Shown here one piece after another: positions 1 to 64,000 of a stretch of 64,000 nucleotides of DNA; within the stretch, counting starts at the first letter, position 1, and the number at the start of each line of letters is the position of its first letter. The stretch is from Symbiodinium natans (taxonomy: Eukaryota; Sar; Dinophyceae; Suessiales; Symbiodiniaceae), in the NCBI GenBank assembly GCA_905221605.1, contig CAJNDS010000054.1:179978-243977 (forward strand), read 5' to 3'. The notes under the pieces were generated by a model. The model searched no databases. It was not told where the DNA came from and saw only the letters and a program-made list of their open reading frames with translations. The position numbers were made by a program, and so were the translations under genes.

Positions 1-323
1 CAGGCGGACAGAGGTCTACTGATACTTTCGTGACTCGTGGGTTTGTGTTGGGTATTGGAAGTAGATCGGTACCGTTGGTGAATGGACTCATGGGTTTGTG
101 GATCTCTGCACACAAGCAGCCCAGTCCTTTGCCGGCGGGTGCAACTGCAAGGTTTAGGGCTAGGGTTGGGATGTATTGGGTTCTGGAACTCTGAACCAAT
201 TTCAGACATTTGCGACCAAATGTAGTGACCCTGAACCCAAATCCCTGACCTGTTAAACCCTACGCCTATGCTTGAACCCTTTTTGAGGACGGCTCCTGGA
301 ATTTCTTGGATGATGTCGACAAG

Positions 324-398
324 TTGATCGAGCCACCCGATTTGAAGGCGGCCTTGAAGAAGACAGGAGAAAACGGGAGCTCACCACTCTGAGCAGGG
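324..398 (+). CDS. candidate exon, charged helical segment
   Basis: The island lies between an AG acceptor (321-323) and a canonical GTATGT donor at 399. The open frame reads FEGGLEEDRRKRELTTLSR, rich in E/K/R and probably helical. A second acceptor at 332 is possible. Family not recognised. Confidence 0.45.
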
Positions 399-487
399 GT
401 ATGTCCTAAACCGTCAAATCCCCAAACCTAAATCCTTGAACCCTAAACCCGAAAGAACCCTAATCGCTAAACCCTAAACCCTAAACC

Positions 488-634
488 ATGATCACAAGCC
501 GTAAGAAGCTTAGGTGCTGTGTGGACGACTTCTCACCCTTTGGGCGGATACCTTGCCGAGGGCCCCCCACGCTGATACGGAGGGTATTGTATGGGGCACC
601 AGAACATGCCTTCCTGCCTCCCCCAAGATTTTAG
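488..634 (+). CDS. short ORF or exon, 48 aa, unknown
   Basis: An ATG just after CCCTAAA repeats opens a 48-codon frame (DDFSPFGRIPCRGPPTLIRR inside) that stops in the following TTTAGGG block. A GT at 584 could be a donor, so it may be an exon rather than a free ORF. Unknown product. Confidence 0.4.
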   Translation: MITSRKKLRCCVDDFSPFGRIPCRGPPTLIRRVLYGAPEHAFLPPPRF

Positions 635-1293
635 GGTTTAGGGTTCAGGGTTTAGGGTTTAGGGTTTAGGGTTTATGGCTAGTTCAAAGTAGGGTTAGAG
701 AAGTAAGGTACTGTAACTAATCTGTATGAAAACCTTGATTCAAGATATGGCCGCGTGCCAATATTAATTGCTTGTAACAGGGCCGCGGCCCACACACGCG
801 ACATACCCCGTTTCAGAGGGTACGTATCAATGGCCGGGGTTTTGCGACAGACCTGTTTGTTGTTGTCTGCAGGTTCCAAGTCTTGCTTATCGGGGGGTAA
901 GTGTTCGAAGTTTCAAGAAGCAAACATATGTATCCCTGAATTTGAAACCCCCTTAAACTCTTAAAGGCTGAGTATGTGGAGTGGTTCCAAGTCTTGTTTA
1001 TCGGGGGGTAAGTGTTCGTAGATTTCAAGAAGCTGTGAGGGCTCCAGGTCTTGCTTGTCGCGGCCAACCCCACTCAGTCCTCAACAGGGGGAGACACCCC
1101 CGAAGCCTGAAACCCCGAAATTCCCGAAAATCTGTGTTCATGCTTCCCGGCGCGCGACATACCCCGTTACAGGTGCGTTACATACCCGCGACAGACCAAA
1201 CACAGTCTATTGCGACATCTGCGTAAGCAACGTGCGCCCCAAATAGACGCCTTATTGTCCTACCCCACTGCGTGCTGGGACCGTTTTTAGTGC

Positions 1294-1345
1294 ATGTATA
1301 TGTATATGTATATATATATGATAGATGCAATATAATATAATATAC
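1294..1345. repeat. TA/TG microsatellite
   Basis: Degenerate run of TATATG and ATAATA units, with no coding signal. Confidence 0.8.
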
Positions 1346-1577
1346 ATGATACGAACGCGCGCGCGACCGAGGTCTGTAACAAGCCGGGCGTTACAGAGGT
1401 CTGTAACAGGTGGGCGTGGGCGCGGGCCGCGACAACCGGGGGTTTAGGCACACAACCATATACCGACCCATGAACCTTCAAGTGCTAAGCCTTTAAACAC
1501 CTGAAGGCCCCGATGCCTGAACCCCCAAAAGCCTAAGCCCTCGAGCCCTCTAATATTGCAATCTTCCCCTGCCCACC

Positions 1578-1661
1578 CCTAAACCCTAAACCCTAAACCC
1601 TAAACCCTAAACCCTAAACCCTAAACCCTAAGCCCTAAACCCTAAACCCTAAACCCTAAAC
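1578..1661. repeat. telomere-type tract, C-rich strand
   Basis: About a dozen CCCTAAA units, nearly perfect, directly upstream of the exon at 1674. It belongs to the 3' part of an intron. Confidence 0.95.
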
Positions 1662-1673
1662 CTCCCTCGCAAG

Positions 1674-1766
1674 GACTCCTGGACGCCTGGCGGCGCATCG
1701 CGCCCTCCCAGCGCCGGGGCCTCCTGGAGCGGTTGCATCTCGGCGTGGCGCAGAGTACTTCTTTAG
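1674..1766 (+). CDS. candidate exon between telomere-type tracts
   Basis: Acceptor AAG at 1673 and donor G|GTTTAGGG at 1767, so the first telomere heptamer is the donor. The frame reads LLDAWRRIAPSQRRGLLERL followed by HLGVAQSTSL, an amphipathic basic helix. Family unknown. Confidence 0.55.
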   Translation, partial: DSWTPGGASRPPSAGASWSGCISAWRRVLL

Positions 1767-1987
1767 GTTTAGGGTTTAGGGCTTAGGGCTTAGGGCTTAG
1801 GGTTTAGGGTTTCGGGTTTCTGGTTTAGGGGGCTTCGGCTGAGGCTATGAGGCTTGTGAGTGAGTTGGGCGGGGTCTATGAGTTGGCGACGAGGCTTTGG
1901 TGTCATTGCACCCCAAAGCCTAAACCCTAAACCCTAAACCCTAAACCCTAAACCCTAAACCCCTAGGAAGAGCTTAGCCCCTATAAG

Positions 1988-2065
1988 CCCCCCCGACTCC
2001 GAGGAAGCAGGCGGTGAAGCCTGAAACTCGCAGCAAGCGCAGCTTGGCAGCCTTTTTTGGTCCAG
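1988..2065 (+). CDS. candidate exon, basic/proline segment
   Basis: Starts after AAG in a C-run and ends G|GTTTAG. The frame contains PRKQAVKPETRSKRSLAAFF. Same layout as the preceding exon: CCCTAAA block upstream, TTTAG-type block downstream. Confidence 0.5.
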
Positions 2066-2085
2066 GTTTAGTGTTTAGTGTTTGG

Positions 2086-2190
2086 GGTTTAAGAGGGTTT
2101 AAGAGGGTTTAAAAGGGTTTAAGAGGGTTTACGAGGGTTTACGAGGGTTTAAGATGGTGTAAGAGGGTTTAAGAGGGTTTAAGAGGGTTT
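2086..2190. repeat. variant telomere-type minisatellite
   Basis: Units of about 10 bp (GGGTTTAAGA with AAGA/ACGA variants) repeated about ten times. It looks like a locally amplified derivative of GGGTTTA. Confidence 0.8.
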
Positions 2191-2378
2191 AGGGTTTAAG
2201 GGCTCAAGGTTTAGGGTTTAAGGGGTTTATGGAGTATGAGGGCTTGAGGGGTTAAAACGGCTTCAGTACGGCTTTATTGGGTTGAAAGGCTGAGCGGGCT
2301 TGAAGGGCCTTGAGGACTGAAAGACCTGTAAGGGTCTAAGGGCTTCCGGTGTTCAAGGCTCAGGGTCTTCTTTTGCAG

Positions 2379-2441
2379 GGTTTGCGGTTTATGGGCTTCA
2401 CTTCGGGAACAGCGCTTGCCAAATTTCCACCCGCGAGACTG
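2379..2441 (+). CDS. candidate exon, 21 codons
   Basis: Good pyrimidine tract and CAG acceptor (TCTTCTTTTGCAG), donor GTTTAGGG directly after. The frame reads GLRFMGFTSGTALAKFPPAR. Unknown. Confidence 0.5.
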
Positions 2442-2513
2442 GTTTAGGGTTTAGGGTTTAGGGTTTAGGGTTTAGGGTTTAGGGTTTAGGGTTTAGGGTT
2501 TAGGGTTTAGGGG
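2442..2513. repeat. telomere-type tract, G-rich strand
   Basis: About ten perfect TTTAGGG units. The first one supplies the donor of the exon ending at 2441. Confidence 0.95.
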
Positions 2514-2653
2514 AGCGATTCAATAGAGACGCCCAAAAACGGATCAAGACGTGGGGTTCCTAACCCAAAACCCGAGACTCTGAATGCAGCAGGGCGTTCC
2601 CAAAATCCAGAGTCCCGAGAACGTTAAAAGAAGTGGGCTGTTTCCTTTCTATA

Positions 2654-2750
2654 CTAGGACCCAGATTAGGCCCTTATTCCTTTTTTTGTTGGGGGGGGGG
2701 GGGGGTTTTGGTTCCCTTATAAGCCCCTCTAATTCATGTACCTGGGGCAA
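2654..2750. mobile_element. family D introner-like element, left half
   Basis: Matches the family D left end (CTAGGACCCAG..TAGGCCCTTATTCC), then a TTTTTTTGTTGGGG run. The right terminus is not clear, so this is a decayed copy. Confidence 0.5.
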
Positions 2751-3003
2751 CTTCGGGAAGCTTAGGGAGTATTGGGGAGCATGAGGGAACCTTGGGTTCC
2801 ATACCCCCCCTTTGAACCCCTCTCCCCCAAGAACCATATAATTAGGGTTACCCTAAACCCTAACTAAACCCTAAACCCTAAACCCTAAACCCTAAACCCT
2901 AAACCCTGAACCCTGAACCCTGAAGAACCCTAGAACCTAAGAACCAGCAAGTTTCCGGCTGAGGCATTGCTGAGATGGTGACCGCTGCGCAAAAGTCCTA
3001 AAG

Positions 3004-3052
3004 ATCGGGCGGGAGGCTCGGAGGTCGAAACAAGCTCCGCTGCTGAGTGCGG
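3004..3052 (+). CDS. candidate exon, 16 codons
   Basis: AAG acceptor, GG|GTTTAGGG donor. Frame RAGGSEVETSSAAECG. Short and not recognisable, but it fits the tract-exon-tract pattern. Confidence 0.4.
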
Positions 3053-3312
3053 GTTTAGGGTTTAGGGTTTAGGGTTCAGGGTTCAGGGTTCAGGGTTCAG
3101 GGTTCAGGGTTCAGGGTTTAGGCTTTAAGGTTAGGAGCAGCTTTGGCTGCCACAAACCCCTTCAGCCCGAAGCCCGAAGCCCAAAGGCCACCCTGAACAC
3201 ACAGCCCGCAAGAGAGGGGATTTGGAGTTGAGGGTTTATGGTCTACCCTTGTTCCTCCTAGAACAACACAGCCAGCAAGCGAGGGGATTTGGAGTTGGGC
3301 TTCGATTATATT

Positions 3313-3348
3313 TTTCATTTTTTTTTTTTTTTTTGGGGGGGGGGGGGG
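3313..3348. repeat. T-run joined to G-run
   Basis: About 17 T followed by about 12 G. Same T-then-G polarity as other homopolymer junctions in the window. Confidence 0.9.
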
Positions 3349-3619
3349 CGTCTTCTTGTGGGGTTTTGCGGTTTGGGGCTTGGGGGTTATTTCGCATGTG
3401 GAACTTCATCCGTTTTCTGCCCGAGCTTTTACAAGCACTCAGTACAGCTCAGTTTGCTTGTAAACGGTTCGAACCTACCACAGAACAAAACAAACAAACG
3501 CTGTTGTAAGTCTGCGGCATTTGCGATCAGTATTCTCTGTTCGCACAGCTCTAGTCTGTTTTTTTGGGATGCGTCATTTGAACCCTAAAATACGCACTCT
3601 TCTTTTCAACTCCATTCAG

Positions 3620-3724
3620 GCGGCGGCCGAGAAGGTTGGTCAAGCATGCGGCCATAAAAGGGCGCTTGCTGCTCTGAGACCCCAAACCCACGGCCCTAGA
3701 AGTTTTGACAGCCCCTCCCCCTAA
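3620..3724 (+). CDS. candidate exon or exon end, 34 codons
   Basis: CAG acceptor after a pyrimidine-rich stretch. The frame reads AAAEKVGQACGHKRALAALR and runs to a TAA at 3722. An internal GTTGGT at 3635 could end the exon early. Confidence 0.4.
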   Translation, partial: AAAEKVGQACGHKRALAALRPQTHGPRSFDSPSP

Positions 3725-4540
3725 AACCTAATGTTGACTTCGCATTAATAACCCCCCCCCCCCCCCCCCCTTGATTGATCAATCTCTCCGGCCAGGGCCT
3801 CCTCAATTGTATTCGCCTAAATCCTGGTAGGACGTACTGTTAGTTTTAGTATTAGGTAGTAGCACCACGCCCGTAAAACCCGGATTTCCCGGGTCGGATT
3901 TTACAATTGTGGCGGGCTACACTATTGTGTTCCGGCAGCGGGATTTTACAATTGCGGCGGGATCCACTAATGTGAAGTCAACATTATTGAGAGTAACCAA
4001 ACTGGAAGGTAACGCAATGGGTAGTTTTTACCCGACTTCTTGATTCGACCAGCTTCCCTTCTGGACCCAAGAAATGCTCAGTAACTAAGGAGGTTACACA
4101 GCGTACTCTCGCAAAAGGGCTCCTGGCGGTTCAGGCAGTTCAGGTTCAGGGATTCGGTGATTTGGGTATCTGGACCCCTAAACCCTGTATCCCTAAACCC
4201 TAAACCCTAAACCCTAAACCCTTTATCCCTAAACCCTAAACCTAAACCCTAAACGAATCAGAGATCCATCCCCTGCGGCTCAGGTTCTTTAAGGGTTACC
4301 ATGGCATATAAGCAAAGCCCCCAAAGCCAAATAAGCGTCCCCTTATAGATGCCTGTCATACTTGAACTTCTGTTCGTAGAACAGGTGCTGCTGTAACAAC
4401 ACCCTAAACCCTAAGCCCTAACCAATATACCCTAAACCTAGCAAAGGGACTTTAGTGCGCGTGTTTAGGGGCTTAGGGTTTCGCAGACCAGCCCAGATAG
4501 GCTTCGAAGCTTGTTTAGGGTGTGGGGCTTGTTTTGCTAG

Positions 4541-4619
4541 AGCGTTGGAAGGTCGACCTGCACAGGCTTCTGCCACCGCCTGAGCATACGAGCGTCAGAG
4601 TGGACTGGACCGTTGAGGG
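4541..4619 (+). CDS. candidate exon
   Basis: Acceptor TTTTGCTAG. The frame reads RWKVDLHRLLPPPEHTSVRV then DWTVE. The donor is not canonical, so the 3' border is uncertain. Family unknown. Confidence 0.5.
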
Positions 4620-4650
4620 ATTCGATTAACAGTTGGACTGGGGTCCCTAA

Positions 4651-4796
4651 ACCTTAAACCCTAAACCCTAAACCCTAAACCCTAAACCCTAAACCCTAAA
4701 CCCTAAACCCTAAACCCTAAACCCTAAACCCTAAACCCTAAACCCTAAACCCTAAACCCTAAACCCTAAACCCTAAACCCTAAACCCTAAACCTTA
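4651..4796. repeat. telomere-type tract, C-rich strand, about 20 units
   Basis: Nearly perfect CCCTAAA array of about 145 bp. Confidence 0.97.
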
Positions 4797-4926
4797 ACTG
4801 GGTCTGCGGGTACGCTGACTTCCTCGCTGACGGCTTAGGGCTTGAATGCACAGGCTGAGACGCTGAAGCCAAAAGATTGAACCCTGAGCTACGCACCCTG
4901 TGGCTCCCATGTACCAATTCTACCCT

Positions 4927-5003
4927 GGGTTTAGGGTTTAGGGTTTAGGGTTTAGGGTTTAGGGTTTAGGGTTTAGGGTTTAGGGTTTAGGGTTCAGGGT
5001 TTA
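4927..5003. repeat. telomere-type tract, G-rich strand
   Basis: About eleven TTTAGGG units. The 130 bp between this and the preceding C-rich tract holds no clear exon. Confidence 0.95.
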
Positions 5004-5469
5004 CCCTCAAACGCCTCCACAACCAATAGTCCTGAAACACGCGCAGTATTGTTATAGTTCTATTGTATTTTTCTGTATGCACGTTAGGACATTGAACCCT
5101 AAATGGGTGTAAAAGCGAGAGCCTACCGTCAGACTCCGCCGCTTGCGGAGGCCGCCAGCAATGACTGAGTCACCCAGCAAGACTCCTTGGAGGACAGACA
5201 GCGGGCCAGCCAGAGGGTTTCGGGGAGTTAGGGTTTTATGCATGCTATCCTTGCGGACATCCCATGCGTATCCATGGCTGAGACAACTAGGCCTTTAGCT
5301 AGGGTGAAAGGTTGCAGAAGACCCACCAAAAACAATCACCTGTGGGCTGGCTATCTCTAGACTATACAGTTTTAACAGGCGGATCAGATCGAGGCTTTGC
5401 AAAGTGTTCAAAGTGGCTGCACCAAGGGGAGTTAGGATTTTGGAGGGTTCTGGACGTTTGTCGCCCACG

Positions 5470-5865
5470 TTAAAGCCACACTACGAAGTCAGGGTCTGCG
5501 TTGAATGCATATTTGTTTCGACGTTGTATTTGGCGTAGTCTGTAGAATACTTCAGCACGCTGAATGGCACAGGAATAGGGGTTCAGCAAGATTGCCTTCA
5601 CAAACAATGCGCTCTTGAACCAATGCAAACGTCTTCCCAGCATGTGGTAGCTATATGGCGCACCCAACAAAAAGCGTCTCTTTAGGGAACTGCCCATATC
5701 ATCGGGCATGTTGACTGCGATGTTTTTTTGGGGGAGGAGATGAGGCGCCGGGTTCCTCACCCTTACCCTATCCAACTCCTCAGTTGTACCCCTGCTGGGC
5801 CTCATGGGTACTTTGGCGGGGTCCAGAAAAGCACCAGCCCTGAACAAGAGGCTTGGTATAGTCAA
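5470..5865 (-). CDS. possible minus-strand coding fragment, 131 aa
   Basis: Longest open frame in a stretch free of telomere repeats. The C-terminal half (KRRFLLGAPYSYHMLGRRLH, then a run to DPDFVVWL) has a natural composition. No motif recognised. It is one of few minus-strand candidates in a + strand region, and could be a retroelement fragment or a chance frame. Confidence 0.3.
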   Translation of the reverse strand: MTIPSLLFRAGAFLDPAKVPMRPSRGTTEELDRVRVRNPAPHLLPQKNIAVNMPDDMGSSLKRRFLLGAPYSYHMLGRRLHWFKSALFVKAILLNPYSCAIQRAEVFYRLRQIQRRNKYAFNADPDFVVWL

Positions 5866-5917
5866 TTACCTAGAAAAGCTCCTGGGCGTGATCCCACCAG
5901 CACAGAGTGAACCCCCT

Positions 5918-5974
5918 CTCCCGCTCTCTCTCTCTCTCTATCATGCTCTCTCTCACTCTCTCTCTCTCTCTCCC

Positions 5975-6023
<49 letters not shown>

Positions 6024-6044
6024 TCTCCTCTCTCTCTCGCTCTC
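5918..6044. repeat. (CT)n microsatellite, possible polypyrimidine tract
   Basis: About 125 bp of CT/CTCC directly before GTGTCTTTTGCAG at 6046-6058, a textbook acceptor. The repeat may act as an oversized pyrimidine tract. Confidence 0.85.
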
Positions 6045-6287
6045 TGTGTCTTTTGCAGGGATCGGTGCGAACTATATAGTCCACACAGGAAGCGTGCGGC
6101 TTATGGCTAAAAGTCCATGTTTTGCTGTCAGATTATTCCAGACAAATCTGTGCGAGGTCAAGGCTTGAAAAGCTTGGGTGCTTAAGGCTTTTGGGCGTCC
6201 CGTGCTTGAGGTGTGGTTCTGGGTTCGGCAATTGTACAAGGATTTCGGCTTCGAGGTCCGGAGTTTACTGTCGACTGCTATTCGCAG

Positions 6288-6332
6288 GACAAACCCAGTG
6301 CACGCCTTCACCGCCGCCTCGATCTCGGCAGA
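6288..6332 (+). CDS. candidate exon, basic
   Basis: Acceptor TTCGCAG. The frame reads DKPSARLHRRLDLGR. GTTGAT at 6333 is a possible donor, otherwise the frame runs on (VDAST) into CCCTAAA repeats. Confidence 0.45.
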
Positions 6333-6361
6333 GTTGATGCCTCGACCTTAAACCCCCAAAC

Positions 6362-6553
6362 CCTACACGCTAACCCCTCCGAACCCTAAACCCTAAACCC
6401 CTAACCCCTAAACCCTAAACCCTATACCCTAAAGCCTAAACCCTAAACCCTAAACCCTAAACCCTAAACCCTAAACCCTAAACCCTAAACCCTAAACCCT
6501 AAACCCTAAACCCTAAACCCTAAACCCTAAACCCTAAACCCTAACCCTAAACC
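6362..6553. repeat. telomere-type tract, C-rich strand
   Basis: About 190 bp of CCCTAAA, degenerate at its start and nearly perfect after 6440. Confidence 0.95.
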
Positions 6554-6562
6554 GTGTCTCAG

Positions 6563-6611
6563 CAACGAAAGGGTCGAACTCTCAGTCGTGATTCTGGGTC
6601 TTCTTGCGGAG
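6563..6611 (+). CDS. candidate exon, hydrophobic helix
   Basis: CAG acceptor, donor G|GTTTAG. The frame reads NERVELSVVILGLLAE. A second open frame (QRKGRTLSRDSGSSCG) also fits, so the reading frame is unresolved. Confidence 0.45.
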
Positions 6612-6936
6612 GTTTAGGGGATGCCATGCTCAAAACTCCAATGCTCCAAGCTGCACCCTAAGCCCTGAACCCTATAGTAATCCCTAAACCCTAAACCCTA
6701 AAGAAGCTAAGCCCCTAAAGCCTTGAACCCCCCCCGAAGGGGGAGCGATGTTTAGGAAGCTGCAGATTCTGGAAGTTCCCCTTATAGGGTTTGGGGTTTG
6801 GGCGTGCAGGATTTGGGGTTTAGTGTGCTGAGGGTTCAAGATTACAGGGTTCTGGGTTTACACTAGCGTGTAAAGAATTCAGGGGGCACGCGAAGAAATA
6901 ATGGAGACCCCCCGGCATTATTTCCAGCCACCCAAA

Positions 6937-7043
6937 TAATAATAATAATAATAATAATGGAAAGGGAAACCATTTAACCATTATTATTTGGACCCCCCCA
7001 CCAAATAATAATAGTACTAATAATCATAGTAATAATAATGGAC
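6937..7043. repeat. ATT/AAT-rich repeat with palindromic halves
   Basis: Two AATAATAAT blocks separated by an inverted ATTATTATT segment with GGACCCCCC borders. Probably a decayed hairpin element. Confidence 0.6.
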
Positions 7044-7068
7044 CGCCCCCAGTTTGAGGACGCAACAG

Positions 7069-7172
7069 CCACACAACCCCCAGGAAAGAGCTTGAAGGAA
7101 GCTGTGAGGACTTTCATGTCATGGGTTCCGGATCCCACCAACTCGTTGAGCTCAGTTCCCCTGCCGCCCTAA
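7069..7172 (+). CDS. candidate exon, possibly terminal
   Basis: CAG acceptor. The frame reads GKSLKEAVRTFMSWVPDPTN and continues to a TAA built from the telomere-type repeat. An internal GT at 7155 may instead be the donor. Confidence 0.45.
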
Positions 7173-7518
7173 ACCCTATAAACCCCAAATCCCAAACCCC
7201 AAACCCTATAAACCCCAAACCCTAAACCCCAAACCCTAAACCCTAAACCCTGAACCCCAAACCGTAAACCCTAAACCCTAAAAACCCTAAACCCTAAACC
7301 CTAAACCCTAAACCCTAAACCCTAAACCCTAAACCCTAAACCCTAAACCCTAAACCCTAAACCCTAAACCCTAAACCCTAAACCCTAAACCCTAAACCCT
7401 AACCCTAAACCCTAAACCCTAAACCCCAAACCCCAAACCCTAAACCCCAAACCCTAAACCCCAAACCCTAAACCCCAAACCCTAAACCCTAAACCCTAAA
7501 CCCTAAACCCTAAACCCA
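7167..7518. repeat. longest C-rich telomere-type tract
   Basis: About 350 bp of CCCTAAA with CCCCAAA and CCCTATAAA variants. Homogeneous core, degenerate flanks. Confidence 0.96.
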
Positions 7519-7527
7519 GCACCACAG

Positions 7528-7652
7528 GCCGCAAGCAGCAACCGCTTCCGGGGTTGGGATGCCGGATCACATCCCCGGCTTCCCTTTCCCGGCACTTGGC
7601 GCGACTTTTGGGACATGCTCAGGGAGCTGGGGCCCTCAGAAGTTTGTGTAGG
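7528..7652 (+). CDS. candidate exon, 41 codons, basic
   Basis: Acceptor ACCACAG at 7527. Donor is the TTTAGGG block (G|GTTTAGGG). The frame includes SLSRHLARLLGHAQGAGALR. The exon fills the whole gap between a C-rich and a G-rich tract. Confidence 0.55.
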
Positions 7653-7770
7653 GTTTAGGGTTTAGGGTTTAGGGTTTAGGGTTTAGGATTTAGGGTTTAG
7701 GGTTTAGGGTTTGGGGTTTGGGGTTTCGGGTTTCGGGTTTCGGGAGTCGGGTTTGGGGTTAGGGTTTAGG
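7653..7770. repeat. telomere-type tract, G-rich strand
   Basis: TTTAGGG units grading into TTTGGGG and TTTCGGG. Confidence 0.93.
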
Positions 7771-7774
7771 GCAG

Positions 7775-7812
7775 CATCCCCCATCACAGCATCAGAGCTT
7801 TGTGCTCAAAGC
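7775..7812 (+). CDS. candidate short exon
   Basis: GCAG acceptor. The frame HPPSQHQSFVLKAFFFAAF stays open past the GTTCTT donor candidate at 7813 to the next TTTAG. 3' border uncertain. Confidence 0.35.
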
Positions 7813-8248
7813 GTTCTTTTTTGCGGCTTTTAGGGCTTGGATTCCCTGAACTCCCGCTCGGTCGTTGGATTTCCGCTGGCCAGTCTTGATGGGTACAAGG
7901 GCATCCCTCCAGTTCACGCTCCTGACCCTAAACGTCAGCCCTAAACCCTAAACCCTAGACCCTAAATCCCTTAATCCCTGATCCCTAAACCCTAAACCCT
8001 AAACTAGGGTGTAGTGCTTGTGGCGCCTCATGGCGTTCTGGGTAAGTTTAGGCCTTATAGAGAGAGGTGTCTTAGGCTCCAAGATGCCTACCTTTCCTCT
8101 TGGGGGCTTGCACTTTAAGTGGGCTTAGGGTTTGGGGTTTAGGGTTGAGGGTTTAGGGTTTAGGGCCTCTTAGGGACGAAGTAGGCCGAGGTCTTCAAGG
8201 CTCGAAGGGCCCTAACACCCAGTTGCCCGAAACCTGACACCCTAGGCA

Positions 8249-8345
8249 AGCCCTAAACCCTAAACCCTAAACCCTAAACCCTAAACCCTAAACCCTAAAC
8301 CCTAAACCCTAAACCCTAAACCCTAAACCCTAAACCCTAAACCCT
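8249..8345. repeat. telomere-type tract, C-rich strand
   Basis: About 13 perfect CCCTAAA units. Confidence 0.96.
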
Positions 8346-8358
8346 CACCACCGCCCAG

Positions 8359-8460
8359 CCCTTTGCTTCAAGGCAGTTCCGGGATGTGTTCTCGTCCTCT
8401 TTGAGATCAAACTGGAGGCGAAGCTCCCAGGGCTGCCCTTTTGTTGAATGGATCGTTGAG
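8359..8460 (+). CDS. candidate exon, 34 codons
   Basis: Acceptor CCGCCCAG, donor GTTTGGGG (variant telomere unit), exactly 34 codons. The frame starts PFASRQFRDVFSSSLRSNWR and ends PFVEWIVE. Composition natural, family unknown. Confidence 0.6.
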
Positions 8461-8849
8461 GTTTGGGGCTTAGGACCCAACATCTACAGGAACGATATTC
8501 CGCGCGTCGGGGGAGGAGGATACGACTGGTTCATGGTTTTAAGTTGCTCGTTTGGGGGCTTTCAGTGCCAGTGCTTAACTCAAAATCCCGGGTGTGAGGG
8601 TTCAAGGCGAGGGTGGAGGGCCTTTGGGGGTTTTCTATACAGACCACTACCGTTTGCTCTACATGGCGCCCATACATATGCCAAGCCTCACGGAGCATCT
8701 TTTTTGGCATGAATAGTCCAGAAGCCATCGATGGCCCAGAAACATTTAAAAACAATTCCTGCAAACCACACCCGCCCTAAACCCTAAACCCCAAATCCCA
8801 AACCCGAAACCCTAAAACCTCACCCCAACCCTAAACCGCAAGACTTCAG

Positions 8850-8892
8850 CGAGCTACGGGAGCTGGCTTTGCCCCAAGGCTTCAAGGCCTAA
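8850..8892 (+). CDS. candidate exon or terminal codons
   Basis: TTCAG acceptor. The frame reads ELRELALPQGFKA and then a TAA. Confidence 0.35.
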
Positions 8893-8912
8893 GACCCCAA
8901 CTAAAACCGCAG

Positions 8913-8941
8913 CCCCCTTTACAAAGCTGTCCGTGACTCAG
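8913..8941 (+). CDS. candidate micro-exon, 29 nt
   Basis: GCAG acceptor and CAG|GTTGTAGGG donor bracket PFTKLSVTQ. Confidence 0.35.
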
Positions 8942-9417
8942 GTTGTAGGGTTCAGGGTTTCGGGTTTAGGTTTTAGGTTTCCATTGTGTCTGGGTTCGAG
9001 CGCAGCCCGCAACCAGAACCGACTAGGGCTTAGGTTATCTTGAGAAACCCTTAGAAAGCCTAAACCCTAAAACCCTAAACCCTACAAAACCTAAACCCCG
9101 GGGTGGAGGCGGTAGCTCGGAGCTGGGTGTTTAGGCCGTGTGAGTTCCGGAATCCTTCCGCATAGACGAGGAAATCCACCCCGGAGACCTGCAGACTGAA
9201 CCTTCAACAACCCTAAGATCCCTAAGAACCCCCCATTGAGCCGAAACCCTAAGAGCCCAAAACCCAGGAAACCCTAAGAACCCTCAGAAGCCCTAAAGCC
9301 CTCAAACACACAAACAAACAAAAGGCAAAAGCCCCTAAAAACTCCGCGAGCCCCTACGAACCCTAAACCCCAAACCCTGAACCCTGAACCCTGAACCCTA
9401 AACTACACCCTTGCCAG

Positions 9418-9474
9418 CGCCAGGACCTTGTATCGCCGCTGCGGTGAGCAAGGGCTCCCAGAAACCTTTTTCTG
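9418..9474 (+). CDS. candidate exon end, 18 codons
   Basis: GCCAG acceptor. The frame ARTLYRRCGEQGLPETFF ends in TGA. GTGAGC at 9444 looks like a strong donor, but the next AG is only 18 nt away, too short for an intron. Confidence 0.35.
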
Positions 9475-9587
9475 ACTGGCTTTCAAGGGGTGTTTAGGGT
9501 TTAGCTTTTAGGGTTTGGGGCTTAGGGAGGTTTGGGGTTCAGGGTTTGCGGAGGTTTAGGCTTTGGAGCTCAGGGAGGTTTAGGGTT

Positions 9588-9868
9588 TAATGTTGCACCC
9601 GCAATATTCTAGGGGGACGCTAGTACGAAATTTTTGCGGCAGTTCAGGATTTTGGCCCTTTGTTTTGGGGGTACACTATAATGACAAGTTTTCGGGCCGT
9701 GACTTTTTTTTAATGGTTTTTGAGGTCCAAGTTCTTAGTTTGAGATCTGGTTCCATCTCCTGACCCCTTCCCTTCCTGACTGTTTGGGGTTTTTGTTTAT
9801 TCAGGGTCCTCGACTGTTTGGGGGGGGGGGGGTGGGGGGTTACGTTATTAAAGCAGGTCCAACATTAG
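9588..9868. mobile_element. family H element, about 280 bp
   Basis: Left end AATGTTGCACCC and right end GGTCCAACATT are inverted, as in the H copies at 24181 and 45934. The interior holds G-runs. No ORF. Confidence 0.5.
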
Positions 9869-10082
9869 GATGTATAGGGTGACAAAAAAACACCATAGGC
9901 CCCAGAAGCCCGAATTTTGGCGTGGGGGGGGTTGAGAAGGGGAGTTTGAGTTGTTGGACCCCAAACCCTAAACCCCCAACCCTAAACCACTTCAGGGGGC
10001 TTCAAGCTCGGCAAGGCTTTTGTTTCGAACGTGCTGTAAACTAGACCCTAAACCCTAAACCCTAAACCCTAAACCCTATCAG

Positions 10083-10180
10083 GCCTCCGAGTCCACCGGC
10101 AGCCCTGCTTTTGAGGGTAGCAGCACCCCTGTCTACATTCCAAAGCTTTCTTGTGGTCTCCTCCGAAACTGGACCAGCAG
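10083..10180 (+). CDS. candidate exon, 32 codons
   Basis: CAG acceptor right after CCCTAAA repeats, CAG|GTAGAT donor. The frame reads ASESTGSPAFEGSSTPVYIP then KLSCGLLRNWTS. Strong splice signals, unknown family. Confidence 0.6.
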
Positions 10181-10522
10181 GTAGATACCAACAATGCTGG
10201 TGTAGCGGCAGGTTTGATAGAGTTGTTTAGGTAAACAAACTCGCCCTGCCACAAAGCCACAAGCTTAGGCCTTGCGAAAGGCCCTAAACCTTAAACCCTA
10301 AACCCGAGCCCTAAATCCTATCCGAAAATTTTCTCCCGGGCCCCCCAAACTCTATCGCAGCGCGGGCATGTCGAAGGTTCTTTATGGGGCTTCGGCCTTA
10401 AGGCCTCGGGATTCGGGTTCTCGCGACTTTCGGTGCATGCTTGGGGTTTAGGGTTTAGGGTTTAGGGTTTAGGTTTAGGGTTTAGGGTTTAGGGTTTAGG
10501 GTTTAAGGCTTCAAAGTGGCAG

Positions 10523-10583
10523 CTGCAAGCCAAGGCGGTACGGCAGATGCTGCGAAGCCTTGCTGCCCATTGCCCAGACAGGG
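10523..10583 (+). CDS. candidate exon, basic helix
   Basis: GGCAG acceptor, G|GTAGAT donor. The frame reads LQAKAVRQMLRSLAAHCPDR. Confidence 0.55.
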
Positions 10584-10823
10584 GTAGATCAACAGTCGCA
10601 ACACTGAAACGACTAAACCCAAAGGGTTTAGGGCTTAGGGTTTAGGGTTTAGGGTTTAGGGTTTAGGTCTTAGGGTTTAGGGTTTAGGGTTTAGGGCTAA
10701 CCCGAAACCCTAAGACAAACCCCTGCCACCCCCGGCCTCCGGTTCGGGTTTAGGTTTAGGCTTTAGGGCTTACGGTTTACGATTTACGGCCTTTTTTGAG
10801 GCATAAGGGTCAGGGCTGCGCAG

Positions 10824-10849
10824 GGTTGAGGTTGCAGCTCAAGGCAATG
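10824..10849 (+). CDS. candidate micro-exon
   Basis: GCAG acceptor, G|GTAGGT donor, frame VEVAAQGN. Confidence 0.3.
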
Positions 10850-11433
10850 GTAGGTTTGGCTTCAGGCTCGTCACCTAAGCTTGAAGAAACATGCTTGGCG
10901 TTTAGGGTTCAAGGGTTGAGGGTTTCAGGGCTTAGGGTTCCGAAATAAAGGTTACTCGAAGTTGTGGTCCTCTATATCCTTCTTACCATGAACTCTACCA
11001 TACAAGGAAGGTATTAAAAAGGGAGCCCTACTTCAGAACATCTAGGACCTAACCTTTGGGTTGCTGCTTGTGCAAGGTATATGGACGCTTCTCTAAAATT
11101 TGTGGTTACGACTAAGGCCCTAAACGCAAAAAGGGACACTAATTTCGAGAACTGACCGTAAATTCCTGACTGAGGGGTATTGGGCTCCGACTCTTCGTGT
11201 AGCTTTGCACTTTGCTCTCTTGTCCGCTGGCTTCAGGAACTCGCCTAAGAGCGCATGTTGGCACCATTAAAGCTAACCGCAATCCTACATGGTTCAAGCA
11301 TACAGCGCATGATGCGCATAGGGATCCCCTTAGATGGAGTCTGGAGTCCTGTCTTTACTCTCGGCCCCTGGTGTCGACTAAGTCCTAGACCCTAAACACC
11401 TCGAACCCCATTGAGGCCCTAGTCTAAGGTTGG
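10850..11433. other. intron or intergenic stretch, no gene seen
   Basis: Few telomere units and no convincing exon. Contains scattered inverted TTAGG/CCTAA words. Confidence 0.5.
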
Positions 11434-11540
11434 AACCATGGGCCCTTAGTATGGTCCCACACCCCTGTTTGAATTTAAGGGGATTCGAAGTATTGGGCCC
11501 TTCTTATGCGTTAGTGTATACTAGGTATGCCCTTGGGACA
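11434..11540. mobile_element. family E palindromic element
   Basis: Begins CCATGGGCCCTTAGTATGGTCCC, matching the copy at 25512. Internal GGGCCC repeats. Right end degenerate. Confidence 0.45.
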
Positions 11541-11674
11541 TTTTATATTTTCCCTTGTTGGGTTTAAGAGGATCACATTCAGGAATATTTTTCAGAGGGT
11601 TTTCAGGCTAGAGGGTTGTATATCAGGGGACCCAAGTTAAGGGCCCAGATTTCGGAGCCCCCACCTGGTGTCAG

Positions 11675-11754
11675 GCAAGGTGCGCGCGCCACATACTTCT
11701 GCGTCGCGCTTGTCCTGCGCCTCGGCTTCAGGCGATGTCGGCCCCCTGGCCTGG
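11675..11754 (+). CDS. candidate exon, hydrophobic/basic
   Basis: TGTCAG acceptor, G|GTGTGT donor. The frame includes ATYFCVALVLRLGFRRCRPP, possibly part of a membrane segment. Confidence 0.5.
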
Positions 11755-11812
11755 GTGTGTTTCGGGTTTAGACTGCAGGGAGTAGAAGACACGAAACAAT
11801 CCGCACCCTAAG

Positions 11813-11841
11813 CCGGTAGTGGTCTTCACTAGAGACCCAGA
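11813..11841 (+). CDS. candidate exon flanking family D element (left)
   Basis: AAG acceptor. PVVVFTRDP is followed by a GTCGTG donor that lies inside the left terminal repeat of the element at 11829-11942. Joins in frame to 11943. Confidence 0.4.
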
Positions 11842-11942
11842 GTCGTGCCCTCATTCCCTGTTCTTAGGGTTGAGGTCCCCTTCTCAGCTCCTCTAAACCA
11901 AGAAGGGCACCCTTTTCATTCCTAGGCTACTCTTGGGTCTAG
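11829..11942. mobile_element. family D introner-like element, complete
   Basis: Termini CTAGAGACCCAGAGT and CTCTTGGGTCTAG are inverted. The donor GTCGTGCCC is inside the left end and the acceptor is the terminal CTAG, so the element spans a predicted 101-nt intron (11842-11942). Confidence 0.6.
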
Positions 11943-11962
11943 TTCAGGTGGCCTGAAGGGAA
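11943..11962 (+). CDS. candidate micro-exon after family D element
   Basis: Starts at the element's terminal AG and ends at a GTACGT donor. Joined to 11813-11841 it reads ..TRDPDSGGLKG without a stop. Confidence 0.35.
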
Positions 11963-12060
11963 GTACGTAGATCACGATACCAGGTCCACACCCCACCATG
12001 GTCTGGGGCGGATTTCGTTTGGGACTGATGGCTAGCAGCGTTTCGGGTTTAGGGTCTAGG

Positions 12061-12148
12061 GTTTAAAACCCTAAACCCTAAACCCTAAACCCTAAACCCT
12101 AAACCCTAAACCCTAAACCCTAAACCCTAAACCCTAAACCCTAAACCC
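12061..12148. repeat. telomere-type tract, C-rich strand
   Basis: Preceded immediately by TTTAGGGTCTAGGGTTTA, so a G-rich and a C-rich tract meet head to head at 12064. Confidence 0.95.
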
Positions 12149-12371
12149 CCTTCACAGCCAACCTCCTGCAAACTTTGCTATGTGTTAGGGGTTGCTGAAA
12201 CAATCCTAAATCCCCTGAAAACCTCAAACCTCCTCAGGTCTTGGGGAGTGTCTTTGTCCAAGAATTCAGGGTCATGAAGGGTCCGAGTGGGTGAAGCCTG
12301 AATTCCCCCTGCCCTGCGCCCTCGCGAACCTAGTCCCCACTGCATTGAAGCCGAGGCCTACTCCCCGGCAG

Positions 12372-12466
12372 GGGACGGAAGCCCCGCATCAAGAATCAGC
12401 AACCCCATGAAGGCTTTCTCTAAGCTTAAAGTGTTCCAAAAACCTTTAACAATCAACAAGAACTAG
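12372..12466 (+). CDS. candidate exon, possibly terminal
   Basis: CGGCAG acceptor. The frame reads DGSPASRISNPMKAFSKLKV and continues to a TAG at 12464. Confidence 0.45.
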
Positions 12467-12539
12467 AAAGAAGAGTCTGTAGGAGCCACAGGGTTTCTGA
12501 ACAAATCAAACGCTCAACCCCAAACCCCTTGTCGTTGAG

Positions 12540-12598
12540 CATGCTGTTGGGAACCACTGGAACAACGAGGTTAAGTGTTCAAGAAGGTCTAAGAACAG
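12540..12598 (+). CDS. candidate exon
   Basis: GAG acceptor, consensus CAG|GTGAGT donor. The frame reads HAVGNHWNNEVKCSRRSKN. Confidence 0.5.
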
Positions 12599-12952
12599 GT
12601 GAGTTTGAGGGCTGAACTCAGCTTTTTTGACTCAAGGACCTCTGCGCCACAGCCACGCTTGTTCTTGGGAGCTGGTGAATTGAATGGTGGGAGCGTAGGC
12701 AGTATTTAGGTAGGGTTCGGGGATTATGGCCTGTGATTCCTTGCGATTGCTTCTGTCAACGACCTCTCTGCCTTGTTTCTTTTTTGTGGCATGCAATCAG
12801 GCTTAAATGCAGAGGCTTAGGGCTGACGCAACGTATGGTTTCCTAAACACGAGTGTCCCAGTAGTAGGGTTGTTGGTTTGGGGAATTGCGTGAGGCCTTT
12901 CTCCCCGTCACCCCACCCCGCCCCCAAACTCCACGAGGGCCATGAGTATGAG

Positions 12953-13034
12953 CAAAGACACATGGGGGTTGTTCTCCATCCGGATCCCTGAGGCACTCTC
13001 TGCATGCTCAGTATTCTCTCCGACAAAAAGCACT
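12953..13034 (+). CDS. candidate exon
   Basis: Consensus donor ACT|GTAAGT. The frame reads TWGLFSIRIPEALSACSVFS. An in-frame ATG at 12942 could make it a first exon. Confidence 0.5.
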
Positions 13035-13383
13035 GTAAGTACTCCATCCCTGAACCCTAAACCCTGTGTGAGCCTCGCTCGAGAATCCTGGGTTCCACTG
13101 AGACAGGCGCATGAACATGAAAACGACACATCTTTGATCCGGCATATAGTAGGACCCTGCAGCTACGACACACAGTACATCAAACGAGAAAATCTGCCGA
13201 TGAAATCCGAATCAGTTCTGTTGCAACTTGGTACGAATTACTTTCCCTGAATGGGCTTCTTGGTGCTCCTGTCTTGGGCTCCAGGGAAACTTGTTTCGAA
13301 GCATTATTCAGAGTATAAAAAGGGCCAGCACGGTTTCACAGCCAAGGCAACCCCGAATAACGTAGCTCTCTGCAAGGAGGATT

Positions 13384-13932
13384 TCACTCGAAACAATGGT
13401 TGCGCGAGGTGTTGAAGAGTCTTTGGAGATGAATCCCTAAGGCTTCGTCATAAGGACGTGCGATGCCAATGCATGCTATCTGAGCGGGGGTGGGGGTTGA
13501 AATGATCAGCAGTTTCAATTGCTGACGACTATTGGGCCGTTTGAATCGACTTCGGGCCACGGGCAGAAGTTTGGTTTCAGAAAAGCATGGCGCATGTGGA
13601 CATGGATGCCAGGTCGTAGCAGGGCCCATCTTCTTCTGCATGAGCATGATCGAGGCAGACGGATATCTGTAGGGACCAAAGAGTCTAGGCACAGTGTGAT
13701 TTCTTGATTCTTTTGGGGGAATTGCGGGCAGTGCTTGGTCAGAGTCGTTCGTGGGGAGGTGGGCTATCTTGGAGTTTACCAGCTCCGGTCCGGTGCGTGC
13801 AGGAAGCTTCAGTACATTTTTAGCCCTGAATTGACGTAGCGCCAAGTACAAAAGCCCAAACCCTACCCCCAAACCCTGGCGGCGAGGGGTGCTTCCATAG
13901 GCATGCGGCTTTCTTCTATTTAGGGTATACAA
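13384..13932 (-). CDS. long minus-strand open frame, 182 aa, doubtful
   Basis: The longest minus-strand frame in the window, free of repeats except at its ends. No known motif. On the + strand the same region has splice-bounded pieces (RAHLLLHEHDRGRRISVGTK), so it may be a shadow. Confidence 0.25.
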   Translation of the reverse strand: MYTLNRRKPHAYGSTPRRQGLGVGFGLLYLALRQFRAKNVLKLPARTGPELVNSKIAHLPTNDSDQALPAIPPKESRNHTVPRLFGPYRYPSASIMLMQKKMGPATTWHPCPHAPCFSETKLLPVARSRFKRPNSRQQLKLLIISTPTPAQIACIGIARPYDEALGIHLQRLFNTSRNHCFE

Positions 13933-14030
13933 AGGGGACCCAAATCTTGGGACACGGTTTAGGGAGTTTAGGGTTCAGGGTTCAGGGTTTAGGGTTTAGG
14001 GTTTAGGGTTTCTGCATCCTCTCTCCACAG

Positions 14031-14069
14031 GAATGTCGGCTCGCGTTGACGATCTCCTTCACTGAGCAG
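14031..14069 (+). CDS. candidate exon, 13 codons
   Basis: Excellent acceptor (TCCTCTCTCCACAG) and CAG|GTTGGT donor bracket ECRLALTISFTEQ, exactly 39 nt. Confidence 0.6.
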
Positions 14070-14246
14070 GTTGGTATGCTGCGGCTGTCTTAATGTCAAG
14101 GGTTTAGGGCTTAGGGTCCCTTATAGACCCCTCACCCCTGAGCCCTGTATTGTCTCTCCGAGGCACCCGGCGGCAGAGCGAAAGTCAATCCCTAAATCCT
14201 AGGCTAGCAGTAAACCGTTTCAAACCCGAGCCTTACAAGCCCCAGC

Positions 14247-14507
14247 TTGACACCTACGCTGGGCTTAAGAGTTTTGAAGCCATCGTTAAGGGCTAAGGGC
14301 CATGACGAAGAGGAGGCCGATGAGTTTTTGGAGAGAGGCAAGGCGCACAAGTTTGCAAACGCTTTGGTTCACATAAACTCCCAGAGAGACGGAAGCCTTG
14401 AAGTTTATGCTGAGCCACATCCCCAGCAGGCTACCTTCATACTCATAAACCCCTTGATCCCCAAGCCCCAACCTCCCCCCCCCCCCCCCCTGCCCCCCTC
14501 ACCCTAA
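14247..14507 (+). CDS. candidate exon, about 70 codons, unknown
   Basis: The frame includes GHDEEEADEFLERGKAHKFA followed by NALVHINSQRDGSLEVYAEP, acidic then hydrophobic and clearly protein-like. It ends in a C-run. Exact borders unresolved. Confidence 0.5.
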   Translation: MTPTLGLRVLKPSLRAKGHDEEEADEFLERGKAHKFANALVHINSQRDGSLEVYAEPHPQQATFILINPLIPKPQPPPPPPLPPSP

Positions 14508-14557
14508 GCCCTAAACCCTAAACCCTAAACCCGCCGGGTGCTGCGCGGAGCCTGCAG

Positions 14558-14617
14558 GAAGCCCCCGGCGAGAGGGCCGCACCATACCAGAAGGTCGCCC
14601 CGCAGGAGTTGAGATCG
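14558..14617 (+). CDS. candidate exon, 20 codons
   Basis: CTGCAG acceptor, TCG|GTGGGT donor, exactly 60 nt: EAPGERAAPYQKVAPQELRS. Confidence 0.55.
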
Positions 14618-15119
14618 GTGGGTTACGGGGTTTTACTTTAGGGATGTTAGGGCTTTAGGGCTCAAATCGGGCCCTAAACACTAAACTAACCCTAGAACCC
14701 GGGCTTTCCCGGGTTTTTTCAGGCGTTAGAGCTTTAGGGGTTTAGGGTTTAGGGGATAGGGTTTAGGGTTTAGGGTTTAGGCTTTCAGGGAAGGTTAGGA
14801 AACCATGCATGCACGGAACCGCAATGAGTTTGTCATGCCGAGCCAGAGGTACCCTTAAGCCCACCCCTCGGGGTTTAGGGTTTCGGGTTTAGGGTTTAGG
14901 GTTACCGCCCCGAACTAGTTTTTGTTTACTTGCAAGGTCCCACCGTAAAAAGAGGCGTTCATGCAATCCCGACTAGACACTGCTCTGCAAGTGGGATGTC
15001 GTGCTATCACTGGAAAAGATTCGCAGCAGATGCCCCTATTTAAAAACTAAACCCTAAACCTGCAACTCCTGGGCACTCTCAGTCGTTTTCGCTGAACCCC
15101 TAAGCTGTTGAGGGGAAAG

Positions 15120-15161
15120 TGGCCCGGAAGTCGAAGAATTCGGCCATGCGCTGAGCTTTGG
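15120..15161 (+). CDS. candidate exon, 14 codons
   Basis: AAAG acceptor, TGG|GTTTGG donor, frame WPGSRRIRPCAELW. Confidence 0.4.
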
Positions 15162-15312
15162 GTTTGGGGTTTAGGGTTGAGGGTTTGAGGAGGGTTCAGG
15201 GTTAGGTGTTTTCGTCTTTGGGTTTTGTGTCCTGAAGACTCCCATACCGGAGTTAAAGTTTACCTTCCCCAGGCATGGTAGCTTATGGCTTTAGGGCATA
15301 CGATTCGCTTTC

Positions 15313-15501
15313 ATGGTTTCATGGAAGCTAGCAGAAGCCACGGCTGTCTGCAGCATAAGATGCACACAGAGCTTTAAGGCAATACAGCGATACAGGTGTC
15401 AAAACAACACCCAAAATGCCCATCCGAATGAAATCGGCCCCTGTACTATTCACAGCCAGCCGTTTCAGAAAGGGCTGCGACAGGGAGCCCATAAACCCTA
15501 A
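15313..15501 (+). CDS. short ORF, 62 aa, unknown
   Basis: ATG-initiated frame with MVSWKLAEATAVCSIRCTQS, four Cys, ending at a TAA formed by CCCTAAA. Could be an exon reaching the next tract. Confidence 0.35.
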   Translation: MVSWKLAEATAVCSIRCTQSFKAIQRYRCQNNTQNAHPNEIGPCTIHSQPFQKGLRQGAHKP

Positions 15502-15529
15502 ACCCTGACAACTTCAAAGAAACTGGGAA

Positions 15530-15594
15530 CTCCTTGGCGGCGTAGCCTTGCGGTGAACATGCAGAAATCCTCAGCCACCAGTTCCAAACTCCTT
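15530..15594 (+). CDS. candidate exon
   Basis: AAAG acceptor. The frame reads KLGTPWRRSLAVNMQKSSAT. Donor either GTGAAC (15554) or GTTTTT (15595). Confidence 0.4.
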
Positions 15595-15795
15595 GTTTTT
15601 GGGGTTTTAAGGTTTAGGGTGTAGGGTTTTAGGGTTTAGAGTTGAGGGCGAGGGTTTTGGGGTTTGGGGGTTTTAGGGTTGGTGTAGGATTTAGGATTTA
15701 GGATTTAGGAGTTAGGATTTAGGATTAGGGTTTTAGGGTTTAGAGTTGAGGGTCCGGCCAAGAGGGGGTTTGCAATCCCAAGGACAAGTTTCCAG

Positions 15796-15849
15796 CCTTT
15801 TCCGGACGACTGTGAGTCGAAGAACAGAAGGGCAGACTGGAGGCGGGCC
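15796..15849 (+). CDS. candidate exon, 18 codons
   Basis: TCCAG acceptor. The frame reads PFPDDCESKNRRADWRRA and runs into CCCTAAA repeats. Donor unclear. Confidence 0.45.
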
Positions 15850-16331
15850 CTAAACCCTAAACCCTAAACCCTCAACCCTAAACCCTAAACCCTAAACCCT
15901 AAGTTCAAGGACCGAGGAGTTTGGGGTTCAGGGTTTTAGGGTTGAGGCGTTTAGTGTGTTTTTAGGCTTGAGGGGTTAGGGGTTTACGGCAAAATATCAG
16001 ACTTTCCAAGTACCCCGGACATGTTGTGACGTTTAAACCCTAAACCCTTGTAGTACCCATATACAGAACCCTCACCGTACCCCTTTTATAGTAGCCTTGT
16101 AGCGTGCTTATAGTACCCAAATACAGAGAGAGGCCTTACAGCATCGTCTTAAAGCTCAGCCCTAAAACCTCAACCCTGAGCCTTAAACCCTAAGCCTCAA
16201 GACAGCTCCACAGCCTAGAAAACTGCACTGTGTTGCGATTCCGGGCTCCCAAATTCGCGCCTAGAAATCGCCTGAAATAATCGACACCACATGTTTGGTT
16301 TAGGGTTTAGGGTCGAGGGTCTAGTGTTCAG

Positions 16332-16433
16332 GGATTTGTCACGAACCTGGCGCAGCCACTGCAGCATCCCAAAGCCGAAACAGTGTGACGGGACCTGCAC
16401 TTGGCAGCCAGGTCGACCCTTGGTGGTTGAGTG
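16332..16433 (+). CDS. candidate exon a, duplication copy 1
   Basis: Acceptor TTCAG, donor GTG|GTAAAGG. The frame includes HEPGAATAASQSRNSVTGPA and ends DPWWLS. Present again at 19977 with an altered acceptor. Confidence 0.5.
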
Positions 16434-16585
16434 GTAAAGGGGTTTACGGACTTGCGGGTTTTTTGGGCTTTTGGGCTTTTTGGGCTTTGAGGCTTTTGGG
16501 ATGTAGGGTCGGGGTTTCGGGTTTAGCATGAGTGGTAAAGGGGTTTAGGGCTTCTAGGGCTTTCGGGATCTAGGGGTTGGGGTTT

Positions 16586-16684
16586 CTTGCTAGCTGAGTG
16601 GTATCCTGTTTGCCCTTTGTGGGTTACAGTCACGAACACCAAAGAAGGGTACCTGGATTCTCATACGGTTACTTGGCTACCAAG
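16586..16684. mobile_element. family A introner-like element (copy 1)
   Basis: Left end CTTGCTAGCTGAGTG|GTATCC, right end GGTTACTTGGCTACCAAG|. The termini are inverted repeats and carry the donor and the acceptor. Confidence 0.55.
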
Positions 16685-16789
16685 GACCATGGAGGAAGTG
16701 AGCTTCGATGCTCCGATGGTGCCCGGGCTGCAGGCTGCTCAGCCTGGGTTGCAGGCGACCCAGCCCGCCTGCTCAAGGACACATGAGGG
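16685..16789 (+). CDS. candidate exon b, copy 1
   Basis: Begins at the AG that ends the family A element. The frame reads MEEVSFDAPMVPGLQAAQPG with a QPGLQATQP repeat, and the donor lies in GGGTTTACG. Confidence 0.45.
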
Positions 16790-16941
16790 GTTTACGAAGT
16801 AGTCGGATTGTCGTTTCATAAGGTACCCTAATTCCGGAAACCACCACATGTTTCGGGACATCGCCTTTCTTACTCTGGGGGCTATTTTTGTATTAGACAA
16901 TTGTGTCCCTAAACCCTAAACCCTAAACCCTGTGAGAACAG

Positions 16942-17021
16942 AGAGCAGCGTCAGGCCCTGGGCTGCGCCCACTCCCCAGGCCATGCCGGCCGCACCCCCA
17001 CCGAAACTTTGCCATACTTGG
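16942..17021 (+). CDS. candidate exon c, copy 1
   Basis: CAG acceptor, donor TGG|GTACCA. Frame SSVRPWAAPTPQAMPAAPPP, proline/alanine-rich. Copy 2 carries two amino-acid changes. Confidence 0.4.
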
Positions 17022-17160
17022 GTACCATTGTTTATTTTTTGAGGGTACTTAAAACCCAACAAGAATAATAATTTAATTTTTTATATACCATACTTGGGTA
17101 CCATTTTACATTTTTTGAGGGTACTTAAACCCAATAAGAATGATAACTTAAAATTTTTGA
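17012..17160. promoter_or_regulatory. direct repeat upstream of the 184-aa ORF
   Basis: Two copies of about 73 bp (CATACTTGGGTACCATT..TTTTTTGAGGGTACTTAAA..) lie immediately before the ATG at 17174, in an AT-rich block. Dinoflagellate promoters are reported to use TTTT-type boxes. The promoter role is inference. Confidence 0.35.
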
Positions 17161-17173
17161 TACTATCCCAACC

Positions 17174-17728
17174 ATGAGAACTAGGAAACCAAGACCGCTC
17201 GGACCTTTGGATGAATTCCTTGCTGCCCCCGCCACACCTGCTTCAAGCGAGAGTACAGCCGAGCTCGTAATGGCTCGTGTGGCCAAGATAGGCAAGGTCC
17301 ACATGACTTTCTATCCCGGCGGTGGCGACGAATGGGAGGAAGATGAGGCAGTCAGCAATTTTCTCACGACAGGCAGGCCGAAGTTTTGCAAGATGCAATG
17401 CACTTCGCACACGGAGCGTCTCCAACTCGCATTGTTGGACCAAAAGCACGGAATGGACGCAGCTTTCCTCAATGCAAAAGAGAAGTCCTTCCTGGATGCA
17501 TTGAACGAGGATGAAAAGCGCAGAATGTTCTCTCTCACAGACGAGGACATGGAGAGCTTGGACGAAACAAAGGAAGGCGAAGACATCAAAATGCCAAGCT
17601 TGCCATCTTCGTCCTCGTCGGCAAAGAAGAAGACGCGCCCCTACCCTTTGTCAGAGCCTGTGGAGATGCCGTGGGAGGTAGCAGACATCATCAAGGACAC
17701 TCTGAGCCGGCTCTTCAAATTTCAGTAG
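17174..17728 (+). CDS. single-exon ORF, 184 aa, unknown (copy 1)
   Basis: Uninterrupted ATG-to-TAG frame preceded by an in-frame TAA, with no AG acceptor needed. Basic N-terminus (MRTRKPRPLGPLDEF), acidic middle (residues 52-58, 118-140), a Ser run then KKK near 150, and a hydrophobic end (ADIIKDTLSRLFKFQ). Soluble, no signal peptide or membrane segment. No family recognised. The second copy at 20834 encodes the identical protein with only two synonymous changes, which argues for a real, recently duplicated gene. Confidence 0.75.
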   Translation: MRTRKPRPLGPLDEFLAAPATPASSESTAELVMARVAKIGKVHMTFYPGGGDEWEEDEAVSNFLTTGRPKFCKMQCTSHTERLQLALLDQKHGMDAAFLNAKEKSFLDALNEDEKRRMFSLTDEDMESLDETKEGEDIKMPSLPSSSSSAKKKTRPYPLSEPVEMPWEVADIIKDTLSRLFKFQ

Positions 17729-18269
17729 TCGGCCTCGGTTGGACAGTAAGGACAGCGCAATCTAACACGTCCCGCCTCGGCTGGTCTTGGTAGTCGATGG
17801 TGGCTGTAGACTCGGGGGGTAGGGGGACAGAGCAGTGCTGGGGGATGTTGTGCATGGTGTAAAGTACAGTTGCAGGCCCCCTACTACCGAGAGATCGGAC
17901 CTGTGTCCTGAGCCGCCGACGACAAGCGTGACCCGCGCAGTCATTCTGATTCGGGCACCTGCATTGGGAAAACGAGAGATTAAGACAGAAACTAGCAGAG
18001 GCATGTCCCACAAAGTCAGTCCTTGGAGGGCCTTGTGTTCGATGAATTCGTTTGTTGTCGACGAAGATGGGATGGCCTTGGTTATCGCAATGTGTCCTTG
18101 CACCGGTACAGGAGCTCTGTCGCCCTGTCTGACTCTAAGGGTTTAGGGTTTACAGTAGGGTCAGTAGGGGGTTGTGCTCGGATCCGGATTTGTGCAAGGA
18201 CTTTCGCAACAACTGAGGCTCTCCTTTAATTCTGTCGTGCATTGCCGAAGGGCCTTTGAACCGGCCCAG

Positions 18270-18320
18270 TCATGACGGAATATCGCTACTGCAGCAACCC
18301 TGAGCCCAAAATCCTCAGTG
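18270..18320 (+). CDS. candidate exon d, copy 1
   Basis: CCAG acceptor, G|GTAGCT donor, frame MTEYRYCSNPEPKILS. A related segment follows about 97 bp later (CACTACTGCAGCAGCCC), a small internal tandem repeat. Confidence 0.4.
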
Positions 18321-18453
18321 GTAGCTTCGCACGTCTTCGCTGGACCATTTCTCAATCACTTGTATCCGAAGACAGAATATCACTACTGCAGCAGCCCTAA
18401 ACCCTCCGCGGCAGCTTTCTATACGTCTTCGCTGGGCCCTCTTTTTTTAAATT

Positions 18454-18566
18454 CTAGGATGCCCAGTAGTGCCCTTATTCCCATTTTGGGGGCTCTAGGT
18501 TCCCCTATAAACCCCTTTAGGCAAAAAAGGGCACCCTTTTTAGTCCTAGGCTACTGGGCAACCTAG
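18454..18566. mobile_element. family D introner-like element (copy 1)
   Basis: Termini CTAGGATGCCCAGTAGT and CTACTGGGCAACCTAG are inverted. Donor GTAGTGCCC inside the left end, acceptor at the terminal CTAG. Confidence 0.65.
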
Positions 18567-18607
18567 AACTGGAGTCGACGAATGGATGGGGCCTACAGAC
18601 CTTGGCG
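18567..18607 (+). CDS. candidate exon e after family D element, copy 1
   Basis: Starts at the element's AG, ends G|GTCTAC, frame TGVDEWMGPTDLG. Confidence 0.45.
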
Positions 18608-18667
18608 GTCTACAGGTCTATCGGGCTGATGTTCAGAGCAGAACTGGATCTGTAAACCCGAACAGAC

Positions 18668-18734
18668 TCTAAACCCTAAACCCTAAACCCTAAACCCTAA
18701 ACCCTAAACCCTAAACCCTAAACCCTAAACCCTA
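18668..18734. repeat. telomere-type tract, C-rich strand (copy 1)
   Basis: About nine CCCTAAA units here against about six in copy 2, so the tract length changed after duplication. Confidence 0.95.
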
Positions 18735-18766
18735 TGCAAACCCTAAACCTCCTACCAGTCTTGCAG

Positions 18767-18886
18767 ACTAAGCATTTTTCAGCTCTGGGCACCCCACATC
18801 ACAGTCCCAAGGGCGCTCTCAACGGCGCTCTAGGCAGGGTTGCGAGTCACACAGGAGCCGATGGCTCCATCAATTCTGCCCTATAA
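18767..18886 (+). CDS. candidate exon f, 39 codons, possibly terminal (copy 1)
   Basis: TTGCAG acceptor, frame TKHFSALGTPHHSPKGALNG then ALGRVASHTGADGSINSAL and TAA. Identical at 22405. Confidence 0.5.
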   Translation, partial: TKHFSALGTPHHSPKGALNGALGRVASHTGADGSINSAL

Positions 18887-19187
18887 AACGGTACCTGAAC
18901 ATCTTTTTGTTGACGCTGAACAGTTGCACCCAGCCACTTGTGCAAAGAAATATTGCAGTTGCAGTTGTTGGGGATCCTGGTTTGGGTGGTTTTGCAAAGG
19001 GAGCTCTTTTTTCGTGTCGACATGCGTCTGCCCATTCTTCGTGTTGTTATGTTTAATTGGGGGGGGGGGGCTTAGGGTATGCTTCTGATGCACCAATGTA
19101 GTGGCCTTGAGAGGTTTTAGGGCTTTACGGTTTTAATTAGGGTTTTAGGGTTGAGGGGTGGAGGGTTTAGGTTTCTGTAGAATCCAG

Positions 19188-19316
19188 ACCTCTCCTGGGG
19201 GCAGGGGCTTTTGCGATTTGTCTGTATTGCTGTTGGTTGTTGCTGTTGTTGGGGGGGCTTGCGCGAAGAGTCGTAGGGCGTGTGGTCGAGACAGGGCAGC
19301 CCGAATTCCCGTCTAA
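19188..19316 (+). CDS. candidate exon g with hydrophobic stretch, copy 1
   Basis: CCAG acceptor. The frame includes LSVLLLVVAVVGGACAKSRR and ends TAA. Copy 2 has three amino-acid changes and no silent ones. The minus strand is also open (a poly-Q frame), so strand is uncertain. Confidence 0.3.
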   Translation, partial: TSPGGRGFCDLSVLLLVVAVVGGACAKSRRACGRDRAARIPV

Positions 19317-19714
19317 GCTGCGTATGAACGCGGCAAGGAGCAGACCTCCAGCCAAAGCCACAGGATAAGTTTGGGGATACCAAGTACCCTCTTAGGGTGG
19401 GTTCTAAGCTCCCGGTAAGCCATAAGCCCTAGATCTTTATGAGGTTTAGGCTTGGGTGTGTCCCCACCCAAATCCTTGTACCACGATAGCAGGCCGTGTT
19501 GCTTTGGGGACTTCAGGACTTGAGGCTCTTGAGGTTTTAGGGTTTATGGCTTTCGGGGTTTGAGGGTTTAGGGCTTTGTGGGGGGGGATTCCAGGATCTC
19601 GGGGGCTTATCGGATTTAAGGCCTGGTTTTGCCTGAGGATTTAGGACTTTCAGGCTCTTAGGGGTTTCAGGACATGGGCGTAGGATTCCAAACCTACATT
19701 AGAGCCTTGTTACC

Positions 19715-19905
19715 TGGTTACTTAGGGTCTAGGGTTTAGGGTTTAGGGGAGGGCGAGGGGGCGGGTGAGGGGGGAGGGCGGGGAGAGGGGAAGGCGGGGG
19801 GCAAGGGGGAGGAGGTCCGGGGAGCATCTGTTTATGCTGTCCAGACAGCTACGTAAAACCTAAAGCCCCAGCCCCCGATTTCCTGAAATTCTCGAAAGAA
19901 CAGCC
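19715..19905. other. spacer between duplication copies, G-rich
   Basis: Unique 191 bp holding TTTAGGG units and a purine-rich G-run block (19745-19822) able to form G-quadruplexes. Confidence 0.6.
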
Positions 19906-19976
19906 AATAATCGACACCACATGTTTGGTTTAGGGTTTAGGGTTTAGGGTCGAGGGTCGAGGGTCTAGTGTTCGAG

Positions 19977-30076: not shown

Positions 30077-30169
30077 GACCCGGCGCCTGTCAATTTCGCC
30101 ATGGACAGTATGCCCTGGGCTCAGGATTCGGGCTTCGGGCTTGAGATTCCCGGGGGTTCGGTGTTGTGA
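30077..30169 (+). CDS. candidate exon, 30 codons, terminal-like
   Basis: TTACAG acceptor. Frame DPAPVNFAMDSMPWAQDSGF then GLEIPGGSVL and TGA. Acidic. Confidence 0.45.
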   Translation, partial: DPAPVNFAMDSMPWAQDSGFGLEIPGGSVL

Positions 30170-30374
30170 GGTTCTTGGTTCTGGTTTAGGGTCTGGAGTG
30201 TGGGTTTTGGGTTTGGGCTGGGAGAATGCCAGAGGCTCACAATTCATGCTTGCAGGTATGTAGGGCTTGCTCATTTTTACGCTCGGTTTGGGTGGGCCTT
30301 CGGGTTTAGTGTTTGGGCCTCATAGTGTTTTGTGGTTAGGGCTTCCCGGACGGCCGCAACAGGTTTTGGGGCAG

Positions 30375-30440
30375 CGTGGCCCCGGGTTTCATCCTCCCTT
30401 CGCCACCATGTCGCAATCTCAACTCCTCGAACCAATCTGA
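30375..30440 (+). CDS. candidate exon end
   Basis: GGCAG acceptor. Frame RGPGFHPPFATMSQSQLLEP, TGA. Confidence 0.4.
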   Translation, partial: RGPGFHPPFATMSQSQLLEPI

Positions 30441-30752
30441 TTTTGTGAGATTCCCTAAACCTTAAACCCTAAACCCTAAACCTTAAACCCAGAAGCCAGA
30501 CTGGCAAGCGACTCCTCAAACACCCCTCAACCCTCTTTCACAGAAGACCAGACGCTTTTAAGGCCTGCAAACCCCAACGAACTCTTTAACCCTAGTTAAG
30601 ATTGATTACCCATGAACCATCCTCACCCTAACCCCTAAACCCTAAACCCGAAACCCGAAACCCTAAACCCTAAACCCCAAACCCTTAACCCTTAAACTCT
30701 TAAACCCTTAAACCCTAAACCCTAAACCCTAAACCCTACCTTCAAAAGCAAG

Positions 30753-30857
30753 CCCTGAAGCCTGGCGCCACAGCTGCAGGCTTGCCGACATCGCAGAGCT
30801 CCCGGGTGTCGACCCGCGCGGCTACCTGCGGGGCCCGCTGCTGCCGCGAGGTGCAGG
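30753..30857 (+). CDS. candidate exon, 34 codons
   Basis: AAG acceptor after CCCTAAA, GG|GTTTAGGG donor. Frame PEAWRHSCRLADIAELPGVD then PRGYLRGPLLPRG, high GC at third positions. Confidence 0.6.
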
Positions 30858-30983
30858 GTTTAGGGTTTAGGGTTTAGGGTTTAGGGTTTAGGATTTAGGG
30901 TTTAGGGGTTCAGGGTCTTTCCGGTTTAGAGTTTGGGGTAACCTGCATACCCTTACAAAAAGGGGCTGTGCGCCTCCTCCCGA

Positions 30984-31014
30984 CCCCCCCCCCCCCCCCG
31001 AAAAAAAAAAAAAA
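30984..31014. repeat. C-run joined to A-run
   Basis: About 16 C, one G, about 14 A. Confidence 0.9.
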
Positions 31015-31185
31015 GGAAGCAAAGAACCTGTTTTAGGACCTAAATGTACCCCCGCCCTGCCGGATTATGAAAGGGACTCGCGAAACCCAAGCCTTGCAGC
31101 GACTGCAACTCCCTAAGCTTCCAAGTCCCGAACCTGTAGGCCGAGTGTAATATTCCCTATATGGACCTTGTAAGGAAGGACTATG

Positions 31186-31218
31186 TTTTTTTTTTTTTTT
31201 TTTTTTTGGGGGGGGGGG
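31186..31218. repeat. T-run joined to G-run
   Basis: About 22 T then about 11 G, directly followed by GGTTCTTAAGCAA, the terminus of the element type seen at 24073. Confidence 0.9.
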
Positions 31219-31458
31219 TTCTTAAGCAAGTCGTAGTCTATGGTTAATACGGTTGAAGTTTGGGGGGAGGGTTTTGGGTGCAGGCTGTATAGTAGCCTGC
31301 CCTGTGAAGCTTCGCTTAAGTTAACCCTACCTCAGGGCTTCCCTCCTTCTAGCTTAGGGTTCAGGCTTTTGAGCATGGAACGCTGAAGGTTTGCGCTTGG
31401 GGCTGCAAGGAGGGTTTAGGGTTTAGGGTTTAGGGTTTAGGATCAGTTGGGATGTCAG

Positions 31459-31569
31459 ACCCTGGACGAAGCGGCAGGCATATCGAAGCTGCGCGTGGTG
31501 GATATCCTCAACCTCTTTCTGGAAGGACATTATTCCCCTGGATCCCACAAGTACCCACAATCCTGGCCT
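31459..31569 (+). CDS. candidate exon, 37 codons
   Basis: GTCAG acceptor, CCT|GTAGCA donor, exactly 111 nt. Frame TLDEAAGISKLRVVDILNLF then LEGHYSPGSHKYPQSWP. One of the most protein-like islands. Family unknown. Confidence 0.65.
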
Positions 31570-31804
31570 GTAGCAATTAGGGCTTAAGGTTTAGAGTCTT
31601 CGAGTGCCCACAGCCCAAGGTTGTACACATGTACCAGAGACGTCAAGCCGGTTTATACAGGGTTTGTAAATGCGGTTTTATTGGGGTTTTACAGGCTTTG
31701 TAGGGTTTATCGGGTCTACAGGAAACCCTAAACCCTAAACCCTTAAACCCTTAACCCTTAAACCCTAAACCCTAAACCCTCTAGGGTTCCATGTCCGTGC
31801 ACAG

Positions 31805-31894
31805 GAGTGGTTGAGCAGATCGAGCAACCGTCGGATGGGAAGTCAGAGGCGGCAACTGCCAACAACTCCGCCAGCCCTTGGGCACCCGAATGGG
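31805..31894 (+). CDS. candidate exon, 29 codons
   Basis: GCACAG acceptor, donor GTTCAG. Frame VVEQIEQPSDGKSEAATANN, disordered-type composition. Confidence 0.55.
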
Positions 31895-32027
31895 GTTCAG
31901 GGGTTTGGGCTGTCAGGGTTTTGGGTTTAGAGTTTTGAAGGTTTAGAGGTGGAAGTTTGGGGGGTTCAGGACTTAGGATTTCGGCTTTAGTGATGATTTG
32001 TGGTGCTTAGGGTTCATGACTCGTCAG

Positions 32028-32124
32028 CAAGCTTTCGCTTTTCAAGTATCCCGCCGCTGCGGTGTATGTGGCGGCCTTCGGTGGGCTGAATGCGCTTGTC
32101 CCCATCCAATGGAAGCCCGAAACC
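32028..32124 (+). CDS. candidate exon, two open frames
   Basis: GTCAG acceptor. One frame is Cys-rich (CGVCGGLRWAECACPHP), the other hydrophobic (KLSLFKYPAAAVYVAAFGGL). Both run into CCCTAAA without a clean donor. Confidence 0.45.
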
Positions 32125-32490
32125 CTAAACCCTAAACCTAAACCCAAACTTCAGCCCCAAAATCTCAAACCCCCAGCCCGAAAGCCTCCAGCGAAGCCCT
32201 TCTAGACCTCCACACCCCATGGCCACCAAAAAGGGCTTTGGGCTCAAGGGGGGGGTTCAGGCTTTGGGTTTAGGAACCCGAACCTTACCCCCGGACATGG
32301 GAACCGGCGCATGCTCACTTCAGGAGCTTGTATGGGTTTTACGGTCCCAAAAACCCTAAACCCTAAACCTTAAACCCTAAACCCTAAACCCTAAACCCGA
32401 AACCCGAAACCCTAAACCTGATCGACTTTTAGCCGAAAGTCTTGACGATCTGGTCCTTGCTTTGGAAAGTACATGGGCCTTCCGGGTGTC

Positions 32491-32652
32491 AAGGGACTAA
32501 AGGAGGGACCCTTATCAGGGGCCTTAGGGAGGTATTTAGGGATTATTTGGAGGCTACTTAGGTATATAAAGACTATATAAGGGGTATATATACGGTGATA
32601 TAGGGGAATAAGATTAAGGGTCCCTTGTAGGGGTCCCTCCTTATACCCCCTT
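32491..32652. mobile_element. long inverted-repeat element, about 160 bp
   Basis: GGGACTAAAGGAGGGACCCTTA and TAAGGGTCCC..GGGGTCCCTCC are inverted. AT-rich centre with TATATAAGG. Confidence 0.5.
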
Positions 32653-33221
32653 AAATTGGCCTTCTGTGTGGGCTTTCAGAAGTTGCAGCTTGCGGGGTTG
32701 TAGCTCGTCAGCCTTCTTGGCGCCTCCCGGGCCGTTCCGGGCCTTTGGGGCCTCTACAGCTTAGGGTTAGAAGCCTTTCTTACTAAACCCTGAGCAAGAG
32801 AGGCAGCCTGTGCTCGCCAGTTCTCACTTTTTGAGGTTTTTTGTGAAAGAGTCGTGGTGCTGGAACTTCTATCAAACCCGGGAATTATCATCTTCACCTT
32901 TGGTTCGAGGGGTTTTGTTTGAAGGGTCTTATGGTTAGCGACTAGCAGACCCCCCAGATTTGAAAGAAAGGCGCCAAGAACCCAGGAAAGACATTTTAGC
33001 TGCAGGAATAATCAACTGACTTGGAAATTGCGGTCGTCGTTTGGCTCTTAATAAGGTCTTTTTGACCTCAATGAATGGGTGGTACCGGTGAAAGAGAATT
33101 CCCACGTAGATTAGGAAAGTACCAAAGGGCTGCCTCAAGCTCTTGGTAAATATCCGAAGAACCATACCCTGAAGCCCTAAAATCTCAAGCGCAAGGGTTG
33201 AGCCCTAAAACTCTTCTTTAG

Positions 33222-33288
33222 GTACATCCGCGACACCTTGCACGGGCCTGTCTCTGGCATCTTCCTCTGGACGATCTGCGATGAGCAG
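33222..33288 (+). CDS. candidate exon, 22 codons
   Basis: Acceptor CTCTTCTTTAG, CAG|GTGGCC donor. Frame YIRDTLHGPVSGIFLWTICD. Good splice signals, unknown. Confidence 0.6.
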
Positions 33289-33540
33289 GTGGCCTGGTGT
33301 TGAAACGCCAAGAACCTACACAGGCTGATGAGGGTTCAGGGTTGAGGGTTTATGTCAGCAAGCCCCATAGCCCAAAGTTGAGAAACTGAGCAGCTGAGCT
33401 CCCTGCACCCTAAGTCATAAAACCTCGGTTCACCACACCCTAAACCCGAAACCCAAGGCATTGGGGCTCCCCAAATCTCTTAAGATCCGTAGTGAGCAAG
33501 CGGGATAGAAAAGCCCCACCTAAGAATTGGGTTAGAAACT

Positions 33541-33643
33541 TGCTTGCAGGTTCATGGGTAGGTATAAGTAGGGTTATAAGTAAGGTAACTTATATTAGAA
33601 TCTGGAGCAAGGTACTTGTAACCACCCCTGAACCTCCAAGTAG
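33541..33643. mobile_element. family C element, complete
   Basis: TTGCAGGTTCATGGGTAGGTATAAGTAGGG and CTTGTAACCACCCCTGAACCTCCAAG are inverted. Confidence 0.6.
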
Positions 33644-33755
33644 GGGTTCGGATTCACGTTTTTAGTGGCAGCAGGGTGTGGGGACTCGCCGACTAGTACG
33701 GGGAGCTCTTACGAGAGGTTTAGGGTTAAGGGGTTTAGACAGACCCTTTGAATAG

Positions 33756-33822
33756 CCAAGAATGTCATCACAGCGGTCTCGTCTTGCCAGAACAATGGCG
33801 TCCATGCAGCAGCTGCGCAAGG
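33756..33822 (+). CDS. candidate exon, 21 codons
   Basis: ATAG acceptor, GG|GTGAAT donor. Frame KNVITAVSSCQNNGVHAAAA. Confidence 0.5.
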
Positions 33823-33915
33823 GTGAATCAAGTCTAACCCCTAAACCCTAAACCCTAGACCCTAAACCCTAAACCCTAAACCCTAGACCCTAGACCCTAA
33901 ACCCTAAACCCTAAG

Positions 33916-33951
33916 AGCTGCTGCGCAGTGGAACGTCTCAGAGTCTTGAGA
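33916..33951 (+). CDS. candidate micro-exon
   Basis: TAAG acceptor, A|GTTGAG donor, frame LLRSGTSQSLE. Confidence 0.35.
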
Positions 33952-34050
33952 GTTGAGAGCTCCCTTAAAGCCCTGAACTGAACGGCCAACCCCTAAACCC
34001 TAAACCCTAAACCCCAGAATCCTGAGCCCTAAGCCGGCTGAGCCCTGTAG

Positions 34051-34104
34051 GCCCTGTATGCCATGTTTTGCCCCGAGGACATCTCAACGCCTTCACACTG
34101 CTGA
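34051..34104 (+). CDS. candidate exon end
   Basis: CTGTAG acceptor. Frame ALYAMFCPEDISTPSHC, then TGA. Confidence 0.4.
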   Translation, partial: ALYAMFCPEDISTPSHC

Positions 34105-34196
34105 CGCGGCAAAGACAGGGACGGGCAAGCGCTTCTGTTAAAATTACGGTTCGCTTGGGGCTTCGGATGTTGGGGTTCAGTATTTTTGGGGTTCAG

Positions 34197-34309
34197 GCAG
34201 CATTTGTTCAGCCATACTAGCACCCTCGACATGAACACCAAAACTTGTTCCGCCGCCTGTGTCGATATTTTGTTTCTTTCGACATGTTGGCCTGCTGTTC
34301 GGTGTGCAG
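34197..34309 (+). CDS. candidate exon, 37 codons, Cys-rich
   Basis: TTCAG acceptor, CAG|GTAGCG donor. Frame HTSTLDMNTKTCSAACVDIL then FLSTCWPAVRCA, four Cys and a hydrophobic stretch. Confidence 0.55.
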
Positions 34310-34341
34310 GTAGCGTTTAGGGTCCAGGGTTCAGGGTTTAG

Positions 34342-34471
34342 GAAGGATTGCCAGGTTTTTTCCCCGCCTCTCGCCAAGGGCATCTTCCTATGCGCCCCCT
34401 CTGGCTCAGACATGCCACTTGGCCATACAACTGCAGATGCTGTCAGTTTGACTCAGCAGGAACACCATGGG
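34342..34471 (+). CDS. candidate exon, 43 codons
   Basis: TTTAG acceptor formed by the telomere heptamer, GGG|GTTTCT donor. Frame DCQVFSPPLAKGIFLCAPSG then SDMPLGHTTADAVSLTQQEH. Confidence 0.55.
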
Positions 34472-34723
34472 GTTTCTCAACATTCGAGGTCCCCTTTGTG
34501 ATGATTCTTATAGAAGGGAATATGAGGTGCCCCGAAATTAAAGCCCAACCCTGGTCACAAGATCAAGATGCGAAAGAAAAGCATGTTGTATGCGGGCAGT
34601 CCTCTATCTTTCTTTTTTTTGGAGAGGAGGGGGTTGTCCTCATTATAAGGTGCTGGATTCCAGGACCTGCAATTTATTATTGAGATCTTGTAAACAAGAC
34701 CGTCTACGGGGGTCGGGGCTTAG

Positions 34724-34845
34724 ATTGTTAAGGGCAGTCGACATCGGTATGAGCCAGCAGGCCGCACTTTCCAAGAGGGTAGCCTCCCCTGCCAATTGCG
34801 AAGATGACTTCATTACATGCATGGACATGGTCGATGTGATTAAAG
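34724..34845 (+). CDS. candidate exon, 40 codons
   Basis: TTAG acceptor, G|GTAACC donor. Frame LLRAVDIGMSQQAALSKRVA then SPANCEDDFITCMDMVDVIK. Strong coding character, unknown family. Confidence 0.65.
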
Positions 34846-34907
34846 GTAACCTTCTTCGTTGATCTCCAACATGCCACCGAATTGTCTACATGTACATGAA
34901 CTTGAAG

Positions 34908-34979
34908 AAGCATACGTGCACATGCATACACGCGTGCTGCGTGCGTGCGATCTTGACAGCATCAACCGGGCTTGCGAAG
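34908..34979 (+). CDS. candidate exon, 23 codons
   Basis: GAAG acceptor, G|GTTTAGGG donor. Frame VHMHTRVLRACDLDSINRAC. Confidence 0.55.
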
Positions 34980-35091
34980 GTTTAGGGATTTTCGGGGCAA
35001 GGTCCGAATTCCCACATCGCGAAACCTTCTTCATGACCTATATAGGGAGCTAGCGACCGAACTATGAAGAATCATCACGGGGGCTTGCAAG

Positions 35092-35199
35092 TTCCTGTTC
35101 GACCGCTGTGCATGAGGCTCACCTTTGCCAAAGAATGCGCGCAAGGGCACACCAGCAGCGAGCGCCTGGTCCCAGCTCACATAGGGGCCAATTTCGTGG
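35092..35199 (+). CDS. candidate exon, 35 codons
   Basis: GCAAG acceptor, G|GTTATG donor next to a TTTAGGG tract. Frame PVRPLCMRLTFAKECAQGHT then SSERLVPAHIGANFV. Confidence 0.6.
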
Positions 35200-35204
35200 G
35201 TTAT

Positions 35205-35264
35205 GGTTTAGGGTTTAGGGTTTAGGGTTTAGGGTTTAGGGTTTAGGGTTTAGGGTTTAGGGTT
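35205..35264. repeat. telomere-type tract, G-rich strand
   Basis: About eight TTTAGGG units. Confidence 0.95.
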
Positions 35265-35309
35265 CTGCAACACCCAATAGGGTAAGCTAGGTGCCTGTAG
35301 TACGTGCAG

Positions 35310-35393
35310 TGGAGGAGATTGATAGGAGATGAAGGGTTCGACCTTGGACGTAGAGATACTCGAGTGGCGAGGCTGGGAGGACCTAAGCCCTAA
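35310..35393 (+). CDS. candidate exon
   Basis: GTGCAG acceptor. Frame WRRLIGDEGFDLGRRDTRVA, stop in a CCCTAA unit. Donor not seen. Confidence 0.4.
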   Translation, partial: WRRLIGDEGFDLGRRDTRVARLGGPKP

Positions 35394-35663
35394 GCCCCAA
35401 ACCCTAAAAATGAACCTAAAGCCCTAAGGAGCCACTAAAACTTTAAGGAAGCCCCATATTCAAAAAGTGAGGAACCCCGACATCCCTCAGGAGCCCCTGC
35501 AACCTTAAGAAGCCGTCAATAAACCCTAAGAAGGCCCCCGAAAACCCTAAGGAACCCCTGAAACCTTAAGAAAAAACAAAACACCAAGAAACCCTAAGGC
35601 TGAAGGAGCCCCAGAAGACCCAATAAAGCCCCTGAAACCTTAAGGAACCTCCAAGAAATCGCT

Positions 35664-35951
35664 TTGGAAGAGGCGCAGAGAACTTTTGGCTGGCAAGAGC
35701 CCTTGCTGCAGCCTGTCATGGTCATGCCGGTACCTCCTCGACATCCGCCGGCAGCTTTGCAAGGACCGCCACTTCACCTGGCAGAGGACAGCCGAGCCCT
35801 TGGCCGACCCAACGGCCGAAGAGAACTCCTCGAAAGAAGGTTTCGAGAAATCAGAGGAAAGCAGAGGATGCAGAACCCTTCGAGCGCACCGGGCGCGCGA
35901 AAGAAAGCAAAGAGGGGCCCCGCAAACCCTGAGGACTTCCTGGAGCCTTAA
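35664..35951 (+). CDS. coding region with two open frames, about 95 codons
   Basis: Frame 1 contains ELLERRFREIRGKQRMQNPS and ends ..EDFLEP. Frame 2 contains YLLDIRRQLCKDRHFTWQRT and a long E/K-rich run. A GTTTCG at 35840 could end an exon in frame 2. Upstream 35400-35650 is a degenerate CCCTAAGAA/AACCCC repeat. Confidence 0.45.
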   Translation: MEEAQRTFGWQEPLLQPVMVMPVPPRHPPAALQGPPLHLAEDSRALGRPNGRRELLERRFREIRGKQRMQNPSSAPGARKKAKRGPANPEDFLEP

Positions 35952-36496
35952 GGAAAACCCAACCCTAATCCCAGAAGCCGGTGCACGAAAACCTGAAACA
36001 GCCCTCTGCTCGGTTTTAGGGTTTAGGGTTTAGGGTTTAGGTTTAGGTTTAGGGTTTAGGGTTCCGGGTTCAGGGTTTAGGGTCTAGGGTTTTTAGGCTT
36101 TAGGGTTTAGGGTTGAGGGTTTGGGTTAGGGGCTTGGTGTCAAAGCTTGCCCGAAACGTCCCAACCCCGTAAGAGGTTTTCTTGAGGTTCACATACGGCA
36201 GTATTAGGTTATAGAGGGTTTATACAAAATGATCCAGCGTAATTAAGCAAGAAAGGTATAGAGCCAATGAAGCTCCTGCTGGGCTTTCGTCTCCATTCAA
36301 GCAAGCGACATCAGAAGAGAGATCCCCTCCACCCTCTGAAGCAAGCCCCTAATCGTTGAACCGTAAACCCTAAGCCAAGCCCCAAGCCCTAAGCCCGAAG
36401 CCCGAAGCCCTAAACTCCGAACCCTAAACCCTAAACTCTAGACCCTAAACCCTAAACCCTAAACCCCTACACCCTAAACCCTAAACCCTTAGGCAG

Positions 36497-36595
36497 CTCG
36501 GAGCTAAGCCGGCTACGAGCAGCGCTCCAGCGGCAGCAGGCCCAACCGGCCTTTTTGGGCAAAGTTGCGACAGCTGAGCTCCGACTTCGACTAGG
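36497..36595 (+). CDS. candidate exon, coiled-coil-like
   Basis: GGCAG acceptor after CCCTAAA, GG|GTTTAGGG donor. Frame SELSRLRAALQRQQAQPAFL then GKVATAELRLRL. Heptad-like leucines. Confidence 0.62.
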
Positions 36596-36727
36596 GTTTA
36601 GGGTTTAGGGTTATTTAGGGTTTAGGGTTTAGGGTTTAGGGTTTAGGGTTTAGGGTTCAATGGTTGAGGGTGTTGTCGGCTTAGGGCTTTCAGGTTTGCC
36701 GGTTCTAGGGTTTTGCGAGATTGGGGT

Positions 36728-36829
36728 TTGTTCCCCCTCATACTACCAGTAGCAGTCCTTAATAGGGATGATAGTACCCCTCCTATAATCCCTATTAAGG
36801 ACTGTTCGTACAAGGGGGCACATCCCAAG
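36728..36829. mobile_element. family B palindromic element
   Basis: TTGTTCCCCCTCATACTA..GTCCTTAATAGGGAT and ATCCCTATTAAGGACTGTTCGTACAAGGGGG..CATCCCAAG are inverted arms of about 45 bp. Confidence 0.7.
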
Positions 36830-36879
36830 ATCGGGTTTCAGAATTTTCGGGCTTTTGGGGGTTTAGAGTTGTAAGTCAG

Positions 36880-36962
36880 CTTTGCTCGGGGCTACTCCTC
36901 TTGCGCTCCAGCGGCATATGCTATACTATAACGGCTGTGCGAACATTTGGAATTATTGTTAA
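36880..36962 (+). CDS. candidate exon end
   Basis: GTCAG acceptor. Frame LLGATPLALQRHMLYYNGCA, then NIWNYC and TAA. Confidence 0.4.
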
Positions 36963-37209
36963 TGTTAAGGGGTAGGACCGGGTAGGAGAGTGAAATTTGG
37001 CGAGACTAGCGATTTTGCAGCTGGCACGTGCTAGGTGGGGTGATTCTGTTTTTTCCTAGAACGCTAAACCCTAAACCCCGAAACCCGTTGAACATGAAGC
37101 CCCCTAAACTCTAAACCTTAAACCCTTGGAACATGAAGCCCCCTAAACCCTAAACCCCTAAACCTAAACTCTAAACCCTAAACCCTAAACCCAAGCTTCC
37201 ATACTAGAG

Positions 37210-37279
37210 CCTCGCAGGCGCTGACGGCTGCGCAAGTGGCCCAGTGCCAGGAGAGAATCTGTCGACTGGATGGGGGCGG
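37210..37279 (+). CDS. candidate exon, 22 codons
   Basis: AGAG acceptor, GG|GTGTAG donor. Frame SQALTAAQVAQCQERICRLD. Confidence 0.55.
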
Positions 37280-37587
37280 GTGTAGGTTAAGGGTTTAGGG
37301 TTTAGGGTTTGGGGTTTGGGGATTAGGGTTTAGGGTTTGGGGTTTGGGGTTTGGAGATTAGGGTTTAGGTTTTGGGGTTTGGGGTTGAGGGTTTAGGGTT
37401 CATAATCCCTCTTAGGTTCCTGTGATGAAGGGTTCGGTCATCGAAGTTTTTTGTGAGTCCTTTGATAGGGTGTAGGTTTAGGGTACCGTAGAAGCCGGAG
37501 ATCTCGTGTTTCAAGGCCTTGTGTCCCAGAGGACAACGCATTGAAGCCCTAAACCCAAAAACCCGACAACCCGAAAACCCGGAAACC

Positions 37588-37650
37588 TTGAACCCTAAAC
37601 CCTAAACCCTAAACCCTAAACCCTAAACCCTAAACCCTAAACCCTAAACC
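37588..37650. repeat. telomere-type tract, C-rich strand
   Basis: Nine CCCTAAA units, 10 bp upstream of the next exon's acceptor. Confidence 0.95.
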
Positions 37651-37660
37651 ATGGCTGCAG

Positions 37661-37746
37661 GAGTTCAAGGACATGTCAGAACAGTCGAACAGCGAGCTGG
37701 TGCCCTCGGCGCAAGATCTGACGGAGCATGTTAGCCTCCGAGAGGG
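37661..37746 (+). CDS. candidate exon, acidic, 28 codons
   Basis: CTGCAG acceptor, GG|GTTTAGGG donor. Frame EFKDMSEQSNSELVPSAQDL then TEHVSLRE. Confidence 0.62.
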
Positions 37747-38127
37747 GTTTAGGGTTTAGGGTGTATGATGGAGCATGGTAGACTCCAATATGGAGGCGGG
37801 AGGGGGGGGGGGGGGGACATGAGGGTTTGGAGTTCAGGGTTTAGGGATAGGCTGTTGTTAGGGTTTGGGGTTTACGGTTTAGGGACAGGCTTTTATTAGG
37901 TTGGGGTTAGGGTTTACGGACAGGCTGTGCAGAGTTAAGGGTTTAAGGTAGTGTGTTTGGGGGTTGGGATATATTAGGGGTGCCCCTTAACCTGTCATAC
38001 GGATCCTTACATGGTTTGCGAAATGATGTTCCTTATCTGAGAGGTAATGGGTTCTCTGGGAAAAGTTGATCCCAAACTCCTTAACCCTATGCCGTTAAAT
38101 CCTAAACCCTCAACACCCAAAGCCAAG

Positions 38128-38224
38128 CGGCTCTGAGAAATCAATTTTTGTGCGTTTTGCCTGGGACATCGCACGCCTGAGCCCCGGAAAGCTTTGTACG
38201 AACCCCTTTGCACCTCAAACGAAG
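38128..38224 (+). CDS. candidate exon, 32 codons
   Basis: AAG acceptor, AAG|GTGGCT donor. Frame GSEKSIFVRFAWDIARLSPG then KLCTNPFAPQTK. The minus strand frame over it is less natural. Confidence 0.58.
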
Positions 38225-38487
38225 GTGGCTTGATTCAGGCTTTAGGTAGTTCAATGCGTCGAGCAAAAATTCTGTTTTGGGATGGACTGATTCAAACAGG
38301 GTGTTCGTGCAGGTGAGCGTTTCGGACTCTTGGGTTTAAAGTTACTTACGGGCTTTATAGGCTATTGGGGTTTGAAGGGCGTCCAAGATCTCTCAACACC
38401 CCCCCCCCCCCCCGCCCCTAAACCCTAAACCCTAAGCCCTAAACCCTAAACCCTAAACCCGAAACCCCCCCCCATGCTACGCCCGAG

Positions 38488-38568
38488 GTCAGTGTGGAAG
38501 GCGAGGCCCGTGAGCTGCGCGACGAGGTGGCACGGCTTTCACGGCAGACACTGGCCTGCAAACATTAG
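38488..38568 (+). CDS. candidate exon, coiled-coil-like, ends at TAG
   Basis: CGAG acceptor. Frame VSVEGEARELRDEVARLSRQ then TLACKH and a TAG just before TTCAGG/TTTAGGG units. Confidence 0.5.
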   Translation, partial: VSVEGEARELRDEVARLSRQTLACKH

Positions 38569-38821
38569 GGTTCAGGTTTCGGGTTTAGGGTTTAGGGTTT
38601 AGGTTTTAGGGTTTAGGGTTTAGGGTTTAGGTTTTAGGGTTTAGGGTTTAGGTTGGGGTTTAGGGTTTAGGGTTTAGGGTTTAGGGTTTAGGGTTTAGGG
38701 TTTAGGGTTTAGGGTTTAGGGTTTAGGGTTTAGGGTTTTTAGGGTTTAGGGTTTAGGGTTTAGGGTTTAGGGTTTAGGGTTTAGGGTTTAGGGTTTAGGG
38801 TTTAGGGTTTAGGGTTTAGGG
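38569..38821. repeat. longest G-rich telomere-type tract, about 250 bp
   Basis: About 33 TTTAGGG units with a few TTTTAGGG slips. Confidence 0.97.
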
Positions 38822-38836
38822 GATCGTTTTTGTTAG

Positions 38837-39164
38837 CCTACGGTCCGTTTCAGTCACATAGTAGAAGCTCGGGGCCATGCCCAGGTGGTCCAGAGGTATT
38901 GCAGTACGCAGCTTTGTATGCGAATCAAAAAGGGATGAAGGAAATCTGTTGCAGTCGGACACAGTTCAGAGACGGCGGAGGTACATTCTCACGAGCACTA
39001 CGCAGTACGAGCGGTGAGACGTCTGCTTGCCTGACGGCCCAGCTCTTGTTGAGTCGACTTGCTAAGTTCTGTCAGCAGTGGTCCACACACGATACGGAAA
39101 GTAATTCAGCCACAGGGAGCAATGCGAAAATAGTTAGCAGCCAAGCAACCTTCGACTTCAAATC
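38837..39164 (+). CDS. penultimate exon of a + strand gene, 109 codons
   Basis: TTTTTGTTAG acceptor. The frame includes GGPEVLQYAALYANQKGMKE and LLLSRLAKFCQQWSTHDTES. Donor TC|GTGAAG. Joining across 39165-39222 keeps the frame (..DFKSCDAPST..). Product unknown, Ser/Cys-rich. Confidence 0.55.
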
Positions 39165-39222
39165 GTGAAGTCAATGATCTTCTAGGGATCTGGAGTGGGA
39201 GCATCCTCCCACCCTGTTTCAG

Positions 39223-39325
39223 CTGCGATGCTCCCTCTACATGTGCAGATTCAGTCCATGCCAGCACGGATGCACTTGCCGAACAGTATCGTTTTGTCCA
39301 GCAGAGAACTACTAATAAGATATGA
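39223..39325 (+). CDS. terminal exon of the same gene
   Basis: TGTTTCAG acceptor. Reads CDAPSTCADSVHASTDALAE then QYRFVQQRTTNKI and TGA at 39323. The 58-nt intron before it is in the usual short-intron range. Confidence 0.55.
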
Positions 39326-39430
39326 TTTGGGTTTCCGAAAATAGGGCTACCTTTTTTTTGGGCGGGGGGTTCCTGTAATGAGGATGATAGTGTTTTGGGG
39401 GTCTAGGGGGACCCTATTTTGGGAAGTACC
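39325..39430. mobile_element. family G element, diverged
   Basis: GATTTGGGTTTCCGAAAATAGGG at the left, GGGACCCTATTTTGGGAAG at the right, with T-run/G-run interior. Confidence 0.45.
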
Positions 39431-39636
39431 AGTTTGAATGAGAAGAAACATCGAACTCGGCTGACGTCCTTGGAGACTCTGGCCCCCCCATGAGCGATCG
39501 GAGGGAGCAACAGCTGCATCATTGGAAGGTTTCCACACCATCACGGCTAACAAGGGGCCACACGTTGAGAACTGGTCCAAGGTACAAAGAGGGAGCCAAA
39601 ACCAGACTCTCATTGTTGGACACTGTTTAGTAGCAG

Positions 39637-39837
39637 GAGCTCCTCTGTAGGGTCAACTTTGCCAGGCTATTCGGGATTGTGTGAACCATTGAAAATCCGG
39701 GGACCGTGGAAACAGGGACACAAATCAGCTTCGACTGTACTAAAGTAGAGGGCCCAACACTTAACGAGTGGTCCCAAACAGCTTGCCACACTCGTGCTGA
39801 GAGTCGATGCACCAGCACACCGAGAGGCATGTTCAGG
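39637..39837 (+). CDS. coding-like region with in-frame TGA
   Basis: GCAG acceptor. Frame ELLCRVNFARLFGIV, TGA at 39682, then in the same frame ENPGTVETGTQISFDCTKVE and GPTLNEWSQTACHTRAESRC, donor AGG|GTTTAGGG. An exon could also start at the AG near 39713. The minus strand is open here too. Confidence 0.45.
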
Positions 39838-39913
39838 GTTTAGGGTTTAGGGTTTAGGGTTTAGGGTTTAGGGTTTAGGGTTTAGGGTTTAGGGTTTAGG
39901 GTTTAGGGTTTAG
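39838..39913. repeat. telomere-type tract, G-rich strand
   Basis: About eleven perfect TTTAGGG units. A second such tract lies at 40036-40117. Confidence 0.96.
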
Positions 39914-40220
39914 GGGGGAGAGGGTATGGCTCTGAATTGGGCTTAGCTTAGCTTAAGGCTTGCCAGAGTGAAGGTAGAGAGACGCACACAGAAGCACCTG
40001 GGGGGCCTGTCGGGACAGACTGCAGGTTTAAGGGCGGGTTTAGGGTTTAGGGTTTAGGGTTTAGGGTTTAGGGTTTAGGGTTTAGGGTTTAGGGTTTAGG
40101 GTTTAGGGTTTAGGGTTGAAGGGCCGTAGGCTTCAGGGTGAACGGCATAGGTATTCTTCTAGCACACCCTCAACACTAAACACCAACCACTGTCGCTGAA
40201 CCCCGCCTTGCAAGTACCAG

Positions 40221-40323
40221 GAACAAGCAGCTCCTGCTTCAACTTCGGCAGCAGCGTCTGAAACATCAGCAAGAGCTGAAGCTGTGGCAATCCCGATGTG
40301 GCGACGCCGGGCAATTTTTAGGA
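40221..40323 (+). CDS. candidate exon, coiled coil
   Basis: ACCAG acceptor, GGA|GTTAGG donor. Frame NKQLLLQLRQQRLKHQQELK then LWQSRCGDAGQFL, Gln/Leu-rich helix. Confidence 0.6.
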
Positions 40324-40474
40324 GTTAGGTTCCGAGTTGGGTAGCCGTTCTGTCGTAGGATCCCTGTCTCGCGGACCTCTTGATAAGGACTCCTACCATA
40401 AATTGTATGTCAGTGGCCTTGTGAGAGATTTAGAGCTTGGGTCTTAACAGGAAATAAAGTTTTTTTCATGTCAG

Positions 40475-40567
40475 GTCCAGTGTTCGCTCTCTGTCACGGA
40501 CCTGCTCACCAAAGCGCTAAATGAGCAACATGAGCTGCATCGCATGCCACACAGCTTTTCTCCTTAA
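40475..40567 (+). CDS. candidate exon, terminal-like
   Basis: Acceptor TTTTTTTCATGTCAG. Frame VQCSLSVTDLLTKALNEQHE then LHRMPHSFSP and TAA at 40565. Confidence 0.55.
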   Translation, partial: VQCSLSVTDLLTKALNEQHELHRMPHSFSP

Positions 40568-40653
40568 ACCCTAAACCCCAAACCCCAAACCCTAAACCCT
40601 AACCCCCAGCCCCCAAACCCGAAACCCCCCCAACCCCCAACCCCAACCACCAG

Positions 40654-40735
40654 CCAAGGAGCTCAGTGAAGTCGAGGCAGAAGAGGGCGGCACGGCCTCG
40701 AGCTTGCTGTCCTACCTGCGAGGACTGTGGCGGGG
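40654..40735 (+). CDS. candidate exon, acidic
   Basis: CCAG acceptor, donor GTGGGG after a G-run. Frame KELSEVEAEEGGTASSLLSY. Confidence 0.55.
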
Positions 40736-40921
40736 GGTGGGGGGGGCGGTTTGTGAGGTTTGGGGCCTGTGGGGTTTGGGGTTTCAGGCTGCAGGGTTTC
40801 AGGGTTTCAGGGTTTCAGGGTTTAGGGTTTAGGGTTCAGGGCTTAAATTTGGGGTTTGTTGTCACCTTTTCTGGGCAGGCTTCGGGAGTGGCATTAGGGA
40901 TGTTTGGGACTTAGGGGACCA

Positions 40922-41080
40922 AACCTCAAACTCAAGGGTTCAAGACTCGTACCCCTAAGGTTGTATCCCTAAAGGTTTCCCATAATATTCTCTTAATATG
41001 GCCCTTATGCTGCCTTAGGGGTCTTTCAAGTGGGTCCTCAAACCCAAGGGTGCAACCGTAGGGGTCCAAGGTAGAACCCC
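40922..41080. mobile_element. inverted-repeat element, about 160 bp
   Basis: CAAACTCAAGGGTTCAAGACTCGTACCCCTAAGG and AAACCCAAGGGTGCAACCGTAGGGGT frame inverted segments. No ORF. Confidence 0.4.
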
Positions 41081-41105
41081 ATGACAAACAGTGCGAACCC
41101 TGCAG

Positions 41106-41142
41106 AGAGGCGCCTCTGAGCAGCAAGATAGCCACCCGGCAG
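41106..41142 (+). CDS. candidate micro-exon
   Basis: CTGCAG acceptor, G|GTTTAGGG donor, frame RGASEQQDSHPA. Confidence 0.45.
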
Positions 41143-41495
41143 GTTTAGGGTTTAGGGTTTAGGGTTTAGGGCTTAGGGTTCAGGGTTTAGGGTTTAGGGT
41201 TTAGGGTTTAGGGTTTAGGGTTCAGGGTTTAGGGTTTAGGGTTCCCAATGCGCTGCAAAACCTCGGGCCCATACTTCAGAACAGAAAGTAAGGGACCATA
41301 TTCAGGGACCATGCAACTGCTCTTAGATCGACCTTGTGTAGGGTTGATAGCATCCATGGGCTTCACGCGCTTCGTACATGATTAGGGCGTCGGGGAGTTG
41401 GCTTCTAGGGTTTCCAAACCCTAAACCCTAAACCCTAAACCCTAAACCCTAAACCCTAAACCCTAAACCCTTAGAAGCCCCAAGCCCTAAACCAG

Positions 41496-41548
41496 AACAG
41501 CAACAGTCTTGGGGACTCTCTGAGCTCGCTCACAAAGAAGAATTCAAG
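41496..41548 (+). CDS. candidate exon, 17 codons
   Basis: CCAG acceptor, AAG|GTGCCA donor. Frame NSNSLGDSLSSLTKKNS. A later acceptor gives SWGLSELAHKEEFK in another frame. Confidence 0.45.
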
Positions 41549-41770
41549 GTGCCATATGGAGCAGGGTATATATTACTGTTTTTGGTGAGTGTATATAAGG
41601 TTCTTTTTTAATTTGGTGAGTGTATATACCTGGTGTCCTTTTGGGGGTACAAGAAATACATACCGTACTCTATATACTTCAAGGGAGGGTAGATGATCCT
41701 GAACTCCAAGAAGCCTGCTAAGGTTTAAGGAAGGGCTTATGGTGCATACGCTCTAATTTGGAGCATCATT

Positions 41771-41871
41771 TGGGATGGTCCCCCTTATACTAGCAGTCCC
41801 GAGTAGGGATTCTAGTACCCCGATGATAATCCCTATGAAGGAGTTGTTAGTACAAGGGGAACCTCCCAAAG
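41771..41871. mobile_element. family B palindromic element
   Basis: TGGGATGGTCCCCCTTATACTAGCAGTCC and GTTAGTACAAGGGGAACCTCCCA are inverted. Confidence 0.65.
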
Positions 41872-42146
41872 GATCATACGAGTATGGCGCAGGTGGGTAG
41901 ATGCCCCCAGTCGCAGAGCGCGGTTCGTGTAACCCTAAACTCGAAACCCTAAACCCTACACCCTAAACCCTAATCCCATGTAACCGCCCTAAGGGGTGGC
42001 CCTCAAGGTGGATAATGTCCGGCTTCGTCCGAAAAGTGTATTGAGACCGAAGTTGGGCTTTCGTAATTTGGGGTTTAGAGTCTAGGGTTTAGGGTTTAGG
42101 GTTTAGGGTTGAGGACTTGTCCCAATCTGGGGTTTGTGGTTTGAAG

Positions 42147-42192
42147 GTCGACGCTTGTACTCGCTCAATGCGTGGTGCTGCGCAGCATGTGG
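42147..42192 (+). CDS. candidate exon, 15 codons
   Basis: GAAG acceptor, TGG|GTTGGT donor. Frame STLVLAQCVVLRSMW. An alternative Cys-rich frame exists (NAWCCAACG). Confidence 0.4.
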
Positions 42193-42449
42193 GTTGGTAT
42201 TTTAGAACTCTGCGATTTGAAGGCTGTTTTTTGGATGCTTCCAAGGCATGTGTTGGTTTTCTTGGAATCCGGAATCCGGACTTCATGATTTGAAGTTTAA
42301 CCCAACGACTCCTCCATAAACCCCAAACCCTAAAAACTCCTTGAACAAGTGTGGTTGGCTAATGCTTGCATTGATCATGCGATGTTCGACGAATCGACTG
42401 ACGGCCACCCGGAGCGGAACCCAAGCAACCCCCTGCCCAAAACGTGGTT

Positions 42450-42595
42450 CTACTTGGAGGTTCATGGTACTAATTAACCAATTATATCTGTACTTAGAAC
42501 TGCACTTGTAACCATATTCGGGCACTTAAGGGGCCTATAAGTGGGTTATAAGTACAGTTATACTTGGTTAATAAGTACCATGAACCTCCAAGTAG
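42450..42595. mobile_element. family C element, best-preserved termini
   Basis: CTACTTGGAGGTTCATGGTAC at the left is perfectly inverted at the right (GTACCATGAACCTCCAAGTAG). Centre AT-rich with a second inverted AAGTAC/GTACTT pair. Confidence 0.75.
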
Positions 42596-42685
42596 GACTT
42601 GAGAAAAGGGTATATATGCGGCATAAAAGCGGTCCCTAAGATAAGGTGTTTAGGGTCTTTTTGTTGGCTCACGGTTTCTCTGAAG

Positions 42686-42841
42686 GCCAATTGCAGCATG
42701 ATCTGTCGGCTCAATCTGCGGAGACCGCACCTCGGCAAGAAGCCTGCGCATCCTCGCAGGGGTGGCATAGTGTGGGCTACAGGCCCCAAAGCGGATCTCG
42801 AAGTCTTACCTAAGCCGAGGCTGAAGCAAGCGGTTGAGGGG
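42686..42841 (+). CDS. candidate exon, about 52 codons, two open frames
   Basis: GAAG acceptor. Frame 1: ANCSMICRLNLRRPHLGKKP and on. Frame 2: LQHDLSAQSAETAPRQEACA with GT at 42762. Donor for frame 1 at GGGTAGGG. Region is clearly coding-like, frame undecided. Confidence 0.5.
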
Positions 42842-42919
42842 GTAGGGTTTGGGGTTTGGGGGGTTAGGGTTTAGGTTTTGGATTCAGGGCTTCAATCATT
42901 GGGTTCGGGCCTCGCTCAG

Positions 42920-42972
42920 CAGCGCAGTTCGTGCATCCAGCGTCTCCCAAAAGAGTGTGTCAACACTAGGGG
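42920..42972 (+). CDS. candidate exon, 17 codons
   Basis: GCTCAG acceptor, GG|GTTGGT donor. Frame QRSSCIQRLPKECVNTR. Confidence 0.5.
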
Positions 42973-43185
42973 GTTGGTTAGGTTTAGGGTTTAAGGTTCA
43001 GGGTAACAGTGCCTAGCGCGGGATCCCATCGTCTCGCACCGTTTGGGGCAAGGGCTTAGGGTTTTGGGCTTAGGGATTACTCATAGGGTTTAGGGTTTAG
43101 GGTTTAGGGTTTAGGGCTTAGAGCTTACTTATATGGTTCAGGTTTAGGGCTTAGTAGGGCTTAGTTAGTAGGGCTTAGTTAGCAG

Positions 43186-43306
43186 GGCTTAGGGCTTAGG
43201 GCTTAGGGCTTAGGGCTTAGGGCTTAGGGCTTAGGGCTTAGGGCTTAGGGCTTAGGGCTTAGGGCTTAGGGCTTAGGGCTTAGGGCTTAGGGCTTAGGGC
43301 TTAGGG
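43186..43306. repeat. homogeneous (TTAGGGC)n variant tract, about 17 units
   Basis: Every unit is GGGCTTA instead of GGGTTTA, uninterrupted for about 120 bp. Confidence 0.97.
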
Positions 43307-43501
43307 CAAGAAAATTAACATCGTGGGCTCCCCCCGACTCGCAACCCCGACCTTTTAGAGCCTCCCAAAGAACCGAAGATTCTCAGAAAGCCAAACAAGC
43401 CTGCAAACCCTAAACCCCCCTTGACCCTAAACCCCGAACCCTAGATCCTACAACCCTACAACTCCAGAATCAACCCCAATACCCCAGCAGCTACCCCCCC
43501 C

Positions 43502-43523
43502 CCAAAAAAAAAAAAAAAAACAA
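43502..43523. repeat. C-run joined to A-run
   Basis: CCCCCCCCC then about 17 A then CAACAACAAC. Confidence 0.9.
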
Positions 43524-43560
43524 CAACAACAAGAAACAAAACAAGCGCCTGAAGCCTTAG

Positions 43561-43641
43561 GTACAGTGCATGAAGTCCACCCTGCGCAACCTCTTGCTGG
43601 AGCACTTCGGCCAAGACGGCGACCTGGCCCGGGGGGACGCT
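43561..43641 (+). CDS. candidate exon, 27 codons
   Basis: CCTTAG acceptor, GCT|GTTAGG donor. Frame VQCMKSTLRNLLLEHFGQDG then DLARGDA. Confidence 0.6.
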
Positions 43642-43814
43642 GTTAGGCTTTGCTGCCTCCAGAACCCTAAACCCTAACCTAAACCCTAAACCCTTTAGCT
43701 TGCTAGGGTTTAGGACGTGTAGCTAAGGCCCGAGGTTCAGGGCCGTATGGAGCCTGGAAGTCTTCAAGGCGGTTTAGGGTTTAGGGTTTGGGGTTTGAAG
43801 TTTAGGGTTTGCAG

Positions 43815-43868
43815 GCCTCAATGTCAAAGGTGTCGGCCCCAATGCAGCCACTAGTCAAGATGCCAGAG
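43815..43868 (+). CDS. candidate exon, 18 codons
   Basis: TTTGCAG acceptor, GAG|GTACAC donor, exactly 54 nt: ASMSKVSAPMQPLVKMPE. Confidence 0.6.
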
Positions 43869-43883
43869 GTACACCTTTTTTCA

Positions 43884-43974
43884 TGGGAATGTCAGGGGGT
43901 CCTTAATAGGGATTATAGTACCCCCTTTCCTCATCCCTATTAAGGACGGTTAGTACAAGGGGGAACATGCCAAG
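43884..43974. mobile_element. family B palindromic element
   Basis: GGTCCTTAATAGGGATTATAGTA and CCCTATTAAGGACGG are inverted. Ends GGGGGAACATGCCAAG. It starts only 15 nt after the previous exon's donor. Confidence 0.6.
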
Positions 43975-44397
43975 GCATAGGGGAGTATGGGTCTTCACGC
44001 CCGGACGTGACCTCTGTAGGCCTCTGAAGGCTTTAGGGTTTCGGAGAACCCCCTCAAGCGCTTAGGAACTCTGGCGCCAATTCCAAGAAGCCAAACCCTA
44101 AACTTTTACACCCTAAGCCCCTCTCAGCCCTTAGCCCTAAAACCTTTAAACAAAACCAGGATTCAGGGAGATTGCTTTAAACCTTCAAGCTCAAACCCAC
44201 CCTGCACCATGATCCACCAGGGGGAAGGGAAGAACTCCCAAACCCGAAGCCCCCGAAACCACTACATGAATAAATATGCCCTTTTGAACCCAAAGTGCCC
44301 TTTGGGGTCTATGGTTTAGGGTTTCCCGCAGCCCTTCATCCTTTAAACCCGTTCTGAACCCTTTTTGGCCTTTAAACCCTTTTCAAACCCTGGCCAG

Positions 44398-44514
44398 AGT
44401 CGGCTGCAGGTTTCACCGACACGCCGTCTCGGCCGGGTCATGCGGAAGCCTGCGTGGCGAGACATGTGAAGCGACTCTGGACGGCCTCGCGTCTGTAGTG
44501 GCGAGGTTGGAGGG
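44398..44514 (+). CDS. candidate exon, 38 codons
   Basis: GCCAG acceptor, GGG|GTTTAGGG-type donor. Frame VGCRFHRHAVSAGSCGSLRG then ETCEATLDGLASVVARLE. Confidence 0.6.
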
Positions 44515-44754
44515 GTTTAGGGTTTAGGGGATTTCAGGATTTAGTTTTTACCTTCATGTAAGGGGTTCTTAAGAGGAGGTTAGAACGGGGTATTTTGGGG
44601 TTCTGTAAACTATAGGGTTATGGCAGTTATGGCCCATAGAGTTGGAGTTTAGAGTTTACTTGGGGTTAAGGCTTAAATTCGTGATTTGAGGCCCGACTTG
44701 TTGGGCTCCAAGGTCTATGGGGCGGCTTGCTGCCTAGGCCGTACCCTAAACACT

Positions 44755-44935
44755 TGTGATGTATGTGTGTATTTACATGTATGTATGTGTATATACACAC
44801 GTATACATATATACAAATATTTTCGTATTTATATTTATATAGTTGCATTTTGTGTATGTAAGTATTCACACACATACTTGTACATCCTCTCTCTACTACA
44901 CATGTCTCCCTCTCTCTCTTTGTCTCTATCACTCC
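44755..44935. repeat. TG/TA then CT microsatellites
   Basis: TGTATGTGTATATACAC repeats merging into CTCTCTCC. No coding signal despite an open frame. Confidence 0.85.
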
Positions 44936-45024
44936 GATCTCTCCCTCACTCTCAGAAAGTATACACCCCATATAGTATCTCGTTGTATTCTACGAGACTG
45001 TACTGCCTGTATGCATATAACCAG

Positions 45025-45091
45025 CGCTTCGGGCCAGGGCCTGAACCGCGTGCTTGGCGTCAGATTTAGCAACTTACATGATGGCTGCTGA
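45025..45091 (+). CDS. candidate terminal exon
   Basis: ACCAG acceptor. Frame ASGQGLNRVLGVRFSNLHDG, C, then TGA at 45089. Confidence 0.5.
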
Positions 45092-45690
45092 TCGTCGGAG
45101 TGGTCTTCCCCCAGGGTGTCTAGGTGAGGGTTTGGGTTCAGGGTTTGAGGTTTGGGGTTTAGGGTTTAGGGTACGCCAGCCTAACCCTAACGTTGTCATG
45201 GCCCGTTGAGGTTACATAATCTAAATTGACTTCAAGCATATTCTGATCTAGGTTGCTGCATACCCGTTCCCTTTTTGAATAAGGGCTTCTGGTTACAAGT
45301 TACAACGCAGAAGAACACCCATCTGAGGGGGGTGGGTGGGTGGGTTCTCGTCTCGGAGGAACCTTAAACCCCAAAAGCGACCCAAACAAAAACCTGGAAT
45401 AAGGCCATAGCTGAATTCTAACCCCTGAAGTCTCAGCCCTAAGATCCTAAAATGCCCCCTCAACCCTAAACGCATGGTTAGACACGCGTCTTAATATAGG
45501 CTACCTGACCTATAGCCCTACTTAGATCTACCCATGTACCTTCAAGTAAGCCCTATATCCGCTAAACCTTCAGCCCAAGCCCTAAACCTTACACCCAAAA
45601 CCCTAAACCTGAAACCCTAAACCTGAAACCCTAAACCTTAAACCTTAAACCCTATACCCTAAACCTGAAACCCCAAACTTCTGAGATCAG
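45092..45690. other. no clear gene; family C half-element
   Basis: Contains a family C right half at 45490-45549 (GGCTACC..CCCATGTACCTTCAAG) and degenerate CCCTAAACCTGAAA units from 45550 to 45675. Confidence 0.5.
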
Positions 45691-45759
45691 GTCCTGCATC
45701 AACTTTGGTCCGCCGACTCCCTGGTTGAAGATGCGGCTGCCCCGCTTGCAAGAAGAAGG
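45691..45759 (+). CDS. candidate exon, 23 codons
   Basis: ATCAG acceptor, AGG|GTTGAG donor, exactly 69 nt. Frame VLHQLWSADSLVEDAAAPLA then RRR. Confidence 0.62.
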
Positions 45760-45933
45760 GTTGAGGGTTTAGGGTTTAGGGCTAGGGTTTAGGGTTTAGG
45801 GTTTAGGGTTTAGGATGTAGGATGTAGGGTTTAGGCTTATTTCAGGTTTAGGGCTTACTCGGGCTCACGCGTTAGACGCTTAGGGTGGTTTGGGATTTTC
45901 TCTTTTTTCCGGGCCTACACAGAGCTCATGGCT

Positions 45934-46158
45934 TAATGTTGCACCCGGTTTAGTATCGGCCCCCGCTTTAAAGACAAACTGGCCGAATTATTCAGACACC
46001 CTGACTGTTTGGGAGTCCCTCTTTAAAGACAAATCGTCCAGGCGCCATATTCCACGCGCCGCGCCTTTAAAAAAAGACAGCCGGGCATCACTGCCCCTTT
46101 CCGCGCCTCCGACTGTCCAGGGGGGGGGGGCCCCCACACTAAACCGGGTGCCACATTA
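45934..46158. mobile_element. family H element, about 225 bp
   Basis: AATGTTGCACCCGGTTTAGT..GGCCCCC and GGCCCCCACACTAAACCGGGTGCCACATTA are inverted. No ORF of transposase type. Confidence 0.65.
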
Positions 46159-46797
46159 GGGGTCTTCGGGCTCTTTCTTTTGTGGGGGTGCCTTTTCGGG
46201 GTGTTTGCGTGGCCTTCTTTCCAAGACACTTAGACCTTGTTGTTCTCACCCATTGTTTGAATAAAAGAGTTAAACTTACTGAAGAACCCCTTTTTGTGGG
46301 CCAAGTTGGGGTGGGGGGAGGGGCATGCTGTGACTGGCGTTTCAGAATCAGGTTTAGGGTTCAGGGTTTAGGGTTTAGGGTTTAGGGTTTATGGCTCGTA
46401 GGGCATAATTAGGTTTAGGGCTTGAGACATGTAGAGTTCTGGGGTCTACGATGTGCAAAGTGCTTGTTGCGGTTGAGGCCCAGCCCTTCTAGCTTGTTCA
46501 GGGTTTAGGGTTTAGGGTTTAGGGTTTCGGGGTTAGGGTGTTCAGGGTTTTCAGGGTTTTGAGGGTTTCGGGTTTAGGATGGTACGAGTCGTAGGCGGGG
46601 CTTGGGGCTTTCTAGATAACTCAGTCCAAAAGCCTACTTGGTTCGAGGTTCTGCGTGGGGTCATAAGTACATTGCGTTGAGGCTGTGTGTAGGCCACCTT
46701 CACTTCTAACTCTTCTAACCCTACGTACCCCTACTTGTAACCACACACGGTTTAGGGTTTAGGGTTTAGGGTTTAGGGTTAGGGTTTAGGGTTCAAG

Positions 46798-46908
46798 TGG
46801 ACCTGTACACCCGAACATCTGAAGGTGGAGGAGATGTTTCACAGCTCAGCCCTGCTTCGGAGGCCGGAACAGCAATCAGCTAAGCATCTATGGGGCCACG
46901 TCACCTGA
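46798..46908 (+). CDS. candidate exon, 36 codons
   Basis: CAAG acceptor. Frame WTCTPEHLKVEEMFHSSALL then RRPEQQSAKHLWGHVT and TGA. A GT at 46900 may be the donor. The opposite strand is also open but has poorer borders. Confidence 0.5.
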   Translation, partial: WTCTPEHLKVEEMFHSSALLRRPEQQSAKHLWGHVT

Positions 46909-47091
46909 CACAAAACTATTTCCTGAGCCCTAAAACCCTGCACACTCCCGAAGTCGTAGCATTGCAATCCCCAAGGGCCCCTGCAAGCCCTCATCGCAGG
47001 GCCCTTCCCCCTGAATCCACAATTAGGGTTTAGAGTTTCATCCTCCTTAAACTCCTCAACTTCACGCCCATCGGATGCCATGCTCGCGCAG

Positions 47092-47144
47092 CCACCCCCG
47101 GCCGGCAGAGAATAAAATTCCTCGAGTCCGGGGAGTCGAGTTGA
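47092..47144 (+). CDS. candidate exon end
   Basis: CGCAG acceptor. Frame TPGRQRIKFLESGESS, TGA. Confidence 0.35.
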
Positions 47145-47317
47145 GATCTCCCAACCAGTACCCTCTGCCCCATACTGCCTTTTTCCACACAAAGGGCTTC
47201 CTTTGAAACCGATGGTTCTTCAGGTTAGGTTTTTTGGGTTTAGGGTCTAGGGTTTAGGGCTTAGGGTTTAGGGTTTCGGGTTTAGGGTTTAGGGTTTAGC
47301 TGTTTCATACAGATAAG

Positions 47318-47415
47318 CAATGGCAAGCACAAGAACCCTACAGCTTGATAACCCGAAGGAACCTCGAAGGAGCTGGGCCTTGCCTGAAGCCCCCAATCCC
47401 TTCGACCCCAAGCCC
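47318..47415 (+). CDS. candidate exon, 32 codons
   Basis: TAAG acceptor, CC|GTTTAGG donor. Frame QWQAQEPYSLITRRNLEGAG then PCLKPPIPSTPS. Confidence 0.52.
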
Positions 47416-47519
47416 GTTTAGGTTTTAGGTTTTTGGGTTTAGGGTTTAGGTTTAGGGTTGAGTTTGTTGCTTACCCCCTTAGCCCGAATGCCTTAAAAAC
47501 CTAGGCGTGTTCGGGACAG

Positions 47520-47580
47520 GTCACCGTGGTCGCCAAAGTCAGAAGATTGCAGCTGGCCTGAGGCAACTGCACGGGCTTCG
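47520..47580 (+). CDS. candidate exon, 20 codons
   Basis: GACAG acceptor, TCG|GTTTAGGG donor. Frame SPWSPKSEDCSWPEATARAS. Confidence 0.5.
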
Positions 47581-47672
47581 GTTTAGGGTTTAAGTAGGGC
47601 TTAGGGCCAGCTCATGGTTGGAAACTTACGGCTTGTCGGGGTTCACCCTAAACGCTGCAGCTTAAACCACCT

Positions 47673-47771
47673 GGTTCTTAGTAGGGAATGAGGGAATAAT
47701 GGCCCTATATATACCCTTTACTGGATTATATAGGGTACCTCACTCCCTCATTCCCTACTAAGATAAGAACC
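47673..47771. mobile_element. palindromic element, 99 bp
   Basis: GGTTCTTAGTAGGGAATGAGGGA and TCCCTCATTCCCTACTAAG.. are inverted. Centre CCCTATATATACCC..GGGTACC. Confidence 0.75.
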
Positions 47772-47814
47772 CGCCAGTAAACCCTAAGCCACCTAGAGTC
47801 TAGCCTTGCTGTAG

Positions 47815-47892
47815 CGGCTTTTTGTCCGCGGCCGTCTTGCCCCGAATCCTTCTCCCTCGGATTGTGGTTCTGCGGACGAGTCTACACCCTGA
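47815..47892 (+). CDS. candidate exon, two open frames
   Basis: CTGTAG acceptor. Frame RLFVRGRLAPNPSPSDCGSA to a TGA. A second frame (LPRILLPRIVVLRTSLHPDT) stays open to 48013. Confidence 0.4.
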   Translation, partial: RLFVRGRLAPNPSPSDCGSADESTP

Positions 47893-48074
47893 CACACCTT
47901 TAAAGCACCTTTGCAAAGATAAAAATCCCCAGCAAAAGAAGGAATTTATAATCTTTTCTGGTCTTTCTCAGGGCACAGAAACTACTCCAGGGGTTTCGGG
48001 GGTTGGGATTTAGCTTCTTGAGACCGCTCCTTGCTCACCCCTAAACCCTAAACCCTAAACCATGCTGACTTCAG

Positions 48075-48163
48075 AAGCGTTGCAAGCCTGAGCCCACCTC
48101 CCTGCTGGAGGTGGCAACCAGGGCGGAGACGCAAGTCACGAACTTCCTGGAGAAGATGGAGAG
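48075..48163 (+). CDS. candidate exon, 29 codons, helical
   Basis: CTTCAG acceptor directly after CCCTAAACC, AG|GTGCTT donor. Frame KRCKPEPTSLLEVATRAETQ then VTNFLEKME. Confidence 0.62.
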
Positions 48164-48208
48164 GTGCTTCTGGGCTTCTGGGGCTCGGGGGACTGAGGGC
48201 ACTGGGGG

Positions 48209-48320
48209 GAAGGTTATATGGTCCCCTACCTTCTTTAAAGGCTTCTGAAGTATGGGCCCTTGGGTTTTATTGGGTGTATGAGGGGTATATAATAAGGGTT
48301 CTCAATAAAGTGTTCATGTT
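48209..48320. mobile_element. family E element, left end degraded
   Basis: TATGGTCCCCTACCTTCTTTAAAGG and GTATATAATAAGGGTTCTCAATAAAG match 25512-25625. Confidence 0.45.
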
Positions 48321-48385
48321 AAGACCATGAAACTACCCTAAGAGCATGGGACCTGTGCTTGGCGTGGCTTTGAGTCTCGCGACAG

Positions 48386-48447
48386 AGTGCCCCCTGCCTT
48401 GACGGCTTCATCCTTAGAGGAGGACGAACGAGCCCCAAAAGCCTAGG
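48386..48447 (+). CDS. candidate exon, two open frames
   Basis: CGACAG acceptor, GG|GTTTAGGG donor. Frame SAPCLDGFILRGGRTSPKSL or VPPALTASSLEEDERAPKA. Confidence 0.48.
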
Positions 48448-48647
48448 GTTTAGGGTTAGGGCAGTATGCGGAATCAAAAAAGGGTTAAACTAGATCCTCG
48501 CCCTAGTTCTTGTGTCGGCCATAAGACAGAGGTTTTCCTATTACAGGAAACTGAACGGAAGACGGGGGAAGAAGGGTTTCCTACAACCATATAGAGAAAT
48601 TAGAGGAAGAGTTTAACATAGGAAAATGACATGAGAGGTTTTCAGGT

Positions 48648-48716
48648 TAATACATATATATATATATATGTACATACAGGAAATGGAGGCAACGCTATAA
48701 ATATATATATATATAT
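48648..48716. repeat. two (TA)n microsatellites
   Basis: TATATATATATATATGTACATAC and AAATATATATATATATATACCC, inside a block with GTTTTCCTAT/ATAGGAAAA inverted words (48530-48800). Confidence 0.85.
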
Positions 48717-49009
48717 ACCCGAGATAGATGTTCCCTATGGACATGCAAGGGAAGTCGGTTCTTTTTCAAGACATAGAGAAAAATGTTTTCCTATCAAACT
48801 TACAGAAAGGGCTGGGTTGTGTTTAACATGAGAGAGAATGAGCGTTATTCCGTTGATTTTCTTCTGTCCACGCTGCCCCATGCCTCCTCACCCACACCTG
48901 CAGCAGAAAAAGAGAACGCGCCCCGGCACCCGCAGCAAAAACAAGAACATGCCCCGCACCCGCAACAAAAACACACCCGCAACGAAAAAAACACTCTTGC
49001 CGGCTTAGG

Positions 49010-49119
49010 GTTCATCGGTAGTCAAAAGTAGGGTTATCACAAAGGTAAGCTATATTGTAATGTTAATTGGGGTCCGTATTATAACCCTGCTCATAACTTC
49101 CCCTGAACCTTCAAGTAGG
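49010..49119. mobile_element. family C element
   Basis: GTAGTCAAAAGTAGGGTTAT and ATAACCCTGCTCATAACTTCCCCTGAACCTTCAAGTAG. Confidence 0.5.
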
Positions 49120-49373
49120 GACCCCACAAGCACGAGAACCTCCCTAAACACTGTACACCCTGCACTACTGTCAACCCTATATAAGCCCTCACCCCATCCA
49201 TAAACCCTCTCTAAACTTCGGCATCTCAAGAGACTGGGAGGCATGGATGTCGGGTTTGGGTTTAGAGTTTCGGGTTCAGGGATGTTCAGGGTATAAGGAT
49301 GTTTAGGGTTTAGGGTTTGCGGTCTCTCTCTGTCCCTACTTGTTGGTTCTCTCTCTTGTTCTCCTTCTCGCAG

Positions 49374-49459
49374 GCTGTCCGCTCGCAGCGGAGACCGTGA
49401 CGGTTCCGAGTCACCAGTCTACCGTGCCTGCGCAGGATCAGAGGTCGACGTTGATGAGA
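49374..49459 (+). CDS. candidate exon, two open frames
   Basis: Very strong acceptor (CTCTCTCTTGTTCTCCTTCTCGCAG), GA|GTTTGG donor. Frame LSARSGDRDGSESPVYRACA or CPLAAETVTVPSHQSTVPAQ. Confidence 0.55.
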
Positions 49460-49604
49460 GTTTGGGGCTCAGGGTTTGGGGTTCAGGGTTTGGGGTTTAG
49501 GGTTTGGGGTTTAGGGTTTAGAGTTTAGGGTTTAGAGTTTAGGGTTTAGAGTTTAGGGTTTTGAGTTTAGGGTTCGGCGACTTCCGGCACCTTGAAATAT
49601 GGAG

Positions 49605-49632
49605 AAGCTGGCCGAGGAAGCTGGGGGATGAG
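49605..49632 (+). CDS. candidate micro-exon
   Basis: GGAG acceptor, GAG|GTATTC donor, frame SWPRKLGDE. Confidence 0.35.
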
Positions 49633-49685
49633 GTATTCCATCCAGGGCTTAGGGGCCTCTTCGAGTTAGAGTTCGGGGTTTGGGG

Positions 49686-49793
49686 TTGGGATGTTCCCCT
49701 TACACTAACAGTCCTTCATAAGGTTTTAGAATCAAAAAAAAAGCTACAATCCCAATTAAGGACTGCTAGTTTTTAAGGGGGTAGCATCCCAAG
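49686..49793. mobile_element. family B palindromic element
   Basis: TTGGGATGTTCCCCTTACACTAACAGTCC and GGACTGCTAGTTTTTAAGGGG..GCATCCCAAG are inverted. Ends exactly at CCCAAG|, an acceptor-like AG. Confidence 0.7.
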
Positions 49794-50042
49794 TTTAGGC
49801 TTTGATTTTCCTTTTTGGGAACCTGGGTGTCAGGATTCCAGTTGGGGGTTCCGGCTGCGCCCAAAACACTTCGGTTTTCGGGTTTAGGGCCTAGGGTTTC
49901 GGGTGCCCTGACTCCTAAACCATACAGAAGGGCCTGCCATTGGGCTTACGTTTTTACATACCATATTTCTATGTACCAACCATACCACCTCCCAAGACTA
50001 TTAACCCAAAATACAAGCAGCCTTCACTCATTTTGAAACAGC

Positions 50043-50103
50043 ACCACCCCCCCCCCCCCCCCAAAAAAAAAAAAAATAAACATACATATATATATATATA
50101 TAT
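50043..50103. repeat. C-run/A-run junction and (TA)n
   Basis: About 18 C then 14 A, followed by TATATATATATATATATT. Confidence 0.9.
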
Positions 50104-50457
50104 TGAAGAAAATAGAACAAAATCATAAAACTAAAACAGAAATACAGAAATACATACTTAAAATAGTTTAACAGATTGAAGGTCATTTAGGTTTAGAGAG
50201 TTTAGGGGTTTAGAGGTTATGGTCAAAGGTTTAGGGGTGTACTGGTTCATGTTTAAAGCTGGTCGGCATCTGCTCTGATCAAGGTCTGTTCTGGAGCCGA
50301 GTAAAAAGAAAGGCGTAGAAACCCCATCGGCGCTTTAGATCCTATAGGCTTCTGATGAGTTAGAAGGGTTTAACTTTCAGGCTTTTGCTGCGGAAACGTA
50401 AACCTAAACCCTCAGCCCTCAACCCTAAGCCCTAAACTTCTTCACATCGCAATTCAG

Positions 50458-50538
50458 GTGGCCCGGCAAGGTCACCGCCAGCGAAGGCTCACGAAACACG
50501 AAGCATACCAGCACGACGTAGCAATCTTGAAGCAGCAG
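50458..50538 (+). CDS. candidate exon, 27 codons, basic coiled coil
   Basis: ATTCAG acceptor, CAG|GTTTGG donor, exactly 81 nt. Frame VARQGHRQRRLTKHEAYQHD then VAILKQQ. Confidence 0.65.
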
Positions 50539-50613
50539 GTTTGGGAGCTTGGGTTTGAGGGTTAAGGGTTTAGGGTTCAGGGTCGACCAGACGTTAGTCC
50601 CTAAACTCGATAG

Positions 50614-50651
50614 CTCGACTTTGCCTAGAGCAGCTCGGTACTTAAAGAGGG
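50614..50651 (+). CDS. candidate micro-exon
   Basis: GATAG acceptor, G|GTTTAGGG donor, frame STLPRAARYLKR. Confidence 0.45.
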
Positions 50652-50724
50652 GTTTAGGGTTTAGGGTTTAGGACTAAACCCTAAGCCCCAAACCATTTAG
50701 GGTTTAGGTTTTGCCGGGCAACAG

Positions 50725-50793
50725 GTTCAAGGGCGTCAAAAGCTAGCGCTTTTCGAAGCTCGAAGGGCTGAATCCCTCGAAATCATCGGCTAG
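50725..50793 (+). CDS. candidate terminal exon
   Basis: AACAG acceptor. Frame VQGRQKLALFEARRAESLEI, IG, TAG at 50791. Helical, resembles the coil at 50458. Confidence 0.52.
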   Translation, partial: VQGRQKLALFEARRAESLEIIG

Positions 50794-50976
50794 AAGGTCC
50801 CCAGTGGTGCTTTAGGGTTTAGGGTTTAGGGTTTAGGGTTTCGGGTTTAGGGTTTAGGGTACGCTTTTGCTCGTTTTTGTTTAAAGAAAGGGTAACTATT
50901 TACAACAACGAATTTATCTTTTGTCTCGGCAAAGGTGTATAGCTTACTTGAGCTGGCGAGGGAGCGTATTGCGGGT

Positions 50977-51079
50977 TCTTAGTGGTACCCTTTTGTCCCG
51001 TTTTGGTTCAAGGTTCCCTTATCAACTAACCACCCCAAAAAGGGTACCCTTGTTACGGTATGGTTTCTGGGCTACGAAG
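50977..51079. mobile_element. family A introner-like element
   Basis: TTCTTAGTGGTACCCTTTTG at the left, GGTTTCTGGGCTACGAAG at the right. Confidence 0.55.
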
Positions 51080-51228
51080 CCTTACAAGACACCAAAAGCC
51101 CTTTTTTTCCTTCAAAATGTCAGAACCCCCCGAAACCCAAATGCACCCAAACCCTAAGCCCTAAACCCCAAACCCTAAACCCTAAACCCTAAACCCCAAA
51201 CCCCAAACCCTATACACATCACTTGCAG

Positions 51229-51309
51229 GAACCCTCAGCTCGCAGCCCCGACGGCGGAGGCAGCAGTATGGGGGGGCATGCGGGGTTTATGCTAGAGCCC
51301 AGTTGGGAA
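51229..51309 (+). CDS. candidate exon, 27 codons
   Basis: CTTGCAG acceptor, GAA|GTTTCC donor, exactly 81 nt. Frame EPSARSPDGGGSSMGGHAGF then MLEPSWE. Confidence 0.58.
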
Positions 51310-51387
51310 GTTTCCCTTTTGAATATAAAACCCTAGGAAATAATAAAATAATTGTTATTAAGGGTCTATCTGCCGCTGTTCACTTTC

Positions 51388-51476
51388 TAGGGTGTATAGG
51401 TTCCCCGAAGAATTAAAAAAGAACCTTTGAACCAAAAGGGCTACTTTTTTGATTCCTGGGTTACTCTTGAGCCTAG
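51388..51476. mobile_element. family D element, right part
   Basis: GGTTCCCCGAAG..AAAAGGGCTAC..TTCCTGGGTTACTCTTGAGCCTAG. Left terminus missing. Confidence 0.45.
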
Positions 51477-52026
51477 GTTTGGGGATTTGGGATTTGGGGG
51501 CTTGGGGTTTAGGATGTTAGGGCTTAGGGCTCAGGTTTTGACCCTAAACCCCAAGTTTATGATTTAGGGCTTAGGGTTTAGGGTTTAACCCTAAACCCTA
51601 ATCAGTCCGTTGATTTTCCAACGCCAACATGTCCTACTTCTCGGAGCTCATGTCTGACATTTAGGCATGTCTAACATGCCCCGAATAGACCTCCCAAATC
51701 TCGATATGCCTAGTCTAGTATTATTTAGAGCTCGGGTTGTACCTAGTTAGGAGAGGGCCGGTTAAGTGTTTTCCTTACTTGATTAGGCCTGGGTAGGAGG
51801 CTTTGGGATTTAGGCCGTCAGGGTGCAGGACTTAAGCTTTGGCGTTTGGAGATTTAGGTCGTGTTCGAGTTGGGATTTCAAGGGGCCACGGAATAGCCAG
51901 CGCCAGCCCTGAGCGAACCCTAAACCTCTGAAGCCTATAGGACCTTAACGCCCTAATCCTCAACCCCTGAACACTAGATCCTAAATTCACCACACTCATG
52001 AAACATGCGGCCTTCCACTTGGGAAG
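51477..52026. other. no clear gene
   Basis: Telomere-type units at 51490-51600 and short GCATGT/ACATGC inverted words at 51650-51690. No splice-bounded frame recognised. Confidence 0.4.
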
Positions 52027-52084
52027 GAGCCTTTGATTCTCCCGGCTGCTGCGCGAGCCCAGCTGGACTGCTTTTGCTTCAGGG
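52027..52084 (+). CDS. candidate exon, 19 codons
   Basis: GGAAG acceptor, GTTAGG donor. Frame EPLILPAAARAQLDCFCFR. Confidence 0.5.
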
Positions 52085-52101
52085 GTTAGGTTGCAGGCTG
52101 T

Positions 52102-52200
52102 GAGGTCTGGAGGTCTAGAGGTCGAGAGGTCTAGAGGTCTAGAGGTCTAGAGGTCTAGAGGTCTAGAGGTCAAGAGGTCTAGAGGTTTAGAGGTTTGAGG
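52102..52200. repeat. (AGGTCTAG)n minisatellite
   Basis: About ten 8-9 bp units GAGGTCTA grading into GAGGTTTA and GGGTTTA, linking it to telomere-type units. Confidence 0.9.
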
Positions 52201-52289
52201 TTTAGGGTTCACTTGCACCCACCCCAAGCCTTACTAAGGGGCATAAAGGTACCTTGTTGGAGGTTTGGGGAGCCACATGGTCAGGCACC

Positions 52290-52400
52290 CCACTTGGAGG
52301 TTTTTGGGTAGATATAAGTATTACAAGTACCCTAATTTGAGGTTATAATATCATAGCTTACGTTACTTCTAAGCCTACTTGTATAGCTCTCGAAATTAGG
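52290..52400. mobile_element. family C element
   Basis: CCACTTGGAGGTTTTTGGGTAG and GCCTACTTGTATAGC..., AT-rich centre, right end decayed. Confidence 0.45.
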
Positions 52401-52567
52401 TTCTATGTTGGGATCCCTTGTTTAAGGGAGCCGCCTGAATATGTGTACCCAAAGGGACCCTAATTTAGGAAACCACCCACCTAGAGCTAGCCGTGAACCT
52501 TCAAACCCTAAACCCGAAACCCTAAACTTAAACCCCAAACCCCAAACCCTAAACCCTAAACCTCAAG

Positions 52568-52635
52568 CAAGCATCGCCTGGTACCGTTGAGGATCCCCTG
52601 CGCTGGTATCGGCATCTCGGCATGTCCACATGGGG
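52568..52635 (+). CDS. candidate exon, two open frames
   Basis: CAAG acceptor, G|GTTTCGGG donor. Frame ASPGTVEDPLRWYRHLGMST or KHRLVPLRIPCAGIGISACP. Confidence 0.5.
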
Positions 52636-52645
52636 GTTTCGGGTT

Positions 52646-52705
52646 TAACCCTAAACCCTAAACCCTAAACCCTAAACCCTAAACCCTAAACCCTAAACCC
52701 TAAAG
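52646..52705. repeat. telomere-type tract with tract reversal at both ends
   Basis: GGGTTTAACCC enters and CCCTAAAGGGTTTAAAGGGG leaves, so strand polarity switches twice within 100 bp. Confidence 0.9.
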
Positions 52706-52723
52706 GGTTTAAAGGGGTAACCA

Positions 52724-52828
52724 TATGGGGGTTTCCGAAATTTGGGGTACCTTCCTGGGGTCCTTATAAGAGGGAATCCTGCTAGTTGGGGGATTGGGCG
52801 TCCCTTGTTGTCGTAAACCCCCGTATGG
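52724..52828. mobile_element. family G element, complete
   Basis: CCATATGGGGGTTTCCGAAA and GTCGTAAACCCCCGTATGG are inverted. Confidence 0.62.
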
Positions 52829-52928
52829 CCTCAGGTTGACCCAATGTAGGGTTTACGGGTTGAGGAGGCTTGGGGAATCAATTTCGTGGCATCCTAGCTA
52901 GACACTCTGGTCTGAGTATACCATCAAG

Positions 52929-53005
52929 GCTGCGCTCTTGCCATCGTGTCATTACACATCGTGGCCGGTGACATTCGCATGTATTCTGCCGTCAGGCAGT
53001 TGCGC
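52929..53005 (+). CDS. candidate exon with short downstream intron
   Basis: CAAG acceptor, CGC|GTAAGT consensus donor. Frame CALAIVSLHIVAGDIRMYSA then VRQLR. The 56-nt intron 53006-53061 joins it in frame to the next exon. Confidence 0.65.
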
Positions 53006-53061
53006 GTAAGTGTTGGATGATGGATGGTTGAGCACCGTCCGATGTACTTCGATGTCAACAG

Positions 53062-53136
53062 CCATATCGTAGCAAGAGGCGTGGTAGGGTGCAACACCTC
53101 GGCGTGGAGCAGATGCTGCAATTACGCTCGGCCCTT
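53062..53136 (+). CDS. candidate exon, basic helix
   Basis: CAACAG acceptor, CTT|GTAAAC donor, exactly 25 codons: PYRSKRRGRVQHLGVEQMLQ then LRSAL. The opposite strand frame is weaker. Confidence 0.65.
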
Positions 53137-53437
53137 GTAAACCCTAAACCCGAAACCCGGCCCTTGTAAAACGCAAGAACTCAAGCCTGAAATCGCCAGC
53201 CCCTGGCGGGGCTCTCGATTTAGAGTCCAGGGCGTCGGGCTTCGGGTTTAGGGCTTGAGGGTTTCGATTTTGGGTTTCAAGGCGCGGATGGAGCCAGAGA
53301 GGTGTTGATTCGAATTGAGATGTTCTAGAGCTTAGGGTTTCCCTCTCCTCTTTGTTATTCCTCTCCTCTTTGTTATTGTTATTCTTTCTTCTTCTTTCTT
53401 TTAGGTAAAAACGGCTCCCCCCCCCCTCAAAAAAACA

Positions 53438-53457
53438 CACACACACACACACACACT
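53438..53457. repeat. (AC)n microsatellite
   Basis: AACACACACACACACACACACA after CCCCCCCCTCAAAAA. A CT/TTC-rich block precedes it at 53340-53405. Confidence 0.85.
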
Positions 53458-53619
53458 CGCACACTATAAACTATCAATTGACTCTATGCAGGTCAAGATG
53501 TTATCTGTAGGAAAGTGCGCATCAGGGTTCGGTCGGTGTCGGTATGTAGTGGGGCTTCTCTAAATTATGTGCCCCCGTTCCGTATTAGACTGGGAACCCT
53601 AGTTCAGAGAATCCCTCCG

Positions 53620-53646
53620 CCCCCCCCCCCCCCCCCCCCCCCCCCC
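53620..53646. repeat. poly-C run
   Basis: About 26 C, read as poly-Pro if translated. Confidence 0.9.
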
Positions 53647-53886
53647 ATATCTACAATCCCATATACCTGGGAGGACCCTCAACACTTTGAGAACACTCTG
53701 CACCCTCTTCAACACCACGTTCCTGGGAGAACACAGGGGTACCCTGTTTTGCTGCCTAGTTAAGTTTTTCTGAAGGCTCCTAAACCCTAAACCCTAAACC
53801 CTCAACCCTAAACCCTAAACCCTCTAAACCTCCTAACCCTAAACGAGGAGAATTAGTAGGCCCTCGTTCTTGACAGTTTGCATCAG

Positions 53887-53959
53887 CGAGGCATCCCCTG
53901 TCTCCCCTGCTGAGCCCTCTCGGCGTCCTGCGCCGAGCGAAGGAGCTCCCACACAAGGC
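53887..53959 (+). CDS. candidate exon, Pro/Ser-rich
   Basis: CATCAG acceptor, GGC|GTAGGG donor. Frame EASPVSPAEPSRRPAPSEGA then PTQG, linker-like. Confidence 0.55.
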
Positions 53960-54198
53960 GTAGGGTTTAGGGGTTTAAGGGTTTAGGGGTATAGGGGTTT
54001 AGGGTTTTAGGGGTTTTAGGGGGTGTTTTAGGGTTTAAGGCTTTAAGGGTTTAGGGCTTAGAGGGTTTTGTTTGGTTAGGGCGGTGAGGATTTGGGGTTG
54101 GGGGCTCAAAAGAATTCAGGCGGACTTGCTTGCAGGGTGTTGGGACCTTGTCGTTGGGCTTTCATGGTTGAAGGTTCCGAGCACTCACTGTGCACCAG

Positions 54199-54231
54199 CA
54201 TCACAAGTCTTCGCCAGCGCAGGACCTCTGA
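54199..54231 (+). CDS. candidate micro-exon
   Basis: ACCAG acceptor, GA|GTAAGA donor, frame ITSLRQRRTS. Confidence 0.42.
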   Translation, partial: HHKSSPAQDL

Positions 54232-54285
54232 GTAAGAGCATCCCCCAAAAGGGGATCATCATGTACGTAGACATAGTCCCATGTG

Positions 54286-54386
54286 GATGTTTCCGAATTG
54301 AGGTTCCTTATGGGGGGGGTCCTTACTATCAGGGAATCCTACTGTTTGGGGGTCTAAGGTAGGGGCCCATTGTTTTCGTAAACCCT
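54286..54386. mobile_element. family G element
   Basis: GGATGTTTCCGAATTGAGG and CCATTGTTTTCGTAAACCCTC, with a poly-G in the left arm. Confidence 0.5.
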
Positions 54387-54426
54387 CGGGCGCTGTGCCG
54401 AGTTTGCTCCCCCTAGAATCCTGTAG

Positions 54427-54462
54427 CGGCGCATTTCTCCGAGCCAGGGTCCCTCGAAAGAT
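54427..54462 (+). CDS. candidate exon, 12 codons
   Basis: CTGTAG acceptor, GAT|GTTTAGGG donor, exactly 36 nt: RRISPSQGPSKD. Confidence 0.5.
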
Positions 54463-54750
54463 GTTTAGGGTTTAGGGTTTAGGGTTTAGGGTTTAGGGTT
54501 TAGGGTTTAGGGTTTAGGGTTGTGAAACGGAACCTTCAAGAAGATGTCCTGTTTCACACAGTGCCCACATTCAAAAGCCTATGCCGAAACCCTATATACC
54601 TCAAATACCCTGGCCCTGTATGCCCTGTATACCATATAAGCCCTATATACCCAGTATGCCCTAAACAGTCCCTAAACCCTAAACCCTAAACCCTAAGCCC
54701 TATAGTAAGCCCCAAACTCCAACCCTAAGCCAGGCCACCACCGCACGCAG

Positions 54751-54823
54751 CGCACATTGCCCACGCGCCCGGCTGCGGGAGGCCAGTCTTGTCATGCCTC
54801 GATACTTATGCGAGGATGCCCAG
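54751..54823 (+). CDS. candidate exon ending inside a family D terminus
   Basis: ACGCAG acceptor, CAG|GTATGC donor. Frame AHCPRARLREASLVMPRYLC then EDAQ. The last codons (GAGGATGCCCAG) are also the start of the family D terminal repeat. Confidence 0.6.
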
Positions 54824-54907
54824 GTATGCCCTTATTCCTTTTTTTGATTTTTTAATTTCATTTATCTTTTTTTTTGGGTGGGTAGGGGGGGGGTAAGGTT
54901 CCCTGCA
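54811..54907. mobile_element. family D element, left half
   Basis: GAGGATGCCCAGGTATGCCCTTATTCC then T-run/G-run. Right terminus decayed. Confidence 0.5.
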
Positions 54908-55015
54908 AAACTCCCTTAAACCCGACAAGGACACAAACTACCCACCACACGCATTTTTTAATTGCACGGGCCCGAAGCCCTAAGCCCTAAGCCCTAAGCC
55001 CTGAGCCTTATAAAC

Positions 55016-55068
55016 CCTAAACCCTAAACCCTAAACCCTAAACCCTAAACCCTAAACCCTAAAAACCC
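55016..55068. repeat. telomere-type tract, C-rich strand
   Basis: Seven CCCTAAA units preceded by CCCTAAG variants. Confidence 0.95.
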
Positions 55069-55351
55069 TCAACCTATTCTAACTGCACTTACGTGCACGG
55101 CATCGTTTGTTGGGGCGGCCTGTTGCTGAAGTCCTTGTTGTGAGTTTTTGTTGCCCTTTTGGTGCTCGGATGATGGTACGGAGCCGTGTATGTAGGGGAA
55201 CCCAAAAGGGACCAAAATGTAGGGAACTGGCGCCAAGGTTTAGGGTTTAGGGTGTAGGGTTTAGGGTTTAAGGTTTAGGGTTTAGGGCTTAGGGTTTAGG
55301 GTTTAGGGTGGTTAGCACTGTTTGTCACGAAGTTCCTTCCATCTTCCACAG

Positions 55352-55405
55352 CGAGAATGCGGGATTTTCCTCGCTTGGAAGCTCACTGCCTTTAGAAATG
55401 CTGTG
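55352..55405 (+). CDS. candidate exon, 18 codons
   Basis: Acceptor TTCCATCTTCCACAG and consensus donor GTG|GTAAGT, exactly 54 nt: RECGIFLAWKLTAFRNAV, an amphipathic helix with Trp. Confidence 0.7.
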
Positions 55406-55561
55406 GTAAGTTCCCGAACCCAGACCCTATATGGTCAGTGCTAGAAAATGTTGGTTCTTCTCTAAACCCGAAACCCTAAACCCCACGTAAACCCTGAACC
55501 CTAAACCCGAAACCCTAAACCCTAAACTAAACGGGGCCGTATTCTAGCTTGGTCTCCCAAG

Positions 55562-55656
55562 CCAGACCCCAACTTAGAATGCCGGCCGTAGAAGCCCTGA
55601 GCATCTCCAACCTCCGGCTTCAGCAGCGTCCTAAACCTCGACGCCCTAAAGCCTGA
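55562..55656 (+). CDS. candidate terminal exon, basic C-terminus
   Basis: CCAAG acceptor. Frame RPQLRMPAVEALSISNLRLQ then QRPKPRRPKA and TGA. The last codons overlap CCTAAA-like words. Confidence 0.52.
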
Positions 55657-55826
55657 ACCCTAAACCCTGAAGACCAGGATAATTAGAAATTGTATGTGGT
55701 ATCATCGTGAATATCCCACGTTATTTGTCTGTCTAAATGAATTCAAAGCGCCTTCGGAAGGCCAAATACTCAATTTGTGGGTTCCAAGTTATTTGTCTAA
55801 GCAGCTGAGGGGCAGAGCCTAAGTAA

Positions 55827-56018
55827 ATGTATTTAAAGTGGTTGTATCATTCTAAATATCCCAATCCAAAGCGCACCAGCCCTCGCCGCCAGCAGCCGCC
55901 TGGCCCCCCAGCCCAGTCCCAACCAGCCCCCCCTCAACCCAGCCCCGGCCCTAGCCCCAGCCTCAGCCTAGCCCCAGCCTCAGCCCCCCAGCCCCAGCTG
56001 CAGCCCCGGCCCCAGTAA
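55827..56018 (+). CDS. Pro/Gln/Ser-rich open frame, 63 aa, doubtful
   Basis: CCCAGC/CAGCCC repeats translate to a low-complexity PQPSPGPSPSLSLAP-type run ending TAA. Could be a disordered tail or a non-coding minisatellite. A CCCAAAACTC minisatellite follows at 56050-56190. Confidence 0.25.
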   Translation: MYLKWLYHSKYPNPKRTSPRRQQPPGPPAQSQPAPPQPSPGPSPSLSLAPASAPQPQLQPRPQ

Positions 56019-56296
56019 AAAAACAAAAAAGACTTTCGGAAAGCAAAAAAAAAACTCGCTCAAAACTTTTGCCCAAAACCCGCCCAAAACTCACCGAAAA
56101 CTCCGGACACAAACCCTATACAATTTCTATGCCGAGAGCAAAGAAATCGCACGAAACCCGTCCAAAACTTTCGCCCCAAAACGGAACCCGCCAAAATTGA
56201 GGGGTTCGGGTTCAGGGCTTGGGTTCCTGAAGCCACCCTGGCCCAGAATCCAAATCTAAACCCCCTCAACCGTGAACATCCCTCTCAGGGGAGCAG

Positions 56297-56359
56297 CGTC
56301 CCACCACGCCGTCCTTCGGCTCCCTCCTTCGGAGTGAGGAGAGGAGCTTGTCTCCCCAG
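56297..56359 (+). CDS. candidate exon, Ser/Arg-rich
   Basis: AGCAG acceptor. Frame RPTTPSFGSLLRSEERSLSP. GTGAGG at 56334 may end it after 12 codons. Confidence 0.5.
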
Positions 56360-56375
56360 GCCCTGAACCCTGAAC

Positions 56376-56477
56376 CCTGAACCCTAAACCCTAAACCCAA
56401 AACCCTAAACGGCCCTAAACCCTAAACCGCCCTAAACCCTAAACCCTAAACCCTAAACTCTAAACCCTAAACCCTAG
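56376..56477. repeat. telomere-type tract, C-rich strand, interrupted
   Basis: CCCTAAA units with two CGGCCCTAAA/CCGCCCTAAA insertions. Confidence 0.93.
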
Positions 56478-56492
56478 GGCTTCGGGACTCAG

Positions 56493-56566
56493 GGCCTTGC
56501 TTCTTGGAGCATGACGCCTCGATATGTGTAACTGGCTGCATTTACTGCGGGCCAGAGGAGTTCTAG
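56493..56566 (+). CDS. candidate exon, Cys-rich
   Basis: CTCAG acceptor. Frame PCFLEHDASICVTGCIYCGP, EEF, TAG. CxxxCxxC spacing could bind metal. A second frame (NWLHLLRARGVLGSFHGIL) is also open. Confidence 0.42.
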
Positions 56567-56911
56567 GCTCTTTTCACGGGATTCTGTTTAGGGTTTAGGG
56601 TTTTTGCTCAGGAGGGGGTCATCATACAGGAAACCCATAAGGGGCCATAAATTAGGGAGCCCCCTACTCCCCCCCGCCCCCACGCAAGTCCAACGTTGGC
56701 ACAGCAAGTTGGCCGCCTACCACGGGAAGTAAGCTAGGAGCCGATGTTGGATAGAATGCTGTTTTGCCCCCTATAATTGGATCATTTGGAAGAAAGTCTG
56801 TTTCAGTGGTGACTTCGGTCGATTCTACTTGTCTAGTCCTGGCAGTCTAGAGTTTTGTGGCTTCGAGTTGCGGTTGATACAGTGCTGCCCTTTTCCTGTC
56901 GGTTCGTCTGC

Positions 56912-56968
56912 AACCCTAAACCCTAAACCCTAAACCCTAAACCCTAAACCCTAAACCTAAAAACCCTA
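56912..56968. repeat. telomere-type tract, C-rich strand
   Basis: Seven CCCTAAA units ahead of the PABC exon. Confidence 0.95.
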
Positions 56969-57012
56969 AACATACTTGATCAAGTTGGGCTCACAGATGC
57001 TCATGCTTGCAG

Positions 57013-57697
57013 CTGTAGGGTAGAGTCATTCGTGCAGCTTGGCTTACACCACATGGCGCATGAGCCGCATGAGGCCGACCCGACGTCTCTGAAGGGCATG
57101 CTGCTGGAGCATTTGGCTTCTGTCGGACTTGGTCAGCAGGCTCTCGAGGAAGTTACGAGGGCTCTACAAGCCTCGGAGGAATCCGCGCTGACATCAAATC
57201 TGACAAGGGTGTACAAGTGTGCGATGGAGGGCCAGCTTTGTGTTCGCGCGTCCTTGCTGAGTGGACGTGAATGCTCCGTTTTGGTAAGCCCTTGGACTAC
57301 CGTTGCACAAGCTCAAGCCCTGCTGACATCTGAACTGGGTGTTAGCAACGAGGGTTATAGGTTGGCAAGTGCCAAGCAGGCTTTGTATGAGGAGGATTTT
57401 ATCGGGATGCACTTCTCACCGACAAGTCCCCCCCTGTCGCTTGTCCGCGAGGAGGAGACCTTAGCAGCACTCGAAGCCAGACTTGCACGATGCTCCCCGA
57501 CCGTTCGAAAGCAGGTCATCGGCGAGATGCTCTACCCCAAGATTGCCGAAGTACAGCCGAAGCTCGCAGGAAAAATCACGGGCATGGTACTAGAGATGAC
57601 CGATTCTGAGTTGATAGTACTACTTCGCTCTCACCAACGGCTTCTTTCCACTGTGGACGAAGCCTTGAGAGTTCTGCACGCGGCGCGATTGGATTAG
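57013..57697 (+). CDS. terminal exon: ubiquitin-like segment plus PABC/MLLE domain
   Basis: Open from a GCTTGCAG acceptor to TAG at 57695, about 227 codons. From the GTG at 57032, residues 68-140 (QLCVRASLLSGRECSVLV..) resemble the ubiquitin-like beta-grasp segment common in dinoflagellate proteins. Residues about 158-217 are a PABC (MLLE) domain: MLYPKIAEVQPKLAGKITGM, then EMTDSELIVLLRS and VDEALRVLHA. The KITGMVLEM core is the signature of poly(A)-binding protein C-termini and of the UBR5/EDD E3 ligases. In those families MLLE binds PAM2 peptides of mRNA-turnover factors. The N-terminal exons lie upstream in introns with telomere-type tracts, so the full architecture (RRMs or HECT) is unknown. 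The lack of RRM-like islands nearby means it need not be PABP itself. Confidence 0.85.
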
Positions 57698-58241
57698 TGT
57701 CAGATGGGCAGACTCAGTGCTGACACAATACTGACACTGAAGCAAAAATTGAGGAGGGGATCCTCTTGGCTCGGCTTCTCTAGGGCTTAGTTTTGGTTTT
57801 TGAATAGGGTTGAATTGAAAAAGGGTGTTAAACCCTAATGAACTACCCTGAACCCCAAGCCCGAATAAAGCCCATGCCCCAGCCGAAGTCCATGATGACC
57901 CATAGCGCACCCCCTCAAAGAAATGTCCAATCTTTTACCCAACATCGTGTTCCCCCTAATGTTGTCCAAGTGCTAGGCTGCCCATGACGGACCTCAAGAA
58001 GTGCCTAAACCCCAAACCCTAAATCCTAAACCCTAAGCCCGAAACCATAAGTCCTTTGAAGCCCGGGCCTCACAGCCCTAAACATTGAGGCCCTCGGGTC
58101 TTGTGTTCGCTAGGATACCCAGGGTTGCCTTGAAAAGTCCATTTCGCGAAGAAAAGGGTGCACTTGTCGGTTTCTGAAGTACGTACCCAGCAAACAGTAA
58201 ACCCTCTTTCCTTGTGTGCAAGCTGCTGGTGCTCGGGTCAG
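57698..58241. other. probable 3' UTR and following non-coding stretch
   Basis: No telomere tract for 250 bp after the stop, unlike intron flanks. CAGTGCTGACACAATACTGACACTG at 57716-57740 is a small imperfect hairpin. CCCTAAA units return at 58012. Confidence 0.4.
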
Positions 58242-58365
58242 GCCAGCTGTGGGGACGCAGCGCGAACACGTGTTCGTCCTGCACCATCAGTTCCGGCAGC
58301 ACCTCGGCCAAACCTTGTATTCCAAATCAAACCCTAACCCAAAGGCTCCAAGGGCTCGTACTTAA
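58242..58365 (+). CDS. candidate exon, frame uncertain
   Basis: GTCAG acceptor. Frame PAVGTQREHVFVLHHQFRQH is the most natural, ending TAA. Another + frame and a minus frame are open across it. Confidence 0.45.
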
Positions 58366-58436
58366 AGGCTGTTGGAGCCGAAAGACCATACTCCCTAGGC
58401 CCCAAACCCTGCACATGCTCCAAGAGTAAGCTCTGA

Positions 58437-58534
58437 GCCCTGAACCCTAAACCCTAAACCCTAAACCCTAAACCCTAAACCCTAAACCCTAAACCCTAAA
58501 CCCTAAACCCTAAACCCTAAACCCTAAACCCTAA
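58437..58534. repeat. telomere-type tract, C-rich strand
   Basis: About 13 CCCTAAA units directly before an acceptor at 58538. Confidence 0.96.
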
Positions 58535-58538
58535 CCAG

Positions 58539-58618
58539 GCTTCCGGGGCTTCCAGGAAAGTTGGAAGACATTGCTTGAGTCTACGGCCTAGAAAGCTTCA
58601 GTTCTCCGGAGGCTTAAG
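58539..58618 (+). CDS. candidate exon, 26 codons, basic
   Basis: ACCAG acceptor, AG|GTTTGG donor. Frame ASGASRKVGRHCLSLRPRKL then QFSGGL. Confidence 0.52.
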
Positions 58619-58724
58619 GTTTGGGGTACCCTAAACCCGAAACCCGAAACCCTAAAACCCTAAACCCTAAACCCGAAACCCTAAACCCCAAACCCTAAAC
58701 CCTAAACCCTAAAAGGCTCACCAG

Positions 58725-58782
58725 GACCCTCATCGTGCCAGAATGTGTCTGGGCTCCAGCACCTTCAAGCCTAGGACCCGGA
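58725..58782 (+). CDS. candidate exon before family D element
   Basis: ACCAG acceptor, donor GTAGGCCC inside the element's left terminus. Frame TLIVPECVWAPAPSSLGPG, or in another frame MCLGSSTFKPRTR. Confidence 0.5.
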
Positions 58783-58894
58783 GTAGGCCCTTATTCCCCT
58801 TTTTAGGGTTTAGGGTTTAGGGTTAGGTTCCCTTCGAAGTCCCTCAAAACCCAAAAGGGCACGATTTTTATACCTAGGTTGCTCTTGGGTCTAG
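58771..58894. mobile_element. family D introner-like element with telomere insert
   Basis: CTAGGACCCGGAGTAGGCCC and CCTAGGTTGCTCTTGGGTCTAG are inverted. Three TTTAGGG units sit in its middle. Predicted intron 58783-58894 is 112 nt. Confidence 0.65.
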
Positions 58895-58943
58895 AAACAG
58901 AGAACTGCAACAAACCAATTCACTGCGCCAACATGTGCATGAA
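58895..58943 (+). CDS. candidate exon after family D element
   Basis: Starts at the element's terminal CTAG. Frames NRELQQTNSLRQHVHE (donor GTTCGC) or TENCNKPIHCANMCMKFAS to TAG. The second is in phase with MCLGSSTFKPRTR upstream. Confidence 0.45.
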
Positions 58944-59111
58944 GTTCGCTTCCTAGATGAGGCTTGTTCTAAACGAGGGCGCCCATTCTGGATACTATAG
59001 TGGTCGGAATAGTTACGAGTAATTAGTATTCCCTTATGGTCCGTATACAATGTTTACTCCAAAAGCCCCCCCGAAACCCTATTCTATCTATGAAGGCCCC
59101 TACATGACACT

Positions 59112-59211
59112 TTTGACCCTAAACCCTAAACTCTAAACCCTGAACCCTGAACCCTGAACCCTAAACCCTAAACCCTAAACCCCAAACCCTAAACCCTAAA
59201 CCCTAAACACA
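59112..59211. repeat. telomere-type tract, C-rich strand
   Basis: CCCTAAA with three consecutive CCCTGAA variants. Confidence 0.94.
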
Positions 59212-59219
59212 GACGGCAG

Positions 59220-59325
59220 CCCCGCAGCGACCCATCTTCTGCTTTACGTGCGCATCGCAGATCCTGGCGGCTGGGCCGGTACTTCAACGAGCTGTGCCCC
59301 GCATCTTGGCGGATCAGGAAACAGG
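59220..59325 (+). CDS. candidate exon, 35 codons, basic aromatic
   Basis: GGCAG acceptor after CCCTAAACAC, G|GTTTAGGG donor. Frame PRSDPSSALRAHRRSWRLGR then YFNELCPASWRIRKQ. Confidence 0.6.
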
Positions 59326-59599
59326 GTTTAGGGTTGAGGGTTTAGCAAACCTTAAGCCGAAACATCGTATCGCCCATGTCCTAACTCCTAAGCCTCAACC
59401 CGGGATGCCATGAAGATCGCCGATGTCCTAACTGCTTGGCCTAAACCAGGGATGCCATATCATGAAGGTGGATCCTTTCAGGCGCTCTAAGAACTTCGAG
59501 TCCACCACAAGTCATGCATGCACCCAAAGTTTCAAGATGGACCGCGCGTCGTGAGTAATATAGGGGCATACATGCTCCGCCCGCTGGTTATCCGTGCAG

Positions 59600-59704
59600 G
59601 CGCCCGCCCTGCCTCCGGCGCAGCCGAGCAATCTGTTAAGCCAAGGACCAACTTTAGACTGTAGATCCGGACTGCAAGATAGATACGAGGGCTTACGAAA
59701 ATAA
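59600..59704 (+). CDS. candidate exon, 34 codons
   Basis: CGTGCAG acceptor. Frame APALPPAQPSNLLSQGPTLD then CRSGLQDRYEGLRK, TAA at the start of a family G element. Confidence 0.45.
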   Translation, partial: APALPPAQPSNLLSQGPTLDCRSGLQDRYEGLRK

Positions 59705-59797
59705 GGCACCCCAAATATAGACCCCCTGATAGTAGGATTCCCTTAAAGGATGGACCCCCTAACAAGGTACGTGTCCCTATTCTCCGGAAGTCCCCAT
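59691..59797. mobile_element. family G element
   Basis: GCTTACGAAAATAAGGCACC and TGTCCCTATTCTCCGGAAGTCCC. Confidence 0.5.
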
Positions 59798-59908
59798 ATC
59801 TTTAGCCTTTTCATTTCGGGCCCCGAGGTGCCCTAGCATGGTCACAGCTTGAGGGTTTAGGAAGTGGTCCTGAACCCCTGCAAAGGTTATGAGCTCTGGG
59901 TTCACAGT

Positions 59909-59988
59909 GGGTTTAGGGTTTAGGGTTTAGGGTTCTTAGGGTTTAGGGTTTAGGGTTTAGGGTTTAGGGTTTAGGGTTTAGGGTTTAG
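59909..59988. repeat. telomere-type tract, G-rich strand
   Basis: About eleven TTTAGGG units. Here the tract is upstream of an exon and its last TTTAG serves as acceptor. Confidence 0.95.
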
Positions 59989-60030
59989 GGGAGCTGGCCG
60001 GCGTGGCGTGTTGGCTGCACTGCGAGCGAG
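59989..60030 (+). CDS. candidate exon with telomere-unit acceptor
   Basis: TTTAG acceptor, G|GTAGGC donor, frame ELAGVACWLHCER. Confidence 0.45.
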
Positions 60031-60413
60031 GTAGGCGCAGGCTTGCTCGCTTAGGACGTAGGCTTTGTTGTTCGCTACGCGCTTTGAACCCTAAGCAGCG
60101 GTGGTGACGTCAACTGCCTTGCGATTCAAGCCCGTGCTTGATCTTTCGCATCGCAACCCCAAGCCTTAGGCTCACAAGAACGCCAAAAACTGTACATAGC
60201 GTAGGATTTCGGGTTTAGGATTTTGGGTTTAGGGTTCAGGCTGGGCAGAGGTGATCTTGAGCAAGAGTTCTTAGAAAGCCTCAGGCTTAAGGACAACCAT
60301 GCGAGGGCCCAACCCCAAAGTGAGCCATCTGTCTCCAAAAAGAGCCTCTTGCGTAAACAGGTCTTAGGCTTCAAGGGTGTCACAGGCTCAGGGCTTGAGG
60401 TTAAGGATTTGGG

Positions 60414-60517
60414 TTGGGATGTGTCCCCCTTATACTAGCAGTCCTTAATCGGAATTATGGTACCCCCTTATTCTACTCCTTATCAAGGACTGTTAGTATA
60501 AGGGCGAACATCCTAAA
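60414..60517. mobile_element. family B palindromic element
   Basis: TTGGGATGTGTCCCCCTTATACTAGCAGTCCTTAAT and ATCAAGGACTGTTAGTATAAGGGCGAACATCC are inverted. Confidence 0.7.
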
Positions 60518-60572
60518 CATTTTGGGGTTTGGGGGGCCCGCAAGCTTTGTAAGACCTCTTCGATGCCACCAG

Positions 60573-60628
60573 GAGGCAGCGCTCCCCCGACACGTCGCTC
60601 TCCCCGCGGCTGCCAGGGCCGATCGCCG
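60573..60628 (+). CDS. candidate exon with GC donor
   Basis: ACCAG acceptor. Frame EAALPRHVALPAAARADR. The only donor is G|GCTTAGGG, a GC-AG intron made from a variant telomere unit. Confidence 0.45.
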
Positions 60629-60736
60629 GCTTAGGGTTTAGGTCTTAGGGTTTAGGGCTTAGGGTTTAGGGCTTAGGGTTTAGGGTTTAGGGTTTGGGGT
60701 TTGGGGTTTATTCAGTCAGCATTTGACCTCAAAAAT

Positions 60737-60833
60737 CTTGGGCTGTTCCCCCCCCCCTTGTACTAGCAGTACTTAGTAGGGATTAGAATGCCCCCTAGTA
60801 ATTACGGACTTAGTATAGGGGGAACATCCCAAC
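60737..60833. mobile_element. family B palindromic element
   Basis: CTTGGGCTGTTCCCCC..CTTGTACTAGCAGTACTTAGTAGGGATT and ATTACGGACTTAGTATAGGGGGAACATCCCAA are inverted. Confidence 0.65.
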
Positions 60834-61024
60834 CTCAAACTAATTTCGAAAGTCTAAACACCCCATTCCAGAATTTTCCACCGTTCTTGGCATCCTAGCC
60901 CCCCCACCCAACTCCCCCCCGCCCCCCCCCCCAGAGCCTTTGACCTTCTAAAACCCTGAGTCGGATGTTCAGATTTGGAATAAGCAAGTTGCAATCTGAA
61001 ATCTCCGTGAAACCCTTGCTGCCA

Positions 61025-61135
61025 GTAGGATGCCCAGCGTTCGCCCTCCTTGTCTTGAAAGGGGGTTAGGTTCCTTGTAGAAGCCCTATTCAACAATGGG
61101 TACCCTTCTTTTCCTATGCATGTCTTACTGCTAAA
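61025..61135. mobile_element. family D element, diverged
   Basis: AGTAGGATGCCCAGCGTTCGCCC at the left and GGTACCCTTCTTTTCC..TCTTACTGCT at the right. Confidence 0.4.
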
Positions 61136-61165
61136 TGAGCCCTGTTCCCTAAAGCGTCGGCGCAG

Positions 61166-61196
61166 CAGATGTCGCTCCGTCGGACCAGAGCTGACT
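61166..61196 (+). CDS. candidate micro-exon
   Basis: GGCGCAG acceptor, T|GTGCGC donor, frame QMSLRRTRAD. Confidence 0.42.
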
Positions 61197-61210
61197 GTGC
61201 GCAGAAACAA

Positions 61211-61320
61211 CCCAGAGACTCCAATATCCCTGAATTAAGGAATATACCTTAAATCATATTAGGTATCCCTAATATGATTTAAGGAATACTCCTTAATTAA
61301 GGGATATTGGAGTCTCTGGG
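61211..61320. mobile_element. near-perfect 110-bp palindrome
   Basis: CCCAGAGACTCCAATATCCCT and AGGGATATTGGAGTCTCTGGG end a hairpin with about 53-bp arms and few mismatches (TTAAGGAATA, TTAAATCATATTAGG inside). Confidence 0.85.
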
Positions 61321-61502
61321 AATGCTAGAGGGCCTGCTATCCCCCCACGATATCAAGCTCCACCAAGAATTGGCCCTGGGTATACCGGTAAGACACCTAC
61401 GTTCAGGCATTTTCTACTGGGGAGCCCACTGGTACCCTTGTCCGGCCCTTTTCCCCTTTTTTGGTAACTAACCCAACAATGGGGTACCCTTATTATGATA
61501 TG

Positions 61503-61602
61503 GGGTTTTCGAAAATATGGGACCCCTACTATAGACACACAAACAGTAGGATCCCCTTCTCACAAGGACCCCGAGAAGGTACCCCTAATTTCGGAAACCC
61601 CA
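61503..61602. mobile_element. family G element nested in family A
   Basis: GGGGTTTTCGAAAATATGGGACCCC and GGTACCCCTAATTTCGGAAACCCC are inverted. Confidence 0.62.
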
Positions 61603-61613
61603 TTTTATGGCTA

Positions 61614-61659
61614 TCCCTAAACCCTGAACCCTAAACCCTAAACCCTAAACCCTAAACCC
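61614..61659. repeat. telomere-type units inside the split family A element
   Basis: Six CCCTAAA-type units between the family G element and the family A right end. Confidence 0.93.
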
Positions 61660-61696
61660 CCAATGGTTACTGGGCTGCCAAGTCTACTTGCAACAG

Positions 61697-61745
61697 CCCA
61701 AGCAAGGAAGCCGCCTGGTAGCCGGGAGGAGAAGACACAGGCCGG
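61697..61745 (+). CDS. candidate exon, 16 codons, basic
   Basis: CAACAG acceptor, G|GTTAGA donor, frame PKQGSRLVAGRRRHRP. Confidence 0.48.
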
Positions 61746-61894
61746 GTTAGAAGGGTCAAAAGGGTTTAGGGTTTAGGGTTTAGGGTTTAGGGTTTAGGGT
61801 GCAGGGCTTCTAAGGTGTGCTCATTCGGAACCTTGCCAGCTTCAACGACGAGGGTGGCTTAGGTGGCTGATAGGGGGCTCAGTGTTCATGGGTT

Positions 61895-61990
61895 TTTTCT
61901 TAGGGTTTAGGGTTTAGGGTTTAGGGTTTAGGGTTTATGAGGTCTATGAGGTTTATGAGGTTTATGAGGTTTATGAGGTTTATGAGGTTT
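61895..61990. repeat. TTTAGGG tract passing into (TTTATGAGG)n
   Basis: Seven TTTAGGG units followed by five 9-bp TTTATGAGG units. Confidence 0.93.
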
Positions 61991-62011
61991 TTGGATCCAG
62001 TTTGGGTCCAG

Positions 62012-62076
62012 GCTCAATCCTGGAGAGGAGAAGTAGCGACGCTACAGCCTGCCATCGAGAGGTGTTGGCGATGAAC
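62012..62076 (+). CDS. candidate exon, 21 codons
   Basis: GTCCAG acceptor, AAC|GTAACA donor. Frame SILERRSSDATACHREVLAM. Confidence 0.55.
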
Positions 62077-62354
62077 GTAACAGTAATCGCAATAAAATAT
62101 GATGATAGAGGGGCTAAAGGTAGTTTGAAAGTGTGAGCATGTTTAGGCTGTATTGTTACTTGTATTACCATGCAGCTACAGTTTGTTCTTGCGTGATCTT
62201 CCAGACGTTCAGGTCTAAGGCCCCTAAGCCCTTAAACCCTAAACCCTGAACCCTTGAACCCAGCTGCATACTAGAAGGCTCTTGCCTTAGGGGCTGAATT
62301 CGCATGAGAGGAGGGCTTGGCTGAAGCCCTGAAGCCGAAATACTGAGCCCGCAG

Positions 62355-62382
62355 GAGCCTCCTGAGCCATCAACCCAAAAGG
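62355..62382 (+). CDS. candidate micro-exon
   Basis: CCGCAG acceptor, G|GTTTAGGG donor, frame EPPEPSTQK. Confidence 0.42.
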
Positions 62383-62487
62383 GTTTAGGGTGTAGGGCTT
62401 GGCATTTAGGATTTAGGGTGTAGGGTGTAGGGTTTAGGGTTTAGGGTTTAGGAGTAGGTTTTAGACCCAACCCTCCTGAGCCACAAG

Positions 62488-62575
62488 GCAAGACAGTCGG
62501 CGCGACCGCGCAGCCTCTCGCCTGAGATGTCGAAACGCGCATCCTGGTTCTGAGCTCCCAAGTGTTGTAGTTCGG
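62488..62575 (+). CDS. candidate exon, 29 codons
   Basis: CAAG acceptor, CGG|GTTTAGGG donor. Frame QDSRRDRAASRLRCRNAHPG then SELPSVVVR. Confidence 0.55.
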
Positions 62576-62722
62576 GTTTAGGGTGTAGGGTGTAGGGTTT
62601 AGGGTTTAGGGTTTGGGGTTTGATCTGAAGTTTGGGTTGCTGGGTACACCTTACATGAATCCTAATACCCAGAACCCTAGCCCCTTGATTCCCTAAACCC
62701 TAGCCTATGATGACGACCTTAA

Positions 62723-62954
62723 GTATCAAGCTTAGATCAAAGCGCTGCCCGAAACGGGTTTCAGACGTCCATGTCAAGCTGTATGATACTTGGAGCAACT
62801 GCAATCGATTTGTTGCGAGTTTGAGTGGATAGGACAGTGTATCAAGCTTAGATCAAAGCGCTGCCCGAAACGGGTTTCAGACGTCCATGTCAAGCTGTAT
62901 GATACTTGGAGCAACTGCAATCGATTTGTTGCGAGTTTGAGTGGATAGGACAGT
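62723..62954. repeat. perfect tandem duplication, 2 x 116 bp
   Basis: Units 62723-62838 and 62839-62954 appear identical. Each holds TTTCAG| followed by the open frame TSMSSCMILGATAIDLLRV, so a candidate exon may be duplicated. Confidence 0.93.
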
Positions 62955-63386
62955 TGCGAATTTTGGGGGGCGTTTGATGCGGGTTCTGGGTTTGGGGTTG
63001 GGAGCTTCAGAGAGCCACTGATAATGTACAGCCTGCAAAGGCTACGCATGCAGCTGCGAGGAAGAAGATCCACGTTTCATGATCGAACCCCTCAACCACT
63101 CGATGGCTAGAGAGGTCTGGGCCTGAACACAGCGAACAGCCATGAATAGCCCCCAGGCACAAGGCGTAGCTTGCGGGGTACTCAAAAAACGCACCATATT
63201 GTCCCCCCACATCCTATACACACGTACAATTCAGAGTTCCAAATTAGCGGCAACCTACGGAGGTACCGAAAACAGAGAGGGTTGGCAGTTCGGGTCAAGC
63301 TTTGCCGTTTTGTACGCTTTAAAGCTTGACTTGTGAGGGCGTCAAGGTTTTAGGAGTTTGGGGCTTGGGAGTTTGGTTTTGGATAG

Positions 63387-63657
63387 CTTGCGTGAGTATC
63401 GCCAGAGCCACCAGGGAACTTTTGGGAGTCCGGTTACCAACCTACTTGGGCTCCTGGCTGAAACCACAGACCGACCCTGCAACTGCATGCTGGCATTCGC
63501 CAAGCTGCTGGAAAATGAGCCTAATTTGCACTCCAGTAATGGCATGATGTACAAAGCTGTTGTTGGCGCGCATGTTGTTTGCAAAAGGAGTTCTTCTGCC
63601 ATCATAATTGCGGGACGCTGCACAGCGAGAGAGAGAGAGAGTGTGTGTGTGGTGTGA
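63387..63657 (+). CDS. candidate exon, about 85 codons, unknown
   Basis: GATAG acceptor. Frame LREYRQSHQGTFGSPVTNLL then CNCMLAFAKLLENEPNLHSS and MYKAVVGAHVVCKRSSSAII. It enters a GAGAGA/GTGTGT microsatellite at 63628. The real 3' border is probably before that. The minus strand is also open. Confidence 0.5.
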
Positions 63658-63660
63658 GTC

Positions 63661-64000
63661 ATGAACAGAGGGTCATCACCCCACGCCGCAACTGAAAGAA
63701 AGCAGACAAAAAGAAAGACGGAGAGCAAGACAGATCCCTCCTCCCTTTCTCCCGCCCCCATCCCCTCTCCCGCTCTCCATTCTCCCCATCAGCACCTTCC
63801 ATTTTCTCTTGTCCCTTTTATTCTCTATTCTTTCCATATTCTTCGTAGAAAATTGATGAGAAAAGAGGAGGACAAAGAGAAAAGAAGAGATGAGAAATAT
63901 AAAATAAATAGAATAGAGAAGAATTTATCCATCATTTCGATCATCCAATAATACCCAATTATTCAGAGAATTCTGATTTGTCCTTCTTTATGAAAAAAAG
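63661..64000. other. AT-rich, polypurine/polypyrimidine end, no gene
   Basis: GAAAGAAAG then CCCTCTCCC then AAAGAGGAGAAAAGAAGAG runs. Base composition differs sharply from the rest, and no telomere units or splice-bounded frames are seen. Confidence 0.55.

Follow-up and report, generated by a model that had tools for sequence, protein, structure and literature searches.

Dinoflagellate introners, described from Amoebophrya, Prorocentrum, and Symbiodiniaceae, combine inverted repeats toward both intron ends with non-GT donors and with direct repeats that span the splice sites (PMC7789003, PMC10666404). As applied in PMC10666404, the criteria of Farhat et al. call for inverted repeats of 8-20 nt no more than 30 nt from either end, a direct repeat of 3-5 nt at both borders, and the recurrence of an element at numerous unrelated intron sites. 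Interstitial telomeric sequences are arrays of the chromosome-end unit that lie within chromosomes; the dinoflagellate telomere unit is TTTAGGG (PMC11453091), and in mammals such repeats are reported to have been inserted at double-strand breaks (PMC7215372, PMC2246262). G-run enhancers and G-quadruplex motifs place G triplets on the RNA strand right after the donor; a passage of PMC9065059 gives an enrichment of quadruplex motifs at 5′ splice sites that is greater on the coding strand (5.56 vs 2.38 fold, and 3.01 vs 2.78 fold at 3′ splice sites), and G tracts beside the 3′ AG are described as silencers in human genes (PMC4320613). The nonconventional introns of euglenids have variable, non-canonical borders.

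The locus considered here, a window of 64,000 nt, forms the terminal part of a contig from the dinoflagellate Symbiodinium natans and resembles each of these systems in part. Unlike the inverted repeats of introners, its heptamer arrays lie mostly 20-150 nt inside the intron ends, often at one end, and are present or absent at the same intron position; not one of 30 introns has a TTTAGGG-type (G) tract within 30 nt of the donor together with a CCCTAAA-type (C) tract within 30 nt of the acceptor. The 270 runs in the window, many of them intronic, are non-terminal tandem arrays of a telomere unit, the general dinoflagellate one, and are interstitial telomeric sequences in that sense. G runs also stand on the RNA strand close to 5′ splice sites, as in G-run and quadruplex enhancers, but here as telomere arrays that are mirrored by C-rich tracts at acceptors. 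In contrast to euglenid introns, every one of the 30 introns has an AG acceptor and a GT, GC, or GA donor, although the aligner favors such borders. A literature search of titles and abstract beginnings found no report of an orientation rule at exon borders for interstitial telomeric repeats. We know of no described rule linking the orientation of such repeats to exon borders.

Repeat Tracts in the Window and the Genome

Perfect runs of at least 12 nt in the window number 139 of the TTTAGGG type and 131 of the CCCTAAA type and total 6.7 kb; they were merged into 154 blocks before gaps were measured. Gaps from a C to a G block measure 76-143 nt in 26 of 41 cases, and those from a G to a C block (n = 41) have a median of 313 nt. 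At exon size (60-199 nt) there are 27 C-to-G and 11 G-to-C gaps (shuffle P = 0.0006), which bears out the inverted placement noted in the first-pass annotation, whose tracts were found where it had put them. Another 20 G-to-G and 12 C-to-C gaps fall within the same range, so same-orientation neighbors are also common at exon size.

The asymmetry extends to the whole genome, where raw pattern counts, which include overlapping matches, gave 107,320 for C-N(85-115)-G vs 41,057 for G-N(85-115)-C, and 150,291 vs 134,222 at N(285-315). Collapsed by eye, the first 100 matches listed on contig C1 comprised 57 C-to-G sites in 531 kb and 37 G-to-C sites in 684 kb. Tract distribution is patchy across the genome: among eight hand-picked 6-kb stretches of long contigs, two were tract-rich (one from C54), three had one or two runs, and three had none. 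Tracts are also present at loci on further contigs, e.g., C1783, C659, C2418, C946, C1557, and C1790. Genes in this genome stand in tandem arrays, and their donors are rich in GC and GA, features on which an initially considered chlorarachniophyte or Paulinella origin was set aside.

A candidate donor motif, CTTGGC, was dropped as support. Summed over both strands of the whole genome, a G tract begins no more than 30 nt after it 14,730 times and a C tract 8,236 times; the control word GCCAAG precedes a G tract 12,089 times, so CTTGGC is not singled out, although AAG and CAAG are frequent exon endings, which may muddy this control.

Host Gene and Its Exons

Splice sites were set by an annotated S. 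natans protein, P0003, and its relatives, which together define 30 introns. The gene and the exons discussed below are as follows.

27195..62550, + strand: host gene whose long introns separate about 37 short exons of roughly 20-90 nt, from the P0003 alignment extended by P0005 and P0006
30101..49423, + strand: part covered by P0003 (381 aa), with 23 exons and 22 introns, from spliced alignment
30780..30850, + strand: exon with C tracts (30633-30738) before it and G tracts (30855-30907) after it, from P0003 alignment
36493..36539, + strand: exon in island 36497-36595, from P0003 alignment
37661..37699, + strand: exon in island 37661-37746, from P0003 alignment
45691..45735, + strand: exon in C-to-G island 45638-45763, not among the earlier examples, from P0003 alignment
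59261..59300, + strand: exon in island 59220-59325, from alignment of the relative P0005

The 23 joined exons translate to all 381 residues of P0003, and the introns that it covers have GT, GC, or GA donors and AG acceptors. Over all 30 introns, the acceptor is AG in every case and the donor is GC in 18, GA in 7, and GT in 5, a result partly built in because the aligner penalizes other borders, though the flanking residues do fit the proteins. Tentative exons of the gene are the zinc-ribbon-like 5′ exons at 27195 and 28306 and those in 51263-56288 and 60618-62480. Our own exon prediction recovered 9 of the 23 P0003 exons exactly; predicted exons alone were therefore not counted and served for queries only.

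No tract overlaps any of the 1,617 exon bases. In the gene region, a mapped exon lies in 9 of 15 C-to-G islands of 60-199 nt (7 if two weakly aligned exons are set aside), in 5 of 13 G-to-G islands, and in none of the 6 C-to-C or 5 G-to-C islands. Seven C-to-G islands had been put forward as exon-bearing in the first-pass annotation, of which four do hold an exon (three by P0003, one by P0005); the other three (1674-1766, 7528-7652, and 23774-23855) have open frames and are unproved. A protein search with exons from 1674-1766 and 7528-7652 found nothing, a query that included all three matched only the gene at 30-62 kb and its relatives, and a search with predicted exons of 0-17 kb gave no match.

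An MLLE open reading frame at 57032-57694 was tried and rejected as an intron anchor: its good matches to the paralogues L002 (with L079) and L003 are confined to the frame and thus carry no information on introns, and it had no match among plasmid records. A search of the TCP1 family yielded too few exons for use.

Tract Orientation at Splice Sites

Three introns with tracts at both ends illustrate the arrangement, each with its donor-side tract placed from the tract list and splice map.

35205..35264, + strand: G tract 43 nt 3′ of the donor of intron 35162-36492
36592..36657, + strand: G tracts 52 nt 3′ of the donor of intron 36540-37217
37290..37400, + strand: G tracts from 39 nt 3′ of the donor of intron 37251-37660

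At the other ends of these introns, C tracts 36420-36489, 37064-37192, and 37591-37650 stop 3, 25, and 10 nt short of the acceptor, respectively. The G tract after exon 30780-30850 begins 4 nt into the following intron.

Counts of heptamers within 100 nt of splice sites had been proposed with RNA-seq as the guide; run with protein-defined sites instead, they support the orientation rule, with strong agreement at donors and less at acceptors. Of the tract bases no more than 100 nt from the 30 donors, 580 are in G and 96 in C orientation; at the same distance from the acceptors, 464 are in C and 177 in G, and none of 4,691 shifted maps reached the observed orientation value. The nearest tract is G rather than C at donors by 16 to 2, and C rather than G at acceptors by 12 to 6, the latter not significant alone (P = 0.24). 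Heptamers 3′ of donors number 28 G and 7 C at 0-50 nt and 62 G and 6 C at 50-100 nt, with G:C ratios further out of 30:4 at 100-150 nt and then 17:10 and 27:17; those 5′ of acceptors number 36 C and 7 G at 0-50 nt and 42 C and 16 G at 50-100 nt, are near even at 100-200 nt, and favor G (49 vs 11) at 300-500 nt upstream. The orientation bias is real, firm at donors and weaker at acceptors, and short-ranged, being most marked in the first 150 nt after donors and the last 100 nt before acceptors. G tracts approach the donor to 4 nt and the acceptor to 31 nt, while C tracts approach them to 20 and 3 nt.

The bias has exceptions, and the earlier statement that each intron starts G-rich and ends C-rich was too strong: within 150 nt, 8 of the 30 introns have both the donor G and the acceptor C tract, 9 the donor G tract only, 5 the acceptor C tract only, and 8 neither. 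A G tract is the last before the acceptor, 31-85 nt away, in six introns. Two counter-examples from the splice map are the following.

29355..29774, + strand: intron with G tracts at both ends, 34 nt from the donor and 43 nt from the acceptor
56360..58241, + strand: intron with C tracts 20-100 nt 3′ of the donor

Other gene families give a mixed picture. An actin intron (L061) is reversed, its donor lying close to C and its acceptor close to G, and in 12 tract-bearing actin and HSP70 introns, several of which are related copies, the tract nearest the donor is G in 6 and C in 5, and that nearest the acceptor is C in 6 and G in 2. At their ends, the 129 tract-free introns of these families are only slightly skewed toward G or C; therefore splicing in S. 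natans needs no G-rich donor flanks. Among actin paralogues, introns at the same codon occur with and without tracts (e.g., 4 of 13 with tracts after residue 82 and 2 of 14 after residue 153), which fits a gain of tracts in older introns.

Origin of the Arrangement

Pairing of GGGUUUA with UAAACCC in RNA had been proposed to join the splice sites, with the UUUAGGG array at the donor bound to the CCCUAAA array at the acceptor of the same intron. The arrays are complementary, both lie within 150 nt of the ends in 8 of 30 introns, and one predicted fold pairs G block 50811-50860, 324 nt inside its intron, with the acceptor C tract 51170-51196. The proposal nonetheless found no support in co-occurrence, length, or sequence variants, and it is now quite improbable: donor G and acceptor C tracts co-occur as by chance (Fisher P = 0.72 in a small sample of 30), their lengths are uncorrelated (rho = -0.01, P = 0.94), adjacent G-C blocks, not all in the same intron, share variants below the random level (mean cosine 0.124 vs 0.223), 14 of 30 introns have one tract of the two, and loops across the eight two-tract introns would span 191-1156 nt vs about 100 nt across exon-bearing islands. 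Among 14 G-block cases folded, one is predicted to pair in its own intron, six to enclose one or more exons, and seven to have no C-tract partner. Same-intron pairing is not supported, though a weak effect could be present given 30 introns. Hairpins across exons, in which the tracts on either side of an exon, C upstream and G downstream, would pair around a loop of about 100 nt, aiding recognition or being a tolerated by-product, merit equally little credence. Cross-exon pairing is predicted for G 30855-30907 with C 30633-30738 and G 37290-37400 with C 37064-37192, and in part for G 45764-45814 with C 45598-45637; for G 36592-36657 with C 36420-36489 it is seen in one of the two regions folded. 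Cross-exon tract lengths are weakly correlated (rho = 0.32, P = 0.10). However, in the longer region G 36592-36657 pairs beyond the next exon instead, C-before and G-after tracts are independent over 35 exons (10/5/11/9, P = 0.73), and variant sharing over exon-size islands is no higher than random (0.235 vs 0.197, P = 0.22). The folded regions are few and hand-chosen, that of 30440-30920 omits the remainder of the next intron, and folding disregards proteins, quadruplexes, and kinetics. It is likewise doubtful, if slightly less so, that the arrays are a genome-wide exon-marking signal, with a C array before and a G array after tens of thousands of tiny exons standing in for strong GT donors by forming quadruplexes or hairpins that span the exon.

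An origin at the DNA level, with placement inherited from the birth of the intron or tract, is unlikely but the most credible of the alternatives. Tracts could descend from introner-type terminal inverted repeats or from telomerase extending break ends beside exons, leaving each exon like a tiny capped chromosome; the C-exon-G orientation is that of linear DNA with telomeres at both ends, and the insertion at double-strand breaks reported for mammals supports such an origin. As in introners, direct repeats span the splice sites of actin and HSP70 introns, of 3 nt in 58 of 144 (shuffled mean 14.1, maximum 26) and of 4 nt in 21 (shuffled mean 3.3, maximum 10), and tract-free introns are without skew that would call for an orientation rule. 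Yet the 3-nt signal is weak in the window gene, at 5 of 30 introns against a shuffled mean of 2.5 and maximum of 9, and none of these 30 introns has both tracts within 30 nt of its ends. Tracts also differ among paralogous introns at one position and therefore seem younger than the introns, and a length below 60 nt occurs just once among the 41 G-to-C gaps of the window, so plain head-to-head fusions are rare. Chance or artefact, i.e., random interstitial telomere repeats in a subtelomere rich in repeats, or an assembly that collapsed or misjoined them, would suit a window at a contig end and a patchy distribution, and short-read assembly of simple repeats is poor. This account is very improbable, since the arrangement is genome-wide, tied to exon-size spacing, and seen on several contigs, no shifted map matches the observed value, and the exons translate to an annotated protein.

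The explanation preferred here, with about an even chance of being correct, is that tracts were gained in existing introns and that each end was filtered separately for the orientation that splicing tolerates or favors. The orientation bias, its short range, the lack of a detectable end-to-end link, and the tract differences at the same intron position are observed; selection through splicing, and roles of the tracts as enhancers, branch sites, or quadruplexes, would account for them. TTTAGGG tandem arrays would arise and expand within pre-existing introns, and near a splice site an array would be retained mainly in the orientation tolerated by, or profitable to, splicing. On the donor side, (UUUAGGG)n RNA would be a run of G triplets and may act as an intronic enhancer or RNA G-quadruplex; on the acceptor side, (CCCUAAA)n RNA would offer a C-rich stretch with no AG and with CUAAA words resembling a branch site, while the reverse orientation would give repeated UUUAG|GG, a ready-made false acceptor. 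With the ends filtered separately, exons would come to lie between C and G tracts, and introns would look inverted, without any pairing of tracts. Counting against this explanation are the acceptor signal that is not significant alone, the G tracts found upstream of some acceptors, the mixed orientations in actin and HSP70 introns, the slight end skew of tract-free introns, and two statements in PMC9065059: quadruplex control of splicing is suggested there to be confined to mammals and birds, and in one passage the strand difference along genes is bigger at 3′ splice sites than at 5′ ones.

Implications

An orientation rule for a simple repeat at intron ends shows up in whole-genome counts. 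It also cautions that such ends can acquire inverted repeats with no pairing involved, which matters for counts of introners. In a gene of about 37 tiny exons, with few GT donors and long introns, the orientation rule provides a handle on how the splicing machinery finds such exons, and it suggests that telomere-type repeats in genes need not be neutral debris.

The host gene and its introns

The window forms the final 64 kb of contig C54 (243,977 bases) in a genome of 759 Mb. Its tracts are of two orientations on the forward strand, (TTTAGGG)n (G tracts) and (CCCTAAA)n (C tracts), and TTTAGGG is given as the telomere unit of dinoflagellates in a passage of PMC11453091. A database query with predicted exons matched P0003, a 381-aa 'unnamed protein product, partial [Symbiodinium natans]' from C54, and its relatives P0004 (EukProt), P0005 (606 aa) and P0006 (Effrenium voratum); P0005 is probably cDNA (longest contig 1,952 bases). 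Exons were mapped by aligning protein against genomic DNA with a purpose-written spliced aligner, and the joined P0003 exons translate to its 381 residues.

30101-49423, + strand: part of the gene covered by P0003, 23 exons by spliced alignment
to 29318 and to ~62550, + strand: extension of the gene by P0005 alignment
27195 and 28306, + strand: two further 5' exons suggested by P0006 alignment

The protein-defined splice-site set comprises the 30 introns whose flanks were convincing; P0003 contributes 22 of them and P0005 the other 8. The weakly aligned stretches 51263-56288 and 60618-62480 were excluded from it, and their exons 53891-53942 and 61707-61730 entered the island count only. The introns have a median length of 765 nt and begin with GC (18), GA (7) or GT (5), and no tract base overlaps the 1,617 exon bases. 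In the actin and HSP70 genes, which are arranged as tandem arrays, 167 distinct introns have GC (84), GA (75) or GT (8) donors and exclusively AG acceptors, as mapped with an aligner that favours GC/GA/GT...AG borders. The donor spectrum and the tandem arrays fit a dinoflagellate.

Other features of the window are as follows.

57032-57697, + strand: single-exon ORF with an MLLE domain (PF00658), a 214-aa database protein
16297-19715 and 19941-23378: tandem duplication of ~3.4 kb, 97% identity by self-comparison
17174-17728 and 20834-21388: a 184-aa ORF in each duplicate
42447-42598: long imperfect hairpin of ~150 nt, 79% identical to its own reverse complement, inside intron 41131-42685

The MLLE ORF lies inside intron 56360-58241 of the host gene on the same strand, and a protein search found it (57032-57694) to be 55% identical to PABPC3 [Symbiodinium natans]. 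The genome holds two long and one short further matches to it, the two long ones similar in the ORF only. The first 184-aa ORF (17174-17728) had no Pfam match.

Tract orientation at splice sites

The first-pass annotation held that introns start G-rich and end C-rich. Within 100 nt of the splice sites of the 30 introns, donors have 580 G-tract against 96 C-tract bases and acceptors 464 C-tract against 177 G-tract bases. The resulting orientation score is 923. In 4,691 shifted placements of the tract map on the gene, scores averaged -2 (s.d. 210) and never rose above 568. The 22 P0003 introns alone score 815, against a highest value of 494 in 3,785 shifted placements. The heptamer count that the annotation had proposed, made on the protein-defined sites, likewise returned the donor-G and acceptor-C bias within 100 nt.

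Heptamers (single units, five common variants included) by distance from the splice site
Distance (nt); G:C after donors; C:G before acceptors
0-50; 28:7; 36:7
50-100; 62:6; 42:16
100-150; 30:4; 19:17
150-200; 17:10; 7:7
200-300; 27:17; 14:20
300-500; 26:20; 11:49
500-1000; 3:11; 5:11

The nearest tract within 100 nt was a G tract at 16 donors and a C tract at 2 (P = 0.001), and a C tract at 12 acceptors and a G tract at 6 (P = 0.24); adding the two tentative 5' introns gave 17:2 and 12:7. The G-rich start thus stands firmly, and the C-rich end is the softer half of the rule. C tracts approach acceptors to 3 nt and G tracts to 31 nt, and 23 G and 14 C tracts lie more than 200 nt from either intron end. 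At 300-500 nt before the acceptors of this gene, G-type heptamers are in excess (49 against 11 C-type).

Pairing between intron ends

The proposal that the two arms of an intron pair and so join its splice sites fared poorly. With a 150-nt limit, 8 of the 30 introns have both donor G and acceptor C tracts, 9 donor G only, 5 acceptor C only and 8 neither, showing no co-occurrence above chance (Fisher P = 0.72), and the lengths of donor G and acceptor C tracts are uncorrelated (rho -0.01). Paired arms would be expected to match in their variant units; the match in 42 informative pairs of neighbouring G-C blocks was lower, not higher, than in shuffled pairs (0.124 vs 0.223), a rough test because neighbouring blocks are not always arms of one intron. 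In predicted folds of six hand-picked regions with 14 G-block cases, 6 G blocks pair with a C tract so as to enclose one or more exons, 1 has its C-tract partner inside the intron where it lies, and 7 pair with no C tract. With the inverted layout, the nearest pairing partner is across the exon, not the intron.

Spacing of tracts in the window and the genome

Perfect runs of 12 nt or longer number 139 in the G orientation and 131 in the C orientation across the window, and they merge into 154 blocks. Gaps running from a C block to a G block (CG) have a median of 132 nt, 26 of 41 falling at 76-143 nt, and GC gaps a median of 313 nt. At 60-199 nt there are 27 CG, 11 GC, 20 GG and 12 CC gaps, the CG minus GC difference having P = 0.0006 when orientations are shuffled. 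In the other fetched loci, which include overlapping and tandem copies, 30/35 CG gaps fall in this range against 10/31 GC gaps.

Genome-wide, a pattern of two exact units, a free spacer and two units was counted with overlapping matches, so that site numbers are overstated: C-then-G gave 107,320 matches against 41,057 for G-then-C at spacers of 85-115 bases, and 150,291 against 134,222 at 285-315 bases. Being large at the shorter spacing and small at the longer, the C-then-G excess is linked to exon-size spacing. At the 85-115 spacing, the first 100 matches listed for each order, collapsed by hand, gave 57 C-then-G and 37 G-then-C sites; among these matches, contig C1 has ~107 and 54 sites per Mb, respectively. 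A long C-rich block downstream of an actin gene (L042:2607-3130) consists mostly of CCCCAAA units, a telomere-unit variant with an array of its own.

Gain of tracts and relation to introners

Tract distribution is patchy, with tracts absent from many of the actin and HSP70 loci. Among distinct introns sharing a codon position in 30 partly overlapping actin loci, tracts occur in 2/5 after residue 48, 4/13 after 82, 2/4 after 120, 1/11 after 128 and 2/14 after 153, some of these introns being tandem copies of one another, and in 0/8 after 50, 0/8 after 213, 0/13 after 259 and none at other shared positions. Since the same position occurs with and without tracts, tracts seem to have been gained within introns, and loss in tract-free copies could also have occurred. 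Of the two tract-bearing introns at residue 153, that of L045 carries a tract at each end as the rule predicts and that of L061 has them reversed, so orientation is a bias, not a law. In the 12 tract-bearing actin and HSP70 introns, some so short that a single tract is scored at both ends, the tract nearest the donor is G in 6 and C in 5, and that nearest the acceptor C in 6 and G in 2, which is weak support for the rule. In the tandem actin arrays G000:C1557:774589-823386 and G000:C946:211275-221329, copies differ in tract content.

Dinoflagellate introners are described in passages of PMC7789003 and PMC10666404 as having inverted repeats at intron ends, scored within 30 nt of both ends, whereas telomere tracts are so placed in 0 introns of the window gene. 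Introns of the fetched loci L011-L070 show 3-4 nt direct repeats across splice sites and a YTYGG/CCTGG donor motif at +4 to +12 (39/144 vs 2% background), which suggests that intron ends in this genome can resemble those of introners. Titles and abstract starts in the open-licence literature yielded no report of telomere-type tracts oriented by splice sites, and 'telomer' does not occur in the main text of the S. natans genome paper (PMC8045281).

Origin of the orientation

The asymmetry of the tracts, stronger at donors, resembles one passage of PMC9065059, in which quadruplex motifs are enriched at 5' splice sites with a larger coding-strand bias at 5' than at 3' sites; another passage gives the reverse, 3' over 5', along genes, and quadruplex splicing regulation is suggested there to be restricted to mammals and birds. 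In human genes, according to PMC4320613, G tracts adjoining the 3' AG silence splicing. The orientation may instead have a DNA-level cause: the ends of tract-free actin and HSP70 introns showed no comparable skew, so donor G tracts are not required, which leaves room for such a cause. Close to an acceptor, (UUUAGGG)n would create many false UUUAG/GG acceptor sites. G triplets downstream of donors are splicing enhancers in other systems. The favoured reading is that the two ends of S. natans introns would be filtered separately.
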